This document shows, one piece after another, positions 1-64,000 of a DNA stretch of 64,000 nucleotides (its first letter is position 1; every line of letters starts with the position of its first letter). Source of the stretch: Panagrolaimus kolymaensis (Eukaryota > Nematoda > Chromadorea > Rhabditida > Panagrolaimidae); contig JAJQJQ010000021.1 of NCBI GenBank assembly GCA_028622995.1, positions 2,170,001 through 2,234,000 of the forward strand. The letters run 5' to 3'. The position numbers and the translations under genes are program-made. The notes under the pieces are model-generated. The model saw only the letters and a list, made by a program, of their open reading frames with translations. It was not told the origin of the DNA and ran no database searches.

Positions 1-153
1 AATATATTTAATCTTTAATTTTTTTAAATTTATTGCTTTTTAGTTTTAATATTATTTTTACCATGCAAAAAAGGGAGAAAAAAAAGAAAAGAAAACAAAC
101 AACTGCCAATAAAATCAAAACAAAAAAATAAAATAAAAATTATTTATAATAAA

Positions 154-3100
154 TTAAATATTATTTAGCCCGTCAATATTATTATTATTTGTCCAAGGTG
201 TGGTTGTAGTTGTAAACAATGATGATGACATCGTCGTTGCTGACGCAATGGGCGACAAAGTTGACGAATTTGTTATTGTTCGATTATTATTTGATGCGGC
301 TGTAGTTGTTTGAAAGGGTGAAAATCCCCCAGATAATGCCATCATAACAACAAATATTACAACGGGAATAGAAAGAAATAATACAACAAAAAAGCATTTA
401 AAAAATACTCGATATCTTGATACTCGAGTTGGAGATTCCGATGCGAAAGAAGCTGAAAAAAAATAATATTCAGGGATTAAATATAAAAACAAACTCCAGC
501 CGGATTTTTGTTTTTGGTTTTTAAAGAAAATTTTAAAACTGATTTTCTTATCATTGAAAGGCTTGAAGCCCTTTGGATAAAGATTTAATTTTTAAACTTT
601 AATTTTACAGAAAAATAATAAACTGAATCTTTTGTTTGTTCAAATATTTTAACTTTTATGTAAAATTCGAAACTGTGTATTTCTTACAGAAATTCGAAAA
701 GTTTTGCAATAAGAAATTTACCAATATTTTTTCATCATAATTAAATTTTTTAAACTGTCTTCTTACATATAGCATTATCCAAAAGCTTACTAATTTCAGT
801 ATTTTTTGTTGTTGATAAAACTGCGATGAAATGTATCGAATTGCGCATATTAAAAAATTATTAGCTGTCAAATGGAATTAATTGAACAACTTTTTTTAAC
901 CAATTATTAAAACTGAGGTGGAGTGGACAATTGGAAAGAAAAAAATATTTTTGGAAAAACTTTGCTTTGCCAATAAAACGTTTTTCTTTCTTTTTTTTGA
1001 AATTTTTTTGATAACTGAATAAGCGCTTGTAAGCGTGAATACACAAAAAATTTAAAATATTAAGCTTGCAAAGCATTTTTCCTCTTTAAAATTTTTTTAA
1101 CTGTTCTTGTGCTCTTCCTTATTTTACTAATCTAATTTTATTTTTTTATTCATAAAAACTGCGGGAAGCTGTTACGATTTGTAATTATTAAAAAAATTAT
1201 TAACTGTCATTGCGAACGAAACCAATATAGCAACCAAAAATACTACTACTTCATGTAACCGATATAAAAAAAAATCAACTTATTTTATTTTTTTCCCCAA
1301 GAAAACATTAAAAACTGTTTGATAAGTGTTGATACAAGTTTTTATCAAAATTCTTTAAACTGTAATTTCTTTCTTTCTCTTTTCAGAAATTTCATTTTTA
1401 CATAAAAACTGATTCCCTATTGCTTAAAAAAAACTAAAAGTAATCTGTTGGTTTACATTTTTTTAAATAAAATCAAATATTAAAAAACTGTATTTGGTTG
1501 TTTGGATGTTTGAATTTTGAAACCTATTTAAACTTCTTTAAACTTTTTTACATTTTGTGGATTTAAAACAAATTATAAAAAACTGAATAATAAATGTCGC
1601 TCACCAGCTTTATTTCTAATAGGTTCACTAACGCTTGTCATCATTTTAACTGGAGGACTTCCAATTTGCATGGTATCTGGCACTCGATTGGTTGATAATA
1701 AAGTGGCATTAGAAACTTGTAAAGGAGGTAATTTAAATCGATAATGAGTAGCAGGTAAACTGGGAATTCCTGCTCCCCCCGGTGGTGAACCACTTTCCAT
1801 ATCTTCGAAACTTTCTTCAGCGATGGTTGGTGGGCGAGAAATAATGATGGGTTCGGGATAATTGCTCACCGATGGCATAGTTGGTGGCTGGAGAAATGTT
1901 ATTTGTGGCTAAGGAATAAGAAACTTTGACTATACAAACAAAAAATATTTTTTGAAAGGGGCTATCGTCAGAAAATAAAGATAAAAAAAAGTATTATTGG
2001 TTTATCGAGAGCGCGCGCTTTTTAAAATATTTTTTTACAAATTTGGTCGAGAAAATGAAAGGAAGAAACTGATATATAAATATTTTTTTAAGTAACTGGG
2101 AAGTGAGTTTTCGAAAAGATGATTAATTTAATTATAAGATTTTTTTAAAACTAAAAAAACGATAAGCCATTTTTGTAGATTTATTTTATTTGATAAGGTA
2201 AGAAATTTAAACTGACATGGTGAGCTTTTTTGGGTATTTAAAAAAGAAGCAACTATTGTGCCTTTTTTTTTTGTTTTATTATTGAAACTGTAAACCTTTA
2301 TATAAAGGGGGAAAATAAGTAAGTTCGTTGGTAAGCAACTCATAAAGTTTTTTTGAAACAAAACTGATAGGAAAGTTTACATGATGTCAAAAAGTAAATG
2401 GCTTGTTAGAAAAAATTTAATTAAAACAAAACATAAGCGTTTCGAAAAATTTTAATATTTATTTATAAAACTGCGTGCTTTTTTGTTTGTTGGAGCCCAA
2501 TAATATATTTGGATAAAAAAAACTGAGAGCATTTTTCGTAGTCGGAAAATTTATTTAATTTTTAATTTAGATTTTTTAACTGCGATGAAAATTAAAAAAT
2601 AATATAAAAAAACTGGATGGAGCGCTTTTCTTTTAATCTTAAACTCGCGCGTTTAATTTCCTAAAGAAAAATACTGAAAAACTGTGCTTTAAATTGTCTT
2701 TTTTTAAACTTTGGGTTAAGAATAATAAAACTTAAAACTAAACATAAAAAAGGCTTTTTACTCAAAGAAAAAAAATAATTATAACATTTTTTCGTTTTCT
2801 TTTTTTGCAAAAGTTTTTTTTCTTTTGCATATTAAAAAAGTTTTTTTCTTACATGTTGCATCGATGGTGGAGTATATTTTCTTAATGTTCCCGCATGTTC
2901 TGTATGCCGACGAGTTATTCTTACTGTAGATGGAATACCTGTGACATTTGAATTTCGTGTAGGCTCAGCAGGTGAAACTTGAACTTTTATAGGTGATACC
3001 GTATGATGATTTCCATGGGTTTTAGACGAAGAAGAAAAAGACGGAAATTTAATGTTTGAAAATAAATTTCTTCTATCGCTTGCTGCTTCAGCTTCGTGTA

Positions 3101-3338
3101 AATTTCTTTTATTTGCTGCTTCAAAATTTGGTGGATTTTGATTGTTATTGGAATAAAAAGTCACTGGTACACTTATTTTTCTATTTGGAGGCTGATAAGA
3201 TGGTGGAGGAATGGACCCAGAATTAAAATTATTTCCATATAACTCTGTCGTCGTCGTCGTAGTTGTTGGAGATGAAGGTGAATGGCTATTTTCGTGATGA
3301 TTATTCCCATGATGGGAAGAAATAGAAAATACTCCCAT
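154..3338 (-). CDS. Predicted single-pass (type II) membrane protein, Ser/Pro/Asn-rich
   Basis: Three exons read on the minus strand: 3338-2853, 1908-1605 and 452-154, joined by GTAAGA/TTAG and GTGAGC/TTCAG splice sites with matching phases, giving about 360 aa. I do not recognise the family. There is no N-terminal signal peptide. The first ~260 residues are low-complexity, rich in Ser, Pro, Asn and His, with a T-tract. Near the C-terminus a basic stretch (RVSRYRVFFK) precedes one hydrophobic helix of ~22 residues (FFVVLFLSIPVVIFVVMMAL). A Ser/Thr/Asn-rich tail with N-glycosylation sequons (NRT, NSS) follows. The positive-inside rule predicts a cytoplasmic N-terminus and outside C-terminus. 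Both introns (~0.94 and ~1.15 kb) are packed with the AACTG motif in antisense orientation to the gene. The start at 3338 has no upstream in-frame support beyond the ATG itself, and a further 5' exon is possible. Confidence 0.72.
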
Positions 3339-4222
3339 AATTTAAAAATAAATATATAAATTTTTTTCTATAAAAATAATAATAAAACAAATGTTTTAAA
3401 TTGTTAAACAAATAAAATAAAAGAAAATAAAGAAAGGACGGAAAATGAAAAAAAAAAGTACAAAAAAATATTTATATTCTCGCGAGACAATGACGAGAAA
3501 AAAACTTAAACTTTTTTTTGGTTTCAATAATAAAAAAAAATAGAGCAAAAGAATTAATTTATATTCCGCTTTAAAAAAAATGTATGCTTTCAAATTTTTC
3601 AAACAATCAAAAAAAGTTGGAAGAAAATTATTACTTTACATGAAAAAAGTCAAACTGACTAGCATTTCATTTAATTTTTTTTAATGTTTTTGTAAAGTCG
3701 GCAAAAAATGGGAAATAATAAATTTCTAAAGGCAGGTAATACAACTTAAGCCTGGGCAAAAGGAAAGAAGGGAAAAAACAAGCTGTTGTTGTTAGTTGGT
3801 AGTTATTAGTTGTTGTTACCTAGGGAACAATTATTATTATTTTTTGATATTAAGCTTTAAAATAAAAAAAAAATAAATCGTTTTATTTTTATTTTTTTAA
3901 CTTTCACTTTCATTCAAAGATTATTTAGGGTGAGTGAGAAAAGAGAAAGGCAAATAAATTTTAAAATTCATTAACAAAAAATTTAGAGAGAAAAAAGAAA
4001 AACAAAAAATATTTTTGTATCGTGCGTCATAAAGAAAAAAAAAGTGACCAAAGTTCAATGAAATTATAAAACTGGGAACTTGCGTTACTTCAGCCGCTCA
4101 TAAAAATGATTAGGGTTTTTATTTTGGAGATGAAAAAGATTTGTGCAGACTATGTAATGATAAAAAAAACTGTAGAAAAACGAGTATGTTAGTGAGAGAA
4201 AAAAAAATAAAAGTTTTTTTTC
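3339..4222. other. Non-coding region upstream of the membrane-protein gene
   Basis: I see no open reading frame of coding character. The stretch holds poly-A/poly-T tracts, GTTGTT-type low complexity near 3785-3815 and a few AACTG units. Promoter elements of the minus-strand gene should lie here, but I see no clear TATA box. Confidence 0.4.
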
Positions 4223-4223
4223 T

Positions 4224-4294
4224 GCCTCATGCTAGAATTGAAAGAGCAACTTTCTATTTACTAGATAAACACTCTGCCACTGAGCCAATGAGGC
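4224..4294 (-). tRNA. tRNA-Thr (anticodon AGT), possibly degenerate
   Basis: The minus strand folds as a 71-nt tRNA. The 7-bp acceptor stem GCCTCAT/ATGAGGC is perfect. The D-stem is GCTC/GAGT with one G-U pair. The anticodon stem TTTAT/ATAGA has one G-U pair and a CTAGTAA loop, giving anticodon AGT (Thr). The T-loop TTCAATT is canonical. The A-box-like TGGCTCAGTGG is present. The T-stem is weak: the two pairs next to the loop (C/T and T/C) do not match, so it may be a recent pseudogene or a weak gene. An A/T-rich stretch with runs of T follows on the minus strand and could serve as a Pol III terminator. It sits inside the AACTG array. Confidence 0.72.
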
Positions 4295-6049
4295 TGAAAG
4301 TCCAATGATTGTTTTCAATAATGGAAATAAAATAAAACTGCATTCACAGAACTTTAATTGAGGCTTTAACCAAAAAAACTGAGCAATATTAAAAATAAAC
4401 TAAAAAAACTGTTTACAATAAAAATAAATTATTTAGCTAAGGTCGTTAATAAAACTGATGGGATTAATTAAAATTGGCTACGCAAGTATGGTTAGAAACT
4501 GAATATAAATCCAAAAACTAAAACACTTTTTTGATAAAATATTAACTGGAAAGTATTATAAAAGTTGGACAAAATCCCAAGAGATAACTTACGCATCATA
4601 TTTTTATTATTTAAAACTGCAATATGGGTGTGACGTTTAATCGAGAATTAAAACACACACCATCTCAATTTTTTGACTATCATAAAAAACTGTATCTCTA
4701 TGGTCTCCCTTTAAAGTAATGGCTTTCCCAAAAACTTCGTACCATTCATCGCTTTTTTTCTTCGTTTTTTACCATGGTTATTTATTTTCTTGTGACTTAC
4801 ACACATATGTCATAAAACACCATATTATTTAATTATCTTTTACACCTGGTATTTATTTTTTGAATGTGAAAATAAAGTAAAATAAAAATGAAAGTGTGTA
4901 AAACACCTGTGTACTTGTAGGGATAAGGAGAAAAAAATATTATTTAAAATACAGCTTTTCCACTCTTTGGGGAGATATGGTTGTTTAAGTTTTTAGTCAA
5001 AAGTGAAAAAGTTGTTCAATGAATTAAGAAAAAAATAATTTTAAAACTGTGACGGTTGACTTTTGAGGGTGAGGATAATAATAAAAAATGGGAAAAGAGC
5101 AAAACAGAAAACAAACAAAGATACTTTTCACAAAATTTTTATTTATTAAAAAAACAATAACTGCGTGTTTGAAAGGCACTGTAAAATTTAATATTACACA
5201 GCGTAATCATGGCGGAGTAGAGGTGGACGCAAAAAGTTACGTTAAGAAAAATTTTTTGTTTTTTAATCAAATTGAAATTTGTTTGTACGAAACGATAGCT
5301 AATATTCTAATTTGAAAAACGGCTGGAACAGAATTTTTTTAAACCCATTCCATATTTTTTAATTAGGCGTTAACTATTAAAAAATCATTAAAAAATCCAA
5401 AAATTGCACGTTGCGTTTGGCCATTTGTACTCCGCCTTTGATTGAAAATGATTGCGCTGTGATTAACACATTTTAAATTTACAGAAGAAGAAAAAACTGC
5501 AGAGGTGTTTACATTGTTGAAATTTATAAACTTTTTTTTCGTAACTTTTGATTTATAACTGTTTTCTTAATTAAATCATTGTGAAGCCATAATTTATAAT
5601 GCCAAATTTTAATGGCCATGATATTATTTAAACTGTACACTTGAAAAAAAGTTTTAATTGAAAACAAAATTTTGCTGAATTTTAAAAACTGGTCGAGCGA
5701 GACAAAGATTCAAGAATTATTATTTTAAACTGTTTTATTCAAGAGAAAAACATTATTTGTAATATCAGAAAACATAAGATTGATTGAAAAATAATAACTG
5801 ATGATGTTGTTGGAGAACATTGTTTATTTTTTTTAACTGGAGGAAGGCGCTGAGCTAGTGATATTAATTCAAATATTTTAAAAATGTATAAACTGTTCAA
5901 AACAAATTTTTTTATAGTTTTTTTATTATTATTTAACTGCGGCGAAGCAAAGGACGTCGATGACTTTTTTATAGTTTTATTTTTAATATTTCAACAAAAA
6001 AAAAAGCTAACTTTAAACTGTAAAAGACAATGATAATTTAAACTGAGGA
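4295..6049. other. Gene-free AACTG-array stretch
   Basis: I see no coding exon. Apparent ORFs (such as 5088-5315 on the plus strand) run through array units and have no recognisable composition. The array continues with units roughly every 50-100 bp. A possible splice donor (GTAAGT) lies at about 4588 on the minus strand after ATGATGC, but I could not connect it to any exon. Confidence 0.45.
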
Positions 6050-6251
6050 TCAGCTCGTTTTGATTGACATTAAAGCATATGAGCCAACACTCATTAAAAC
6101 AAATCCTACAACCATGGAAAGAAATACAAGCATGGTTTTTTGAGATGTTGGAGCAAGAGGATCACCAGCTATAAAAAAAGAATTTTTTATTTAATAAACT
6201 GTTTAACATTCTTCTGGACGGAAACTTACATGGTTTTCTTAATTTAGACAT
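6050..6251 (-). CDS. Small single-pass membrane protein (46 aa), two exons
   Basis: Exon 1 is 6251-6230 (ATG TCT AAA TTA AGA AAA CCA T) and exon 2 is 6168-6050, joined by GTAAGT and TATAG across a 61-bp intron with phase 1 on both sides. The product is 46 aa: a short basic start (MSKLRKP), a linker (SGDPLAPTSQK) and one hydrophobic helix (MLVFLSMVVGFVLMSVGSYA), ending in LMSIKTS. I cannot place it in a family; it resembles tiny subunits or assembly factors of ER or mitochondrial membrane complexes. It is too short for default ORF finders. An AACTG unit sits within its intron and another abuts the stop codon. The clean splice sites and strong helix argue for a real gene. Confidence 0.6.
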
Positions 6252-7697
6252 TTTAAAAATTTTTAAACTGGAAGAAATCTTTGTTTCATAGACAACAAAC
6301 AAAAAGAAAAAATCAAAGTTTCACTGTTATCAATTTATCGATTATATGTATGTGCGTGCATTTTTTATGTCTCAAAAAGGAATGAATGCTCGATAAACTT
6401 TTTTAATTTTTTAAGCTTCTTTTAAATTCACTGTTACGAGGTTTCCAATTTTTGGATTATTTTGTCTGTTTAAAAATATTTAATGTTTATTTTTAATTAA
6501 AACTGTCTTTGATATCCGTTTTCAGAATGTTATTTTGCATAATTAAATTTAGAAAGTGAAAAATTGGGACGTGTGGAATGGAATAAAGATTGAACATCTT
6601 ATAATCAGAAAAAAAAACTGTCAAAAATTGATTAATTTTAAACAATTATGGAAAATTTTATAGTTTTCTTAATTTATTAAACTGGCCTTTGCTAAACTTA
6701 TATTAGCTTGTAAAGATTTTAAAAAACCATTTCGATTAACTGCGAGAAGTTCTAAAAACCGGGCCCGATTGAAAATATAAAACAAAACATTGAGGAATAA
6801 TGAAACTGTAGCATTTAAACATAAAATTCGTGCAAAATCTTTTGTATATCGTAAAAATATTTATGAATATTAAAAAAACTGTCATTGTTGTAATTTTTAA
6901 CATTTTTAAAATTAATAAAAAAAACTGTGTTATGTCGTGGAGAATTGTAATCGTCAAACAGAACGCAAAAAAAAAAAAGAAAAGAAAAGTGAAATTTTAG
7001 TGTATTATTTTATTTAAACTGTAAGTTCCTTATTTGTGGGTTTAATGTTTGCATAATTAATAAACTGTAATAATAATAGCATTGTCTTCTCAGGAAAAAA
7101 TAGATAAAGAATTTATTGCCAATTAAAAACTGACAAAAACATTTCACAACAATTTATTGAATAAGAAAAATTTCCACTTCGATTATTTTTATCATTTATA
7201 AAAATTTATAATAAAAAACTGTATCGGATGTACCGATTTGAATTATGTAAACTGAATACGAAACACAAATAAAAATCAGAAATCTTTCTAACTTTTTTTA
7301 TTTAACAAAAACTCTAAAATTTTATTCTCCATTTCTCTTTCAATTATTATTATTTTTATTAATCTGTTTGGATGCTGTTTTATTATAACTTATAACCTCA
7401 ATTAAGTCAATCAAAAAAGAAAGAAAAAAGCCTTTTTTAACAAAATAACATCTAAAAGTTGACAACAAATAAATATTTCATGAAAAAAGTAACAAAATTT
7501 AAAACCTCCTCTATCATTTGCAAAAGCGTGGTTCTTGCACAGAACAACACAAGCACAAATTTTAACCCAATATTTTTTTATTGCTTTTTTTCCAACTTTG
7601 ATTCTTTTTTTTTTTTTCAACGTTGTTTCTTAGCATTTTCATCGCTATCGTTTTTTACATATCTAACTTTCATCTTTTAGTTTATTATTCGTTCATC
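6252..7697. other. Intergenic AACTG-array stretch
   Basis: I see no convincing exon. The array is continuous to about 7250 and stops before the TPR gene. The last ~300 bp before the ATG at 7698 lacks array units and probably contains the TPR gene promoter; no clear TATA box is visible. Confidence 0.4.
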
Positions 7698-9239
7698 ATG
7701 TCGTCTAATCAACCATCTGCTGATAATATAGCTGTAAGTTATTGTTCATTTTGTTCATATCAATCTTTGGTTAGACATTTTATAAATTATTTTTTAGGTT
7801 ATGCAAGGATCCTCGACTCCAACATCAGATGATATTGATAAGGCTACTGCTCTCGCATTAGAAGGAAATGAATATATCAAAGCTAAGAAATACAATGAAG
7901 CAATTGAAAAGTATACTGAAGCCATCGCATTTTGTCCTTATGCTTTCCTGTTTTCCACTCGTGCTAATTTATATCGCTTTATTCATCAATATGATGATGC
8001 CATCAATGTAATACTTTTTAGCTTGTTAAAAAACCTTTTTATTTGTTTTTTAGGATTGTCGTACTGCGCTTGAACTAGATGCGAAATGTGCAAATGCTTA
8101 TTGTCAAATGGGACACACATTTTCTCATCTAAAGCGTTATGATGATGCAATTGAAGCTTTTAAGAAAGCCCTTGAACTTGATCCAGAAGATGAGCAAAGT
8201 CGAAGAGGTCTTGCTTATGTTGAAGAAAAGCTTGAAACTGTAAATTTTTATTCCTTTTGTTCACTCTTTTACCAAGTTTTTAGGCTAACCAAGGACCTTC
8301 GGCTCCAACATCAGATGATATTGATAAGGCAACAGCTCTTATTTTAGAAGGAAATCAGTGTATTAAAGCTACAAAATTCAATGAAGCTCTTGAAAAATAT
8401 ACTCAAGCAATTTATTTGGCTCCTGATGCTCTTCTCTTTTGTACTCGATCTGGAATATTTAACGCTCTTCATCAATATGATGATGCCATCAATGTAATAC
8501 TTTTTAGCTTGTTAAAAAACCTTTTTATTTGTTTTTTAGGATTGTCGTACTGCGCTTGAACTAGATGCGAAATGTGCAAATGCTTATTGTCAAATGGGAC
8601 ACACATTTTCTCATCTAAAGCGTTATGATGATGCAATTGAAGCTTTTAAGAAAGCCCTTGTACTTGATCCAGAAGATGAACAAAGTCGAAGAGGCCTTGC
8701 TTATATTGAAGAAAATCTTAAAGCTGTTAGTTTAAATTATTTCGGTTCATTTGGATTTTAATTCACTCAATTTTTAGAAAGAAATGTCAACTCCAACACC
8801 AGAAGATATAACAAAAGCTAATGCTCTCAAAGAACAAGGAAACGAATGTATGCAAGCCAACAAGTTTAACGAAGCCATCGAAAAATACACTCAAGCTATA
8901 GCTTTGAATCGTGATCCTGTTTATTTGTGTAATCGTGCAGCTGCCCATTGCCGCCTTAAGAAATATGAAAATGCCATTAATGTGATTTTTGAAATCTTTA
9001 TTTTTACCTTAAAGTGTGCAACATTTATATTTTAGGACTGTAATGCCGCAATTTTTCTTGATGACAAATATTCTAAAGCTCATGGTCGTTTGGGTTTCAC
9101 ATGTTCTTGTATTGGTAATTACTATTATGCTGTTACATCGTACAAAAAAGCTCTCGAATTAGATCCAACAAATGGAAATTACAAAGGAAACCTTGCTCTT
9201 GCTGAAGCTAAATGTCGTGAAGCTAATCGACGATCATAA
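7698..9239 (+). CDS. TPR-repeat co-chaperone-like protein (SGT/STI1-type TPRs)
   Basis: Seven exons: 7698-7733, 7798-8007, 8054-8239, 8284-8493, 8540-8725, 8778-8981 and 9036-9239. All are phase 0, giving 411 aa. Three tandem units each begin with a Thr/Pro/Asp linker (STPTSDDIDKA, SAPTSDDIDKA, STPTPEDITKA), then TPR helices: A-L-E-G-N-E-Y/K-K-Y-N-E-A-I-E-K-Y-T-E-A-I, a second helix pair with DDAIN, and a third TPR ending A-L-E-L-D-P. These are TPR consensus positions as in SGTA and STI1, which bind Hsp70/Hsp90 C-termini. There is no Gln-rich tail, no SGT dimerisation domain and no STI1 domain, so it is a TPR-only relative. Units 1 and 2 share a 46-bp intron that is identical base for base. 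A polyadenylation signal follows the stop. The gene is free of AACTG units. Confidence 0.9.
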
Positions 9240-9384
9240 AGCCTAATTGCTGTTTTTGCTTTTATTTTGTTATTTTTTTTGAGCTTGTGCATTGTTGTTT
9301 TGATCAACTTTTTTGTTAATTTATCATGTTTTTTTGTTGTTCTATCTTTTGTTTTTGTTTGAAGTTTATCATTTTTTGTTTGAA

Positions 9385-9390
9385 AATAAA
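9385..9390 (+). terminator. AATAAA polyadenylation signal of the TPR gene
   Basis: AATAAA about 150 bp after the TPR gene stop codon, in T-rich 3' flanking sequence. It is the first canonical signal downstream of the stop. Confidence 0.55.
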
Positions 9391-9734
9391 GTTTTACTGT
9401 TTGTTTTTATTAAGTTTAATAAGCCTTTTTCACTATCATTTTTTGTATCCTATGCTTCATAACAAGTTTTCATTCAATCTTATGTGACAAATAAACTCAA
9501 AAATGTAAGGGAGGATTAGTTTCACTCGATGAATAAACAATTTTCTCATTTTTTTTGTTACAATCTTAGTTCATGTTTTTTGTAGCTAAATCATACGGCT
9601 AAAGCTTCAAATAAAAATATTCTTTTTTTTTATTGCTTTTGTTAAAAAGAGATTGAACATGGACACAAAGTTATCAATCAAAAAATTCTGCTAAACTCTT
9701 TAATATACTTCTTACATCTTTAGTTTATTTTAAT

Positions 9735-10082
9735 ATGTCAAAATTATGGGAAGTGATAAAACAGTTTAGTAAAGTTAATGGTGTGATCGGGGCGCCTATT
9801 GCATTTGGTAAAATTATTGGGCATCCAGCAACTGTTGTGGGAGCTTCGATGGAAGAAAAATTTTCTTTTGAACAAACAAAAAATACAAAGTTAAAATATT
9901 TCATTGTTCTGCCAACGCTGATTGGAAACAATGTTCGATGGTGGGAGGATGATATTGTATGGCTGAGTAAAACCAATGCATATCCAAAAAAATTTTTTAT
10001 TAGTAAAATTACCATTTTTATAATCATTATTTTCTTTTTTAAACTTAAAACTAAAACTGTTCCACGGTATCTGTCCGAATAA
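9735..10082 (+). CDS. Small ORF with C-terminal hydrophobic segment, uncharacterised
   Basis: An unspliced 115-aa frame with an ATG at 9735. The first ~85 residues look protein-like (VNGVIGAPIAFGKIIGHPA, then NNVRWWEDDIVWLSK), followed by a hydrophobic helix (ITIFIIIIFFF) and a basic tail. I do not recognise it. An overlapping 100-codon frame on the minus strand also exists, and the choice of strand rests on the better start context and the WWEDD-type motif. An AACTG unit lies in the last codons, which may mean that the true end is upstream or spliced. It is convergent with the Ly6-like gene at 10360. Confidence 0.42.
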   Translation: MSKLWEVIKQFSKVNGVIGAPIAFGKIIGHPATVVGASMEEKFSFEQTKNTKLKYFIVLPTLIGNNVRWWEDDIVWLSKTNAYPKKFFISKITIFIIIIFFFKLKTKTVPRYLSE

Positions 10083-10359
10083 AATGCTTTTAACTGACGA
10101 CGAAAAAATTGTAAATCAAAAAAAGAAAAATATTAACTAATATTATTTTCTTTTTTATTTTAAACTGTAATGGCGCTTTTTTCATACATGTTTCTATTAT
10201 CATTTTTATTTATAAACTGGAATCATACGCTCGTATCGAGAAAAAACAAAGGCTTTATTGACGATAAATAAAAAAACCGGTAAAACATTTTTTTACATTG
10301 AAAAATAAAATAATAATTAAGGCATTATTCAAAAAAAAACTGTGAGGTTCTCAATCTTC

Positions 10360-12668
10360 TTAAATCAAAAACATTGATGGTAAAAATAATAATAAAACTG
10401 CCATTATTCGCAAATCATTGTTTGCTGAATTAGTTTTTTGTGATTTCATTTGATGATCCACTTTCACGGCGTACATGTGCTCCTTTCCAAGTACTTCATC
10501 ATTTTCAAGTTGTTCGTGAGCGGAATCTTTTAAAACTTGTTTGCCTCCGCGAGGTTGAGGAGAGAATAGATTCACGCTGGCTAGATGAGGAGATGAATCA
10601 CCAACGGATTGAACATCAAAATTACAAAAATCCGTTTGACATAACCATTGCTCAATTCCAAGAATGTTTCGATAACCGGGCTGCAATTTTTTTAAAGGAA
10701 ATTCTTTAAAACTGTGTTTCTGTGATTTTTTTTCTTACTTTAAGTTTACTGGCTGAATCCGTTTCATTCGCACTCAAACATCCTTTAAGCCATTGAGTAC
10801 CATAACCAGGAACAACGGTTTTTTGTAAAACACAAAAATCACCCCGACAATATTCTTTTGCATTGAGCTGATCTTCACTCGTGGCTCCATAAGCGAGATG
10901 GCAATGAACATTGCCTCTTTTAACTGGATATGGATTATCCAAATTGCAATCATTCTAAATTTAAAAATTTTAAAATTGTTCATATTTAAAAGTATGGCGG
11001 AAATTTTAAACTGTAAAACGTTCCGAAACGCTTGAAAGCCCTTACCGCTGAACACGAGCATCCTAACATAGTATCTTTGCCTTGAGCTTGTAAAAGATAA
11101 CATCCATTTGCAAATAATCCTGGGCCAGGCCATAAACTACCAATTAAAAAATCAAAATTATATTGTGGCATTTGTCCACAACTCGTTGAAGTCATAAGTT
11201 CTGATTCCCCGGCATAATTCGTTACCTAAAATATTATTATTTTTTTAAAATTAAAACTGCCAAAACATAAAAACCTCGGCTTACGTTAGTTTGGGTATAA
11301 AAGCAATAATCAGATTGACAAAAATTTTCTTTATTTACTTTTGTTATGTATGGAGCTTCAGTGTAACTACGACATTTAGTTTCAGGTAATTTTATCATTG
11401 GAACTGGAGCGGTTTTAGAAAACTGTGTTGTTTCATTATTGCATGAATCTGTTGAACTGAAAAATTTTTATGAAAAGGATTAAAGAATTAAACTGGATTA
11501 GAAGTTCGAGATTTACGCCTCTAGACTCTGAGTTTCAAAAATTTAAAACTGAGAGGTTTATATTAATTTTTTTAAACTGAGATTTTCTGTTTTGTTTTTT
11601 GGCTATTAATCATCAGTATAAAATTTATATAAAGCTGCATTGCAGAATGTAAGAGCATCAAAAAATTTTGAAATGGAGTAAAGAATTAAACTTTCTACCG
11701 GTTTTAGATGTTTTCTTATCAAATAATTGGATTTATACCAAACAAAAAAACTGTCATCGCTGTTATTGTCGCATCCTCGCTATGAAAGTTATATAAAACT
11801 GCATAAGACGATCCGAGAATGTTAAATTTAAAAAAGGGTAAAGAAATGAACTAAAGCTTTTTCATCATTGTTCTTTTAATGTTTTTTTAAAACTGTATAA
11901 AAAGTATGCTATACATTTTTTTGTAACTTTTTTTCTTCATAAAATTAATATAAACTGTTTTCCATAAATGTCATCACTTTTAGCAAAGAGTAATTAAATG
12001 TTATGATGACGCAGTAACAAAATATAATTATTTAGCTTAAAAAACTGAACAAACCAACTAAAACAAAACTCACTTGCAAAGACATAAAGTTGCTTCAGCT
12101 TTATTGGCTCGACAACCCATAGGCACATTATAAACATCGATGCCCGAAATGCAACCCTGAAACAAAAAAAGCAGGATAATTATGGTTTTTTAAAATTGAT
12201 TTTAAGAATTGGAAAAAACTGTGTTTGTTCATCGTCTGGTCATAAAATGATCATACCTGAATTTTATGATCAGTTGACATTTCTCGATAATGCCATAACA
12301 CACAATAATCACCTTCACATTCTTTATCGCATCTAAAAATTATTTTTTTAAGTTTTTAATTTAACTGGTTGCTATTAATGTATTTTTTTTATAAATTAAT
12401 CTTAAAGAAAGGATTTCTATGAATTTTTTAAAGCCAATTTTAGACCTTCAAAGCTGTTCACAAAAGGGAAAAACTGAAATTTTGTTTTCCTAAGTGTTTT
12501 TCTCCAAAACAAAGAATAAATATATAAAATAAACTGGGTTTAATTTTATCCATATCGAAAAACTTACACTAGCTCCTTTTCATAAGTTCTGCAATTAATA
12601 CATTTAATACCTTCAATAATTAATATTTGATTTAACAAAAAAATAATAAAACTGATTAATATTTTCAT
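10360..12668 (-). CDS. Secreted, GPI-anchored protein with three Ly6/ET-like cysteine modules
   Basis: Seven exons: 12668-12568, 12332-12257, 12156-12074, 11456-11285, 11225-11046, 10954-10739 and 10680-10360, phases all consistent, 382 aa. A signal peptide (MKILISFIIFLLNQILIIEG) is followed by three cysteine-rich modules. Each has a C-x4-C-x-G/S-D-Y/F-C core (ECEGDYCVL, FCQSDYCFY, YCRGDFCVL), then a GC-containing middle, and ends in a C-x-C-x3-D-x-C-N or Q-T-D-F-C-N type motif, the closing signature of Ly6/uPAR and nematode ET modules. The C-terminus is a hydrophilic linker followed by a hydrophobic tail (IMAVLLLFLPSMFLI), typical of GPI-attachment signals. A cell-surface role is inferred. 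The middle module is enlarged by a GSLWPGPG insert. Introns carry the AACTG array antisense to the gene, and one unit falls within the signal-peptide codons. Confidence 0.85.
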
Positions 12669-13459
12669 TTGGTGTCGCTGCGTGTTTTTATAAAAAACAA
12701 TATTAATAAAAAAATAACAAAAAAACTGCCAGATGATGAAATAAAAAGTTGATCTTTAAAAAGAAATTATATATACATAAGAAAAAGAAAAAATAATTCA
12801 ATTAATACATAAGAAAAAGCAAGAGGAAGTATCAACTTTCAAAAAACGAATTATTTCTTTTTTAAAAGTTGAAAGAAAAAGAGAAATAAAAAAAGTGAAC
12901 GGAACTAAGCAAGACGGCGGCGACTCAGCGGTGGCAAACAAAGATGACACATGTTCGTGGTGGATGGGTGGCATTCATGAAAATGAGAGAAACGTAGTAA
13001 AAAAATAAATAAAGAAGAAAGAAAAGGAAACTTAAAAGTAGTGGAGTGAGTAAAAAATGGGCATTATTTTATTTTTTTGTTTAAGAAAAAAAAAACTGTG
13101 TTTAAGAATTTCGATAAATTTAACTGTAAAAGTCAAACAAAACTTTTTTTCAATAACTGCACTAATAGTTTCTCATTTTTCTAGATACGGTAAAAGTTAA
13201 AACTGAAATAAAAAATCCTAGATGGTGCAAGAAAAACTGCCTCCCAACAAAATTTGTGTAACAATTTTTAAATAATTTACAATTTTTCAAAATTTAGGGT
13301 GTTTTTTAAAAGTTAAAACTGTATCAAAACAGAATTCTGGAGGAAAAGAAGGATTTATAAACTGTTCCTAACTAATTTATGTGGCTTAAATGGAAGAAAA
13401 ACAAATCATTTCTAAAATTTTAATTTTTTTAAATTGTCTTACATAAAAAATATCCAAGG

Positions 13460-13578
13460 TTATGACAAAATGCAAGTCGACATTCCCCATGGTATTTTTA
13501 AAAAACAAAACTGAATATGAGATGATTGTTCGATTTTCTCAGAAGCAATAATTCCAATAAAGGCAAGATTGACAACGC
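13460..13578 (-). CDS. Possible terminal exon of an unidentified minus-strand gene
   Basis: After a TTGCTAG acceptor the minus strand reads 39 codons to a TAA: a hydrophobic start (VVNLAFIGIIASEK) and a short cysteine-containing tail (PWGMSTCILS). Composition is less A/T-biased than the surroundings. I could not find an upstream exon with a matching donor, so this may be a relic. It lies upstream of the Ly6-like gene on the same strand. Confidence 0.18.
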
Positions 13579-16500
13579 CTAGCAATAATAAAAAATAAAA
13601 ATAAAATTGTCATTTTCCATTTCAAAATTTTTTGTAAAACTTTAATTTTAAACTGACGACCATTTTTCTTTTTAAAGAAGAAAAAATTAAGGATACAAGG
13701 AAGTCTAATTTTTTTTAAAATCTTTTGACAAATATTTCAACCACAAAATAAATATTAAAAAAATTTAAAACTGTTATTCACATTCGTTTTGGTAAAAGAG
13801 AATATCACGCGATAGCCCCAAATCGGCATGCCTATATAAATGCCTCAAGGGTGTTTGCATACTTTTTTTTTGAATGTGTTCTCAAGTATAAAAAAAATGA
13901 AAAAAAAAAGAAAAAGAAAAAATACGAAAAGTAAACAGAAACTACTAAATTCTGAAAAGGAAAAAACGAAGAAAAAAAATGAAAAAATGTTTTTTTCTTT
14001 TAAATTCTCTTAAAAAATATTAAACTGTTTTGAATAGAGGGCTCGGCTCATTGATATGTAGCAAAATAGTGACCAATGGCAAACATGGTTCTTAGAATGG
14101 TCATGTTTGATTTTTTAGTAATAAATATAATTTTATAGTCGTTTTTTTGGGTTTGATGAGTATAAATTTTAAACTGACTTTGAAAAAGTGAATTTTAAAA
14201 GTTAATTAAGTAAATGAAAAACCTTTTTTTTTTATTTCCAAAATAAATTAACTGTGATCGGGCGAACTCGATGGCATTTAAACAATAAAATTTTTTCTTT
14301 CTCAATAGTTTACTTATAAATTTTGTAAAATAATAGGCAAATAAAACTGTAAAGAGGAAGTCGTTCAATAAATAAGGAAGCCATGGATATTTTAGCTTTT
14401 ATAAAAACTGTCACGGAAATAAAAATTGTTCAAAACGAAAAATCACATAACAAAAAATTTTAGAATAAAAAACTGTAAAAGTTTGAAAAGAGTTTGAAAA
14501 GAAACATTATTTCAACACATAAAATTTCTCAAAGGCATTAATGAAGAAAGAATTAAAAACTGGCAACTAGCCTTTCAAACGGTAAAATTTAATTAAAGAG
14601 CAGCAACATCTTCGCAATTTTATAAAACAAGGGAATTTTTCTGTATTAAAAAAACTGCATAATTTAAGTGTAATTTGTAAAATATAAAAAAATCACTTTT
14701 TATTTTTTAGTTATTAAATAATTAAAAAGAAATTAACTGCCATTTGTAATTCTTCATATTTAAATCAAGTAATTATTAAAAAAAATTATAAACTGATAAA
14801 TTTCGTAATTCGCGGGTTTTAATTCAAACATCCAATTTTCAAACAAACAAAAAAATATAAACTTAAACAAAACTGGATCAGTGTTTTTTTGGGATTTATA
14901 CAACCGCACATGTTAAAATTCATGGAAAATCTTTCATAAAGAAAAAAATTAAAAAATTTACATTAAAAAACCTGAGAAAAATAAACTGCAAATAAACGGG
15001 CAATTATGAAAATGCAACAACAAGAATAGGACTCAAAATATTTCCATGCGTGGGTTTTTTTTACGCTCTCTATTCTTTTATTTTTTTAGTTGAATAATAT
15101 AATAATTCTTGACGTCTTTAAAGTTTTTGAGAAAAAAAATTTCCCAACAAAAAAATCTTATTCTTTTCAATCCCTTTTTTAGCCTCAATCTGTTTCTTTT
15201 CTTTTTTTGGTCGTCTTCAAAAAAAGGTTTCTAAATTCAATTGAACGCAAAAAAAAATTTAAAGATTTTCTTTTCAATTCGTCAACAAAAAAAATGATTT
15301 TGACCATCAATTTTTTCTTTTCTTTGATGGCCTCAAAAAATAAAAATAAAATTATTGTATAACCTCCTTTTTTGGACGCCAACAACGACGACAACCACAA
15401 AGAATGACATAGATCGGTGTCATCTTTTACATCAAAAAAGGAAGTTTGAATTAAAAAAAGTTTTTTTTTTGATATTTCAAGGATTTAATTGAGTGAAAAA
15501 AAAGCAAGGGATACAAAAAAGTGACCTTGAGGCAAAAAAGGAAAAAGGGGATCACCAAAATTTTGTTTTTAAAACTGTGTTCTTTTGCCATCAGACTTTT
15601 TTATTTTTGCCATGTTGCAAAAAAAATTAAATATTATAAAACTGTACAGAGTTTAATCTTTTTTTTTAAAATTAATTTTTACTTCTTAATAATGCAGTTG
15701 CCCTAATTTTGGTGGCAGAAAACATAAGTGTTTTTTTAAAACTGTGTCATAAAAAATTTGGTATTTTTCAGAAAATATTTTTAAACTGTGTGGAAAGTTA
15801 ACGGAATAACAAAACCAAGGAAGAGAAAAAAATTATTAAACTGCACTAAATGAAAGGAAAAGGAACCAAAGATTTTTTTCTTTGCCAGAAGAAGGCATAA
15901 AATATTTAAATTCAAATTTACTTTTTTAATTAATTATTTTTAAAAACTGTTCGTGAATGTTTTTGGGTGATACATTTGATCACATCTTTACACCATCAAA
16001 AAGCAAAAGAAAAAATTTTAAACTGTATCAATTCCTATTATAATTTTACTTCCAATATTCAAAAGTTCATGGTTTTTTAATCTAAAAAAATTAAAAAGCA
16101 TCAAAGAAGAAAAAACTGAACCAAAACTTTTTATCACTTTTTCAACAAATGCAAAATTGTCCAACAAAAAAATAAAAGATAGAAAATGTGCCAAGACTTC
16201 GTCTTCATTTTCTATTTTTCCTCTCTTTTTTTTTTATCTCATTCCTTTAAATATTCTTTTATTCAAAGTTATTCAAGCATAAAATCTCAAATACTTTTTT
16301 TCTTCTTATTCTTCTTTTTTCTTCCCGTAATGGGTTGCATTCATGAAAAAAATGCTTTGTTGCTAAAAGAAAGTTTTGACGTCTTTTCAAAAAATTTTAA
16401 AGTGATTTACTTATCAAAAAAATATATATTAAAATTGTTAAAAATAAAAAATTTGCAAAAATGTATTAAACTGTAAAAAGAATGAGACAAAAAATATTTT

Positions 16501-18259
16501 AAAACTGGTGAGAATAAATGTAGTGGGAAATATAAGCCTTTAACTGAATTTGTTATTAAAGTCATAACTTTCCAATGTAAAAGCTAAATCTTTTTCTAAC
16601 GCACCGGAAAATTAATTAAGTTTTATAAAAACTGTGGACAACTGTTTCTCTTGGACCAACATTGGAATATTTTTCCAAAATTTTGCATTAAATTTAAAAA
16701 AAAACTGAATATGGCCATAAAGGTTTATTGGAAATTTTCAATAAAAATAACAGAGGAAACTGGCAAGAACAGAGGCTGCAATGTGTTGGAATTTAGAAGA
16801 AAAAAACTGTTTAGAGAAAGCTTCTTTTTTTTAAAACTGTACCAAGACATTTCTAAATAAAAAAAATTTCAAAATCAACTGATCGCTTTTTTTACAAGCA
16901 TAAAAAACTCGGATTCTTCTCCCACAGCCGAAAAAAACTTCCTTCAAATTCGGCAAAAAACAAACACAAAAAGATCTAATCCAAAAAAGAATAAATATCT
17001 TTAAAAACAAAACAAAAAATTTGGTAATACATTTATTTTTTATTTTCTATAAGATAGAAAAGGAAAAACAAAATAAAATAAAAATAATTCTTGAGGGAGT
17101 CATTTAAGGAATAAGAAGGAAGGAGAAAAAAATGCGCAGAAGAAAGAAGTATGTATTTTCACAGCCAACGTAAAAAAAAAGTATTCTCAATGGATTGTGT
17201 TTGGACGCGTGTGAAAACGACGATGCCAATCTGTCAACAGTGGCCAGCTCACTTTTTTTTGCTTTAAAAGGAAAAAGAAAGAAGGATGGTCGAGAAAAAA
17301 AGGATTTTTTTAAAAGGAAATAATATAAAAAGAGAAAGAATGGGAATTTGGAAACAATAAAAAAAAGAAAAGAAAATGGACAATGAAATGGACAAATAAA
17401 AAACGCGTTAAGAATAAATAAATAAATAAATAAATAAACATAAAAACTGGAGTTGAGACAGTAGCCTCTTTTATTTAAAGAAATTTATCTCTAAAACTGT
17501 CTCCGGCAGAGAAATGCGGAATTGTTAGACTATGTAAATATAATTCAGATATGAGGGAGATTGTCTTTTGACATGGCTTAAAATTTAACTGCAATCTTAG
17601 GTAACAATTCCAGAGCAATGAAATTATTTTTCTACCAAAATTTAAATAAAGATATTTGAAGTTAATTTTCATGCGGTTGGTTACATGGAAATGGAAAAAA
17701 CCAAGGACGATAGAAACTGTGTTTTAACCTAATTCATGTTCAGACATTTTAAACTTCGTTTAAAACTTTGAAACAATATCCTTAAACAAAAAACTGAAGA
17801 ATGTGAGCATTGTTAATTTACAAAACTGAAGCAAGCATTATTTTCGTGACGAATCTCACAAGCTTTTTTTTTTTTTTTTAAGAAACTGGACTTTATTAAG
17901 ATTCCTTGCTTTTTAATATTTTTTTTTTTCTATTTTAAACTGCAATCAACACCATTATGATGAATATTCTAAATATAATTTTATAATTTTAAACTGTTTT
18001 GAAATATGGCCTTTGTTTTTATTTTTGTAAATTTAAAACTGTATCCATATCGGTATGAAGTGATACAATGAAGTCATAGAAATCATTCCTTACAATAAGG
18101 CACATTTTAACTTTATATTTTAATTGAGCAGGAATAGGAAATTGTCACAACCAATTGACAAAAAAAAGAAAGGAGCAAATAACATAAAAACTAAAAAATC
18201 AAAACTGTGTGCTTTAGAAGTAAATTTTTGTGAGTTCCATTAGCTTACAAGATATTGGA

Positions 18260-18499
18260 CAGGGTCCGGCGAGACCGAGACTTTTGCGTGTTCGAGACCG
18301 ATACCGAGACCGAGACCGAGACCAAGAAAATCTCAAATAAAAAAAATCGCTTTATGTTATTTATAAATTTTTTAAACTATTTTGAATACACAAGAAAAAT
18401 ATCTATTTAATGATAAAAAGCATTCTGCAATTAAGATTTATAATAGAGGAGAAAAATCATTTTTAAGGAAAGTCTCGATTTTGGTCTCGCCGGACCCTG
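18260..18499. mobile_element. GC-rich short inverted-repeat element, hAT-like ends
   Basis: A 240-bp element bounded by near-perfect inverted termini CAGGGTCCGGCGAGACC and GGTCTCGCCGGACCCTG, with (GAGACC)n repeats at the left and an AT-rich centre. The CAGGG start is like hAT termini. The flanks (ATATTGGA and ATGCGTAC) do not match, so no target-site duplication survives. It contains no coding capacity, consistent with a non-autonomous MITE. Confidence 0.65.
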
Positions 18500-21400
18500 A
18501 TGCGTACAAGTTTTTTTTTGTTTGAAAAACAAATAAATTTAACTGTTTTATTATTTATTTGAATGAGAAACCTTATATTTTACTCTAATTTATTTCAAGG
18601 TAATTTTTGATGAATGAATATAAAGACACGTTTGCAACAAAAAAAACTGTGTTCGCAGAATATTTTTCAAAAGAAAAAAGATATTAAAACTGGAATGAGG
18701 AGTGCCGTGTTGTTTCGTCTGTCTTATTGACTTTATTTAATAATCAAAAAAAAACAATAAACAATGGAAAGGCCAGCATATTTATACTAGAGAAAAAGTT
18801 TGATTTAAAACTGTTCTTTACAAAATTTTGATTCGAATTAATTTCCATAAATCTTTCAAAACTGTTTACTAAGAAAGTCAATTAAACTTTTGAAAAACTA
18901 AATATAATTTTATTCCAAAACCCCATGTGATGATGCACTCAATTTCAGCACAGAATTATTTTTTTTTGTTCTTCTTGGCCACCACCGCCTGTGAAAAAAT
19001 ATGCCCCAAAAATAATTAAGTTATATAATAATAAAGATTTTTTTAAACATTTATGAGCGATGAAAAGGAAAAAATATGCGAAAGAAAGATAAAACAAATA
19101 AAAAAAGAAATGAAACAAAAAGAAAAAAGGATTTTATTATAAAAAAACTGAGTCTGACAGAAATGTATGGAAAAATATGGAAGAATATTAATATAAATTT
19201 TTTATTTAGAAAAAAACTCTTATTTTCGAGATTCTCAAATATTATATTTTTTTATTTGTTGCTGCGTCACAGAAATTTTTTTAGGAGGAAACAATATTTT
19301 TTTTCATTGCCAGAGGGTTGAAAAGGTTTGATAACTGGCTAGAGTTGTTTTTTTGCATTAATTGCAAAAATAAAAAAATAAACTGTAAATTGATTAAACT
19401 GATTAAAATTATTTGATATTTTTATGTCTTTAGAATTACTTTAATTACAATCAATTCCAAAGTTAAAACTTTAGTTAAATTACGCGGAAAAAAACTTTTC
19501 ATCTGTTTTTAATCTTCCATCGTTATTATTATTTTAATGTTATAATTAATTTGAGATGTCTGTCTCAATGAGCATTATCATGTAACATTTTATCCTTTTT
19601 TGCTCTAAAAACTGTATTGTTTTTTGTGCTCCTCTTTTTATTAACTGTTTTTAACAATAATACTTTTGTTGTATTTTTAAAACTGGTTTGAGATGTTATG
19701 TTGTAAACATGGAGTTATAAAACTGAAAACAATACAAAAGAAGCAGTATGCTTTTTTCGCATCACGTTAATAATTTCTTATATCACTAAAATCTATTCAA
19801 AATGCAGTTGCTTTACTCCTCCATTTCTTAAATTTAAAAATTTAACAATGTTATTAATAAGATTCCAATTTTGGTGTTTTTTGCATTTGCTTACATAAAT
19901 AAACCTAAAAAATGAATGGAAGAACGAACAACCACGCTAATTATTTTCTTCTTCTTCTTTTCAACTGTATTCCTTCTAGTAATAAGGCTTTAAGTGTATT
20001 TTTAAAACTGTGTTCATATTTTTAAAACTTTTATTTACTAAGAAGTTTTGATAAGCATGCAATTCCGAAAAATTGGGATTTCAGGAAATTCCAGTAGACT
20101 TTTAAAACTGCATCTGTTGAATGATCTGTATAAATTAGTTTAAGAGAGTCAAACTAAGTTTCAACTTACCTTCTCCTTTTATAACCTTAAATATCTTTTT
20201 TTAAGATTCCTCCAATCTTGCCATTATCACACTTTTGTCAAAAAAAAACTGATCACGATGAAACCAATGATGCTAAACATTAAATTTTTACATTTTCTAA
20301 CCTTTCCGTTTTTGTTCATTAACTGTTCTTTTCAATCATAAAATGTTGGTTTGATGTATTTTTAAAACAAACTGTTTACTAATAAGAACGGTTATGAAGT
20401 TTCAAAACTGCAGTTTTGCATATAAATATGGTATGCTTTTAGAAGAAACTGTATTGAGGCTTCAGCTTTTCATTATATCCTCTTCTTTATTTTTTGTTTG
20501 ATATTAAAAATCTTCTTTTTTAAAGATAATTATTTGGTGCCTAAACATTTTCTCTATTTTTAGAGAAAAAAAATAAAGCATAATAAACTGTACAGGTGGA
20601 GGAACAACCAAATCTAATCATCACTTTTTTGTATTTGACATTATAGCTTCTTTTTTACCACCTCTCATTTTTCCTAATTTATAAAAGAGTCCCCTTCCCA
20701 AGTGGGATTTATTATGTTCTTTTCTCAAAATTTCATTCATTCATTTAGGAAGTTATATGTAGTTACATACTTATTACTTTAGCTCATCCATTTCCTTTTT
20801 CAACTTTTTTTAATCTTCATTTTTATGCGCTTTTAAAAATTCACAAACGCATACACATTCTTTTCCGGCTCATTTGCTTTTTTTATTAGTTCCAGAAAAA
20901 AAAGAAAGAAAAAAATGTTTTGAGTAATACTTTTTTTCAAGAATGTAAGAATTTTTCCTTTTCATAATAACTGCCAAAAAAGAAAGAACGAAATTGTTGA
21001 TTATTAAAACTGTTGCAGGGGTTGATAGTAAAATTTAAATATTTATTAATTACCTGTAACTATAGTTACTTTCGTATTTTTATATTTTTATTTTAATAAT
21101 TCGTCATTTCATAATAAAATGTTATAAATAGATTTTTTTAACAAACTTAAACTGTATGACCTTTTTTGTTGTCCGAATAGAGCACATGGAAGAAGAAAAG
21201 GTTAATGAACACCTCCAAACGCGGAAACAAAAAAAAACATACATTTTTCTTTTATTTATAAACTGGATGAGCATCCGCTGGGTTGAATGTATGTAAACTG
21301 TAGTGGGCATATTACGTTTGAAAATTTTTTAAAGGTTTTTTTTATTTTTTTTCCAAATTTGAGGGATTCTTAAATATTGAATTGAAAAATTTTAATATTT

Positions 21401-23117
21401 TTTATTGTTTAAAACTGCGTAAATTTCTTATACCGTAGTAATAATATCCTAACTTTGCCTTTGTTGCACATCTCAAAAACATTTATCTAAAAACTGTGAC
21501 CCCAGAAAATACGGAATTCAAAAATATTGTATTTTTGATTGTAAAAAAACTGTTCCGGGACATTCTTGAAACAAAGAATTTAAAAATCATCATCACTCGT
21601 TTTTTTCTTGTCTTTTTTTTTAAAGTTCTTGAAACTGTTAAATACTTTATATTGCAGCAAAAGTTTACAGAAAGATTATAAAATCATTAAAACTGAATTA
21701 TGATATAAAATTGTGCTAAAATTTAAGTGAAATTGATGTATTTTAAATTTTTTAATAAAAACTGTATTTGTGTTTTGTCGAAGCTTTTTTGAAATTTTAA
21801 ACCCTTGAAATTGCTTTTTTATTTATTTACCAAACTTGAAACCCATATTTTTGCAACTTTCTTTCTTTTATTAATGTTTGAACAAAAATATCTATAAAAA
21901 AAGTAAGCTATCTAAAATTTTTATTAAAAAATTTTTTTCATAAGTTTTTTATTTCCCTCTTTCATCGAGTCTACTACCCTTGGCTATAAAAAACTATCAA
22001 ATTTAAAAAAATGAAATTAAATTCAGTTACTTCAAATTTCCTCAATTTTTATCTATCTCCCTCAATAACAAAATATGTGATAAAAAAATATATTTTTTTT
22101 TTCGCCCTTTTAAAACAAAGTTATGTCTCGTTTTTTCCCTTCTTCTTCTTCCTTCTTTTTTTTGTTTGTGCGTTCTGTTTTTTTTATATTCTTTTTTTCA
22201 AAAGAAGATAGCTCTCATTTTATTTTATATATTATGTATTTTAATGATTTCATGCATTTTTAATAATTTTTTCTTTTTCAAATGGAAGGTTTTAAATTTT
22301 AAAGTTATTCTATCGCGTTTGAATAAAAAAAAATGAGGAAGAATGTTTTATGTAGTTGTTTTTTGAATTTGTTGAACTTTAAAAAAGTTTCATTAATATT
22401 TAAAACTGTCGTCGAGCGTCGTATTTTTTTTTTATAAATTTTACCTTCAAGGCTTTCTTTAACTGTGAGTTTCTTAAATATCGTCTTGTAAAATATTTTT
22501 TATATTTATTTTATTTATTTTTTAGTTGAAATTTTTCAAACAAGATAAATATTAAACTGCCGAATTCCATTACTCTCGGCTTAAATAAATCTTTTCAAAA
22601 GATTTTTTATACCAATTTTTTAAATTTAATAGAATATAACTGTAGGCGAAAACTTGGCTTTTAAGTAAAATTCCTTACCTATTCAAAGAATTAAAATTTG
22701 AAAATAAATTTATATGCAGTCTTCTGTAAATACAACTACCATTTTAACCTTTTTGCTTCCTCCACCTTTTTTTTTAAACTGGATGGTTTTTTTTCTATAT
22801 TATTTAATTCTTTTTTTTTAAACTGTATTGATCAATGTTTTTTGTTTTTAGTAATTTTTTATTTAATTTTTTTTCTTCTTTAAAACTGTGTTGTGTAAGC
22901 ATTAGATAGCAATGATGTGTGTTCTTTGTGGTTTTTCTAATTTTGCTAAAAACTCTTGGTTTTAACTTGCAATTTTTTATAAGCCCATTGTTTTAAGTAA
23001 AATGATGTCAAAGCTTTGTTAAAACACACATTGAACATCATAGTTTTCGAACACTTTTAATTCTGGTATTTTTTTAAACCTCAGATTATCCGTGGCTTTT
23101 CGACCTTTGAATACCAC

Positions 23118-23125
23118 TATAAAAA
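23118..23125 (+). promoter_or_regulatory. TATA-like box of the GPCR gene
   Basis: TATAAAAA about 55 bp upstream of the receptor ATG at 23180, the only such string close to the start. The spacing fits a core promoter with a short 5' leader. Confidence 0.4.
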
Positions 23126-23179
23126 TGGATGCAAGATTTTGTAATTTTAGACACAAGAAGAAATTTTTAAAAGAAAAAA

Positions 23180-26100
23180 ATGAATATTTCTTCAACAACT
23201 GAGAATTTATTAACTGATATTATTTCAACGATGAGCCTTGAAAATGGTGTGGAATCGACTGTAGAAACTGCTCAAATGGAATGCGGCGGAAAAAATGAAG
23301 CATATGATTTTGCTCGATTTGCTTTAGTTACATATGTTGGAACTCCCATTGCATTACTTGGCCTTTTATTTAATGCTTTTTTAGTTGTAAGTTTCTTTAT
23401 TTATTTTTTAAACTGCGGGTTGCTTTGTTTCTTGAGGATTAGCGGTATTCATATCCATATTTTAAAAAAAACTGAATTACGGTGTTGTATCTTGGATGCG
23501 CATGTATAGCTTTTTGTTAAAAACAAAGTTCAACAAAAAATAAAATTGAACGCCATTACGCATAAAGCTAAAACCATAAAAAAATTCATATAACTTTCCA
23601 TTTGGATGTAATTATTAAAATCAAAAAACTGAGTTAACGAGCTCTTCTCTTCCTTTAATTAAATTTTGAATAAAACTGAGTGTGGCGGAGATGCGGGGAA
23701 AGATTTTTATTTTATGCTTTTTTGGTTGTAAGTTGTTTTTGAGTTTTTTTAACTGTTAACTTTGGTGTTGCGACAATCATATACAATGATATATCAAAAA
23801 ATAAAATTTTATTTAAAAAAAACTGCAACCGGGTTTACCTTATGCTTCTAGCTAAAGTACAAAGTTTAATAATAAAAAAAACTGGATGAGTTTGCATAGA
23901 ATTGCGCTAATTTTTCATAATTTTTATAACTGATCTTCGAATCAATAGATAAATTAAAAAACTGTCGTAGTCATCATCTCTCGTCTTAAATTTGCTGGGG
24001 GAAAATATGAATGATTTTTAAATAATGCTATTTTGGCTAAAAGTTTATGCTTTTTTCTAAACTGTTGTTTAATGAATATACATTGATAATCATTACTAAT
24101 AATATTCCATAAAATTTATAAAATAAAACTGAATTACGAAAATTTAGAAACTATTAATAAAATAAGTTTAAATATTTTTATAATAATAAAAACAGTTTAA
24201 AAAGTTTGAGATTGCTTCTACGAAGCCACAAACTTGTTATCTTTTTATTTAAAACATATTAATTTAACTGGAAATAATACTTTCTCACCATTTTAAAACC
24301 CTTGAAAAAAAACTGCGGTTTGACTCGGTCATCATATTTTGATGATAATTCCAAAAAATCTTCAAAGATTGATTAATCAAGCATCGAAGTGATCACAAAT
24401 GATTATAAACTGTACGAAAAACAAAGCCACAAACAAAAAACTAATCAAATTTGAGTGCGCAGGCTAAAAGAATAATTTTATAAATAGTTTATAACTGCGT
24501 TTGAAGGAAATTTTTGAAATAAAAAAAACTGGAATTTTAGTTGCCGCCTTTGCAAAATTTGCGTAAAACACATGTAAAAAAGTTATCACCACTGTCAATT
24601 TAATAATAGCTGTCTTAATAAATAAAATAAATGTAAAAAAATTTTGAGATAAATATTTAAAAACTGTAAAATCATTCAATGAAAAATAAACTTTTTATTT
24701 TATTTATGATAGTGTAACTGAATCAAGTTTTTCTCGAAATTTTAAGAAGAACCTTGCACTTCTATAGATATCGTCCTTAATTTATTTTTCATTTTTTTTT
24801 CATTCTTTTTTCAGTCATTCATTCCATTTTTTTGATTTTATAATCCAAAATTTTTTAACAAAGAAGAAGACAATTCGTTTGCTTTTTGGATCTAGATTTA
24901 TAAGCTCCTTTATGGGACCTGGATCTTTAAGAATCTTTTTAGGATCTTTAATAATATTTATAGGTTCTGGATCTTTAAGATTCTTTATAGGATCTTAATT
25001 TACTTTTATGGGTTCTTTAAGATTCTTTTAGGGATCTGGATCTTTAATTACCTTTATGGAATCTGTATTCATTATTGGATCTAGATCCTTTAACGTTTTA
25101 AAGAACTTCAAAATTCACACTTTTATATGATTAAATTTTGTTGCTTTGAAAAACAAGTATCGGTAGTCGAGTGGTCCGGAGCTGCTCGTCTGATCTGGCA
25201 GTTTACCAAAAAAGTTCGAACCCTCCATTGGTCGAAAAATGAATGAAAAAAAATAAAAATAAATTAAGGACGATATCTATAGAAGTACCAAATATTGTTT
25301 GTGTGCAGAGGTGTTCAAACGCTTCGCTTGCGAACGAAAAGAGAAAGTGAAGCGATGAATTTTGATAAGAAAAGAGAGAGAAAGGAGAGAGAATTTGGCG
25401 CGAATTTGAAAAAAAGAGAGAGAAAGAGAGAGAAACGTCTCTTTTTTAAAAGCGTTCCTTTCTCTTTTTTAAAAAGAGATGCAATTCTCTTTTTTTTAAA
25501 GAGATGCAACGCTTGCATTCAAAAAAATGAAACAAATTTTTATCTTGTTAAAAAATATCATTTATTTTTAACTTTTATTTTTTTATGCGATTTATAATAT
25601 TGTAAACATAGATTTTAAAAAAAATTTACATATTTTTCTTAAAGATTTCGATGTTCTCCAGGTGTTACATTTTCCAGACATCTGCGATGTTTATATTTTC
25701 TTTTTTTTCTTATTTTTCTTAATATCCTTATTTCGTAATTATTTCTCTTCAAACTTTAGTCATCATTTTTTGTTGTTGCCTATAACCCTATTTCAAATTT
25801 TCTTTCTTTTTGCGCGCCATCGTTAGTGGCTGTGAAAGTAACCTTTATCGATTATTTGGATTTGGAAATAAAGTTATTTAAGACAAACCTCGCCGACAAC
25901 ACACAACACTTTTGTTCCTTCAATTTTCCGAACTCATTGAATCAGATATTTTATTTTAAAAATATATGTATATATATTGCTTTTTTGTTTTGCCAAGAAA
26001 CTTAACTATTATTTTTTGGTATTTTTAGTAATTTTTATTTATTTTTCTCTCAGTCTTTTTTAACGCTTTTTTTTACTTGTTTTAAAAAGTGTCGTTTAGG

Positions 26101-29100
26101 TATTGAACTTCTTGAAGCTATCTGAAAAAGATTTTAACAAAATTGATATCGTGCTAAAGAAAGATAAAAATGCTGAACATTGGATTAATTTTGTAAAAAT
26201 TCGAAATAATATTGTTAATTTACAAACTTTTCTTCTTGTTTTTTCACCCTTTCAAAAGGCAATAAGAATGCTTGAAGGGCAAACATCTCCCACAATCCAA
26301 TTAGTCTTGAAAGCTGTATATGAACTTGAAACCCATTTTTCCTCTTTAATGAATTCATCAAATATCTTAGAAAAGAATTTGGCTTCATCTTGCTACAAAG
26401 TTTTATTGTTCAAGAAAAAATCATTAATCACTGAATCACATTATTTAGCCATGATTTTAGACCCGTCAATCAAGAATGATTTATTGACATTAGTTGGTGA
26501 AGAAAATTTCTTAAAGGCAAAGAAATTATTTGAAGAAAAAGTTGGAAAAAATAATATTGATGATAGAGCCATTGTTCAACCACCGAGTAATCCTTTTCTA
26601 AACGAAATGGGAAATGAAGTTCATGTTGAATTATTATCATATTATCATGTTACAGTTGACCCAAATGGATTTGATTTATTAAAATGGTGGAGGGAAAACG
26701 GCACAAATTATCCTCGAATTGCAAAGCTAGCACGAGAAATCCTTTGTATTCCAGCGTCGTCTGCTAGTATCGAACGTCTATTTAGCTCCCTCAAATTGTT
26801 AACACCGGCAGAAAGAAGTACTTTGAAAGAATCAACTATTCGTAATTATATTTTATATCGTTCTTTATTGCTTTTTTATTTTAATATTTAAATTTTCAAA
26901 TTTTTAATTATATAATTGCATCGATAATAAACATAAGTAATCCTTTCATTTGTAACGAAAAAATAAATCTTTTTGTATAAAAAAAATCATCTTTGTCAAA
27001 GAAAAAATAGGAAAAGAAAAGCCATCTCTTTTTTTTAAAGCGAAGTCATCTCTTTTTGCTAAGCGCGCTTAGCAAAAAGAGAAAAAAAATCTCTTTTCAA
27101 AAAGCGTCTCTTTATGGCAAGCGTTGGTTGGCTAAGCGCGCTTCTCTTTAAAAAGAGATTGAACACCTCTGTTTGTGTGACTCAAATTCGAATTTGCTCA
27201 TTTTGAAGCAGAATTAAAAAAAATTTATAAATAATTTAAAACTGATTAGCGACGTTCCAAAATTTTTAATAAAAAGATTAAGATTTTTCGATGAAAAAAG
27301 AAACTGAGATTTTCTTTCAACAATTATTGATTACACAACTTAAAACAATTATTTTAAATATCATTTTTTTGTATAACTGAGCTTTTCAAAGATGGGATTT
27401 TTTAAAAATTAAATAACTGTGTGCATTAGTGATTTCTTCTCAAAATTTGAGTCAAACTTTATATTGAAAAATATCTCAAGATGACAATTTTATATCAGCT
27501 TTTTTTGTTGAGTAAAGCAAAGCAAACCTTTTAAAAAAGTTTGTATTAAAATATTATAAAAAAGAAACTGAAAAACTTTACAAAGACTTAAACTTGTTGT
27601 CTTCATATTTAATAAATTAATTTAACTGAGTCCATTTTTCTCACCATTGTAATTAGAAACTTGAAGAAAAAAAAACTGTTCATCATTTAAACATATTTTT
27701 GCGATAATTATTTACAAAATTTCATAAATAAATTAAAAAACTGCATTGTGATTGATTTTAATTCTAAAAAGGAGTTGTTTTCTTTGTTTGAAAAATCCAA
27801 AAAATAAGTTCCTTTTTTTCCAGAAAGTTTTTTCCAAGAAAAAACGTTTACAAACTCCAACATTTTATTTATTTCTTCTTGCAATATTTGATTCTCTGAT
27901 TTGTTTAATATATATTCCATTTTTTACGATTGATGCATTTGCAATTTATTTTAAAAATGAACAACTTCATCATATTTGGCATTGTTATGCTATGATTCTT
28001 TATGGAACCAGTCGAGTTGGTAAGGGAGATGGGGCTTTTTTTATTTTTAACTGTACAAACGAAAAGATAATTGACTCTAAAAAATTTTGTTATTTTAAAC
28101 TGTGACCAGGATTGGAGATTTAGCAGCTTTAAAAAATTAATTTTTTACTTTTTGAATTTAACTGTGATTCTTGAATTCCATTATTTCAGTTCAATTTGCT
28201 TCAACTTATATGATAGTTTGCGCCACGATTGAACGATTTATTGTTGTTGGAAATATTAAATGGCTTTCATGTGTTTCAACGTAAGGGTTTTTTTAATTTT
28301 TTTTTAAAACTGGTTTAGAATTTACTTGCAGGGAAGTAGGCCGATATGGTACCGCAACAATATCTTTATGCTTCATATTTATTTTACGTTTACCAGCATT
28401 TTTTGATTATAAAGTTATTTATTTACCTGGATGCCCAAGCTTTGAAGTATGTTTTTGTTTTAATTTGAAACTGCAGGATAAGAAAATTCGCGAAAATTAA
28501 ATAACTGTTTTTCGGAGCTTAAAATATATTAAAATATGGTTAAACTGGGGAAGGTTTTATTTTGCGGGACATGAATCGTGTTTATTTTAAATAATTATTT
28601 AACTGTCATTTCATCTGATGATGGTTAAAAGATAATACATTTTTAATAGTTGGAAATCTTTTTAACTGTCACTCACTGATTTTTTTTATTTATAAACTTT
28701 CTGTGGAATCGAAAAATCCAAATTATTTTTTAAAACTTTTATCACCGTCATCTCTGTTTTCTTTCCGGTCATATGGGTTTAAAAAATAATAACTGCAGGA
28801 ATATTTTTTTCATATCGTTAATATTCTAATTAAGGATTGGTTAAAACTATGAGAATGAGTGTTTTTGAACATTGAATTCTTTTTAAATTAAAAGTTAACT
28901 GTTCTTTAGAATTTGTTCGTGTATTAAAAAAATAAAATAACAATTTTTGAAATTTTATGTTAGTGTTTTTTAACTGTATACGTTTTCCTTGCTTGGCCTT
29001 TTTTTAAATATAAAAACAACAAAAAAAATTAAACTGATTACGACGATATGGTTGTCATAACTTTATCTAACTTCTTTTTTTGCTTGTTTTATGGGTTTAA

Positions 29101-32100
29101 AAATGTAATAACTGTGTTGATTTCTTTTCTTTCATAAATATTTAGAATTTGTAGTTTAATAAATTGCGGAAAAATGCTTTTTTTTAATAATTAATTAACT
29201 GTGGCTTAAAGCAATTTGCGGATTAAGAAACAAAAAATTCTTATGTTTTTTATGGTGAATTTATTTTAACTGCGTTCATGTTGATAAAAAGATTTTTAAC
29301 TGTAAATTAAATTTATTTTAACTGCCAAATTTGGCATCTTTTTATAGTTTATTAACTGTTGCTCAACAAAGAAGTTGGGTTTAAAAAATTGAAAAATAGT
29401 GTAGTTTTATTATTAATGTCTTAAGCTCCCTCCACCGGAATGTCATAACTTTTTAAATTGTAATTTTTTAAAACTGAAATGGACTTTTTTTGCATAACTA
29501 CTTTTTTATTCGCCATGTTTGAAAATTAAAAAACTGCGTAATGAACATAAGTAATTTGAGTTCGATTAAATTTTGAAAAAGTGCGTTTTTTCGGGCCACA
29601 AATTTTTTTAATAATACTAAACTGATATTTCTCAGATGTTTATTGGTTAAAATGCCCTAAATTTCTGAAATTTAATTGATAGTAAAAACTTTTTAAACTG
29701 AAAAGTATAAATTTTATTTTATTTTTTCAAATTCAAATAAATTAAATTTTTTTTAAAACTGTGATCTTGATTTCTTTTTTTGTTTAATACAAACCTTTCA
29801 TTTTTTAAATTTTTTTGCAGGATTATACTTTTGATCCCGTACTTATGAGCAGTGAAGAATACGCAAAATTTAATTTTTATGTCATATCTGTTGTACATAT
29901 TATAGTTCCATTTTTGCTTTTACTTTCATTAAATCTTTTAATAATTGCGTTAACAAAGAAACGAATATATCATCATTTTGGAATTGCAAAAAATTTTGTT
30001 GATATGCCTCAAATTTCTTCATTACTTCGAAAAGGTAATAATTTTTTTTAATTTTTTACAAAAATCTTTAAACTGTATAATTTTATTTTTTTGATGGGGT
30101 AAATTTTATTTTAGAATCTATTGTATCAAATCGTAAACATCGAAGTGAATTAAGATATGCCACAAGAACGATGGTTACTATTGTATTTACATATTTATTT
30201 TGTAATGTTTTTAATGTGTTTATTACTGTAATGGAAAATGTTTTTAAAGGAAATTCATTAATGTTTAATGAAGATGGATCAAGGTAAGAAGGGAATAATG
30301 GTTTTTTTTAAACTGTGACTTCGTGATTCAGGGCTTTTTTTAAATTTAAAATACAATTTGGAACTAAAAAAAACTGTAGTGAATTATTCCTTTATTTTTT
30401 TTAAATATTAAACTGCATTAGTGTTGTTTTGTTTACACCGAGTAGTCTTCTTTTATTTTCTTTTTTTAGTGCTTTTATAAGCAAAATAATTACAAAATAA
30501 TAAAGCGCTGGCTAAAGAAATTAGCAGCTTGAAAAACTGTTGTACATGAAAATTTAAGGAAATTTTTTGCATTATAAAACCATAGGTATTAATGCAATTA
30601 TTACATTTGAAGATTCTTTTTTTTATTTTTTATTATAAGAAAGTTTAAACTGGTACGACTTGCAATCATTTAATTTATTTAACTGTAGATCAAAAGGCAA
30701 TAATGCAAGGGATGAATGCCTTGGTTATTCCATAAATTTTTTTTAAAAACTGCATTGTCATCTGTTAGGCCTTTTTTTCAATCAAAAAAACTGAATTTAC
30801 TTCACCCAGATATGAATTCCACAGAAAACTGATATCTCAAGGGCTTTTAGGAATTTTTTAAATATTAAAACTGTGTTTGTACCGAATGGTTTTTTTAAAA
30901 CTGTCGCCGTAAATATCATTTATTCATTTTAAACTGTATATGAATTGCATCTTATTTATATATCGTTAATGATGATTAATCTTTTGAGGAGTAGGGTTTT
31001 TAGAAGTGAAAAATTTGGAAAAAGAATAATTAACTGAGGAATGCATTTTTCTCTTTTTTTAGAAAATTTAAACTGTAGCAAAGAAAAGAATCAATTAATT
31101 TGTTAAACTGGAGACTAATAAGCATCCTTAAAAAAAAAGAACGACAGAGTTTATTTATAAATATTAAAAACTGTCATTTAGAAATTCTTTTTTTTTTCGC
31201 TTTAAAAATTTCATTTATTTCAATTAAAATATAAATTCGACAAAAAAAACTGAAAATTCGATTGCTTTTTAGGGGAGTTTTTTTCGTTTTAAAACTGTAT
31301 GTCCGCTTCTTATTGTAATAAATTTTTACACTCACTAATACGACTGACGTATCAAATTTATTAAAAAAATATTTAAATAGACCAAATGAAGGAATCCCTT
31401 AGTTAATTCTAAGGGTGGAAACGGGACGACTTTTTCACGTCCCGTCCCGTCCCGGGACCAAACTTTTCGTCCCGTCCCGGTCCCGGTCCCGGAAATATTT
31501 TTTTTCTTGTATTTTTGCCTTGGCACACCCTTTGTTTTTTATTTTTTTATTCAAATTTTGTCGTCCCGTCCCGTCCCGGGACGGGACCGGGACGGGACCG
31601 GGACGGGACGGGATTTTGAAAATAGTCCCGTCCCGTTTCCACCCTTAGTTAATTCATAAATAAAAAACTGCGGCAGGAATTAAAAACTTTTTTTGCTTTT
31701 AATCACGAATTTTATTAACTTTAATTAAATTAAAAATAGGTAAAAAAAACTGATTTATCCAATCCAATGATTTTTGGAGATTTTTTAAAATTAAAACTGG
31801 GAGAAATGTTGGCCGTTTGTTAATCCTTAAACTGTACTTGAATTTCTTGTCATTTGCATATAGTAAAATTTTTGTCAATTCGGCTTTTATGGAAGGAACC
31901 TTCGAAAATGATAAATTAACTGATGTATTCCATTTTTAAATAATTTTTTAATCAAATTTTAAATTATTACAAATTGCATTCTTTGAATTTATTAAAACTG
32001 TTTATTAGTACACAAGAATGCTACGATAAAAGCCTTAGTTAATTAGAAATTTTATAAAAAAAACTAACTTAGTGGTTGAGAATTGTTTGTTTTGAATTAA

Positions 32101-32656
32101 AAAGTATACTAGCTCTAATTTTAATAAATATAAATTGTGTGAGAAAAAAAACTGAATAGTCCATTGTTTGTTGTGGTTTTTCTAATTCAAACTGGGTTTA
32201 TATTTGGCTTTGCCGAGGTTGTATGATTTTAAACTGTCAGCTTGACTTTCTATGTAATACAAAAAAAATTTCAGCACCAAATTTTACACTTACACCGCTG
32301 ATTTAATTTCAATTATGGTTGCAATTAATTCATTTTTGCGAATATTTATTTATTTCTTTTGCAATCCCCAATTTCGATTTCAAGTTTTAACGAATTTTCG
32401 ATTTATTTTTAATAAAACAAAATCCGTGGTTCAATGTGAAGAAAATTGTTATCCATCAAATGAAAATTCGTCATCCAATGGTCCAGCAGAAAATTCTCCA
32501 ATTGTATTTGAAGAAGGTGAAGAAGCTATGAATCTTAGAGAAGATGAAACTCCTCCACCTCGAAGAAGTTCGCGTTCAAAAAGTCGAGCGGAAAGAGGCA
32601 GTGTCACATTTGATACAAGCACTTCAACCAAAACCGGTGATACTTGTTATTTATAA
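23180..32656 (+). CDS. Seven-transmembrane rhodopsin-class GPCR, probable neuropeptide (FMRFamide-type) receptor
   Basis: Seven exons: 23180-23386, 27824-28019, 28190-28280, 28332-28446, 29821-30034, 30115-30283 and 32275-32656. All phases match, 457 aa. The N-terminus is extracellular with NIS and TEN-rich sequence. TM1 is in exon 1, TM2 (TFYLFLLAIFDSLICLIYIP) in exon 2, and TM3 ends CATIERFIVV, an ERF in place of DRY. TM4, TM5 with a basic end (TKKR), TM6 after RSELRYATR, and TM7 (INSFLRIFIYFFCNPQFR), where NPxxY is replaced by RIFIY, follow. Cysteines before TM3 (HCYAM) and in the second extracellular loop (PGCPSF) can form the standard disulphide. This pattern fits nematode FRPR/DMSR-type peptide receptors; the ligand is unknown. 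The cytoplasmic tail is acidic then Arg/Ser-rich. Introns 1 (4.4 kb), 4 (1.4 kb) and 6 (2.0 kb) are swollen by array and transposons. Confidence 0.9.
24758..25286. mobile_element. Hairpin MITE with ~47-bp terminal inverted repeats
   Basis: The ends ACTTCTATAGATATCGTCC... and ...GGACGATATCTATAGAAGT are inverted copies over about 47 bp. The interior has degenerate tandem repeats of a GGATCTTTAAGATTCTTT-like unit (about 24885-25090) and a tRNA-like segment at 25159. No coding capacity and no evident target-site duplication. It lies directly beside the hAT element in intron 1 of the GPCR gene. Confidence 0.7.
25159..25233 (+). repeat. tRNA-derived sequence inside the hairpin MITE
   Basis: A-box-like TAGTCGAGTGG and B-box-like AGTTCGAACCC are separated by a tRNA-like distance, with a CTGC/GCAG hairpin between. 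The acceptor ends do not pair, so it is not a functional tRNA. It looks like a SINE-type Pol III head captured in the MITE. Confidence 0.5.
25306..27171 (+). mobile_element. hAT-superfamily DNA transposon with intact ends and 8-bp TSD
   Basis: A 1866-bp element bounded by inverted termini CAGAGGTGTTCAA (13 bp identical) and flanked by a perfect 8-bp direct repeat TTTGTGTG (25298-25305 and 27172-27179), the hallmark target-site duplication of hAT elements. Subterminal regions are packed with AAAGAGA-type repeats in both orientations. The interior encodes the C-terminal part of a hAT transposase. It sits in intron 1 of the GPCR gene in the same orientation. At under 2 kb it is shorter than most autonomous hATs and probably internally deleted. 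Confidence 0.92.
26103..26891 (+). pseudogene. hAT transposase, C-terminal fragment with dimerisation domain
   Basis: An open frame of 262 codons without a convincing ATG at its start. The last ~80 residues are the hAT family C-terminal dimerisation region: LLKWWRENGTNYPRIAKLAR followed by IPASSASIERLFSS, matching the classical WW...YP.L...A...L..PASS...ER.FS pattern. The upstream part resembles the helical region of the catalytic domain. The BED zinc finger and the first catalytic Asp region are missing, so this copy should not make a full transposase. It may belong to an internally deleted element. Confidence 0.85.
31410..31647. mobile_element. GC-rich hAT-like MITE with 8-bp TSD
   Basis: A 238-bp element with inverted termini TAAGGGTGGAAACGGGAC/GTCCCGTTTCCACCCTTA, flanked by the perfect 8-bp repeat GTTAATTC (31402-31409 and 31648-31655). 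The body is built from GTCCC/GGGAC hexamer and pentamer arrays in both orientations around a short AT-rich centre. It has no coding capacity. It lies in intron 6 of the GPCR gene and interrupts the AACTG array. Confidence 0.88.
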
Positions 32657-34021
32657 AATTGTTTGTTTTTTTATAGAGCAAAAAATATTTTTAATAAAAA
32701 TAAACATTTAAAATAACTGGAGACCTGTATTAATTTTATTGAACATCAATTTTCGGTTAAGAAAATCAAATCCAAGATTTAAGCGAAAGAAACTGTCAAA
32801 TATTTAATTTTTAAATTAATTTAAAAAACTGCATTATTGTGTATAAAAAAGTCAATGAATTTATTACAGACGTAAGATTCTGTAAAAAATTTGCGAAATT
32901 TTTCTTGAAGGCAATTTACTTTTTTTGAATGTTTAACTGACATGTTTTAATTTACGTAAGTGACCTATGTATGTCAACCTCCAAACGTTTTTTATCCTTC
33001 CTAGTAATTTTGATTGTGTGTTCGTTCGTTCGTTCGTTCGTTCGTGCGCACTTGGAAATCGATCATGGGAAAAATGAAAAGAAAATGAACAAATTTGCAT
33101 TAAAAAATGAATGAATGCGAAAGGAAAGAAAATGGCGTTCGCCTTTCTTAAAAAATGAAGCGGTGATGATCGGTCGTTTGTTTTTTGAAGAAGCAATTGT
33201 TGTTATCCAATGATCCAATAAAAAGAAAGAGATCCAAGAACCCAATAGCAATAGGAGAATCCAAGGAACCTTAAAAAATTTTTTGACATTAAAGAGTTCA
33301 AAGATAATATAAGATTCTATAGCAGTTCGCATGCTTTTGATTCGTTTAAAAATATCGTTAATTTTGGAATTAATTGTCCACGACCATGGAAAATTAAAAT
33401 CTCTTTTTTATATTGCCATGAAACAAGTTACATCGCTGGCCGTAGGCCGGCGGAGCTTCTAGTTTTAATATTAAAACTCATAGGAAAAAAAAGCTGAAAG
33501 AAAAGGCATTCAAAACGTTTTTGTTTGTCATCTCCATATTTCGATGGAACAAAAAAAAAAGAAAACTGGGAAAAACGAACATTTTGTGGTCAAAGTAAGT
33601 ACCAAGAAAATTACCCAATATCGATTTTAAAAAAGAGGCAATTCATTCATATACACACATATTTAAAAAAATTGAAAAAAAACAAATCAAGAAAAAAACT
33701 GACGGCTAAACTTTTTAAAATAAAAATCATAAAAAAATTTTTAAGAAACTATTGAAACTCTATTTTTTGCCGAAATCGTTTTTATCTTTTTTTTTCTTTT
33801 AAAAACTGCTTTAAAAATACTTTTATTATCTGAAATTGAAACATAGTTTAAACCATTCATTTCTAAGAATACAGTAACGAAAAAAAGCGGGGAAAACTAA
33901 TATAAAAAAAAGCTGCCTTTCAACAACGGAAATTTTCTTCAAAGAACTTTGTGGTTTACGAAGACTCAAAAAAATCAAGCGGATGGTTTAATTAACGATG
34001 ATGTATGTAATTAATTCATTT
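32657..34021. other. Array edge and low-complexity region
   Basis: The last AACTG units (about 32714 to 33808) thin out here. No supported gene. A GTTC microsatellite occurs at 33021. Confidence 0.4.
33021..33044 (+). repeat. (TTCG)n microsatellite
   Basis: Six uninterrupted TTCG tetranucleotides, a simple short tandem repeat. Confidence 0.85.
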
Positions 34022-34160
34022 TGATGAAGCTATGAATCTTCAAGAAGATGAAACTCCTCCGCCTCGAAGAAGTTCCAGAACAAAAAGTCGAGCAGAAAGA
34101 GGAAATATCACATTTGATACAAACGCTTCAACCAAAACCGGTGATATTTGTTATTTATAA
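34022..34160 (+). pseudogene. Duplicated fragment of the GPCR C-terminal tail exon
   Basis: The frame from EAMNLQEDETPPPRRSSR to a final KTGDICYL and stop repeats the last ~45 codons of the GPCR gene (32520-32656) with a few substitutions (R to Q, S to T, V to I, S to A). No transmembrane exons accompany it and no promoter is evident. It is a partial duplicate about 1.5 kb downstream of its parent in the same orientation. The reading frame is intact, so it is either recent or retained by chance. Confidence 0.85.
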
Positions 34161-34672
34161 AACAGTGTACAAATCCAAAAACATTATCACAGCTCCATAA
34201 CTTAAGTTTCATCTTTTCAAAATCAGAAAGTTTTCCTGCTGCTTCATCTAGTAGCAAATCATCAATACGACGACGACAATGAAGTGTTGCATTTTTGTTT
34301 ACGAGTAAAATCTTGATTGCCTACTAATCAACAAAGGCGTTCTTCACATTAAGTAAACTTTTTGTTCAAGCTTTTTTTTATCTTTAATACATTCAATACC
34401 AAATTACCAACTGTTGTGGCATCATGAATCAATAGATGTTTGGGTCCTTGCATTTACGACTGAATGTGCTTTGTGTTTATCATGTTTGATAACTATCAAA
34501 CGGTCATTCAACTTTATAGCATATTCAGCAAATTTGTCATAGTATTCTTTGCATGACATCAGTTGATAGCATTATGTGATGGGTAAGTTGTCTTATACAT
34601 ACGAGTACACTAAAGATCGAAACATAAAGAAACAAATAGAAACAATCAATGGCAGTTAAACATACGAAATGA
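34161..34672. other. Non-coding spacer
   Basis: No coding signal is visible. Composition is slightly richer in G/C than the region to the left, with no AACTG array and no repeat that I can recognise. Confidence 0.35.
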
Positions 34673-35177
34673 TTCACCTCACGTGAGGTCATTCGCAACG
34701 AAAATATGAAAAGCGCCTTGTTTGAAATTTTTTTTTGTTGATTTTTTTGTTTCGTAAATTTTTTAATAAAGTTTTTTTTCAACCAATTCAATTTTTGCTT
34801 TTGGTGTAATTCGTTAATTGTAATAATATTTGAACGCAGTTTTTATATTACATTTTAAGCTCTTTATATATCCAGAGAAATTAACAATCGTTCAAGCACA
34901 CATAATTTTTTTAAATTCCTCATTATTCCTCTTAATATTTTGATATTCGTTTATTAAAAATAATTATCCGTAAAATAATAGTTTGCTTTGGGCCTTAATA
35001 ATGTGGTATATTTGTTTCTGAATGTATTTACTAACTAAAATTCAATAATAATAATAAACAAGAGTAAAAAGTAAAATTATTTATTAAAAAATTTACGAAA
35101 CAAAAAAATCAACAAAAAAAAATTTCAAACAAGGCGCTTTTCATATTTTCGTTGCGAATGACCTCACGTGAGGTGAA
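34673..35177. mobile_element. Hairpin MITE with CTCACGTGAG palindromes
   Basis: Arms of about 98 bp (TTCACCTCACGTGAGG... and its inverted copy ending ...CACGTGAGGTGAA) enclose an AT-rich core of about 300 bp. Each arm starts with the 10-bp palindrome CTCACGTGAG. Two further copies or near-copies of that palindrome lie just outside the right end (about 35199-35223). No coding capacity, and I could not define a target-site duplication. Confidence 0.75.
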
Positions 35178-35321
35178 AAACTTTCGCTACGAAAGACCTC
35201 ACGTGAGATTGAGCTCACGTGAGGTGGTTATGAAACAGGGCCCAGTATTGAAATCCACAAACAAAGCATTTTATTATAAACGAAATCAAAAAAATATATA
35301 ACAATAAAACCAGCAATAGAT

Positions 35322-36086
35322 TTAATAAAAGAAGACAGGAGAAATTTCAAGTCTTTCAACAAGAGGACGTTCTGGAATAAGCATAAGACGAATTCGATCA
35401 ATCCATTGATCAATACTATTTCGAAGTGCAACATTTAACTGCGGCTTTCGTGAATGTTGTAAACGTGGAGTTACAGGACGACTTGAACGAATAACACTAG
35501 CATTTGGATGAATTTCGGCTTTAGGTCGACGTGAACTAAAAGAAGCTAGTTGTAAGACAAAAAGATATACCAAGCGTTACAATAGAAAAAAACTTACGAA
35601 GAAAATGGTAACCAAGCTGCCTGGAATTCTTCATCATTTTTAGTATGAGTTTTCAAATGCTTTTTGAGATTACCTTTGAGACGAACATTCTTACCACAAT
35701 AAGTACATGAATAAGGAATAAAGCCTGTATGCACAGAACGATGCTCAAATAGGTTGGATTTGAATCGGAAAGATTTGTTGCAAACTTCACATGTGAAAGG
35801 CCTTTCACCGGTATGAACAATCGCATGTTGTTGAAGACCTAAAAAGCGTTGAAATGTAAAAAATTTGTCAAAAAAAAGTCAAACCTTTTAAAGTTACGAA
35901 AAGTTTGTTGCATACATTGCATTGATGAACAGCTGTTGCTACACGTCGTTCAGCCTAAAATTGTTTTAAAAGATAACTTGTGCTATACAAAAAACATACA
36001 GGGATAACAATATGGCCAGCATTTTCATCATTTTCAGCGTTCAATTCTCCCACTTGAAATAACGGATCATCGTCCAACTCGAACAT
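35322..36086 (-). CDS. C2H2 zinc-finger protein, three fingers
   Basis: Four exons: 36086-36000, 35954-35885, 35838-35598 and 35535-35322; phases fit, 203 aa. The N-terminus is acidic (MFELDDDPLF). Finger 1 is split by an intron (CNVC...HAIVH), followed by the linker TGERPF, finger 2 (CEVC-x12-H-x3-H, then TGFIPY) and finger 3 (CTYC-x12-H-x3-H). The C-terminal ~80 residues are basic and then helical (IDQWIDRIRLML) with no recognised domain. Three adjacent C2H2 fingers with TGE-type linkers indicate DNA binding, so a transcription factor is inferred. The N-terminus could extend into an unseen upstream exon. Confidence 0.87.
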
Positions 36087-36732
36087 ACTTTGCAAAATAA
36101 CAATACGAATATTTCAATGAGTTGATTACTGAAAAATATAAATAAATTCATGAAAGTCTAATAACACGATAATCCAACGGTAAAGGTATCAAAAGTTATG
36201 CATGAGAAATATGGCATATTATTTATGTAATGTATAGTAATCAGTTGGCTTATACAAAAAATAAATAATAATCATCATCGATTAATAAAGGCTTAAAATA
36301 GCGGGTAAAAAAACTATTTTTGTAATTCATCCATCAACAGTACTTTTTTTGAAGGATGAAAGAAAAATAAACACGGTGGTTGTTTTTCGACGCTCAAGCA
36401 TTTTGCCAAAGTTCCCCGCCATCTTTGAAGTTCCAAAAAATTTTATCGATAGAAACTACTGTTTTTCTTTTGTTTAATGTTAACGGAGATTATATTATTG
36501 TTAGTTAAATAAAGGGCCAAAAATTATCATGCAATCTAGTCCATAACTTTAAAAAAGGGATAATCTTCCTTATTTTAACCCGACCAAATTTTTACTAATC
36601 TCTAAATTTCTCTTTCCATGGACCTTTTTAGTTTTAGACAAACCACAAATTTACATAGATGCATTTTTTTACCTGATCACTCTTTTTTTAATCGTAACCG
36701 ACCAAATTTTTCTTTCTTTGCATTTCGTGAAA
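36087..36732. other. Divergent promoter region between zinc-finger and GNAT genes
   Basis: About 650 bp separate the two divergently transcribed starts. I see no clear TATA box on either side. Short ORFs at 36618 on the plus strand lie out of frame with the GNAT gene. Confidence 0.4.
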
Positions 36733-37997
36733 ATGATTACAAAAATGTTATGTTTCAGAGCTACTTTTGCATCGTCACAAATAAACTTTGTTCGTTTATC
36801 TTCAAATCATCATTATCCAGTTTCTCCACGGCTTCCTACCATTGATGGATATTTTAAAGATTCAAGACAACCTGGTGATCGTCAACTAAGAAGTACCTTT
36901 GAATTTCAAACAAAAAATGGTGCATCACGTTTCCTCAAAATTGAAATTGCTGATGAAAAGGATGTATCTCTAATGGTTCAAAGCTGCTGTGAGTTATTCA
37001 TCAAAGAAGTAAATGTTTATCGTCATTTGAGTGAGCTCATTTTATGCTTTTGACTATGAACCTTATTTGTGACATTTCTAGAACCAAATTATGATGATTT
37101 TGCTCAATTATTCTTCGACAAAAAGGCTGCTATGATTTCAAAAGGATTAAGCTACATTGTCAAAGATGAAGATAAAATTGTTGGTTTCACAATGGGTGAT
37201 ATTCATGATTCAAATGATTTTTCAAAAATTTATACAAATGGTAAACCAATGAACAATCCTGTTTTTGATATCAAAAATGACTATGCTGAAGGTAAGGCTA
37301 TCATGTGATCAATGCTTTAGAGAACTATTATTTGTCGATTATGTTTCATATTCTTTTCCCACTTTACATGTATCTCTTTTTTTCGCTAAATTAACTGTTT
37401 CGTGATATTTCAGAAATCAAGAAAGCACCATATGATTCAGAAAAGGCTCGGAAAATTTATGCCTTCCTTTATCCAGCTGTTACTCAAACACTTCGATTTG
37501 TTCCATCAAATGTTAAAAGAATTTTTGTTTACGAAGCTACTGGAATTCAAAAAGAATATCAAAAGTTAGTTGAAGCTTTAATTTATTGGTGTCATTTTGG
37601 TTTTGGTGGATGAATAATAGCAACACATTATCACCTTCTTATGAATTTTTTGTTATCGTCGTTTATTTGTGTTCTTTTTTCTTGAAATTTTCTAATAACC
37701 CATGACATTTTTTCAGGTCAAATCTTTATCTCAATTTAGTAAACTTGATGTATGAAGCTGCAAAAGAAAAAGGATGTGATTATTCGACAACCTATTGTCT
37801 CGCAGATGCCTCAGCTCGACAAGCTAGAGTGAGTTTGAATTGCTGCTATTTTGAATGCTTTAACGTTCCTTTTTTAGAAATACTGTACTCATCTTTTCAG
37901 CTTTCCTTATGATAAATATAAACAAAATGGCAATATCGTTTTTCCTGATCGTCATGATGGTGCAAAAGCTATGGAAGTATTTGGAATAATGGTTTAA
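36733..37997 (+). CDS. GNAT-family N-acetyltransferase-like protein
   Basis: Five exons: 36733-37030, 37082-37291, 37414-37564, 37717-37828 and 37878-37997; 296 aa. The first donor is GTGAGC at 37031; the nearer GTAAAT at 37018 would break the frame. The N-terminus (MITKMLCFRATFASSQINF) looks like a possible mitochondrial presequence. The core has the layout of nematode arylalkylamine-type GNATs: a substrate strand with FEFQTKNGAS, then YIVKDEDKIVGFTMGD (beta-4 like). After a longer insert comes a helix (LYLNLVNLMYEAAKEKGCDY), then a conserved-looking segment ADASARQARKYCTHLFSF, which corresponds to the terminal alpha/beta part. The usual acetyl-CoA loop (Q/RxxGxG/A) is not clearly seen, so activity is uncertain. 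The substrate is unknown. Confidence 0.72.
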
Positions 37998-38320
37998 TTG
38001 TGTTTTATATGTAATGTATGTATGTATGATCGAATAAATATGTTTTTGGATAAATTTTTTACTCATTCATTTTCTCACATATTGTTTGTTTATGCTCTTT
38101 ATTTATAACCTAACCTAATACCACAATTGTGATCTCTTTACACAAAGGTGTGATAATTTTTATTTTAAGCCGGGATTAATTTACTCAATTAAGGATCCCT
38201 GAATAGCTATAATTAACAAAAACAAAAGTAAACAAACAACAACGACCAAACAAGGATCAAATATATATTTTTTTTATTAATATCCAGAGAATTAAGTTTG
38301 CTGCTGATTTTTCTGGAAAT

Positions 38321-39690
38321 ATGACTAATGCTTTTCCTTTTTATGATCATCTTGAAAGTCATTTCAATAATGATGCCATCGATCAACTTAATCATATTAT
38401 TACTCCCATTATTTTGCTCAATTTTGCTTTGATTCATTGGTTTCGGTTTTTTATTCAAGATCCTTTCATATGTTTATCGGATGCTTCTCATATCGATGCT
38501 TGGTATTCTTTCATCAATCAATATTGTTAGTTTTTTCTTTGATGCGTTTTTGTAAACCTTTAATCTTGATTTGATTATTTTAGGTTTTACTGAAAGAAAA
38601 TTTTTTATTAGCCCCGATGTAAATCCATTTCCAAGGGATGAAACCATTCGATATTCAACTCCAATCAAAGATTATCATTGGGTAACTTTGGTATTCTTAT
38701 TTCAAGCTGTATTTGCCACTATACCATTTATCTTTTGGGAATTTTATAATTATGAAAGTGGAATTATGATTCGACCGATAACAGCTGCATTAACGAGAAA
38801 TATTCACCGAAGTAAAAAAGTTTTGGGAGAAGAAAATTATTTTGAGGAGCCAAACATAGATGGCCAAGATGATGATGACGATGAAGAAGAAGGCGATGTG
38901 GTAGAATTTCTTTTGGATGTTTTAAAGCATAACTCTCTTCGTAAATTAAACAATAATAAATATTATGGTAAGCTAGCTTTTTTGCAATCAGTGTCAGATT
39001 TTTAATAATAATAATTTTTCAGGCTTTATTCCGCCCCAAGCATACATAAGTTTTGTATATATTTGTTACAAAGCTTTGAATATTATTTTTGTATTCTCTC
39101 AATTAATCTTTTTGAATTATTTTCTTAATACTAATTACAAATTATGGGGTATTGGAATTTTAATGGATTTAATGAAAGATGTGGATTGGAAAATTTCTGG
39201 TCGATTTCCTCGTTATGTTTTTTGTGATTTTAATCGACGCGATGATTCCACTGGGAATCCATTTCGAAGCACTTCACAATGTTTGCTACCCTTTAATTGG
39301 TTAAATGAAATGATGTTTATTGGAATTTGGTTTTGGCTTGTATTTACCCTTTTTGTTAATATCCTCAACTTTTTGGATTTGTTTCATTTTCTTACAAATC
39401 GAATGAACCGAATTAAATTTATTGAAACTTTACTTGTAAGTTTTTTTACTTTCATCAAAAATTTCTAAATATATTTATTTATTTTTTAGGCTCATCATTC
39501 TATTGATCGATCCAATCCGAAATTTGATTATTTTGTTGACAATGTTCTTGGCAAGGATGGAGTTTTACTTATGAGAATTTTATGTTCAAATGTCACACGA
39601 CATGCGGTTTCAGATTTCGTTCATGAAATTTGGATGAAAGAAGCAGAAAATCCTTCTGATGCTTTTAAAGAAAAGGATAGAACCCAATAA
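38321..39690 (+). CDS. Innexin (gap-junction channel subunit) 1
   Basis: Four exons: 38321-38525, 38584-38967, 39023-39435 and 39490-39690; 400 aa. It has four membrane helices as in the innexin family. TM1 (HIITPIILLNFALIHWF) is followed by the first extracellular loop with two cysteines (ICLSDAS, NQYC). The family signature before TM2 appears as YHWVTLVFLFQAVFATIPF in place of YYQWV. The cytoplasmic loop is acidic (DDDDDEEEGD). TM3 lies around NIIFVFSQLIFLNYF, the second extracellular loop has CDFNRR...QCLLP, and TM4 is IGIWFWLVFTLFVNIL. Innexins assemble as hexamers per membrane. The 3' flank shares a ~90-bp repeat with the secreted-protein genes that follow. Confidence 0.93.
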
Positions 39691-39824
39691 AATCTCAAAT
39701 AAATGGCGGTAGTAATTTCGAATTATGAAAAAAATTATGATTGCAGAGATATTGAATTTAAGAAATTATTTATCTCGACCAAATAAGCTTCAATCGTTCT
39801 TTTTCATTTTTTTTTGTTATTTAT

Positions 39825-39915
39825 TATTTTGCATTTCCTTTTTGTTGTGTTAGGTTTAATAAAACTTTTGAAAATGACTTTTTCTCTCTTTTCTGGATTA
39901 CACATTGCTAACTAG
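39825..39915 (+). repeat. ~90-bp repeat shared by 3' flanks of three genes
   Basis: GGCATTTCCTTTTTGTTGTGTTAGG... is found at 39825, again at about 41611 and again at about 51225, each time downstream of a plus-strand gene. The first copy belongs to the innexin 3' flank and lies outside the segmental duplication, so the sequence was shared before that event. Confidence 0.7.
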
Positions 39916-40867
39916 AAAAATTTGGCTAAAAAAATTGGGAAATAAATTAAAGGATTATCGAGGCTACCATAGATAATCAAGCAAATAAAAAAATCATTAC
40001 AAATTATTTTAATGATAAATAAAAGTAACAATGCTTCAACAAGCAATGCTCAAATCGATGTTAATGAAGCATGAAAGCATATTACAACTATTTTTTCTTT
40101 CATGTTTTCAACCAACTCTAATTTTATGCAAATAAATTTCTGAACAAAGTGTACCACTAACTTCCTTATTCAAAATTTGTTATAAAGAAACCCGTATATA
40201 TTACAAACTTCGTGCCAATTGAGAGAAAGACTGCAAAGAGGTATCAGAAAAGATTGACACTGACATAGTTTGCATGGATGGCTGAAGTTTATATATGCTT
40301 TTTGATGTTTTTTTGAATGATGAAAAAAATATGCAGTAAATTTACATATTTTTTCTATGTTTGCTGCAAAAAAAAGTTGCTGAAATCGGGCAGTTTTTAC
40401 TTTGCTGTTGCTTTTTTTATTTTCTTGATCTAATAAAGGAAGGTTCTTATGGATTTATTCTATTTTTCTGCTTTAATAATCAAAGCCCTAAACTCGTAGC
40501 TGTCTTAATTGTTGTTAGCTTGTAGTTGCTGTTTACATACATATTCATCTCAATAGCTGCAGCTGTATTTATTAATGAATGTCATAGAAAAAACAATAAC
40601 AAATTCTAAAACCGCTTGTTTTTTAGCTTCGTGAATTACAAAAAACAAGACATCACAATAATAATTATTATTGCTCTGATTAAACAAAATTTATAAAAAC
40701 TCCTGAACATCTGAACTTCATTAAAAAAATGTTCACAATACTGTTATGATGTTATAAAATTAGAATTTATTCAATGTTGTTTTGATGTTTTTCAAAAAAA
40801 AAATAAAATAAAGCAATGAACGAACGAATGAACTGATTTTGTTGTTACAGCTGAAGTTAAAAAAAGG

Positions 40868-40875
40868 CTATAGAA
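40868..40875 (+). promoter_or_regulatory. TATA-like box, weakened, of secreted-protein copy 1
   Basis: CTATAGAAAGG about 88 bp upstream of the ATG. The paralogous copy at 50482 has CTATAAAAAGG, so one base differs in the core element between the two copies. Confidence 0.5.
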
Positions 40876-40955
40876 AGGAACATGATTTCGATTTTAAGCA
40901 CCATCAACTTGATACCATCTCAGTTTTTCTGATTTCACGATTTTGATTAATCAAA

Positions 40956-41315
40956 ATGATTTTCAATGGCTCAATCCTTTTTGCTCTTGCATTAATTGCA
41001 AGTGTTACATCACAAAATTATATGACGAATCCTGCATTTGGTCTTGGAGCTCCTGGGCTTCAAACTCTCGGTGGTCCTAATTATCCAATTACTACTAGCC
41101 GTCCATGCTCAATTTATGGATGTAATCCAAACACTTATCCTCGTCCACCTTTATATCCTGGTTATCCACAATTCCCTCAAATTCCTGGCTATCCCCAATT
41201 TCCTGGCTATCCTCAAATTCCTGGATTCCCTCAAATTCCTGGATTCCCTCAAATTCCTGGCTATCCACAATTTCCTGGTTACCCACGCTATCCTCCATAT
41301 TTTCCACAATATTAA
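40956..41315 (+). CDS. Secreted Pro/Tyr-rich repeat protein, copy 1
   Basis: A single-exon gene of 119 aa. A signal peptide (MIFNGSILFALALIASVTSQ) is followed by a Gly/Pro-containing linker with two cysteines (RPCSIYGCNP). The rest is a tandem array of a seven- to eight-residue unit, PGYPQFP / QIPGFPQ, ending PYFPQY. This is a low-complexity secreted protein, perhaps an extracellular matrix, surface-coat or antimicrobial-type peptide; no family can be assigned. It differs from copy 2 (50570) only in the order and number of repeat units and a few silent changes. AATAAA lies about 50 bp downstream. Confidence 0.85.
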   Translation: MIFNGSILFALALIASVTSQNYMTNPAFGLGAPGLQTLGGPNYPITTSRPCSIYGCNPNTYPRPPLYPGYPQFPQIPGYPQFPGYPQIPGFPQIPGFPQIPGYPQFPGYPRYPPYFPQY

Positions 41316-42150
41316 TAATAAACGATAGTATTATTTAGTTAATGTATGTAAATTTCTAAATGTAAAATAAAGCATTCCAAAAGCACAAATTATCGAGATG
41401 AAAATAAATATGAAGTTAGTAATAACTATCCAAAAAAGTAACTCTCATAAACTCTTTTCTCAATACCTTCCTCAAGTTAATTAAGAAAGAGAGAAATCAA
41501 TACACAAAATTCAACAAACATTTATTAAACAAACATAACAATAGTTAATACAATTTATAACATGATAAAGTAATCATTTCTTTAGTTGATTTTCATTGAG
41601 CACTTGAATGGCATTTCCTTTTTGTTGTGTTTGGTTTAATAAACTTTTGAAAAAGATTTTTTTTCTCTTTTTTGGATTACAAATTGATAATAAGAAAAAC
41701 TAGAAAGAAATAACTTAGAGATTATATTTAGGCTAGAAAGATTTTTAAAAGTGGGATTAAAAATAAAATATGCAGAAAATTTTGTGTTTCAACAAAAAAT
41801 TATTATTGCTTCTCAATTTTTTCATTGAATGTTAGTGGGTCGCTTCTACATATGTAAACTTGGAATTTTTTGTTTTCAAAGTCTATTTATTCAAAATTGT
41901 TCGAAAAGTCCAAGATTTTTCCATTACATTTTTTTGCAAAGCTCTTCCTCGAATTTGCTCAAAGATGATGATGGATAAATTTAAAAATTCTATAAATTAA
42001 GAATTTCTCTAATAAAAGTAACAATGCTTTTTTATTTTCAATGCACCAAATCAATGATATGGAAAAACAATTTTTGTGAAAATAAATAAGATTCTTGCAA
42101 AAAAAGAAGGTTTTTTCAAAAAATTTTCAGAGCAAAGAAACTAGGGAAAG

Positions 42151-42920
42151 TTAACCACCCATTTTTTTTAGAACATTATGATTCCATACTAATAACATAA
42201 TATGATCAAAGGAAAGGATAAGATCTTGACATCGTTGAAGTTCTTGTAAGAAAAGAGTGAAGTCGAAGTGTAATAAAATACAATTAATACGCATAATTCC
42301 AAAGCTAAAAATGGATCATTTTTTAAAATCATAAAAAAAGGGAGGACTCACTTAAATTCATGAAGCTTCGATAAATCTTTAATAAAATCAACAAATTTAT
42401 CAAGAGGGTAATCAGAATGAATTCCACCTGTAAAATCCAATTCTTTCAACCCATGAGAAATAAGTTGCTTCAAATCATCAGAATTTATACGGCGAACTCG
42501 AAGTAAAAGTCGTTTGATAGAGTTTAAATTAATACGCAAACTATGAAAAAATGGAATATCACTTTTTCCATACCAATTTTCTATACGAACTGAATCAACA
42601 TGGTCAAGTTTGTTTTTGAGTGAAGAAAGATTAAATCCATTTGCTTCTCTGCAAAATTCATTTTCATTGCAATAACATGAAAGGGTGTAATTGCACGATG
42701 ATTCATGAATAATTATTTCAACTTTTTTAATTGTATGACATCGTTTTGCAAGATTTTTAGTTGAATCATTGATTTCAGCAAAAGTTCGCAAAGTTGATGG
42801 GTGGCAAATTTCAGTAAATCGCTTTTGACAAACCCAAGGAAGGGATGGAAAATCGAAATGATCATTAGAAGGCTTAAAATTAACTTCCGAAATCTTCTTT
42901 TCAATATTAAAGTCAGCCAT
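42151..42920 (-). CDS. F-box-like / LRR-like protein, copy 1
   Basis: Two exons: 42920-42352 and 42304-42151; 240 aa. An N-terminal segment with F-box-like spacing (FPSLPWVCQKRFTEICHPST, then LRTFAEINDSTKNLAKRC) is followed by short beta/LRR-like repeats (VEIIIHESSC, LDHVDSVRIENW, IKRLLLRVRRI, LKELDFTGGI). This matches the architecture of large nematode F-box/FTH families, adaptors of SCF ubiquitin ligases, but the F-box match is weak and the assignment is tentative. Six or more cysteines sit in the middle. Copy 2 lies at 52132. The second exon is much more divergent between copies than the first. Confidence 0.72.
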
Positions 42921-43033
42921 ATCGCGAGATTATGAAGAAAACTAAAAATATTTTCTTTTGTAAAGAATAAAGAAAGCGAAGTTACATCTCCAAAAAAACC
43001 ACAGCAAAATAATGATTGGAAGCTAATGGTTGG

Positions 43034-43041
43034 TTTTTATA
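43034..43041 (-). promoter_or_regulatory. TATA-like box of the F-box-like gene, copy 1
   Basis: On the minus strand ATATAAAA lies about 115 bp upstream of the ATG at 42920. The same element is kept in the duplicate at 53041. Confidence 0.45.
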
Positions 43042-43442
43042 TGGCATTATTGTTTTGGGTTTGGCCTTTTCGTTCTTTTCCTTTTATAAAAATAACCTGA
43101 GGAGGTTGGTTGATTCACAGCAATTAGCAGAATGGCAAGTAATAAATCGAAATATATATTGATCCGAATATAAATTTATAAAGTAAGCCAAAAAAAGTCC
43201 ACCATATGGTGAAAGAAGGTTCAATTGCTGTGAAAAATTAATGCTGATAATGCATGGTAGCTATGGTTGTTGTTGAAACTCTCGAATGGTTAAAAACGCT
43301 ATTAATTTAAATCAATTTTTTTTATTATTTTTTATTACTAAATTTCTCGCATAAAACAAAAGGTGAAATAAAAGTAAAAGTAAGAAAAGTATCAACAAAG
43401 ATAGAAATAAATAAATAAAACAAAATTTTTGATAATCAAAAG

Positions 43443-43773
43443 TAGGGTTGCCCTCCCCCCCCGTTTTTCAAAAAAACCGGGGAACGGGGAGTCGTTCGGG
43501 GAGAAAATTTTTCGGGGACGGGGAGACGGGGAGAAAAACGGGGAGGATTTTGTTCGGGGACGGGGAGACGGGGAGTAAAAAAATTTTTTTCTCGTTAATT
43601 ATTAAGAAAAAATTTTTTTTCTTGTATGCTTTTCATTGCAATTTTTTTTTCGGGGAGAAAATCCTTCGGGGACGGGGAGGCGGGGAGAAAAACGGGGAGA
43701 ATTTTTTTCGGGGACGGGGAAGTGGACGGGGAAACGGGGAGTCCCCGTCCCCGCGGGGGGGAGGTCAACCCTA
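43443..43773. mobile_element. G-rich hAT-like MITE with 8-bp TSD
   Basis: A 331-bp element with inverted termini TAGGGTTGCCCTCCCCCC and its partner ...GGGGGAGGTCAACCCTA, flanked by the perfect 8-bp repeat ATCAAAAG (43435-43442 and 43774-43781). The body is made of CGGGGA-based repeats (CGGGGACGGGGAGACGGGGAG) on one strand, with a short AT-rich centre. It has no coding capacity; the apparent ORFs are repeat translations. The G-runs could form G-quadruplexes on the plus strand. Confidence 0.9.
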
Positions 43774-43878
43774 ATCAAAAGTCGTCATTCAAAAAAGGAA
43801 GAAAATAAAGTTGAATGAAAATAAAATCCAAAAGTTTGAGATAAATAAATGTGTTTGGAACAGTCGGGGTGGTGGCTG

Positions 43879-45656
43879 TTAGCATGATAGTGGTGAATAT
43901 GGAGGAAGATTAAAACCTTTTCCATTCACTTCCTTTGAATTGACTTCCAAAATTTCTCTGAAATAAATATATTTTGTTACAAATCAATTCTTTTTTTGAA
44001 TAAAATAAATTAACTAACTTTTCAATTTTAAAGTCACCATAAAAATTGTTTCTGGTCTCAGTGTATTTGGGATCTTTAATAAAATCATAAAAACAAATAG
44101 CTGCAATTTGTGAAGCAACATGACTGCCTGTATTGGTATACATCATATAAAGGGTTAGAATTCCATCGGGTCCAAGATGTTTACGAAATTGGGAGATACG
44201 AGTTTTTTCACCGAATTTTGAGGTTAATTCTTTTGCAGAATTTATATAATTTTCCTTTTCAACTTTTTTGAGTTCTTTTAAATCTGCATCCTAGAAAATA
44301 GAGAAAATGCTTTTATGAAGTTTTGGTTTAAAAAAGTTTAGTAATAACTTACATTTGGAATCAATGGATTTTTTTCATCATCGTTTTTGTTGTTGTATTT
44401 TTGAAAATCAACATACTCAGCTCCATTCAAAATGAGTTGCTTCAAAAATGCATCATTTTTGCGATAAAAGGATCGAGAAATCCATGTCAAAAATCCATAA
44501 ATATTTGTGATAAATAAAATAATTAACCAACACCAAATAATTATAAATGCCGTTTCGATATAAACATTTGCGGTAAGAGTGCATTGAACGGTTTTTCGTG
44601 AAAGGCTAGTTAATGAACCTTCGCCCATTTCACGAACTTGAAATGAACACATTGTAATTCGAGGAAATAAAGCCGTTTCACGCCAATCCACTCCATGAAT
44701 CAAATTTATTATTATCGATAATGCAAATGGAGCATATGTTTGATCCGCAACGAGAATGGTGAGAATGAAAAACTAAAAATTTGATGAAGGTGAATAGGTT
44801 TATTTTTTTTTTGGAAGTGAGGGATAAAACTTACAATTGCAACATTATTGATAATATTCCAAATTTTAACAATGAGATAGGATAAAAATAAGTAACGGGG
44901 ACTGACATAATTGTTCCAAAGGCTAAAAAAAAATTATTCATAAGAAAATGGTCGGACACTTAAAAGCAAAAATAACTAACCTATAAGAATGGTTAATAAT
45001 GCCTTTAGCATCCTTATTCAGGGTTGGTTTTAATTTCCATCTTCGATCAATAACATTTTGAAAATGACGAATTAAAATTTTCATATGTTGACTTCTGGAA
45101 ATAGTATTGAGACGGGAAGTTTTTACTGCAGCTTCGCAAAATTCTGTGAGATACATGTCTGCAACAAACAAACAAAAATCAAAATAAAAGTTAACAGCAC
45201 AAATATAATTACTTACATGTTGACCAATTTACGAAAGACCAAAAGAAGCGGGGTAATTGCAAAAGAATGCCCATCAAACAAAAAAGAAATGGAACCCACT
45301 AAAAAAAATTATCAATTAATTTCCTAATGTTATTATAAAGAAAAGATTAGTTAATTTACCTGATAAAAAGTGACTTTCTTATATTTTGTAATCAAATCAT
45401 GATAGCTATTTGGAAGTCTATCATTTACGTTGACATAATAGGTGCCTTCAATAAAGCATATATCTTCGGTATATTCATGCCATGATGTAACCCATTCAGG
45501 TTTACCCCAACATCTCATGGGATTACCAGTATATTCCGATGCAAATAGAAAGAATCCAATGAAAAACAAAATATATGAAGTGATTACATTATTGAGTTGA
45601 TCGAAAGGATCTTCATCAAAATTTAAAGTTGTTGTAAGAAAGGCTTGAAGAGACAT
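43879..45656 (-). CDS. Innexin (gap-junction channel subunit) 2
   Basis: Seven exons: 45656-45360, 45298-45217, 45158-44981, 44922-44835, 44772-44353, 44290-44019 and 43957-43879; 471 aa, phases consistent. TM1 is ITSYILFFIGFFLFASEY. The first loop holds two cysteines (MRCWG, DICFIEG) and ends in FYQ|WVPFLFCLMG, the innexin YYQW-type signature cut by an intron. The remaining helices follow in order (LSYLIVKIWNIINNV, FIIIWCWLIILFITNIYGF). The second loop has an MCSFQVRE...VQCTL pair. The C-terminal domain is long. It is divergent from innexin 3, with the two starts 578 bp apart. The exon structure differs from innexins 1 and 3, so it is not a recent duplicate. Confidence 0.92.
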
Positions 45657-46233
45657 AATTTGAGGAAAGGCTAAAAAAAATTGGATATCGTTGTATAAGA
45701 AAATCGAAGGTATGACAATTTTTTTAAGCGAGAGATGTAAGAAGAAAAAAGCTAACAACAAATAAAATAAGAGAAGTAAAAACAAAATCTAATAGGAGCG
45801 CAAAATAAAAGTAGCCGATACTTTATGGATGCAATCTCAGCCTTTAAAAAAATTCAAATGAAAACAAACAACGATCAAGAAGATATCAAAAAAGATTAGT
45901 TAGAACCAAATAATAATAATAGCAAGAGCGATAAATAACCAACAACAAAAAAGTTATCCTTAAAAGCATTTTTGAGCCTTGTCTTTTGCTTTGGGCTTCA
46001 CTTACCTACTTATGGGTTATCTGATTGCTCCCTCATAGCATACTTATTTGGTTAAAGTGCTAGCTTCGCACTAAATATGCAGCAATAATTGGTTTCTTTA
46101 TTTTTGTAAACTTTTTTCTTTAACAAATTTTTTCCACCAAATCTTTTTCATTCATTCTTTCCTTCACCCATTTTTTTGTTTGATTAGTTTCATCCAAGCT
46201 TATATTTATTGCATCTGCAACTAAAAAAACAAA
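45657..46233. promoter_or_regulatory. Shared divergent intergenic region of innexins 2 and 3
   Basis: A 577-bp gap between two innexin starts facing away from each other. A shared or bidirectional promoter is plausible. I see no clear TATA box on either side. Confidence 0.4.
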
Positions 46234-47738
46234 ATGATTAGATCTCCCGATAAAATTCAAAAGAATATTAAACCCAAATATGATGATGATTTCATTGATC
46301 GCATAAATTATTTTTATACCAGTTATTTATTCCTTATTATTATCGTGATTATTGGTATGAAACAATATGTTGGTCAACCTCTTCAATGTTGGTTAGCTGC
46401 GGAATATAAACCGAGATGGGAAAAATATATTGAAAGTCATTGTAAGTTTTTTTTCAATTCAATTTGCCTATTATTTTTTCTTACCATACATAAACCACGG
46501 CTTTGCTTTATAGGTTCAAATAAAAATACTTATTACTTGAGCTTTGATAATGAACGCTTTCCAGCTGTGGAAAAACGAAAAGATTTTGAAATTCATTATT
46601 ATCAATGGGTTAGTTAGTTTTCTCTCTCTCAAAATCTTTCTTCATTAATTATTTATTACCCAACTCTTTGATTTTCAGATTCCAATATTTTTATTTTTTC
46701 AACTCCTTTGTAGCTTTATTCCCAAAAAAATTTGTACCAAATTTTCATCGATGTCTAGCCTCAATTTTCGTGATATCATTAAAAATTTTGGTGATGGAAA
46801 AGAACGATACAAGAAATTCATGGCCACACCGGAAGCCAATGAAAAAGAAGTTCGTGAAGCAGCAAAATATTTTCTTTCTGCAATGAAATTCCAAAAAATT
46901 CGAATCGATTCTTTCATGGGAATTTTTTCCACCAAATTTCATTGCAATTATTTAACCATGGTTTATTTATGCTACAAACTTTCAAATTTCATTAATAGTT
47001 TCGCCCAACTTAATTTTATGAATCAATTTTTTAATACTTCTTACAAATTTTGGGGTTTTGGAGTTTTAAAAGATCTTTTTTCAATGAGGGATTGGAAAGC
47101 CAGTGGAAATTTTCCAAGGGTTCGTTTATTTGCTTTTTTTTTGTCTTTCGAAGTTAAACTATGGCTTGCTTTTAGGTAACTTTTTGTGATTTTGAACGTC
47201 GCGATGATACAAACGGCAAACAAATGATTTATCCGGTTCAATGTGTTTTAGTAAGTCCCAAAAAAGTTTTTTTAAAAGCACACTAACTAACTTATTATTT
47301 TTTTAGATGATTAACATGGTCATTGAAAAGCTTTACATTATTTTATGGTTTTGGTTTTTAATTTTAACAATTGCGAATTTTGCAAATTTCGTCTCTTGGC
47401 TTTTGTTATCTTTTAACCCTAAATTTTCTAAAGAATTTATCATCCATCAACTTAAATATAGTAATTGCAACGATTTTGATGAAGAGGATATCCCTAAATT
47501 TATTAAAGATCAAATCATCAAAGATGGAATTACAGTTCTTCGATTGGTTTCAGCAAATTCAGGCAATATGATTTCTTCGGATTGCATTGCAGTTCTTTAT
47601 GAAGAATGGAAAAAAGAACAACAAGAAAAAGAAAAGTTTACATCCAACATGAAAAAAATAAATGGTTCATCGGAACCTGAAATGTTCAAAAAAAATTTAC
47701 TTCAAGAAATTATATTTGATTCGAAAAAGGATGAATGA
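46234..47738 (+). CDS. Innexin (gap-junction channel subunit) 3
   Basis: Five exons: 46234-46441, 46514-46608, 46679-47119, 47176-47250 and 47307-47738; 416 aa. TM1 is FYTSYLFLIIIVIIGMKQYV. The first loop has two cysteines (LQCWLAA, ESHC). The signature YYQW|IPIFLFFQ is split by an intron at the same place as in innexin 2. TM3 follows a helix-rich cytoplasmic loop, the second loop has CDFERRDD...PVQCVL, and TM4 is LYIILWFWFLILTIANF. The C-terminal tail is charged (Lys/Glu-rich). The loop motif DWKxSGxFPRV.FCDFxRRDD is shared with innexin 1 and supports the family. Confidence 0.93.
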
Positions 47739-47937
47739 ACACATTCATTGAGCTCCACCACCAGCCATGCAAAGGACGAATAAATTAGGTGAAAAAGCCA
47801 TCCATTTTTTTTTGTTAAATTTTCATTTTGTTTCTATTGAATAAAAAAAATATTTGATTCCATATTGTAAGAGTTTTTTAAAGATATGATACATACACAG
47901 CCACATCGAGATTTTCATTTTGATAGTTCGTAAATTA

Positions 47938-48404
47938 CCAGTAAATGAGTTCATCAAACTTTACGTTACAAAAGCCATAATCTCGATTATTCAACATGAA
48001 ACTCATGCAGCTACTATGTTAGAATGTCGTTTTTCTGTTATCTGTTAGGTTCTTGTAAAGTTATCTCGCCTTCACATATCATTTCACTTTACTGTTTTTT
48101 CATAAAAACTTCTTTATGTTGCTTTGTCTTGGAAATGATTGCCACTTCTCATAGAAGAGCGCTTATGTGTTCTTGGTTAGAATGTTGCAAGTGTATGATT
48201 GCTCCGCCATTTTTTATTATTGTTATTGCCAATTAATTGTATTTAAAGCGTTGTTGAAGAGCTAATAAACAGAGAAGTTTCCAACGAGGAACCTAATGCT
48301 TTTGGTGTTTCGTATCGTAGTAAGCAAATTAGCTCATTTGTGAACAGAATGTTAGAAGATATCTCTCATATCAATGAGCGCTGTAAGCATTTTCGAACAA
48401 AGTA
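47938..48404 (+). pseudogene. Decayed coding fragment, unidentified family
   Basis: Two short coding-like stretches lie here: 47940-48030 (VNEFIKLYVTKAIISIIQ... HAATMLECRF) and 48252-48404 (VVEELINREVSNEEPN... NRMLEDISHINERCKHFRTK followed by a stop). An inverted, frameshifted relative of the first occurs at 57980-58056. I do not recognise the family. Stops and lack of splice sites suggest a pseudogene of a gene present elsewhere in the genome. Confidence 0.4.
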
Positions 48405-48620
48405 ATGACTACTGCTCCGCATTGCATTCGAATTCTCTCCATTGACAAACTACTCTTAGTTATCCTTAAAAAGAATCTTCACTTCTCGGAGTATGTCCAA
48501 ATCAAAAAACACAAAATAAAGCAAAAAGGTACATTTATTTAAACAAAAGAAAATAAGAAACAGAAAAAATGACCTTAATAATACAATATATGGATTACAA
48601 GAATAAACTCATTAAAACCA

Positions 48621-49297
48621 TTATTGAACATCGGTGTGTTCGACTTCACGGATGGTGACGGCTTCATGAGCATGAGCAGCAGCAGTTTGACCATCAGCAT
48701 TGACAATAGTTGTTTGACGAACTTCTCCTTCTTGATGCTGATTGTATGGGACAGTGTGTTGAACAGCGGAAGCTTCACGTTGAAGTTTTGCACCAGCTTC
48801 GATCATTTGAGCACCTAAAAAACGAGTAAATTAGAAGATCAAGAAATAGAATAAACAAACATACCAGCTTCAGCAAGAAGCTTTTGACCATGTTCTTGAT
48901 GTTGTAAGGCTTCAGCGGTCTTGATGTTGGCATTTTCAGCAACCATACGAGCGGTGTTTTGTGCACGTTGAGCTTCAGCAAATTCCTTGTTGTTCATCTT
49001 CAAAGTTGCTTCACCTTGTTCACGAAGAATACGAGCATTACGAGCATGTTCATCAACTTCAGTGGAGTGAAGAGTTTGTTGTTCAGATGTAACACAGGTA
49101 GTTTTGTCACAGGTTGCATCATGCTTGTCACGTCCAGCGATGGTGTCGACGACATTCTTAATACCATGTTTGATGTTTTGAATGACGCCAGTCTTCTTCT
49201 TCTTTTCACCAAGATCACTTTCGCTGCTTACAGAGCCACCATCATGCTTTTCTTCATGGATGTGAGTATCACGGATAACAGTTTTTTCAGCAGACAT
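48621..49297 (-). CDS. Alanine-rich coiled-coil protein, intact paralogue
   Basis: Two exons: 49297-48865 and 48814-48621; 208 aa. There is no signal peptide. The N-terminal ~70 residues are charged and His/Lys/Glu-rich (IHEEKHDGG, EKKKKTGVIQNIKHGIKN). A long amphipathic helix follows with heptad-like Ala/Glu/Gln repeats (NNKEFAEAQRAQNTARMVAE, AEALQHQEHGQKLLAEAG, MIEAGAKLQREA) and a His/Glu-rich tail. This composition is reminiscent of LEA-like or stress-induced hydrophilic proteins, but that is inference from composition only. A partially duplicated, transposon-split relative lies at 54515 on the other strand. I prefer MSAEK at 49297 to the in-frame Met 24 bases upstream, because its AAAG context is better. 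Confidence 0.82.
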
Positions 49298-50569
49298 CTT
49301 TGACGAGAGATTCAAGAACAAATGATGTTATCTGAAAAATGAGAGAGGTTAGTAGTGATGCTTTGAAGGATATATGTTTATAAAGAAAAATGGTCCACAC
49401 GAAAATTCAAGAAAACGGGATTATTTTTCAACAGCAAAAATGAAGGAGTTAGAAAAATGAAGGAGTTAGAAAAAAGAAGCAAGATGATGATGGTCGAAAA
49501 AAAAATGAGAAAAGTGAAAGAAAGCTTTTCAATGTTTGAGCATTCGTCAAGCAAACAAAAAAGCGCGAGTCAAAACAGTATCTACCACATTTCGGTTTAA
49601 GAGCCAAGTTAGTTTCGAAAAAAAAGACAAATGCAAAAAGCAATGCTCAAATCGATGTTGATGAAGCATAAAAACATATTACACTTTTTTTTTTTTCATG
49701 TTTTCAACCATCCCTAATTTTATGCAAATAAATTTCTGAACAAAGTGTAAACACTAACTTCCTTATTCAAAATTTGTTATAAAGAGACCCGAATAATTAC
49801 AAACTTCGTGCCAATTGAGAGAAAGACTGCGAAGAGGTATCAGAAAAGATTAACACTGACATAGTTTGCATGGATGGCTGAAGTTTATATATGCTTTTCG
49901 ACGTTTTTTGAATGATGAAAAAATATGCAAAGAATTTACATATTTTTTCTTTTTTGTTGTTTGCTGCAAAAAAAAGTTGCGTGGAATCGAACAATTTTTA
50001 CTTTGCTTTTGCCTTTTTTATTTTCTTGTCTCGACCTAATAAAGGAAGGTTGTGATAGATTTATTCTATTTTGGTGTTTTAATAATTAAAGCCTTAAATT
50101 CGTAGCTGCCTTAATTGTTGTTAGTTTGTAGTTGCTGTTTACATACATATTCATCTCAATAGCTACAGCTGTATTTATTAATGAATGTCATAGAAAAAAC
50201 AATAACAAACTCTAAAACCGCTTGTTTTTTAGGTTGATGAATTACAAAAAACAAGACATCACAATAATAATTATCATTGCTCTGATTAAACAAAATTTAT
50301 AAAAACTCCTGAACATTTGAACTTAATTAAAAATGTTCACAATATTGTTATGATGTAATAAAATTAGAATTTATTCAATGTTGTTTTGATGTTTTTCAAA
50401 AAATAAAACAAAGCAAATGAACGAAAGAAAGAATGGAAACAAGCTGATTTTGTTGTTGTTACAGCTGAGGTTAAAAAAAGGCTATAAAAAGGAACATGAT
50501 TTCGATTGTAAGCATCATCTACTTGATACCATCTCAGTTTTTCTGATTTCACGATTTTGATTAATCAAA
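49298..50569. other. Intergenic region, mostly inside duplication copy 2
   Basis: From about 49639 this is the duplicate of 40040-40955, with small indels. No gene is seen other than the TATA element at 50482. The short ORFs are not supported. Confidence 0.4.
50482..50489 (+). promoter_or_regulatory. TATA box of secreted-protein copy 2
   Basis: CTATAAAAAGG, 81-88 bp upstream of the ATG at 50570, matches a canonical TATA box. In copy 1 it is CTATAGAAAGG. Confidence 0.55.
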
Positions 50570-50929
50570 ATGATTTTCAATGGCTCAATCCTTTTTGCTC
50601 TTGCATTAATTGCAAGTGTTACATCACAAAATTATATGACGAATCCTGCATTTGGTCTTGGAGCTCCTGGGCTTCAAACTCTCGGTGGTCCTAATTATCC
50701 AATTACTACTAGCCGTCCATGCTCAATTTATGGATGTAATCCAAACACTTATCCTCGTCCACCTTTATATCCTGGTTATCCACAATTCCCTCAAATTCCT
50801 GGCTATCCACAATTCCCTGGATTCCCTCAAATTCCTGGATTCCCTCAAATTCCTGGATTCCCTCAAATTCCTGGCTATCCACAATTTCCTGGTTACCCAC
50901 GCTATCCTCCATATTTTCCACAATACTAA
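50570..50929 (+). CDS. Secreted Pro/Tyr-rich repeat protein, copy 2
   Basis: A single exon of 119 aa, the duplicate of 40956-41315. The signal peptide and Cys-containing linker are identical. The Pro-rich array has the same total length but a different unit order (one more PGFPQI unit in place of a PGYPQF unit), as expected from unequal exchange or replication slippage within the repeat. AATAAA follows about 55 bp after the stop. Confidence 0.85.
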   Translation: MIFNGSILFALALIASVTSQNYMTNPAFGLGAPGLQTLGGPNYPITTSRPCSIYGCNPNTYPRPPLYPGYPQFPQIPGYPQFPGFPQIPGFPQIPGFPQIPGYPQFPGYPRYPPYFPQY

Positions 50930-52131
50930 TAATAAACTATAGTATTATTTAGTTAATGTATGTAAATTTCTAAATGTAAAATAAAGCATTCCAAAAGCAC
51001 AAATTATCGAGATGAAAATAAATATGAAGTTAGTAATAACTATCCAAAAAAGTAACTCTCATAAACTCTTTTCTCAATACCTTCCTCAAGTTAATTAAGA
51101 AAGAGAGAAATCAATACACAAAATTCAACAAACATTTATTAAACAAACATAACAATAGTTAATACAATTTATAACATGATAAAGTAATCATTTCTTTAGT
51201 TGATTTTCATTGAGCACTTGAATGGCATTTCCTTTTTGTTGTGTTTGGTTTAATAAACTTTTGAAAAAGATTTTTTTTCTTTTTTGGATTACAATTTGCT
51301 AATTAGAAAAATTAGAAATAACTTAGAGATTATATTTAGCCTAGAAAGATTATTAAAATAGGGATTAAAAAATTAAATATGCAGAAAATTTTGTGTTTCG
51401 ACAAACAAATTATCCCTTCTTCTCAATTTTTTCATTGAATGTTAGTGAGTCGCTCGGTTCTATGAAAACTTGCAATTTTTTGTTTTCATAGTCTATTTAT
51501 TCAAAATTGTTGGACAAGTCCAAGATTTTTCCATTACATTTTTTTTGCAAAGCTTTCATTGTACAATTTTGTTGATGGTGTAAAGTTAAAAAATAAAGTT
51601 TAAATAATTCGCGTAACTTTTTCACGTTTTTATTCAATCATCATCCAAAGCAACTAAGGCCAAACCAATAACAACAAATATTGATTTTTTGCTGCTTTTT
51701 TCTTTCTTGTATGCATTTTTAACCTTTATATGATTAGCAAGCTTTAAATCTTCCCAGTTTTTTTCCACCTCATCACTTTGCGACTATTGTATTTATTTTT
51801 CATTCATATATGAATGGCCTCGCAATTATAGATTAGATGAATTCAATTTTTTTTAGCAATTTAAAATTTTTCGTTCGTATCTTTTATAGCTCTAATAATC
51901 ATCAGCAGCAAATATAAAATCTTTCTCGAATTTGGTCCAAGATGGTGGATAAATTTAAAAATTATATAAACCAAAAATTTCTCTAATAAAAGTAACAATG
52001 CTTTTTTATTTTCAATGCAACATATCAATAATATGGAAAAACAATTTTTGTTAAAATAAATAAAATTCAAGCAAAAAAAGAAAATAGGTTTTTTCAAAAA
52101 ATCTTCAAAGCAAAGAAACTAGGGAAAGTTA
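50930..52131. other. Spacer between duplicated genes, with copy-2-specific segment
   Basis: The 3' flank of the secreted-protein gene is duplicated. About 51560-51925 has no counterpart in copy 1 and shows no coding signal. The sequence then rejoins the duplication at TCTCGAATTTGGTCC. Confidence 0.5.
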
Positions 52132-52890
52132 TTAACCAATTATTTTTTTTAGAAAATTTTGATTCAATACTAATAACATCATACCATTAAAGTGAACGGT
52201 AAGATCTTCACATCGTTGAAGTTCGTGTAAGAGAGGGAAGAATTCGAAGGGTAAACTAGTATTAATAAGCATAATTCCAAATCTAAAAATAAATTTTTTT
52301 TAAATCATACATAAAAAAGGAAAGACTCACCTAAATTCATGAAGCTTTGATAAATCTTTAATAAAATCAACAAATTTGTCAAGAGGGTAATCGGTATGAA
52401 TTCCGCTAGTAAAATCCAATTCTTTCAACCCATGAGAAATAAGTTGCTTCAAATCATCAGAATTTATACGGCGAACTCGAAGTAAAAGTCGTTTGATAGA
52501 GTTTAAATTAATACGCAAACTATGAAAAAAGGGAATATCACTTTTTCCATACCAATTTTTTATACAAACATAATCAACATGGTCAAGTTTGTTTTTGAGT
52601 GAAGAAAGATTAAATCCATTTGCTTCTCTGCAAAATTCATTTTCATTGCAATAACATGAAAGGGTGTAATTGCACGATGATTCATGAATAATTATTTCAA
52701 CTTTTTTAATTGTATGACATCGTTTTGCAAGATTTTTAGTTGAATCATTGATTTCAGCAAAAGTTCGCAAAGTTGATGGGTCGCAAATTTCAGTAAATCG
52801 CTTTTGACAAACCCAAGGAAGGGATGGAAAATCGAAATGATCATTAGAAGACTTAAAATTAACTTCCGAAATCTTCTTATTTAATTCCAT
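52132..52890 (-). CDS. F-box-like / LRR-like protein, copy 2
   Basis: Two exons: 52890-52331 and 52282-52132; 236 aa. It is a close duplicate of 42151-42920. The N-terminus differs (MELNKK in place of MADFNIEKK), and exon 1 otherwise has few substitutions. Exon 2 is far more changed (INTSLPFEFFPLLHEL against INCILLHFDFTLFLQEL), yet the frame is open, suggesting the C-terminal repeats evolve faster. Same tentative F-box/FTH assignment as copy 1. Confidence 0.72.
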
Positions 52891-53040
52891 ATCGTGAGAT
52901 TATGAAGAAAACTAAAAATATTTTCTTCAGTAAAGAAGCGATTTATAACAATTTAAATTTAAAAAAATCAAGCACAAATGAAAGCGAAGTTACATCTCCA
53001 AAAAACCACAGCAAAATAATGATTTGAAGATAATGATTGG

Positions 53041-53048
53041 TTTTTATA
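53041..53048 (-). promoter_or_regulatory. TATA-like box of the F-box-like gene, copy 2
   Basis: ATATAAAA on the minus strand, about 151 bp upstream of the ATG, retained from the duplication. Confidence 0.4.
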
Positions 53049-53156
53049 TGGCATTATTGTTTTGAGTTTGGCCTTTTCGTTCTTTTCCTTTTATAAAAAT
53101 AACCTGAGGAGGTTGGTTGATTCACAGCAATTAGCAGAATGGCAAGTAATAAATCA

Positions 53157-54514
53157 ATATATATTTACCATTTATAAAGAAACCCAAAAAGTCTAGAATA
53201 TTGTGAAAAGTTGTTGAATCGTTGTGATAAAAAAACCATTAGTTAACATAAAACAAGCATCCAGTTGAAAAAATTTCAAAATACAAAAATAAATTGTAAA
53301 CATAAAACATTTTTCTTCGTAGTGAAACTCATTCATTTTCCGCAAAATAAAAAAATGAAACTCAAAACATTTGTTAATTATAAATTTTATTAATAAAAAA
53401 ATGAAGAGAAAAAGTTAAAAAATTAACTTATATTCAATGCTTCATTGAAATCGTTTTTTTTTGCTTTCTTTTTGTTTTTTCAAATTACATTTCACCCATT
53501 TTTACTCTCAAAAAGAAAAAAGAGAGATACTGTTTGACTCTCGCTTTTTTGTTTGATTGAAGAAAGCTCAAATATTGAAAAAAGCATTCTTTCACTTTGC
53601 TCGTTTTTTCTTCGACAATCATCATTTTGCTCTTATTTTTCGAACTCCTTCATTTTTTGCTGTTGCAAAATTATCATATTTTCTAAAATTTGCGTGCTTC
53701 AAGCTTTTGCGTGTGGACCATTTTTACAAACATACACTGAAAAAAAAAATGTCCCAAACTTTTTTGGGAATCGATGTACATCCTAAATATTCGTCCAAAA
53801 TTCCAGAATTTGTCTTATTTTGTGCAAAAAATTTGTCTTTTGGAAATACTATGCTAATTGAGAATATATAAGACAAGATGGTCTTTAAATATAGACTAAC
53901 TCCTTTTCTTTGGTTCTCTGGCACGCTATTTCGATTCATCGCTCCTTCTTTTTAAGTGATAACGTAAAGGTGGAAGCTTTGGTTGCTTCAAGGGTTAACC
54001 GACTGGGTTATTTCTGAGGGTGGCGGCATAGCAATGCGTAACTCCACTTGGGCAATTGAGCTCCATATATTATAATTCAATAGTTATAATATCGTCAGAT
54101 CTAACCTAGCTGGAGATACTTTTTTTAATAAAGTATTAATAGCTTTTATGTATCAGCGAGGTACTTAAAGCATGAGCAAAAGCTTTAACAAAAACATAAA
54201 TTTTGGATATTTAAGTCATAGACTTAAAAAAAATATATTCGCGGAGGAAGATAAAAAATTTTTATAATTTTTTTTGCCGAAGTTTTTTTCAATTTTGTCC
54301 GATTTTAAGACTATTTTTTGAGTTTTTAAGACAAACTAGTACATATATCATATATACACTTGGAAACTAGTCAGTCTACCAAAAAGACTAATTTTTTACA
54401 TTTTTAAGACGTGTCAGTCCCGTTTTTTTTTTCAGTGTATATCCTTTTAAGCATCATTTCTAACTTCTCTCATTTTTCAGATTCATCATTTGGTTTCCTG
54501 AATCTCTTGTCAAA
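53157..54514. other. Intergenic region with an unexplained GC-richer stretch
   Basis: No supported gene. A stretch of about 110 bp near 53965-54075 is richer in G/C and not low complexity, unlike its flanks; I see neither a long ORF nor a known RNA. A possible acceptor TTTTTCAG at 54471-54478, before the ATG at 54515, may be a trans-splice site. Confidence 0.35.
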
Positions 54515-56557
54515 ATGTCTGCTGCTGATGGAACCTCTGACAAAACTACTTGTGATTCATCTGATCAACAAACTGTTCACTCCACTGAAGTTGATGAAAA
54601 TGCTCGTAAAGCTCGTATTCTTCCTGAAAATGGTGAAGCAACTTTGAAGATGAACAACAAGGAATTTGCTGAAGCTCAACGTGCACAAAACACCGCTCGT
54701 ATGGTTGCTGAAAGTGCCAACATCATGGTCGCTGAAGCATTACAACATCAAGAACAGTTACGGAAACTCCTCGGCGAAGCTGGTATCTTTGTTTATTATA
54801 TTTATTGATCTTTTAATTTATTCATTTTTTAGGTGCTCACAAGGGAACCACCAGACATGTCACATCGATATTGAAATTCTGTTTCGGTAGAAAATTAATT
54901 TAGCACTTTTTAAAACATATGGCAAAATCTTAGCGGTGAATGGAAGATGAAAAAAAAGTTATGACTCCTTGAATATTCTAATTTTTGGTGCTTTTCCTTA
55001 TCAGTTGCTAAAGCTACTTCCTATTTGTTGTGAGTATGGTGTAGGCGAGAAAGGCGGAACTGCCATGCGAGGGAAGTCGCAGGTTCGAATCCGCCTTGTA
55101 ATTTTTCGTTTTTTTACCCTTATTAATCATGTTTTGCCCTTTTTTTTATGTTAAATATTAATGAAAGTTATTCTTTTTTAAACATTTTTTTCATGTTTTT
55201 TGTCTTATTGCTTTACCTTCAAACGAGTAAGGGGATTTTGAAAATTAAAGTTGGTTTTTTTATTTTATATAAAAGGGCCAAAAAAAGAAAAACGCTTTAA
55301 AATATAAAACTATTAATTAAGATTTTGTAAAATTACTTTTAAAAAATTAATTAAATACTATAAAAATAAACCACAAAAAGCGGAAAGTTTCGTTTCAAGT
55401 AATTTAAAAAAGTAAGATAAATAAAAGTCAGCTAATCAGCGATGGCAGCCAACTGACAAATCTGTCGGTTGCAATAGACAAGTTGTCGATCGCAACCGAC
55501 AAGTTGTAAGTTGCGACTGACAAGTTGTAAGTCGCAACCAACATTCCAAAAATTAATTTTTATGAATAAAAAAGTGATTATTATGTAAATTTAATATAGT
55601 AGAATTGAATTTAACCATTTTTCCAAAAAAAATTTTTGTCAGTTGCGATCGACAACTTGTCTATTGCAACCGACAGATTTGTCAGTTGGCTGCCATCGCT
55701 GATTAGCTGACTTTTATTTATCTTACTTTTTTAAATTACTTGAAACGAAACTTTCCGCTTTTTGTGGTTTATTTTTATAGTATTTAATTAATTTTTTAAA
55801 AGTAATTTTACAAAATCTTAATTAATAGTTTTATATTTTAAAGCGTTTTTCTTTTTTTGGCCCTTTTATATAAAATAAAAAAACCAACTTTAATTTTCAA
55901 AATCCCCTTACTCGTTTGAAGGTAAAGCAATAAGACAAAAAACATGAAAAAAATGTTTAAAAAAGAATAACTTTCATTAATATTTAACATAAAAAAAAGG
56001 GCAAAACATGATTAATAAGGGTAAAAAAACGAAAAATTACAAGGCGGATTCGAACCTGCGACTTCCCTCGCATGGCAGTTCCGCCTTTCTCGCCTACACC
56101 ATACTCACAACAAATAGGAAGTAGCTTTAGCAACTGATAAGGAAAAGCACCAAAAATTAGAATATTCAAGGAGTCATAACTTTTTTTTCATCTTCCATTC
56201 ACCGCTAAGATTTTGCCATATGTTTTAAAAAGTGCTAAATTAATTTTCTACCGAAACAGAATTTCAATATCGATGTGACATGTCTGGTGGTTCCCTTGTC
56301 AGATGATAAAAGCTGGCGCTAAACTTAAACGTGAAGCTGATATAATTTGCCGTGCTGGAACTAAATTACAAACTGATGGCGAAACAATGCTGAATGTTGG
56401 TGAAAATCTCAAACATGAAGCTGATACAATTTGCCGTGCTGGAGCTAAACTGCAAGCTGATGCTGAAGCTAAATTCAAAAGCGTCGACGCTCATGAAGGT
56501 CTCGATTTGGACTTCCCAAACACGCCAGAATCAGACGATTTACAACTCATTTTTTGA
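54515..56557 (+). pseudogene. Alanine-rich coiled-coil paralogue split by a foldback element
   Basis: Exon 1 is 54515-54782 and a second exon begins at 54833; after seven bases it is interrupted by the 1459-bp palindromic element at 54840, and coding resumes at 56302. Removing the element and one TCA copy joins the frame as A-Q-M-I-K-A-G, the same as A-Q-M-I-E-A-G in the intact paralogue. The downstream part has three helical repeats (AGAKLKREAD, AGTKLQTDGE, AGAKLQADAE) and a tail ending DDLQLIF. The N-terminal charged region of the paralogue is missing. The function is presumably lost, unless the element is spliced or truncated products are used. Confidence 0.85.
54840..56298. mobile_element. 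Foldback (palindromic) element with ~690-bp arms, TCA target duplication
   Basis: A 1459-bp palindrome beginning CAAGGGAACCACCAGACATG and ending in its reverse complement, with a centre near 55570. It is flanked by TCA on both sides (54837-54839 and 56299-56301). The arms are nearly identical over hundreds of bases. Each contains a tRNA-like B-box (GGTTCGAATCC at 55082 on the left arm). Near the centre the left arm has additional GTTGCGAC/GACAAGTTGT repeats absent from the right arm. There is no coding capacity; the 61-codon ORF present in both arms is the tRNA-like region. The superfamily is uncertain. Confidence 0.9.
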
Positions 56558-56576
56558 GAAAGTCGAGCTTCGTCAA

Positions 56577-57703
56577 GAACAGCAAAAATTTTTTTTTCGA
56601 TTTTCTTGGCTGATAATTCGTACCCGGGGGTTTTAACTATGAAAATCACGAAAATAGAGGCCGTTTTGCTATTAGATATACTCATTATGGAGATACAGTA
56701 ATCTAATTACCTATAATTATGAATTTTTTTATTTTTTAAAGTTCTATATACCATTCGATTCGTAAAAATGTGCTGAAGAACATTGTAATTGATGCCAACC
56801 CTCGAAGTCCATATAAAAATAGTACTATGCCGCTATCAAATGGTATGAATTATGGTTTTGACTGGAGAAGTATCTCGTAAAGTCCCCGTTCGCAAGTTTT
56901 CTCAATTGATTCGAATTCTCCATACATTTTTACGTATTTGTGCCGAAAAACATTAAAAAATTTTGTGACCCACGGTACCTATCTATACAAACCTGATAAT
57001 GCTATAGCGGCATAGTACTATTTTCTTTAGGAAAAATGTCAAAGTCGTAATTCAAAAGTTTCTTAGAATAATTTTTTACATATTATCGTGTTTTAACATA
57101 TTTTTATTATAATCAACAAAAAAATTTGTAGATTACTGTAGGGTTACGGTAAGATTTTTTTGTTGATTATAATAAAAATATGTTAAAACACGATAATATG
57201 TAAAAAATTATTCTAAGAAACTTTTGAATTACGACTTTGACATTTTTCCTAAAGAAAATAGTACTATGCCGCTATAGCATTATCAGGTTTGTATAGATAG
57301 GTACCGTGGGTCACAAAATTTTTTAATGTTTTTCGGCAAAAATACGTAAAAATGTATGGAGAATTCGAATCAATTGAGAAAACTTGCGAACGGGGACTTT
57401 ACAAGATACTTCTCCAGTCAAAACCATAATTCATACCATTTGATAGCGGCATAGTACTATTTTTATATGGACTTCGAGGGTTGGCATCAATTACAATGTT
57501 CTTCAGCACATTTTTACGAATCGAATGGTATATAGAACTTTAAAAAATAAAAAAATTCATAATTATAGGTAATTAGATTACTGTATCTCCATAATGAGTA
57601 TATCTAATAGCAAAACGGCTTCTATTTTCGTGATTTTCATAGTTAAAAACCCCCGGGTACGAATTATCAGCCAAGAAAATCGAAAAAAAAATTTTTGCTG
57701 TTC
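56577..57703. mobile_element. Second foldback element, ~560-bp arms, CAA target duplication
   Basis: A 1127-bp near-perfect palindrome bounded by GAACAGCAAAAATTTTT and its reverse complement, with its centre near 57140. It is flanked by CAA (56574-56576 and 57704-57706). Each arm contains a smaller inverted pair around ATAGTACTATGCCGCTATC. It begins 19 bp after the stop codon of the split alanine-rich gene. The two foldback elements share no termini, so they are separate families. No coding capacity. Confidence 0.88.
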
Positions 57704-57979
57704 CAAAATTTTACAGAAAAGCTTAATTTTCTCAAAAAATGAGTTTTACTTTGTTGATTTTTTCGTGTTTTTGTTTTCATCTTTTAAATAAATGTTATAT
57801 TTGATTTTTTTGTGTTTTGCATTTGAACATACTTTAAGGAGGAGGAGATTCTTTTTAATGATAGCTAAAAATAAATTACCCAAAATAAGTTGAACAAAAT
57901 TGAATGCAATAAGGGTCAGTAATCACTACTTTATATGAGAATGTTTGCGGCGTTTACGGATACATAAAAGAAACAACGA

Positions 57980-58056
57980 TACTCTAACATAATAGCGTCA
58001 TGTTGAATCATTGGGATTATGGCTTGTAACGTAAACTTTGGTGAACCCATTTACTG
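57980..58056 (-). pseudogene. Inverted, frameshifted fragment related to 47940-48030
   Basis: The minus strand reads GTAAATGGGTTCACCAAAGTTTACG..., similar to GTAAATGAGTTCATCAAACTTTACG at 47939 on the plus strand, with a one-base deletion that breaks the frame. The family is unknown. Confidence 0.5.
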
Positions 58057-58091
58057 TTAAGGGAAGACCTCTCTCTACACGCTTTCTTGGT

Positions 58092-58400
58092 TATCCTCCA
58101 TATTTTCCACAATACTAATTAAAAACGTTAGTACTATTTAGTTTCTCAAATTAGATTCCTAAATGTGAAATAAAGCATTTCAAAAGCACAAATTATCGAG
58201 ATGAAAACAAATCTAAAGTTAGTAATAACTATCCGAAAAAGAAAACGCGTTCTCCATAAACTCTTTTCTCTGTACCTTCATCAATTTAATTGTGAACGAG
58301 AAGAATCAATAGACAAAATTCAACAAACATTTATTAAACAAACATAACAATAGCTAATACAATTTATAACATCACAAAGTAATCATTTCTTTAGTTGATT
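58092..58400 (+). pseudogene. Third, 5'-truncated copy of the secreted-protein 3' end
   Basis: From GGTTATCCTCCATATTTTCCAC to about 58400 this matches the last ~15 codons and 3' flank of the Pro/Tyr-rich gene copies (41287-41600 and 50900-51210), with more substitutions. The rest of the gene is gone. It runs directly into the 3' end of the LRR-like gene at 58402. Confidence 0.8.
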
Positions 58401-58401
58401 T

Positions 58402-59275
58402 TCATGGAGCACGGGAATTTGTACCATCATCATGGATAATTTTGTAGTCTTTGAGTTCAGGCCGAATAGATTCAACAAGAGCGATAAGTTCTTTCAAGTG
58501 ATCAAAATCAGCTGTTCCTCGACAATCATAATGCAAAGAAGATAGTTCAGGAGTTGCAGCTGCAACAAGAACATTTTGAAGTGTACCAGAGCGAGTAAGA
58601 AAGTTGATTTTCATCATCCTAAGAGAAGTGAGCTTCGTCATGTGTTTGAAAATAAGGAGAAGATTCGGAAGATGCCAAAATCCATTGAATTCAACCTAAA
58701 AAAACAACAACAGGTTAAAAGAGAAATACAAACAAGAAAATCATAATGATAAGTTAAAGCAAAAGATGGTATATTTTAACAAACCTTGGTAACACTTCCA
58801 TAAAAATCAGCAGCGAAATCTGATTGTTTGATGTTGATCAAGATACTCTCCATGTTGATAACGATTGAATCATTTGGCTTCGATTCTTTGAGCATTCGTT
58901 CATAGTCGGTGAGAGTTTCATTTGAACCATCAGTATAGGAACATCGAATGCCAGCTAATGCAAAGCTTATTTTGTCAATTCTAAAAACAATCATTTTTAT
59001 AGTAAAGGAATAAAATAAGGAAAAACTAACTGTTTTTTAACAGCGACAGCTTCTTCAACAGGAGTCGGTTCAACAACAAGAGATTGTTCTTCAACAGGAG
59101 TTGGCTCTTCAACAAGAGTTGGTTCTTGAACAGGAGTTGGCTCAGCATTTTCTTTATCACTATCATTCTTTTCAACCGGAGGAGATTTGACTTCAGATTC
59201 TTTTTTTGCAGAAGGTTTCTTGGACTTTGGACCTGTAGGTTTCTTTCCACCTCTTTTTTTCTTGTCGCTACCCAT
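58402..59275 (-). CDS. LRR/F-box-related protein with Lys/Glu/Pro-rich N-terminus
   Basis: Three exons: 59275-59031, 58980-58785 and 58695-58402; 244 aa. The N-terminal ~80 residues are Lys-rich and then carry tandem EPTPVEE-type repeats (EPTPVQ, EPTLVE, EPTPVE...). The rest is FTH/LRR-like: NDSIVINMESILINIKQSDF, a beta-strand-like VTKVEFNGFWHLPNL, TKLTSLRMMKINFL, and a final PELSSLHYDCRG. It lacks an evident F-box. It may belong to the same expanded family as the F-box-like genes at 42151 and 52132, whose position next to the secreted-protein gene it also shares. Confidence 0.75.
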
Positions 59276-59768
59276 TGAAATCAGAGAAGTTGATTGCTTG
59301 TAGCTAAAAAGGATGAAATAAAGCAAATTATTCTATGAAAGTGCTCGCAAAAAAAGAAGAAAGACGCGAAATAAGCAGGCAGCAAGAGGATGAAAAATGT
59401 CGGAAACAAAAATGAAGAAAACGTTGAAGAAAAAGTTTCAATCAATCGAACAACTTGTTTTTATGAATACAGTACATATGAAATTTTCGTTGCATGAATC
59501 GAGAAATTTTCAAAAAATGCTTTAGCTACCTTGTGTTTGCGTTAAAAATGAGTACATATGTACATAAAATTTAATCATGATGTTTCATTTTCAACATATT
59601 CTTACGAATCTTTTTGACATTGATCGAATTTGAAGAAGATGTTTACTAAAGCCTTTACTTCGAAATTGTTTACTTTGATTAAAAACCTTTTTCATTTAGA
59701 TTTGTTTTTCTAATTTCATGTTTATCTTTGCTTGCTTTCTTTGTTGTTTTATTGTTGTCGATGCCGAT
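59276..59768. other. Spacer between LRR-like and lectin-like genes
   Basis: I see no gene. AT-rich sequence with no obvious repeats; it must include the promoter of the minus-strand LRR-like gene. Confidence 0.35.
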
Positions 59769-61101
59769 TTATAAAATGTAAAAACAACCACCAAATATAT
59801 GTAAAAGCTTTATTAAAATTGGTTGGAAAGTTAACGCAAGTTCTGTCTTTATTATTGTCCCCAATATTATTATTACTATTATTTAAAAACTTACTTTGAT
59901 GTTGTTGAGGATTTGTATCAATGACATATGTATTTTGAACAACTTTAACATTCTTAATCACATTATCTACAAGACATTATTAGCTTTTTAATGAATATAA
60001 AAATAAATTCAATTTATGAAAACAATAATGCTTTTTTACATTTATCAAAAATATTTTATAACAAAGTTCGATTTCTGCATCGTTTCCGCTGCTTTTTTGG
60101 TAAAGTATTATTACCTTGAGCTTTTCGAGGAATTTCAGCATCATGTTGTGGCTTTACTGGCGGCAGAGGTTTAACTGCTGCTTTTGTTGTTGCAGGAGTT
60201 TGTTTTGTAGCTGGTTGAGTTGGTATAGTTTTTGGTTGATGCTTGATGGGAGTTTGAGGAGGCTTTGCAGTTGTAGGTTTTGTTGTTGTTGGAACAACTT
60301 TGATTACCGTAGCCACCGCTTCAGCCGCCACTGGTTTTGCTGCTGTTACTGGAATTTGTGGCAAAGCTGGAGCTTGTGCTGCTGCTACCTTTGTTGCAGG
60401 CTTTTTACAAATTACTTCATCCAGATCTTTTGCAATCCAATCATGCCAACCATGAAATTCTAAAATATCACTTTTACTATTAATCTTTAAGTTCCTCAGA
60501 TTCTAAAGAAAGCTTACTTGTTGTTTTTCTTAATCGAGTTAATCTTTCAATGGGATTATCATTATTTGGTTGAGGTTTAAGGTGGTGGCCCTTATCCCAA
60601 TTAATGAAATCATTTTTAGTTCCATCTTCCCATCGAAAAGTTTTAGCATTATATTTACCTTTGCCGGGTTGGAAAAGGCCAATGAAACCATTGTGGAAAT
60701 TATTTTCTAAAAAAGTTAAAGACGAAAGTTATTTTAGTTAAGCCTCTTCCTCCAACTTCGATAACTTACCAAGAAAATCATTTTCTAGTTTACTATGAAT
60801 TGAAGCCGGATGACTATCTTTATCAATATTTTTACAATAATTTTTTGAAATTACTCCTTCGATTTTCTGAAATCAATGTTTATGATTATTATATTTTATT
60901 GATTTCATAATCCTAAAATTACCGTACCTTTACATTGTTTGGAAGTTTAACTTTTGTGTAACAATAAACTTTATCAAATTTAGCTATCTTCCATTTAGTT
61001 CCACCAATACATTCATAACCATCCAAAATTGGATTTTCAGCATTAACAACGTAAAAGATGCAAATAATGGTAAGGAGTCCAAACTCCTTTACCAAATGCA
61101 T
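59769..61101 (-). CDS. Secreted C-type-lectin-like protein with Pro/Thr-rich region
   Basis: Exons 61101-60928, 60866-60770, 60706-60518 and 60459-60115, then probably 59966-59895 and 59842-59769. If the GTAATA donor at 60114 is not used, exon 4 instead reads to a stop at 60056 (287 aa). A signal peptide (MHLVKEFGLLTIICIFYVVNA) is followed by a C-type-lectin fold: GYECIGGTKWKIAKFDKVYC, then ENNFHNGFIGLF..., the WEDGTKNDFINWDKG segment that corresponds to the WxDGxxxxYxNW strand, and WHDW...VICKKPA closing the domain. Calcium-binding EPN/QPD motifs are not evident, so sugar binding is uncertain. A long Ala/Thr/Pro-rich, probably O-glycosylated tail follows. The two 3' exons match in phase but need transcript support. 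Confidence 0.75.
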
Positions 61102-61390
61102 CTTTTTCTTTGTGTGTTAAAAAAAGAGAAAATAAGAATACAATGAAGAAAAATCAAAGTTTGAAAACGGTTTTATAATAAAGACTTTTAAAAATTTTAC
61201 GGCTGTGATTGTAATAAAAGCTTTGAAGTTTGCGACAAAGCACTTTTTGGAATTTGTTTCTCATCCATGAAATCCGTTCTTTCTTTCTCATCTTTGTCGC
61301 TAAAATGTTTGAAACATAAAATGAGATTGCAAAGAAAATCTTTATTATATTTACAAAACTAATCAAAAGCATTTACTACAAAAAATATAT

Positions 61391-61786
61391 TTATTTTCCA
61401 ATTGTTGGATAACGAAGAGGAGAGAATGGAGTTGCAAGGCTTGGATAACCTCCACCATAAAGACCCGCATTTAAACCAAGTCCAAGACCACTTTGAGGAT
61501 ACATACCATAAATGGATGGTGATTGATATGGATTGATAATACCAGAATAACCAAGAAGAGGATTCGTGAGTGGACTAACTCCAATACCAAGTCCAAGAGC
61601 AGGGTTCATTAAAGCTGGATTATATGCAGAAAGAGCTGGATTCATGATAGCAGCAGGATTTGTTAAAGCAGGATTGAATGCTCCAAGGGCTGGATTAACT
61701 AAAGCGGGATTGTAAGGAGAATATTGAGCAGTTACAACAATGGCAAAAAGAGCCAACGCAATGAATGTTGAGCGGATTAAAGCCAT
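61391..61786 (-). CDS. Secreted NPAL-repeat protein
   Basis: A single exon of 131 aa starting at MALIRSTFIALALFAIVVTAQ, a signal peptide. The in-frame upstream Met at 61894 is unlikely because it would bury this signal. The mature part is a repeat of Y-N-P-A-L-V/M-N-P-A-L-G units followed by a Gly/Leu/Tyr-rich tail (GLGLGLNAGLYGGGYPS). It resembles small secreted Gly/Pro/Asn-rich proteins of nematode surfaces; no family is assigned. A TATA box lies 70 bp upstream. Confidence 0.82.
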   Translation of the reverse strand: MALIRSTFIALALFAIVVTAQYSPYNPALVNPALGAFNPALTNPAAIMNPALSAYNPALMNPALGLGIGVSPLTNPLLGYSGIINPYQSPSIYGMYPQSGLGLGLNAGLYGGGYPSLATPFSPLRYPTIGK

Positions 61787-62638
61787 CGTTTTCTGAGAAG
61801 CAATAAAATTGAATCTGAAGCAAATAGCAACTTGATTTTTGCAAATAAGCAGCGTGCTTTTATACCAATTATTTGAAGCCAAAAATGGAATCAAAAATCA
61901 TGGCTTGTTATTCTTTTTTTCGGTGTTTATTTGAAACAATGGATGTTTTTTTTATAAAGCAAATATTATGGATTTCGTTTTGTGTTGTTTAAACACGTGT
62001 AAATTAATAATGTATCAAGCAAGCAAGTAAATATTACCTTTATTATTGTTATTATTAGTGTTGTTGTTTTTTATTTTTTATATTGTTGGAAGCTGCAAAA
62101 AATAATGTGATCATTATCCTACAAGAGTTAAGAGAAAAAATTCCAGAGGAAACCTTTTGTTTAAAATTTTTTAAAGAAAAATAAAGACTTATAAAAAAGA
62201 AATAAAAAAAGTGATGAAAAACAGGAACCATAATTCTCTCTTTTAAAAAAATCTTTTTTTGCTAAACACTTGACCAGTTTGTGGCTCCTGCTTTTCAACA
62301 AACACATCTTCCTTTTTCATTGACCTTGAACAAAATCTACAAACTATAAAATTATCTTTGTATATAACAAACACAAAAAGTGAAAGTTAACTACATTATT
62401 TTTAGACCACCTTTTTCTCGAGTTAGTTTTATTTTTTATCTCTGTAATTGACACTTACAACTACAAAAAATAAAAAACAAGTTTTCTATCCTCCCTTCGA
62501 AGTTAGTTATAAGAACGAAGGACACTAATTTAAAGTTAATCAAAGGGAAGCTGTTGCTGAAACGCGATACCTACTTTTATTTATAAAAAACTCAACTTTT
62601 ACTTGTAATTATTTTTGTTTTATTATCAAAACAGCAAT
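61787..62638. other. Divergent intergenic region before the P450 gene
   Basis: About 850 bp between two divergent starts. It contains the NPAL gene TATA box and no coding signal. I see no TATA box near the P450 ATG. Confidence 0.4.
61856..61864 (-). promoter_or_regulatory. TATA box of the NPAL-repeat gene
   Basis: TATAAAAGC on the minus strand, about 70-78 bp upstream of the ATG at 61786. It is the best core-promoter match in the compact half of the window. Confidence 0.55.
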
Positions 62639-64000
62639 ATGTTGCTTGTTTTGGTTATTGCCTTAATAGGCTTGCTATTATTTTATAATTATTATTGGAA
62701 GCGGAAGGATTTACCACCAGGTAAGGTTTTAGATTTTTCTATGATTTTTGAGACTAATTGATCGACTATGAAAGACAACTGGTTTTATTTTCCCTTCCAT
62801 TTTTAGGTCCACCACCTATTCCATTAATTGGAAATCTCATTGAAATAGCTAAAAATCCCCCGGGTTATGATGTATTTAAACAATGGCAAAAAACTTATGG
62901 CGATGTTTACACTTATTGGTTATCTGAACAACCCATTATTGCTGTAACAGATTATAACTTAATTTATGAAACTTTTATCAAAGATGGCGATGCATATGCA
63001 GGCCGAACAACTTTGGGAGAATATCATACTTATGTAAGAGGCGGAAATTATGGAATTGTTTCAACTGATGATGATTTATGGAAGGAACATCGTCGATTTG
63101 CTTTACAAGTATTTCGAAATTTTGGAATGGGTCGTGGACTCATGGAAGAAAAGGTAACCTTTTACTCGGATCTAAAAGCGTCCTTTAAATTTTTTTAAAT
63201 TTATTGTTTTTAGATTCTTTGCGAGCTTGAAAATATGTTGGATGATGTATTTCAAAAAACAACTTCAAAGAATCCTACCGAAATAAATATAATCCCAATA
63301 TTTGAAGTAACCGTTTCAAATATAATCAATCAAATACTATTTGGTTTTTCATATCATAATGAAAAAGAAAAATTACAATTTGCTCGATATAAAGATGTTA
63401 TAGCTCGACATATGCAAATGGGTTTATCACCATCATGTATTTTAGGTTTATCATTTCCTAAAAGTGTTAGATATTTACCATTTATTAAGGATAAAGTGGA
63501 TTTACTTTTAAATGATTATAAATTTCTCACTGATTATTGTGGCGAGCAAATTAAGAAACATCGAATTGAAATGAAATCAAATAATTACAATAATAGCAGC
63601 GAACCAAAAGATTATGTTGAAGCATATCTTCGAGAAGCGGAAAAAAATCCAACTTCCTTCACCGATATTCAATTAATTAATTCTTTGTTTGATCTTTGGA
63701 TTGCTGGACAAGAAACTACAGCGAATACTTTGATTTTTTCAATTTTATATATTTTACACAATCCTCAAGTTCAAGATAAACTTCACAAAGAAATGGATGA
63801 AATAATTGGTTCCAATCGAAGAATTACCCTTTCAGATAAAAGTTCATTAATTTATATCAATGCAGTTATAAACGAAACTCAAAGATGTGTAAATTTATTG
63901 CCCCAAAATTTGTTACATAAAACTATGAAAGATGTAAAAATTGGAAATTATTTTATTAAAAAAGGAACAACTATTTTGCCTCAAATTTCTAATGTTTTGA
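62639..64000 (+). CDS. Cytochrome P450, CYP2-like, truncated by the window edge
   Basis: Exons 62639-62720, 62807-63153 and 63214 onward, open to the window end. The ATG lies in AACAGCAATATG. An N-terminal membrane anchor (LLVLVIALIGLLLFYNYYW) is followed by the proline hinge LPPGPPPIPLIGN. The C-helix motif WKEHRRF, the I-helix oxygen-binding segment AGQETT (as in AGxxT) and the K-helix ExxR (ETQR) are all present. The PERF region and heme-binding cysteine loop lie beyond the window. An ER-bound microsomal monooxygenase is inferred; nematode relatives (CYP33-35 type) act on lipids and xenobiotics. The substrate cannot be told. Confidence 0.95.

What the first reader, a model, noticed from the sequence alone, without database searches (positions are those of the whole stretch)
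530..33810. Directional AACTG array over 33 kb: candidate array of single-motif small-RNA promoters or an unknown chromatin element
A/T-run + AACTG occurs roughly 8-15 times per kb on the plus strand but hardly at all on the minus strand, through genes of both orientations and across a 10-kb gene-poor stretch. At this base composition chance predicts well below one AAACTG per kb per strand. Spacing (about 40-110 bp) is irregular, and the sequence between motifs is unique, so it is not a tandem satellite. Exons mostly lack it. In C. elegans, thousands of 21U/piRNA loci are packed in introns and intergenic DNA, each driven by its own upstream core (CTGTTTCA) in A/T-rich context. Density, exon avoidance and a domain boundary here look alike, but the core is different. 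As I recall, piRNAs are reported lost in many nematode lineages, so a distinct motif would matter.
Basis: partly seen in the sequence, partly recalled or inferred. Interest (0 to 1): 0.93.

Follow-up and report, generated by a model that had tools for sequence, protein, structure and literature searches.

The report
Motif array with hypervariable 19-base tags
In a roundworm genome, tens of thousands of copies of one short DNA signal, pointing the same way over long stretches, are each followed by a 19-letter tag that changes about twice as fast as the neutral DNA around it, which looks like a huge library of tiny RNA genes in a worm where the usual PIWI machinery was not found.

Summary
In detail: in window 1-33,900 AACTG occurs 274 times on + and 11 on -, against 15 and 24 in 34,001-64,000. 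The genome is most likely the triploid nematode Panagrolaimus kolymaensis (inferred). The array recurs in both homeologs of the window and covers roughly 8.9 Mb genome-wide, about 3 Mb per haplotype (rough estimate).

Main new result, from aligning the three pseudohaplotypes: the motif is conserved (identity 0.956), but the 19 bases directly 3' of it are hypervariable (0.794; flanks about 0.89). 4-fold sites diverge like the spacers, so the tract evolves about twice as fast as neutral (416 sites, ratio 1.92, CI 1.79-2.06). It recurs in a separate 13 kb. The six one-base variants of AACTG with 34 or more pairs lack it; rarer variants are too few to judge.

Best reading: an array of small-RNA micro-genes, motif plus 19-21-nt payload, in a species with no detected PIWI, whose payloads diversify fast. 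It works like a nematode piRNA domain but is not one by the tests made. No RNA data were available: transcription is inferred.

The parts
1..33900 (+). Part of the directional AACTG array inside the window (it continues to the left of the window)
   Evidence: 274 AACTG on + against 11 on -; first motif at 101, last dense motif at 33,804; homeologs dense upstream too
11235..11300 (+). Example unit: A/T box, AACTG at about 11255, 19-nt tract rewritten between haplotypes while both flanks are kept
   Evidence: three-way alignment printed (entry 11255); further examples there at 819, 11797 and 15573
33804..34409 (.). Right boundary of the array (last dense motif to the next, isolated one)
   Evidence: drop at about the matching place in C5 and C23
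25306..27171 (+). hAT transposon copy inside the array, without any AACTG on +
   Evidence: near-identical copies on several contigs, PF05699 in ORF 26100-26891, 0 AACTG
7690..9540 (.). Stretch with no counterpart in either homeolog, nearly free of motifs
   Evidence: alignment gaps; 1 AACTG in 7465-9700

Best explanation
A Mb-scale array of small-RNA micro-genes that does not depend on PIWI. SHOWN: a unit is an A/T box (about -16 to -1), the core (A/T)AACTG (0 to +4), a 19-nt tract (+5 to +23) richer in G+C than its surroundings, a G/T preference at +23/+24, and A/T-rich sequence from about +25. Units rarely lie closer than 30 bp and share one strand over long blocks. The core is conserved, while the tract changes about twice as fast as 4-fold sites and spacers. 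INFERRED: the core marks the start of a short transcript whose body is the tract; the GC-to-AT step pauses or releases the polymerase after about 20-30 nt; the simplest register is a 21-nt RNA from the T of the motif (5'-UG, +3 to +23), ending where hypervariability ends (a start at +5/+6 is the alternative); the RNA is carried by a non-PIWI Argonaute. For the fast change I favour (about 60:40) a mutational cause, the tract being mutation-prone because initiation or pausing happens there, over diversifying selection. Strand uniformity may avoid convergent transcripts at this density.
For: Fixed tract and offset. Pentamer dependence. Spacers at the 4-fold rate. Anatomy and GC-to-AT step; such a step at piRNA precursor 3' ends is linked to Pol II pausing in other nematodes (PMC6436959, passages). 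Non-overlapping units. Domain of about 3 Mb and about 24,000 motifs per haplotype, comparable to C. elegans (two 3-Mb regions, more than 15,000 loci) and C. briggsae (25,883 piRNA loci) as given in abstract starts. Precedent in clade IV: Strongyloides ratti has 21-22U RNAs clustered over 1 and 2.7 Mb of the X, AU-rich upstream, without PIWI (PMC9203780). Mutational cause: all 12 substitution classes up 1.6- to 3.5-fold, gap openings 1.75-fold, modest strand asymmetry.
Against: No RNA reads. No conserved 5' U beyond the motif's own T. Mature length and strand are guesses. S. ratti is reported without an upstream motif. Payloads show no excess match to the one transposon tested. The strand uniformity is not a known feature of piRNA clusters; C. 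briggsae clusters use both strands. Changes at neighbouring bases are not more clustered in tracts than in spacers relative to their base rates (2.65 against 4.93), and lineage unevenness is also seen in flanks, so burst-like rewriting is not proven. Pairs in which neither copy has the motif still show 0.151 (28 pairs).
Confidence: 0.6

Rival explanations
1. A sequence-specific DNA hypermutation site without RNA product: a protein that recognises (A/T)AACTG nicks, melts or blocks repair over the next 19 bp, and error-prone resynthesis rewrites the tract, which is collateral.
For: Sharp tract next to an exact pentamer; every substitution class and gap openings rise; 12 of 84 ungapped units have one lineage at least 7 changes away while the other two differ by at most 1, against 1 of 112 downstream and 5 of 84 upstream windows.
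Against: Does not explain why the motif is conserved, why units avoid overlap, the GC-to-AT step and the GG at +23/+24. Three AACTG sites outside the array are not hypervariable (4 differences in 165 cells; tiny sample).
Confidence: 0.2
2. A protein-binding chromatin array (for example a meiotic pairing or centromere-like domain) whose bound complex covers core plus 19 bp and hinders repair there.
For: Mb-scale confinement to part of the genome, directional short motif, conserved motif with variable neighbour.
Against: Fixed strand over long blocks and a GC-rich tract of small-RNA length are not predicted; no 10-bp phasing of A-tracts or of unit spacing beyond the null 99% point.
Confidence: 0.12
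3. Artefact of base composition, alignment or repeats.
For: The region is A/T-rich (about 74%) and holds some segmental duplication.
Against: Strand ratio 25:1 against near-equal outside; pattern counts 4572 against 175 and 226 against 0 for the reversed control; of 37 tested 5-mers only AACTG and overlapping words show a clear drop; effect holds with flanks at least 36 of 40 identical (165 pairs, 0.118 against 0.055), with base identity controlled and in a second region.
Confidence: 0.03

Closest known systems
C. elegans type I piRNA (21U-RNA) domains on chromosome IV, Ruby motif
   Same: Mb-scale A/T-rich domain, one short motif per locus, thousands of loci, GC-rich to AT-rich step as at paused short transcripts, individual sequences not conserved
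   Different: Core is AACTG and touches the variable tract instead of lying about 40 nt upstream (distance recalled); no PIWI detected; not like the U6 upstream box; one strand over long blocks; tract faster than neutral. I found no report of the last point for nematode piRNAs (searches named in Tried and rejected)
Strongyloides ratti 21-22U RNAs (PMC9203780: abstract, section 6 part 1, section 17)
   Same: Clade IV, no PIWI, 21-22-nt class, clusters of 1 and 2.7 Mb, AU-rich upstream sequence
   Different: No upstream motif reported there; loci overlap heavily and lie on both strands; here RNA is not shown
Amniote pachytene piRNA loci (PMC9925758, abstract)
   Different: There driven by structural variants of 50 bp or more in long-precursor loci; here a phased 19-bp tract with base substitutions
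C. elegans PATC (periodic A/T clusters; recalled)
   Same: A/T runs in introns and intergenic DNA of large domains
   Different: No 10-bp phasing here; a defined directional motif instead
Nematode meiotic pairing-centre repeats (recalled)
   Same: Short directional motif scattered over a large chromosome domain
   Different: No hypervariable tract of fixed length is recalled for them; binding proteins not tested

Membership tests
C. elegans-type piRNA (21U) loci | PIWI-clade Argonaute (PRG-1) | tested here: not met
   A Piwi-like protein 1 fragment finds 41 matches, best 62 bits at 26-31% identity, spread over many Argonautes with no outlier; three Argonaute pieces are AGO-like or ambiguous. 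Exon-wise search of one fragment, so a strongly split or diverged gene could be missed
C. elegans-type piRNA (21U) loci | Ruby motif CTGTTTCA upstream of each locus | tested here: not met
   0 on +, 1 on - in 64 kb
C. elegans-type piRNA (21U) loci | Upstream motif derived from the snRNA (SNAPc) promoter element | tested here: not met
   16 U6 genes share an upstream box like TTGTCTGTC, not AACTG; AACTG occurs in the 150 bp upstream of 1 of 16 and outside the 90 bp printed
C. elegans-type piRNA (21U) loci | Mb-scale clusters of thousands of loci | tested here: met
C. elegans-type piRNA (21U) loci | GC-rich body followed by AT-rich pause signature | tested here: met
   GC 0.22-0.39 at +5..+24, mostly 0.18-0.25 from +25 on
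C. elegans-type piRNA (21U) loci | 21-nt RNA with 5' U | not testable with these tools
   no RNA reads on hand
S. ratti-type 21-22U loci | Large genomic clusters with A/T-rich upstream sequence, PIWI absent | tested here: met
   compared
S. ratti-type 21-22U loci | 21-22-nt 5'-U monophosphate RNA | not testable with these tools
   no RNA reads on hand
PATC | About 10-bp periodic A/T clusters | tested here: not met
   A- and T-run autocorrelation in the array has no 10-bp series and is weaker than outside
Meiotic pairing-centre repeats | Binding by a HIM-8/ZIM-type zinc-finger protein (recalled) | not testable with these tools
   would need chromatin immunoprecipitation

The most novel reading that the evidence does not exclude
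A germ-line diversity generator: a pentamer recruits a process that rewrites the adjoining 19 bp at about twice the neutral rate, so that each of tens of thousands of small-RNA genes carries a self-renewing, near-random guide. The worm would keep an ever-changing guide library without PIWI, made by motif-directed mutation instead of capture of invader DNA.
Probability: 0.3. Interest if true: 0.97.

Novelty: new variant of a known kind. Interest (0 to 1): 0.88.

Why it matters
Clade IV nematodes are held to have lost piRNAs, and how they recognise mobile elements is open. A motif-phased array of about 24,000 units per haplotype would be a candidate source of primary guides and can be tested with one small-RNA library. 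The pentamer-dependent, faster-than-neutral 19-bp tract is also a mutational or selective signature that I did not find described (searches named in Tried and rejected), and a triploid clone with three diverged haplotypes is well suited to dissect it.

Tried and rejected
Tandem satellite: spacing irregular, payloads and spacers largely unique. PATC-like phasing: none. Helical phasing of unit spacing: periodogram peak 5.8 at a period of 12.5 bp, null 95% point 5.5 and 99% point 7.6; treated as noise. Copying among units: payloads share fewer 10-mers than spacer windows (252 pairs against 823, 630, 761; 851 units) and as many 14-mers (73 against 76, 73, 73), so no sign of cassette exchange. Transposon targeting: of 1422 21-mers, 21 sense and 20 antisense share a 12-mer with the hAT copy; spacer controls 46 and 31, shuffled payloads about 10; one low-power test with one element. 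Pairing inside the tract: best z 2.6 among many position pairs. Long one-way transcript or fixed replication direction: spacer skews small (AT 0.012, GC 0.013), not decisive. Depletion of the opposite orientation: 71 CAGTT in 220 kb against a Markov expectation of 97, mild, not claimed. Rfam at gathering threshold: only a tRNA in the window. Genomes of Panagrellus, Strongyloides or other Panagrolaimus were not searched: the genome tool states that this genome has no relatives here and, by their descriptions, I knew of no other collection on hand that would hold them.

Literature: (open-licence PMC library; mostly listings) showed no description of this array or of a faster-than-neutral small-RNA tract in nematodes. 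Most subscription journals are not held.
Full report
OBSERVATION. In window 1-33,900 AACTG occurs 274 times on + and 11 times on -, AAACTG 209 and 4; in 34,001-64,000 the numbers are 15 and 24, and 3 and 9. Motifs start at 101 and the dense part ends at 33,804. The finding is confirmed, with the start moved to the window edge and the mean density set at about 8 per kb.

WHERE. The window lies in contig C20 of an assembly of 265.8 Mb in 807 contigs. The published Panagrolaimus kolymaensis assembly has 266 Mb in 856 contigs, 49 mitochondrial contigs, and three pseudohaplotypes (PMC10374039, passages); 856 - 49 = 807. The species is inferred from this match; no tool names it. Its place in clade IV is recalled (the related Panagrellus is called clade IV in PMC4323106). 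Homeologs of the window lie on C5 and C23, aligned at 88-90% identity; C419 looks like a second copy of the C23 stretch. C5 and C23 carry the array in the same orientation relative to the shared sequence, with the right boundary at about the same place.

EXTENT. Three AAACTG with gaps of 30-60 bases: 4572 matches genome-wide, 175 for the reversed control. Array DNA on hand has 109 such matches in 220 kb, which gives about 8.9 Mb of array, about 3 Mb per haplotype, and at 8.1 AACTG per kb about 72,000 motifs, 24,000 per haplotype. This is rough: most of the sampled stretches were picked as dense. A stricter pattern has 226 matches, 0 in the control. The 100 listed are on C3 (29, 6.90-10.01 Mb), C5 (35, 0.24-2.75 Mb) and C18 (36, 0.23-3.27 Mb). 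The list runs in contig order, so C1, C2, C4 and C6-C17 appear to have none, and the other 126 lie further on. Twenty 2-kb samples at chosen places on C1, C2, C4 and C3 below 6.1 Mb all hold 0-3 AACTG and 0-3 CAGTT. Of ten 10-kb stretches on C3, nine are strongly one-stranded with 69-101 motifs on the major strand; the tenth (L024) holds 22 against 5. Orientation switches between blocks along C3.

ANATOMY. Aligned on AAACTG (1417 units): GC 0.14-0.19 at -16..-5, 0.07-0.09 at -4..-2, then AAACTG; 0.22-0.39 at +5..+24; mostly 0.18-0.25 from +25 to about +50. GT at +6/+7 is 2.9-fold, GG at +23/+24 4.9-fold, and CGG at +22 is seen 42 times against 4 expected. Base -1 is A or T in 1750 of 1791 AACTG. 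Of 1781 spacings 53 are below 30 bp, followed by a broad plateau. A unit thus takes about 30 bp and units seldom overlap. The 1417 units include homeologous copies, so they are not all independent.

KEY RESULT. For each motif in one haplotype I compared the other two. Identity is 0.956 over -1..+4, 0.794 over +5..+23, 0.896 over +27..+50 and 0.892 over -25..-5 (780 occurrences; base by base). The drop holds within each base class (for A 0.817 against 0.916-0.917; for C 0.736 against 0.824-0.838). Among 37 five-letter words with two G/C and at least 120 occurrences, only AACTG and words overlapping it show a clear drop (ACTGT 0.793, CTGTA 0.811, ACTGA 0.831, CTGTT 0.845, weakly CTGAA 0.863; the next is 0.874). 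In a separate 13-kb stretch compared between C5 and C23 the tract is 0.760 and the flanks 0.85-0.88 (119 units; only four control words had enough copies there, two of them overlapping the motif). Pooled over 416 unit sites: tract 0.210, flanks 0.109 divergent, ratio 1.92, bootstrap 1.79-2.06; tract above flank at 77% of sites. With flanks at least 36 of 40 identical: 0.118 against 0.055 (165 pairs). 4-fold sites of seven exon-like ORFs differ by 9.9, 10.4 and 12.0% (341-345 sites per pair), like the spacers: the tract is fast, the flanks are not slow.

SPECIFICITY (pairs of haplotypes sharing the word). AACTG: tract 0.207, flank 0.094 (743 pairs). AAATG (155) 0.059 against 0.074; AACTT (138) 0.061 against 0.073; AATTG (86) 0.064 against 0.086; AACTA (46) 0.064 against 0.062; AACTC (39) 0.036 against 0.064; AAGTG (34) 0.037 against 0.044. 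Rarer variants (10-21 pairs) scatter: ATCTG 0.071 against 0.036, AACAG 0.096 against 0.061, AACCG 0.052 against 0.042 and ACCTG 0.070 against 0.059 lie above their flanks; CACTG, TACTG, AGCTG and AACGG below; GACTG too few. CAACTG (8 pairs) 0.067 against 0.092, so A or T at -1 may matter. CAGTT read on the other strand (10 pairs) 0.008 against 0.033. Columns of true units were excluded for the control words, which lowers their values somewhat. Outside the array, 3 AACTG sites gave 4 differences in 165 cells: suggestive but tiny.

HOW THE TRACT CHANGES. All twelve substitution classes are raised, 1.6- to 3.5-fold; gap openings are 1.75-fold, although the fraction of gapped columns is not raised (0.106 against 0.119); equilibrium GC 0.33 against 0.27; strand asymmetry is modest. 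Some tracts look rewritten in blocks: of 84 ungapped units with the motif in all three haplotypes, 12 have one lineage at least 7 changes away while the other two differ by at most 1, against 1 of 112 downstream and 5 of 84 upstream windows. Against bursts: neighbouring changes on one lineage are not more clustered relative to base rate in tracts (2.65) than in spacers (4.93), and lineage unevenness (5.98 per unit against 2.0 simulated) is also present in flanks (3.8, 4.9). Motif turnover: of 310 unit sites 198 have the motif in all three haplotypes, 65 in two, 47 in one; pairs with neither motif still show 0.151 (28 pairs) against 0.200 with both, consistent with recent loss but not clean.

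PIWI AND PROMOTERS. Argonautes are many (143 Piwi-domain matches, exon by exon, over three haplotypes). A Piwi-like protein 1 fragment finds no outlier: best 62 bits. Of three Argonaute pieces compared with solved structures, one is clearly AGO (360 bits against 58 for PIWI), one AGO-leaning (76 against 54), one ambiguous (62 against 60). The other fetched pieces were not compared. This agrees with reports of PIWI loss outside clade V and plectids (PMC6436959, PMC4323106, passages). The U6 genes have their own upstream box.

INTERPRETATION. The fixed 19-nt length, the one-sided position, the non-overlap, the domain size and the GC-to-AT step fit best with tiny RNA genes. Fast change needs a further cause; I favour a mutational one because indel openings and every substitution class rise together and because selection on tens of thousands of loci in a clone is hard. 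Both steps are inferences. What it works like: a nematode piRNA domain. What it is not, by the tests made: a Ruby-motif, PRG-1-dependent piRNA domain.

LITERATURE SEEN. PMC6436959, PMC4323106, PMC10374039, PMC9683057, PMC6367137: passages; PMC9203780: abstract, section 6 part 1, section 17; PMC9925758: abstract; all others: search listings with abstract starts. The Ruby-motif distance, PATC and pairing-centre facts are recalled.

Noticed in passing
window 38977-39468 and 46225-46617: Innexin (gap-junction) gene pieces just right of the array (PF00876); neighbouring ORFs look like more of the same.
   Followed up: no
window 40947-42929 and 50561-52899: A proline-rich secreted-looking protein and a second ORF occur twice in nearly the same form, so a block of about 2 kb seems duplicated about 9.6 kb apart.
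   Followed up: no
window 4223-4294: A tRNA gene on the - strand inside the array.
   Followed up: no
window about 31402-31654: A short repeat with internal inverted copies, matched on many contigs, MITE-like.
   Followed up: no
window 62758-63198: Cytochrome P450 exon (PF00067).
   Followed up: no
G000 C3:7752290-9048497 and C18:2369785-2458874: Seven of 22 listed U6 matches (five on C3, two on C18; some are weak) lie within the spans of the array on those contigs.
   Followed up: no
G000 C3:7151654-7152056 and 7166793-7167010: Listed unit sequences repeat at an offset of 15,139 bases, pointing to a recent segmental duplication inside the array.
   Followed up: no
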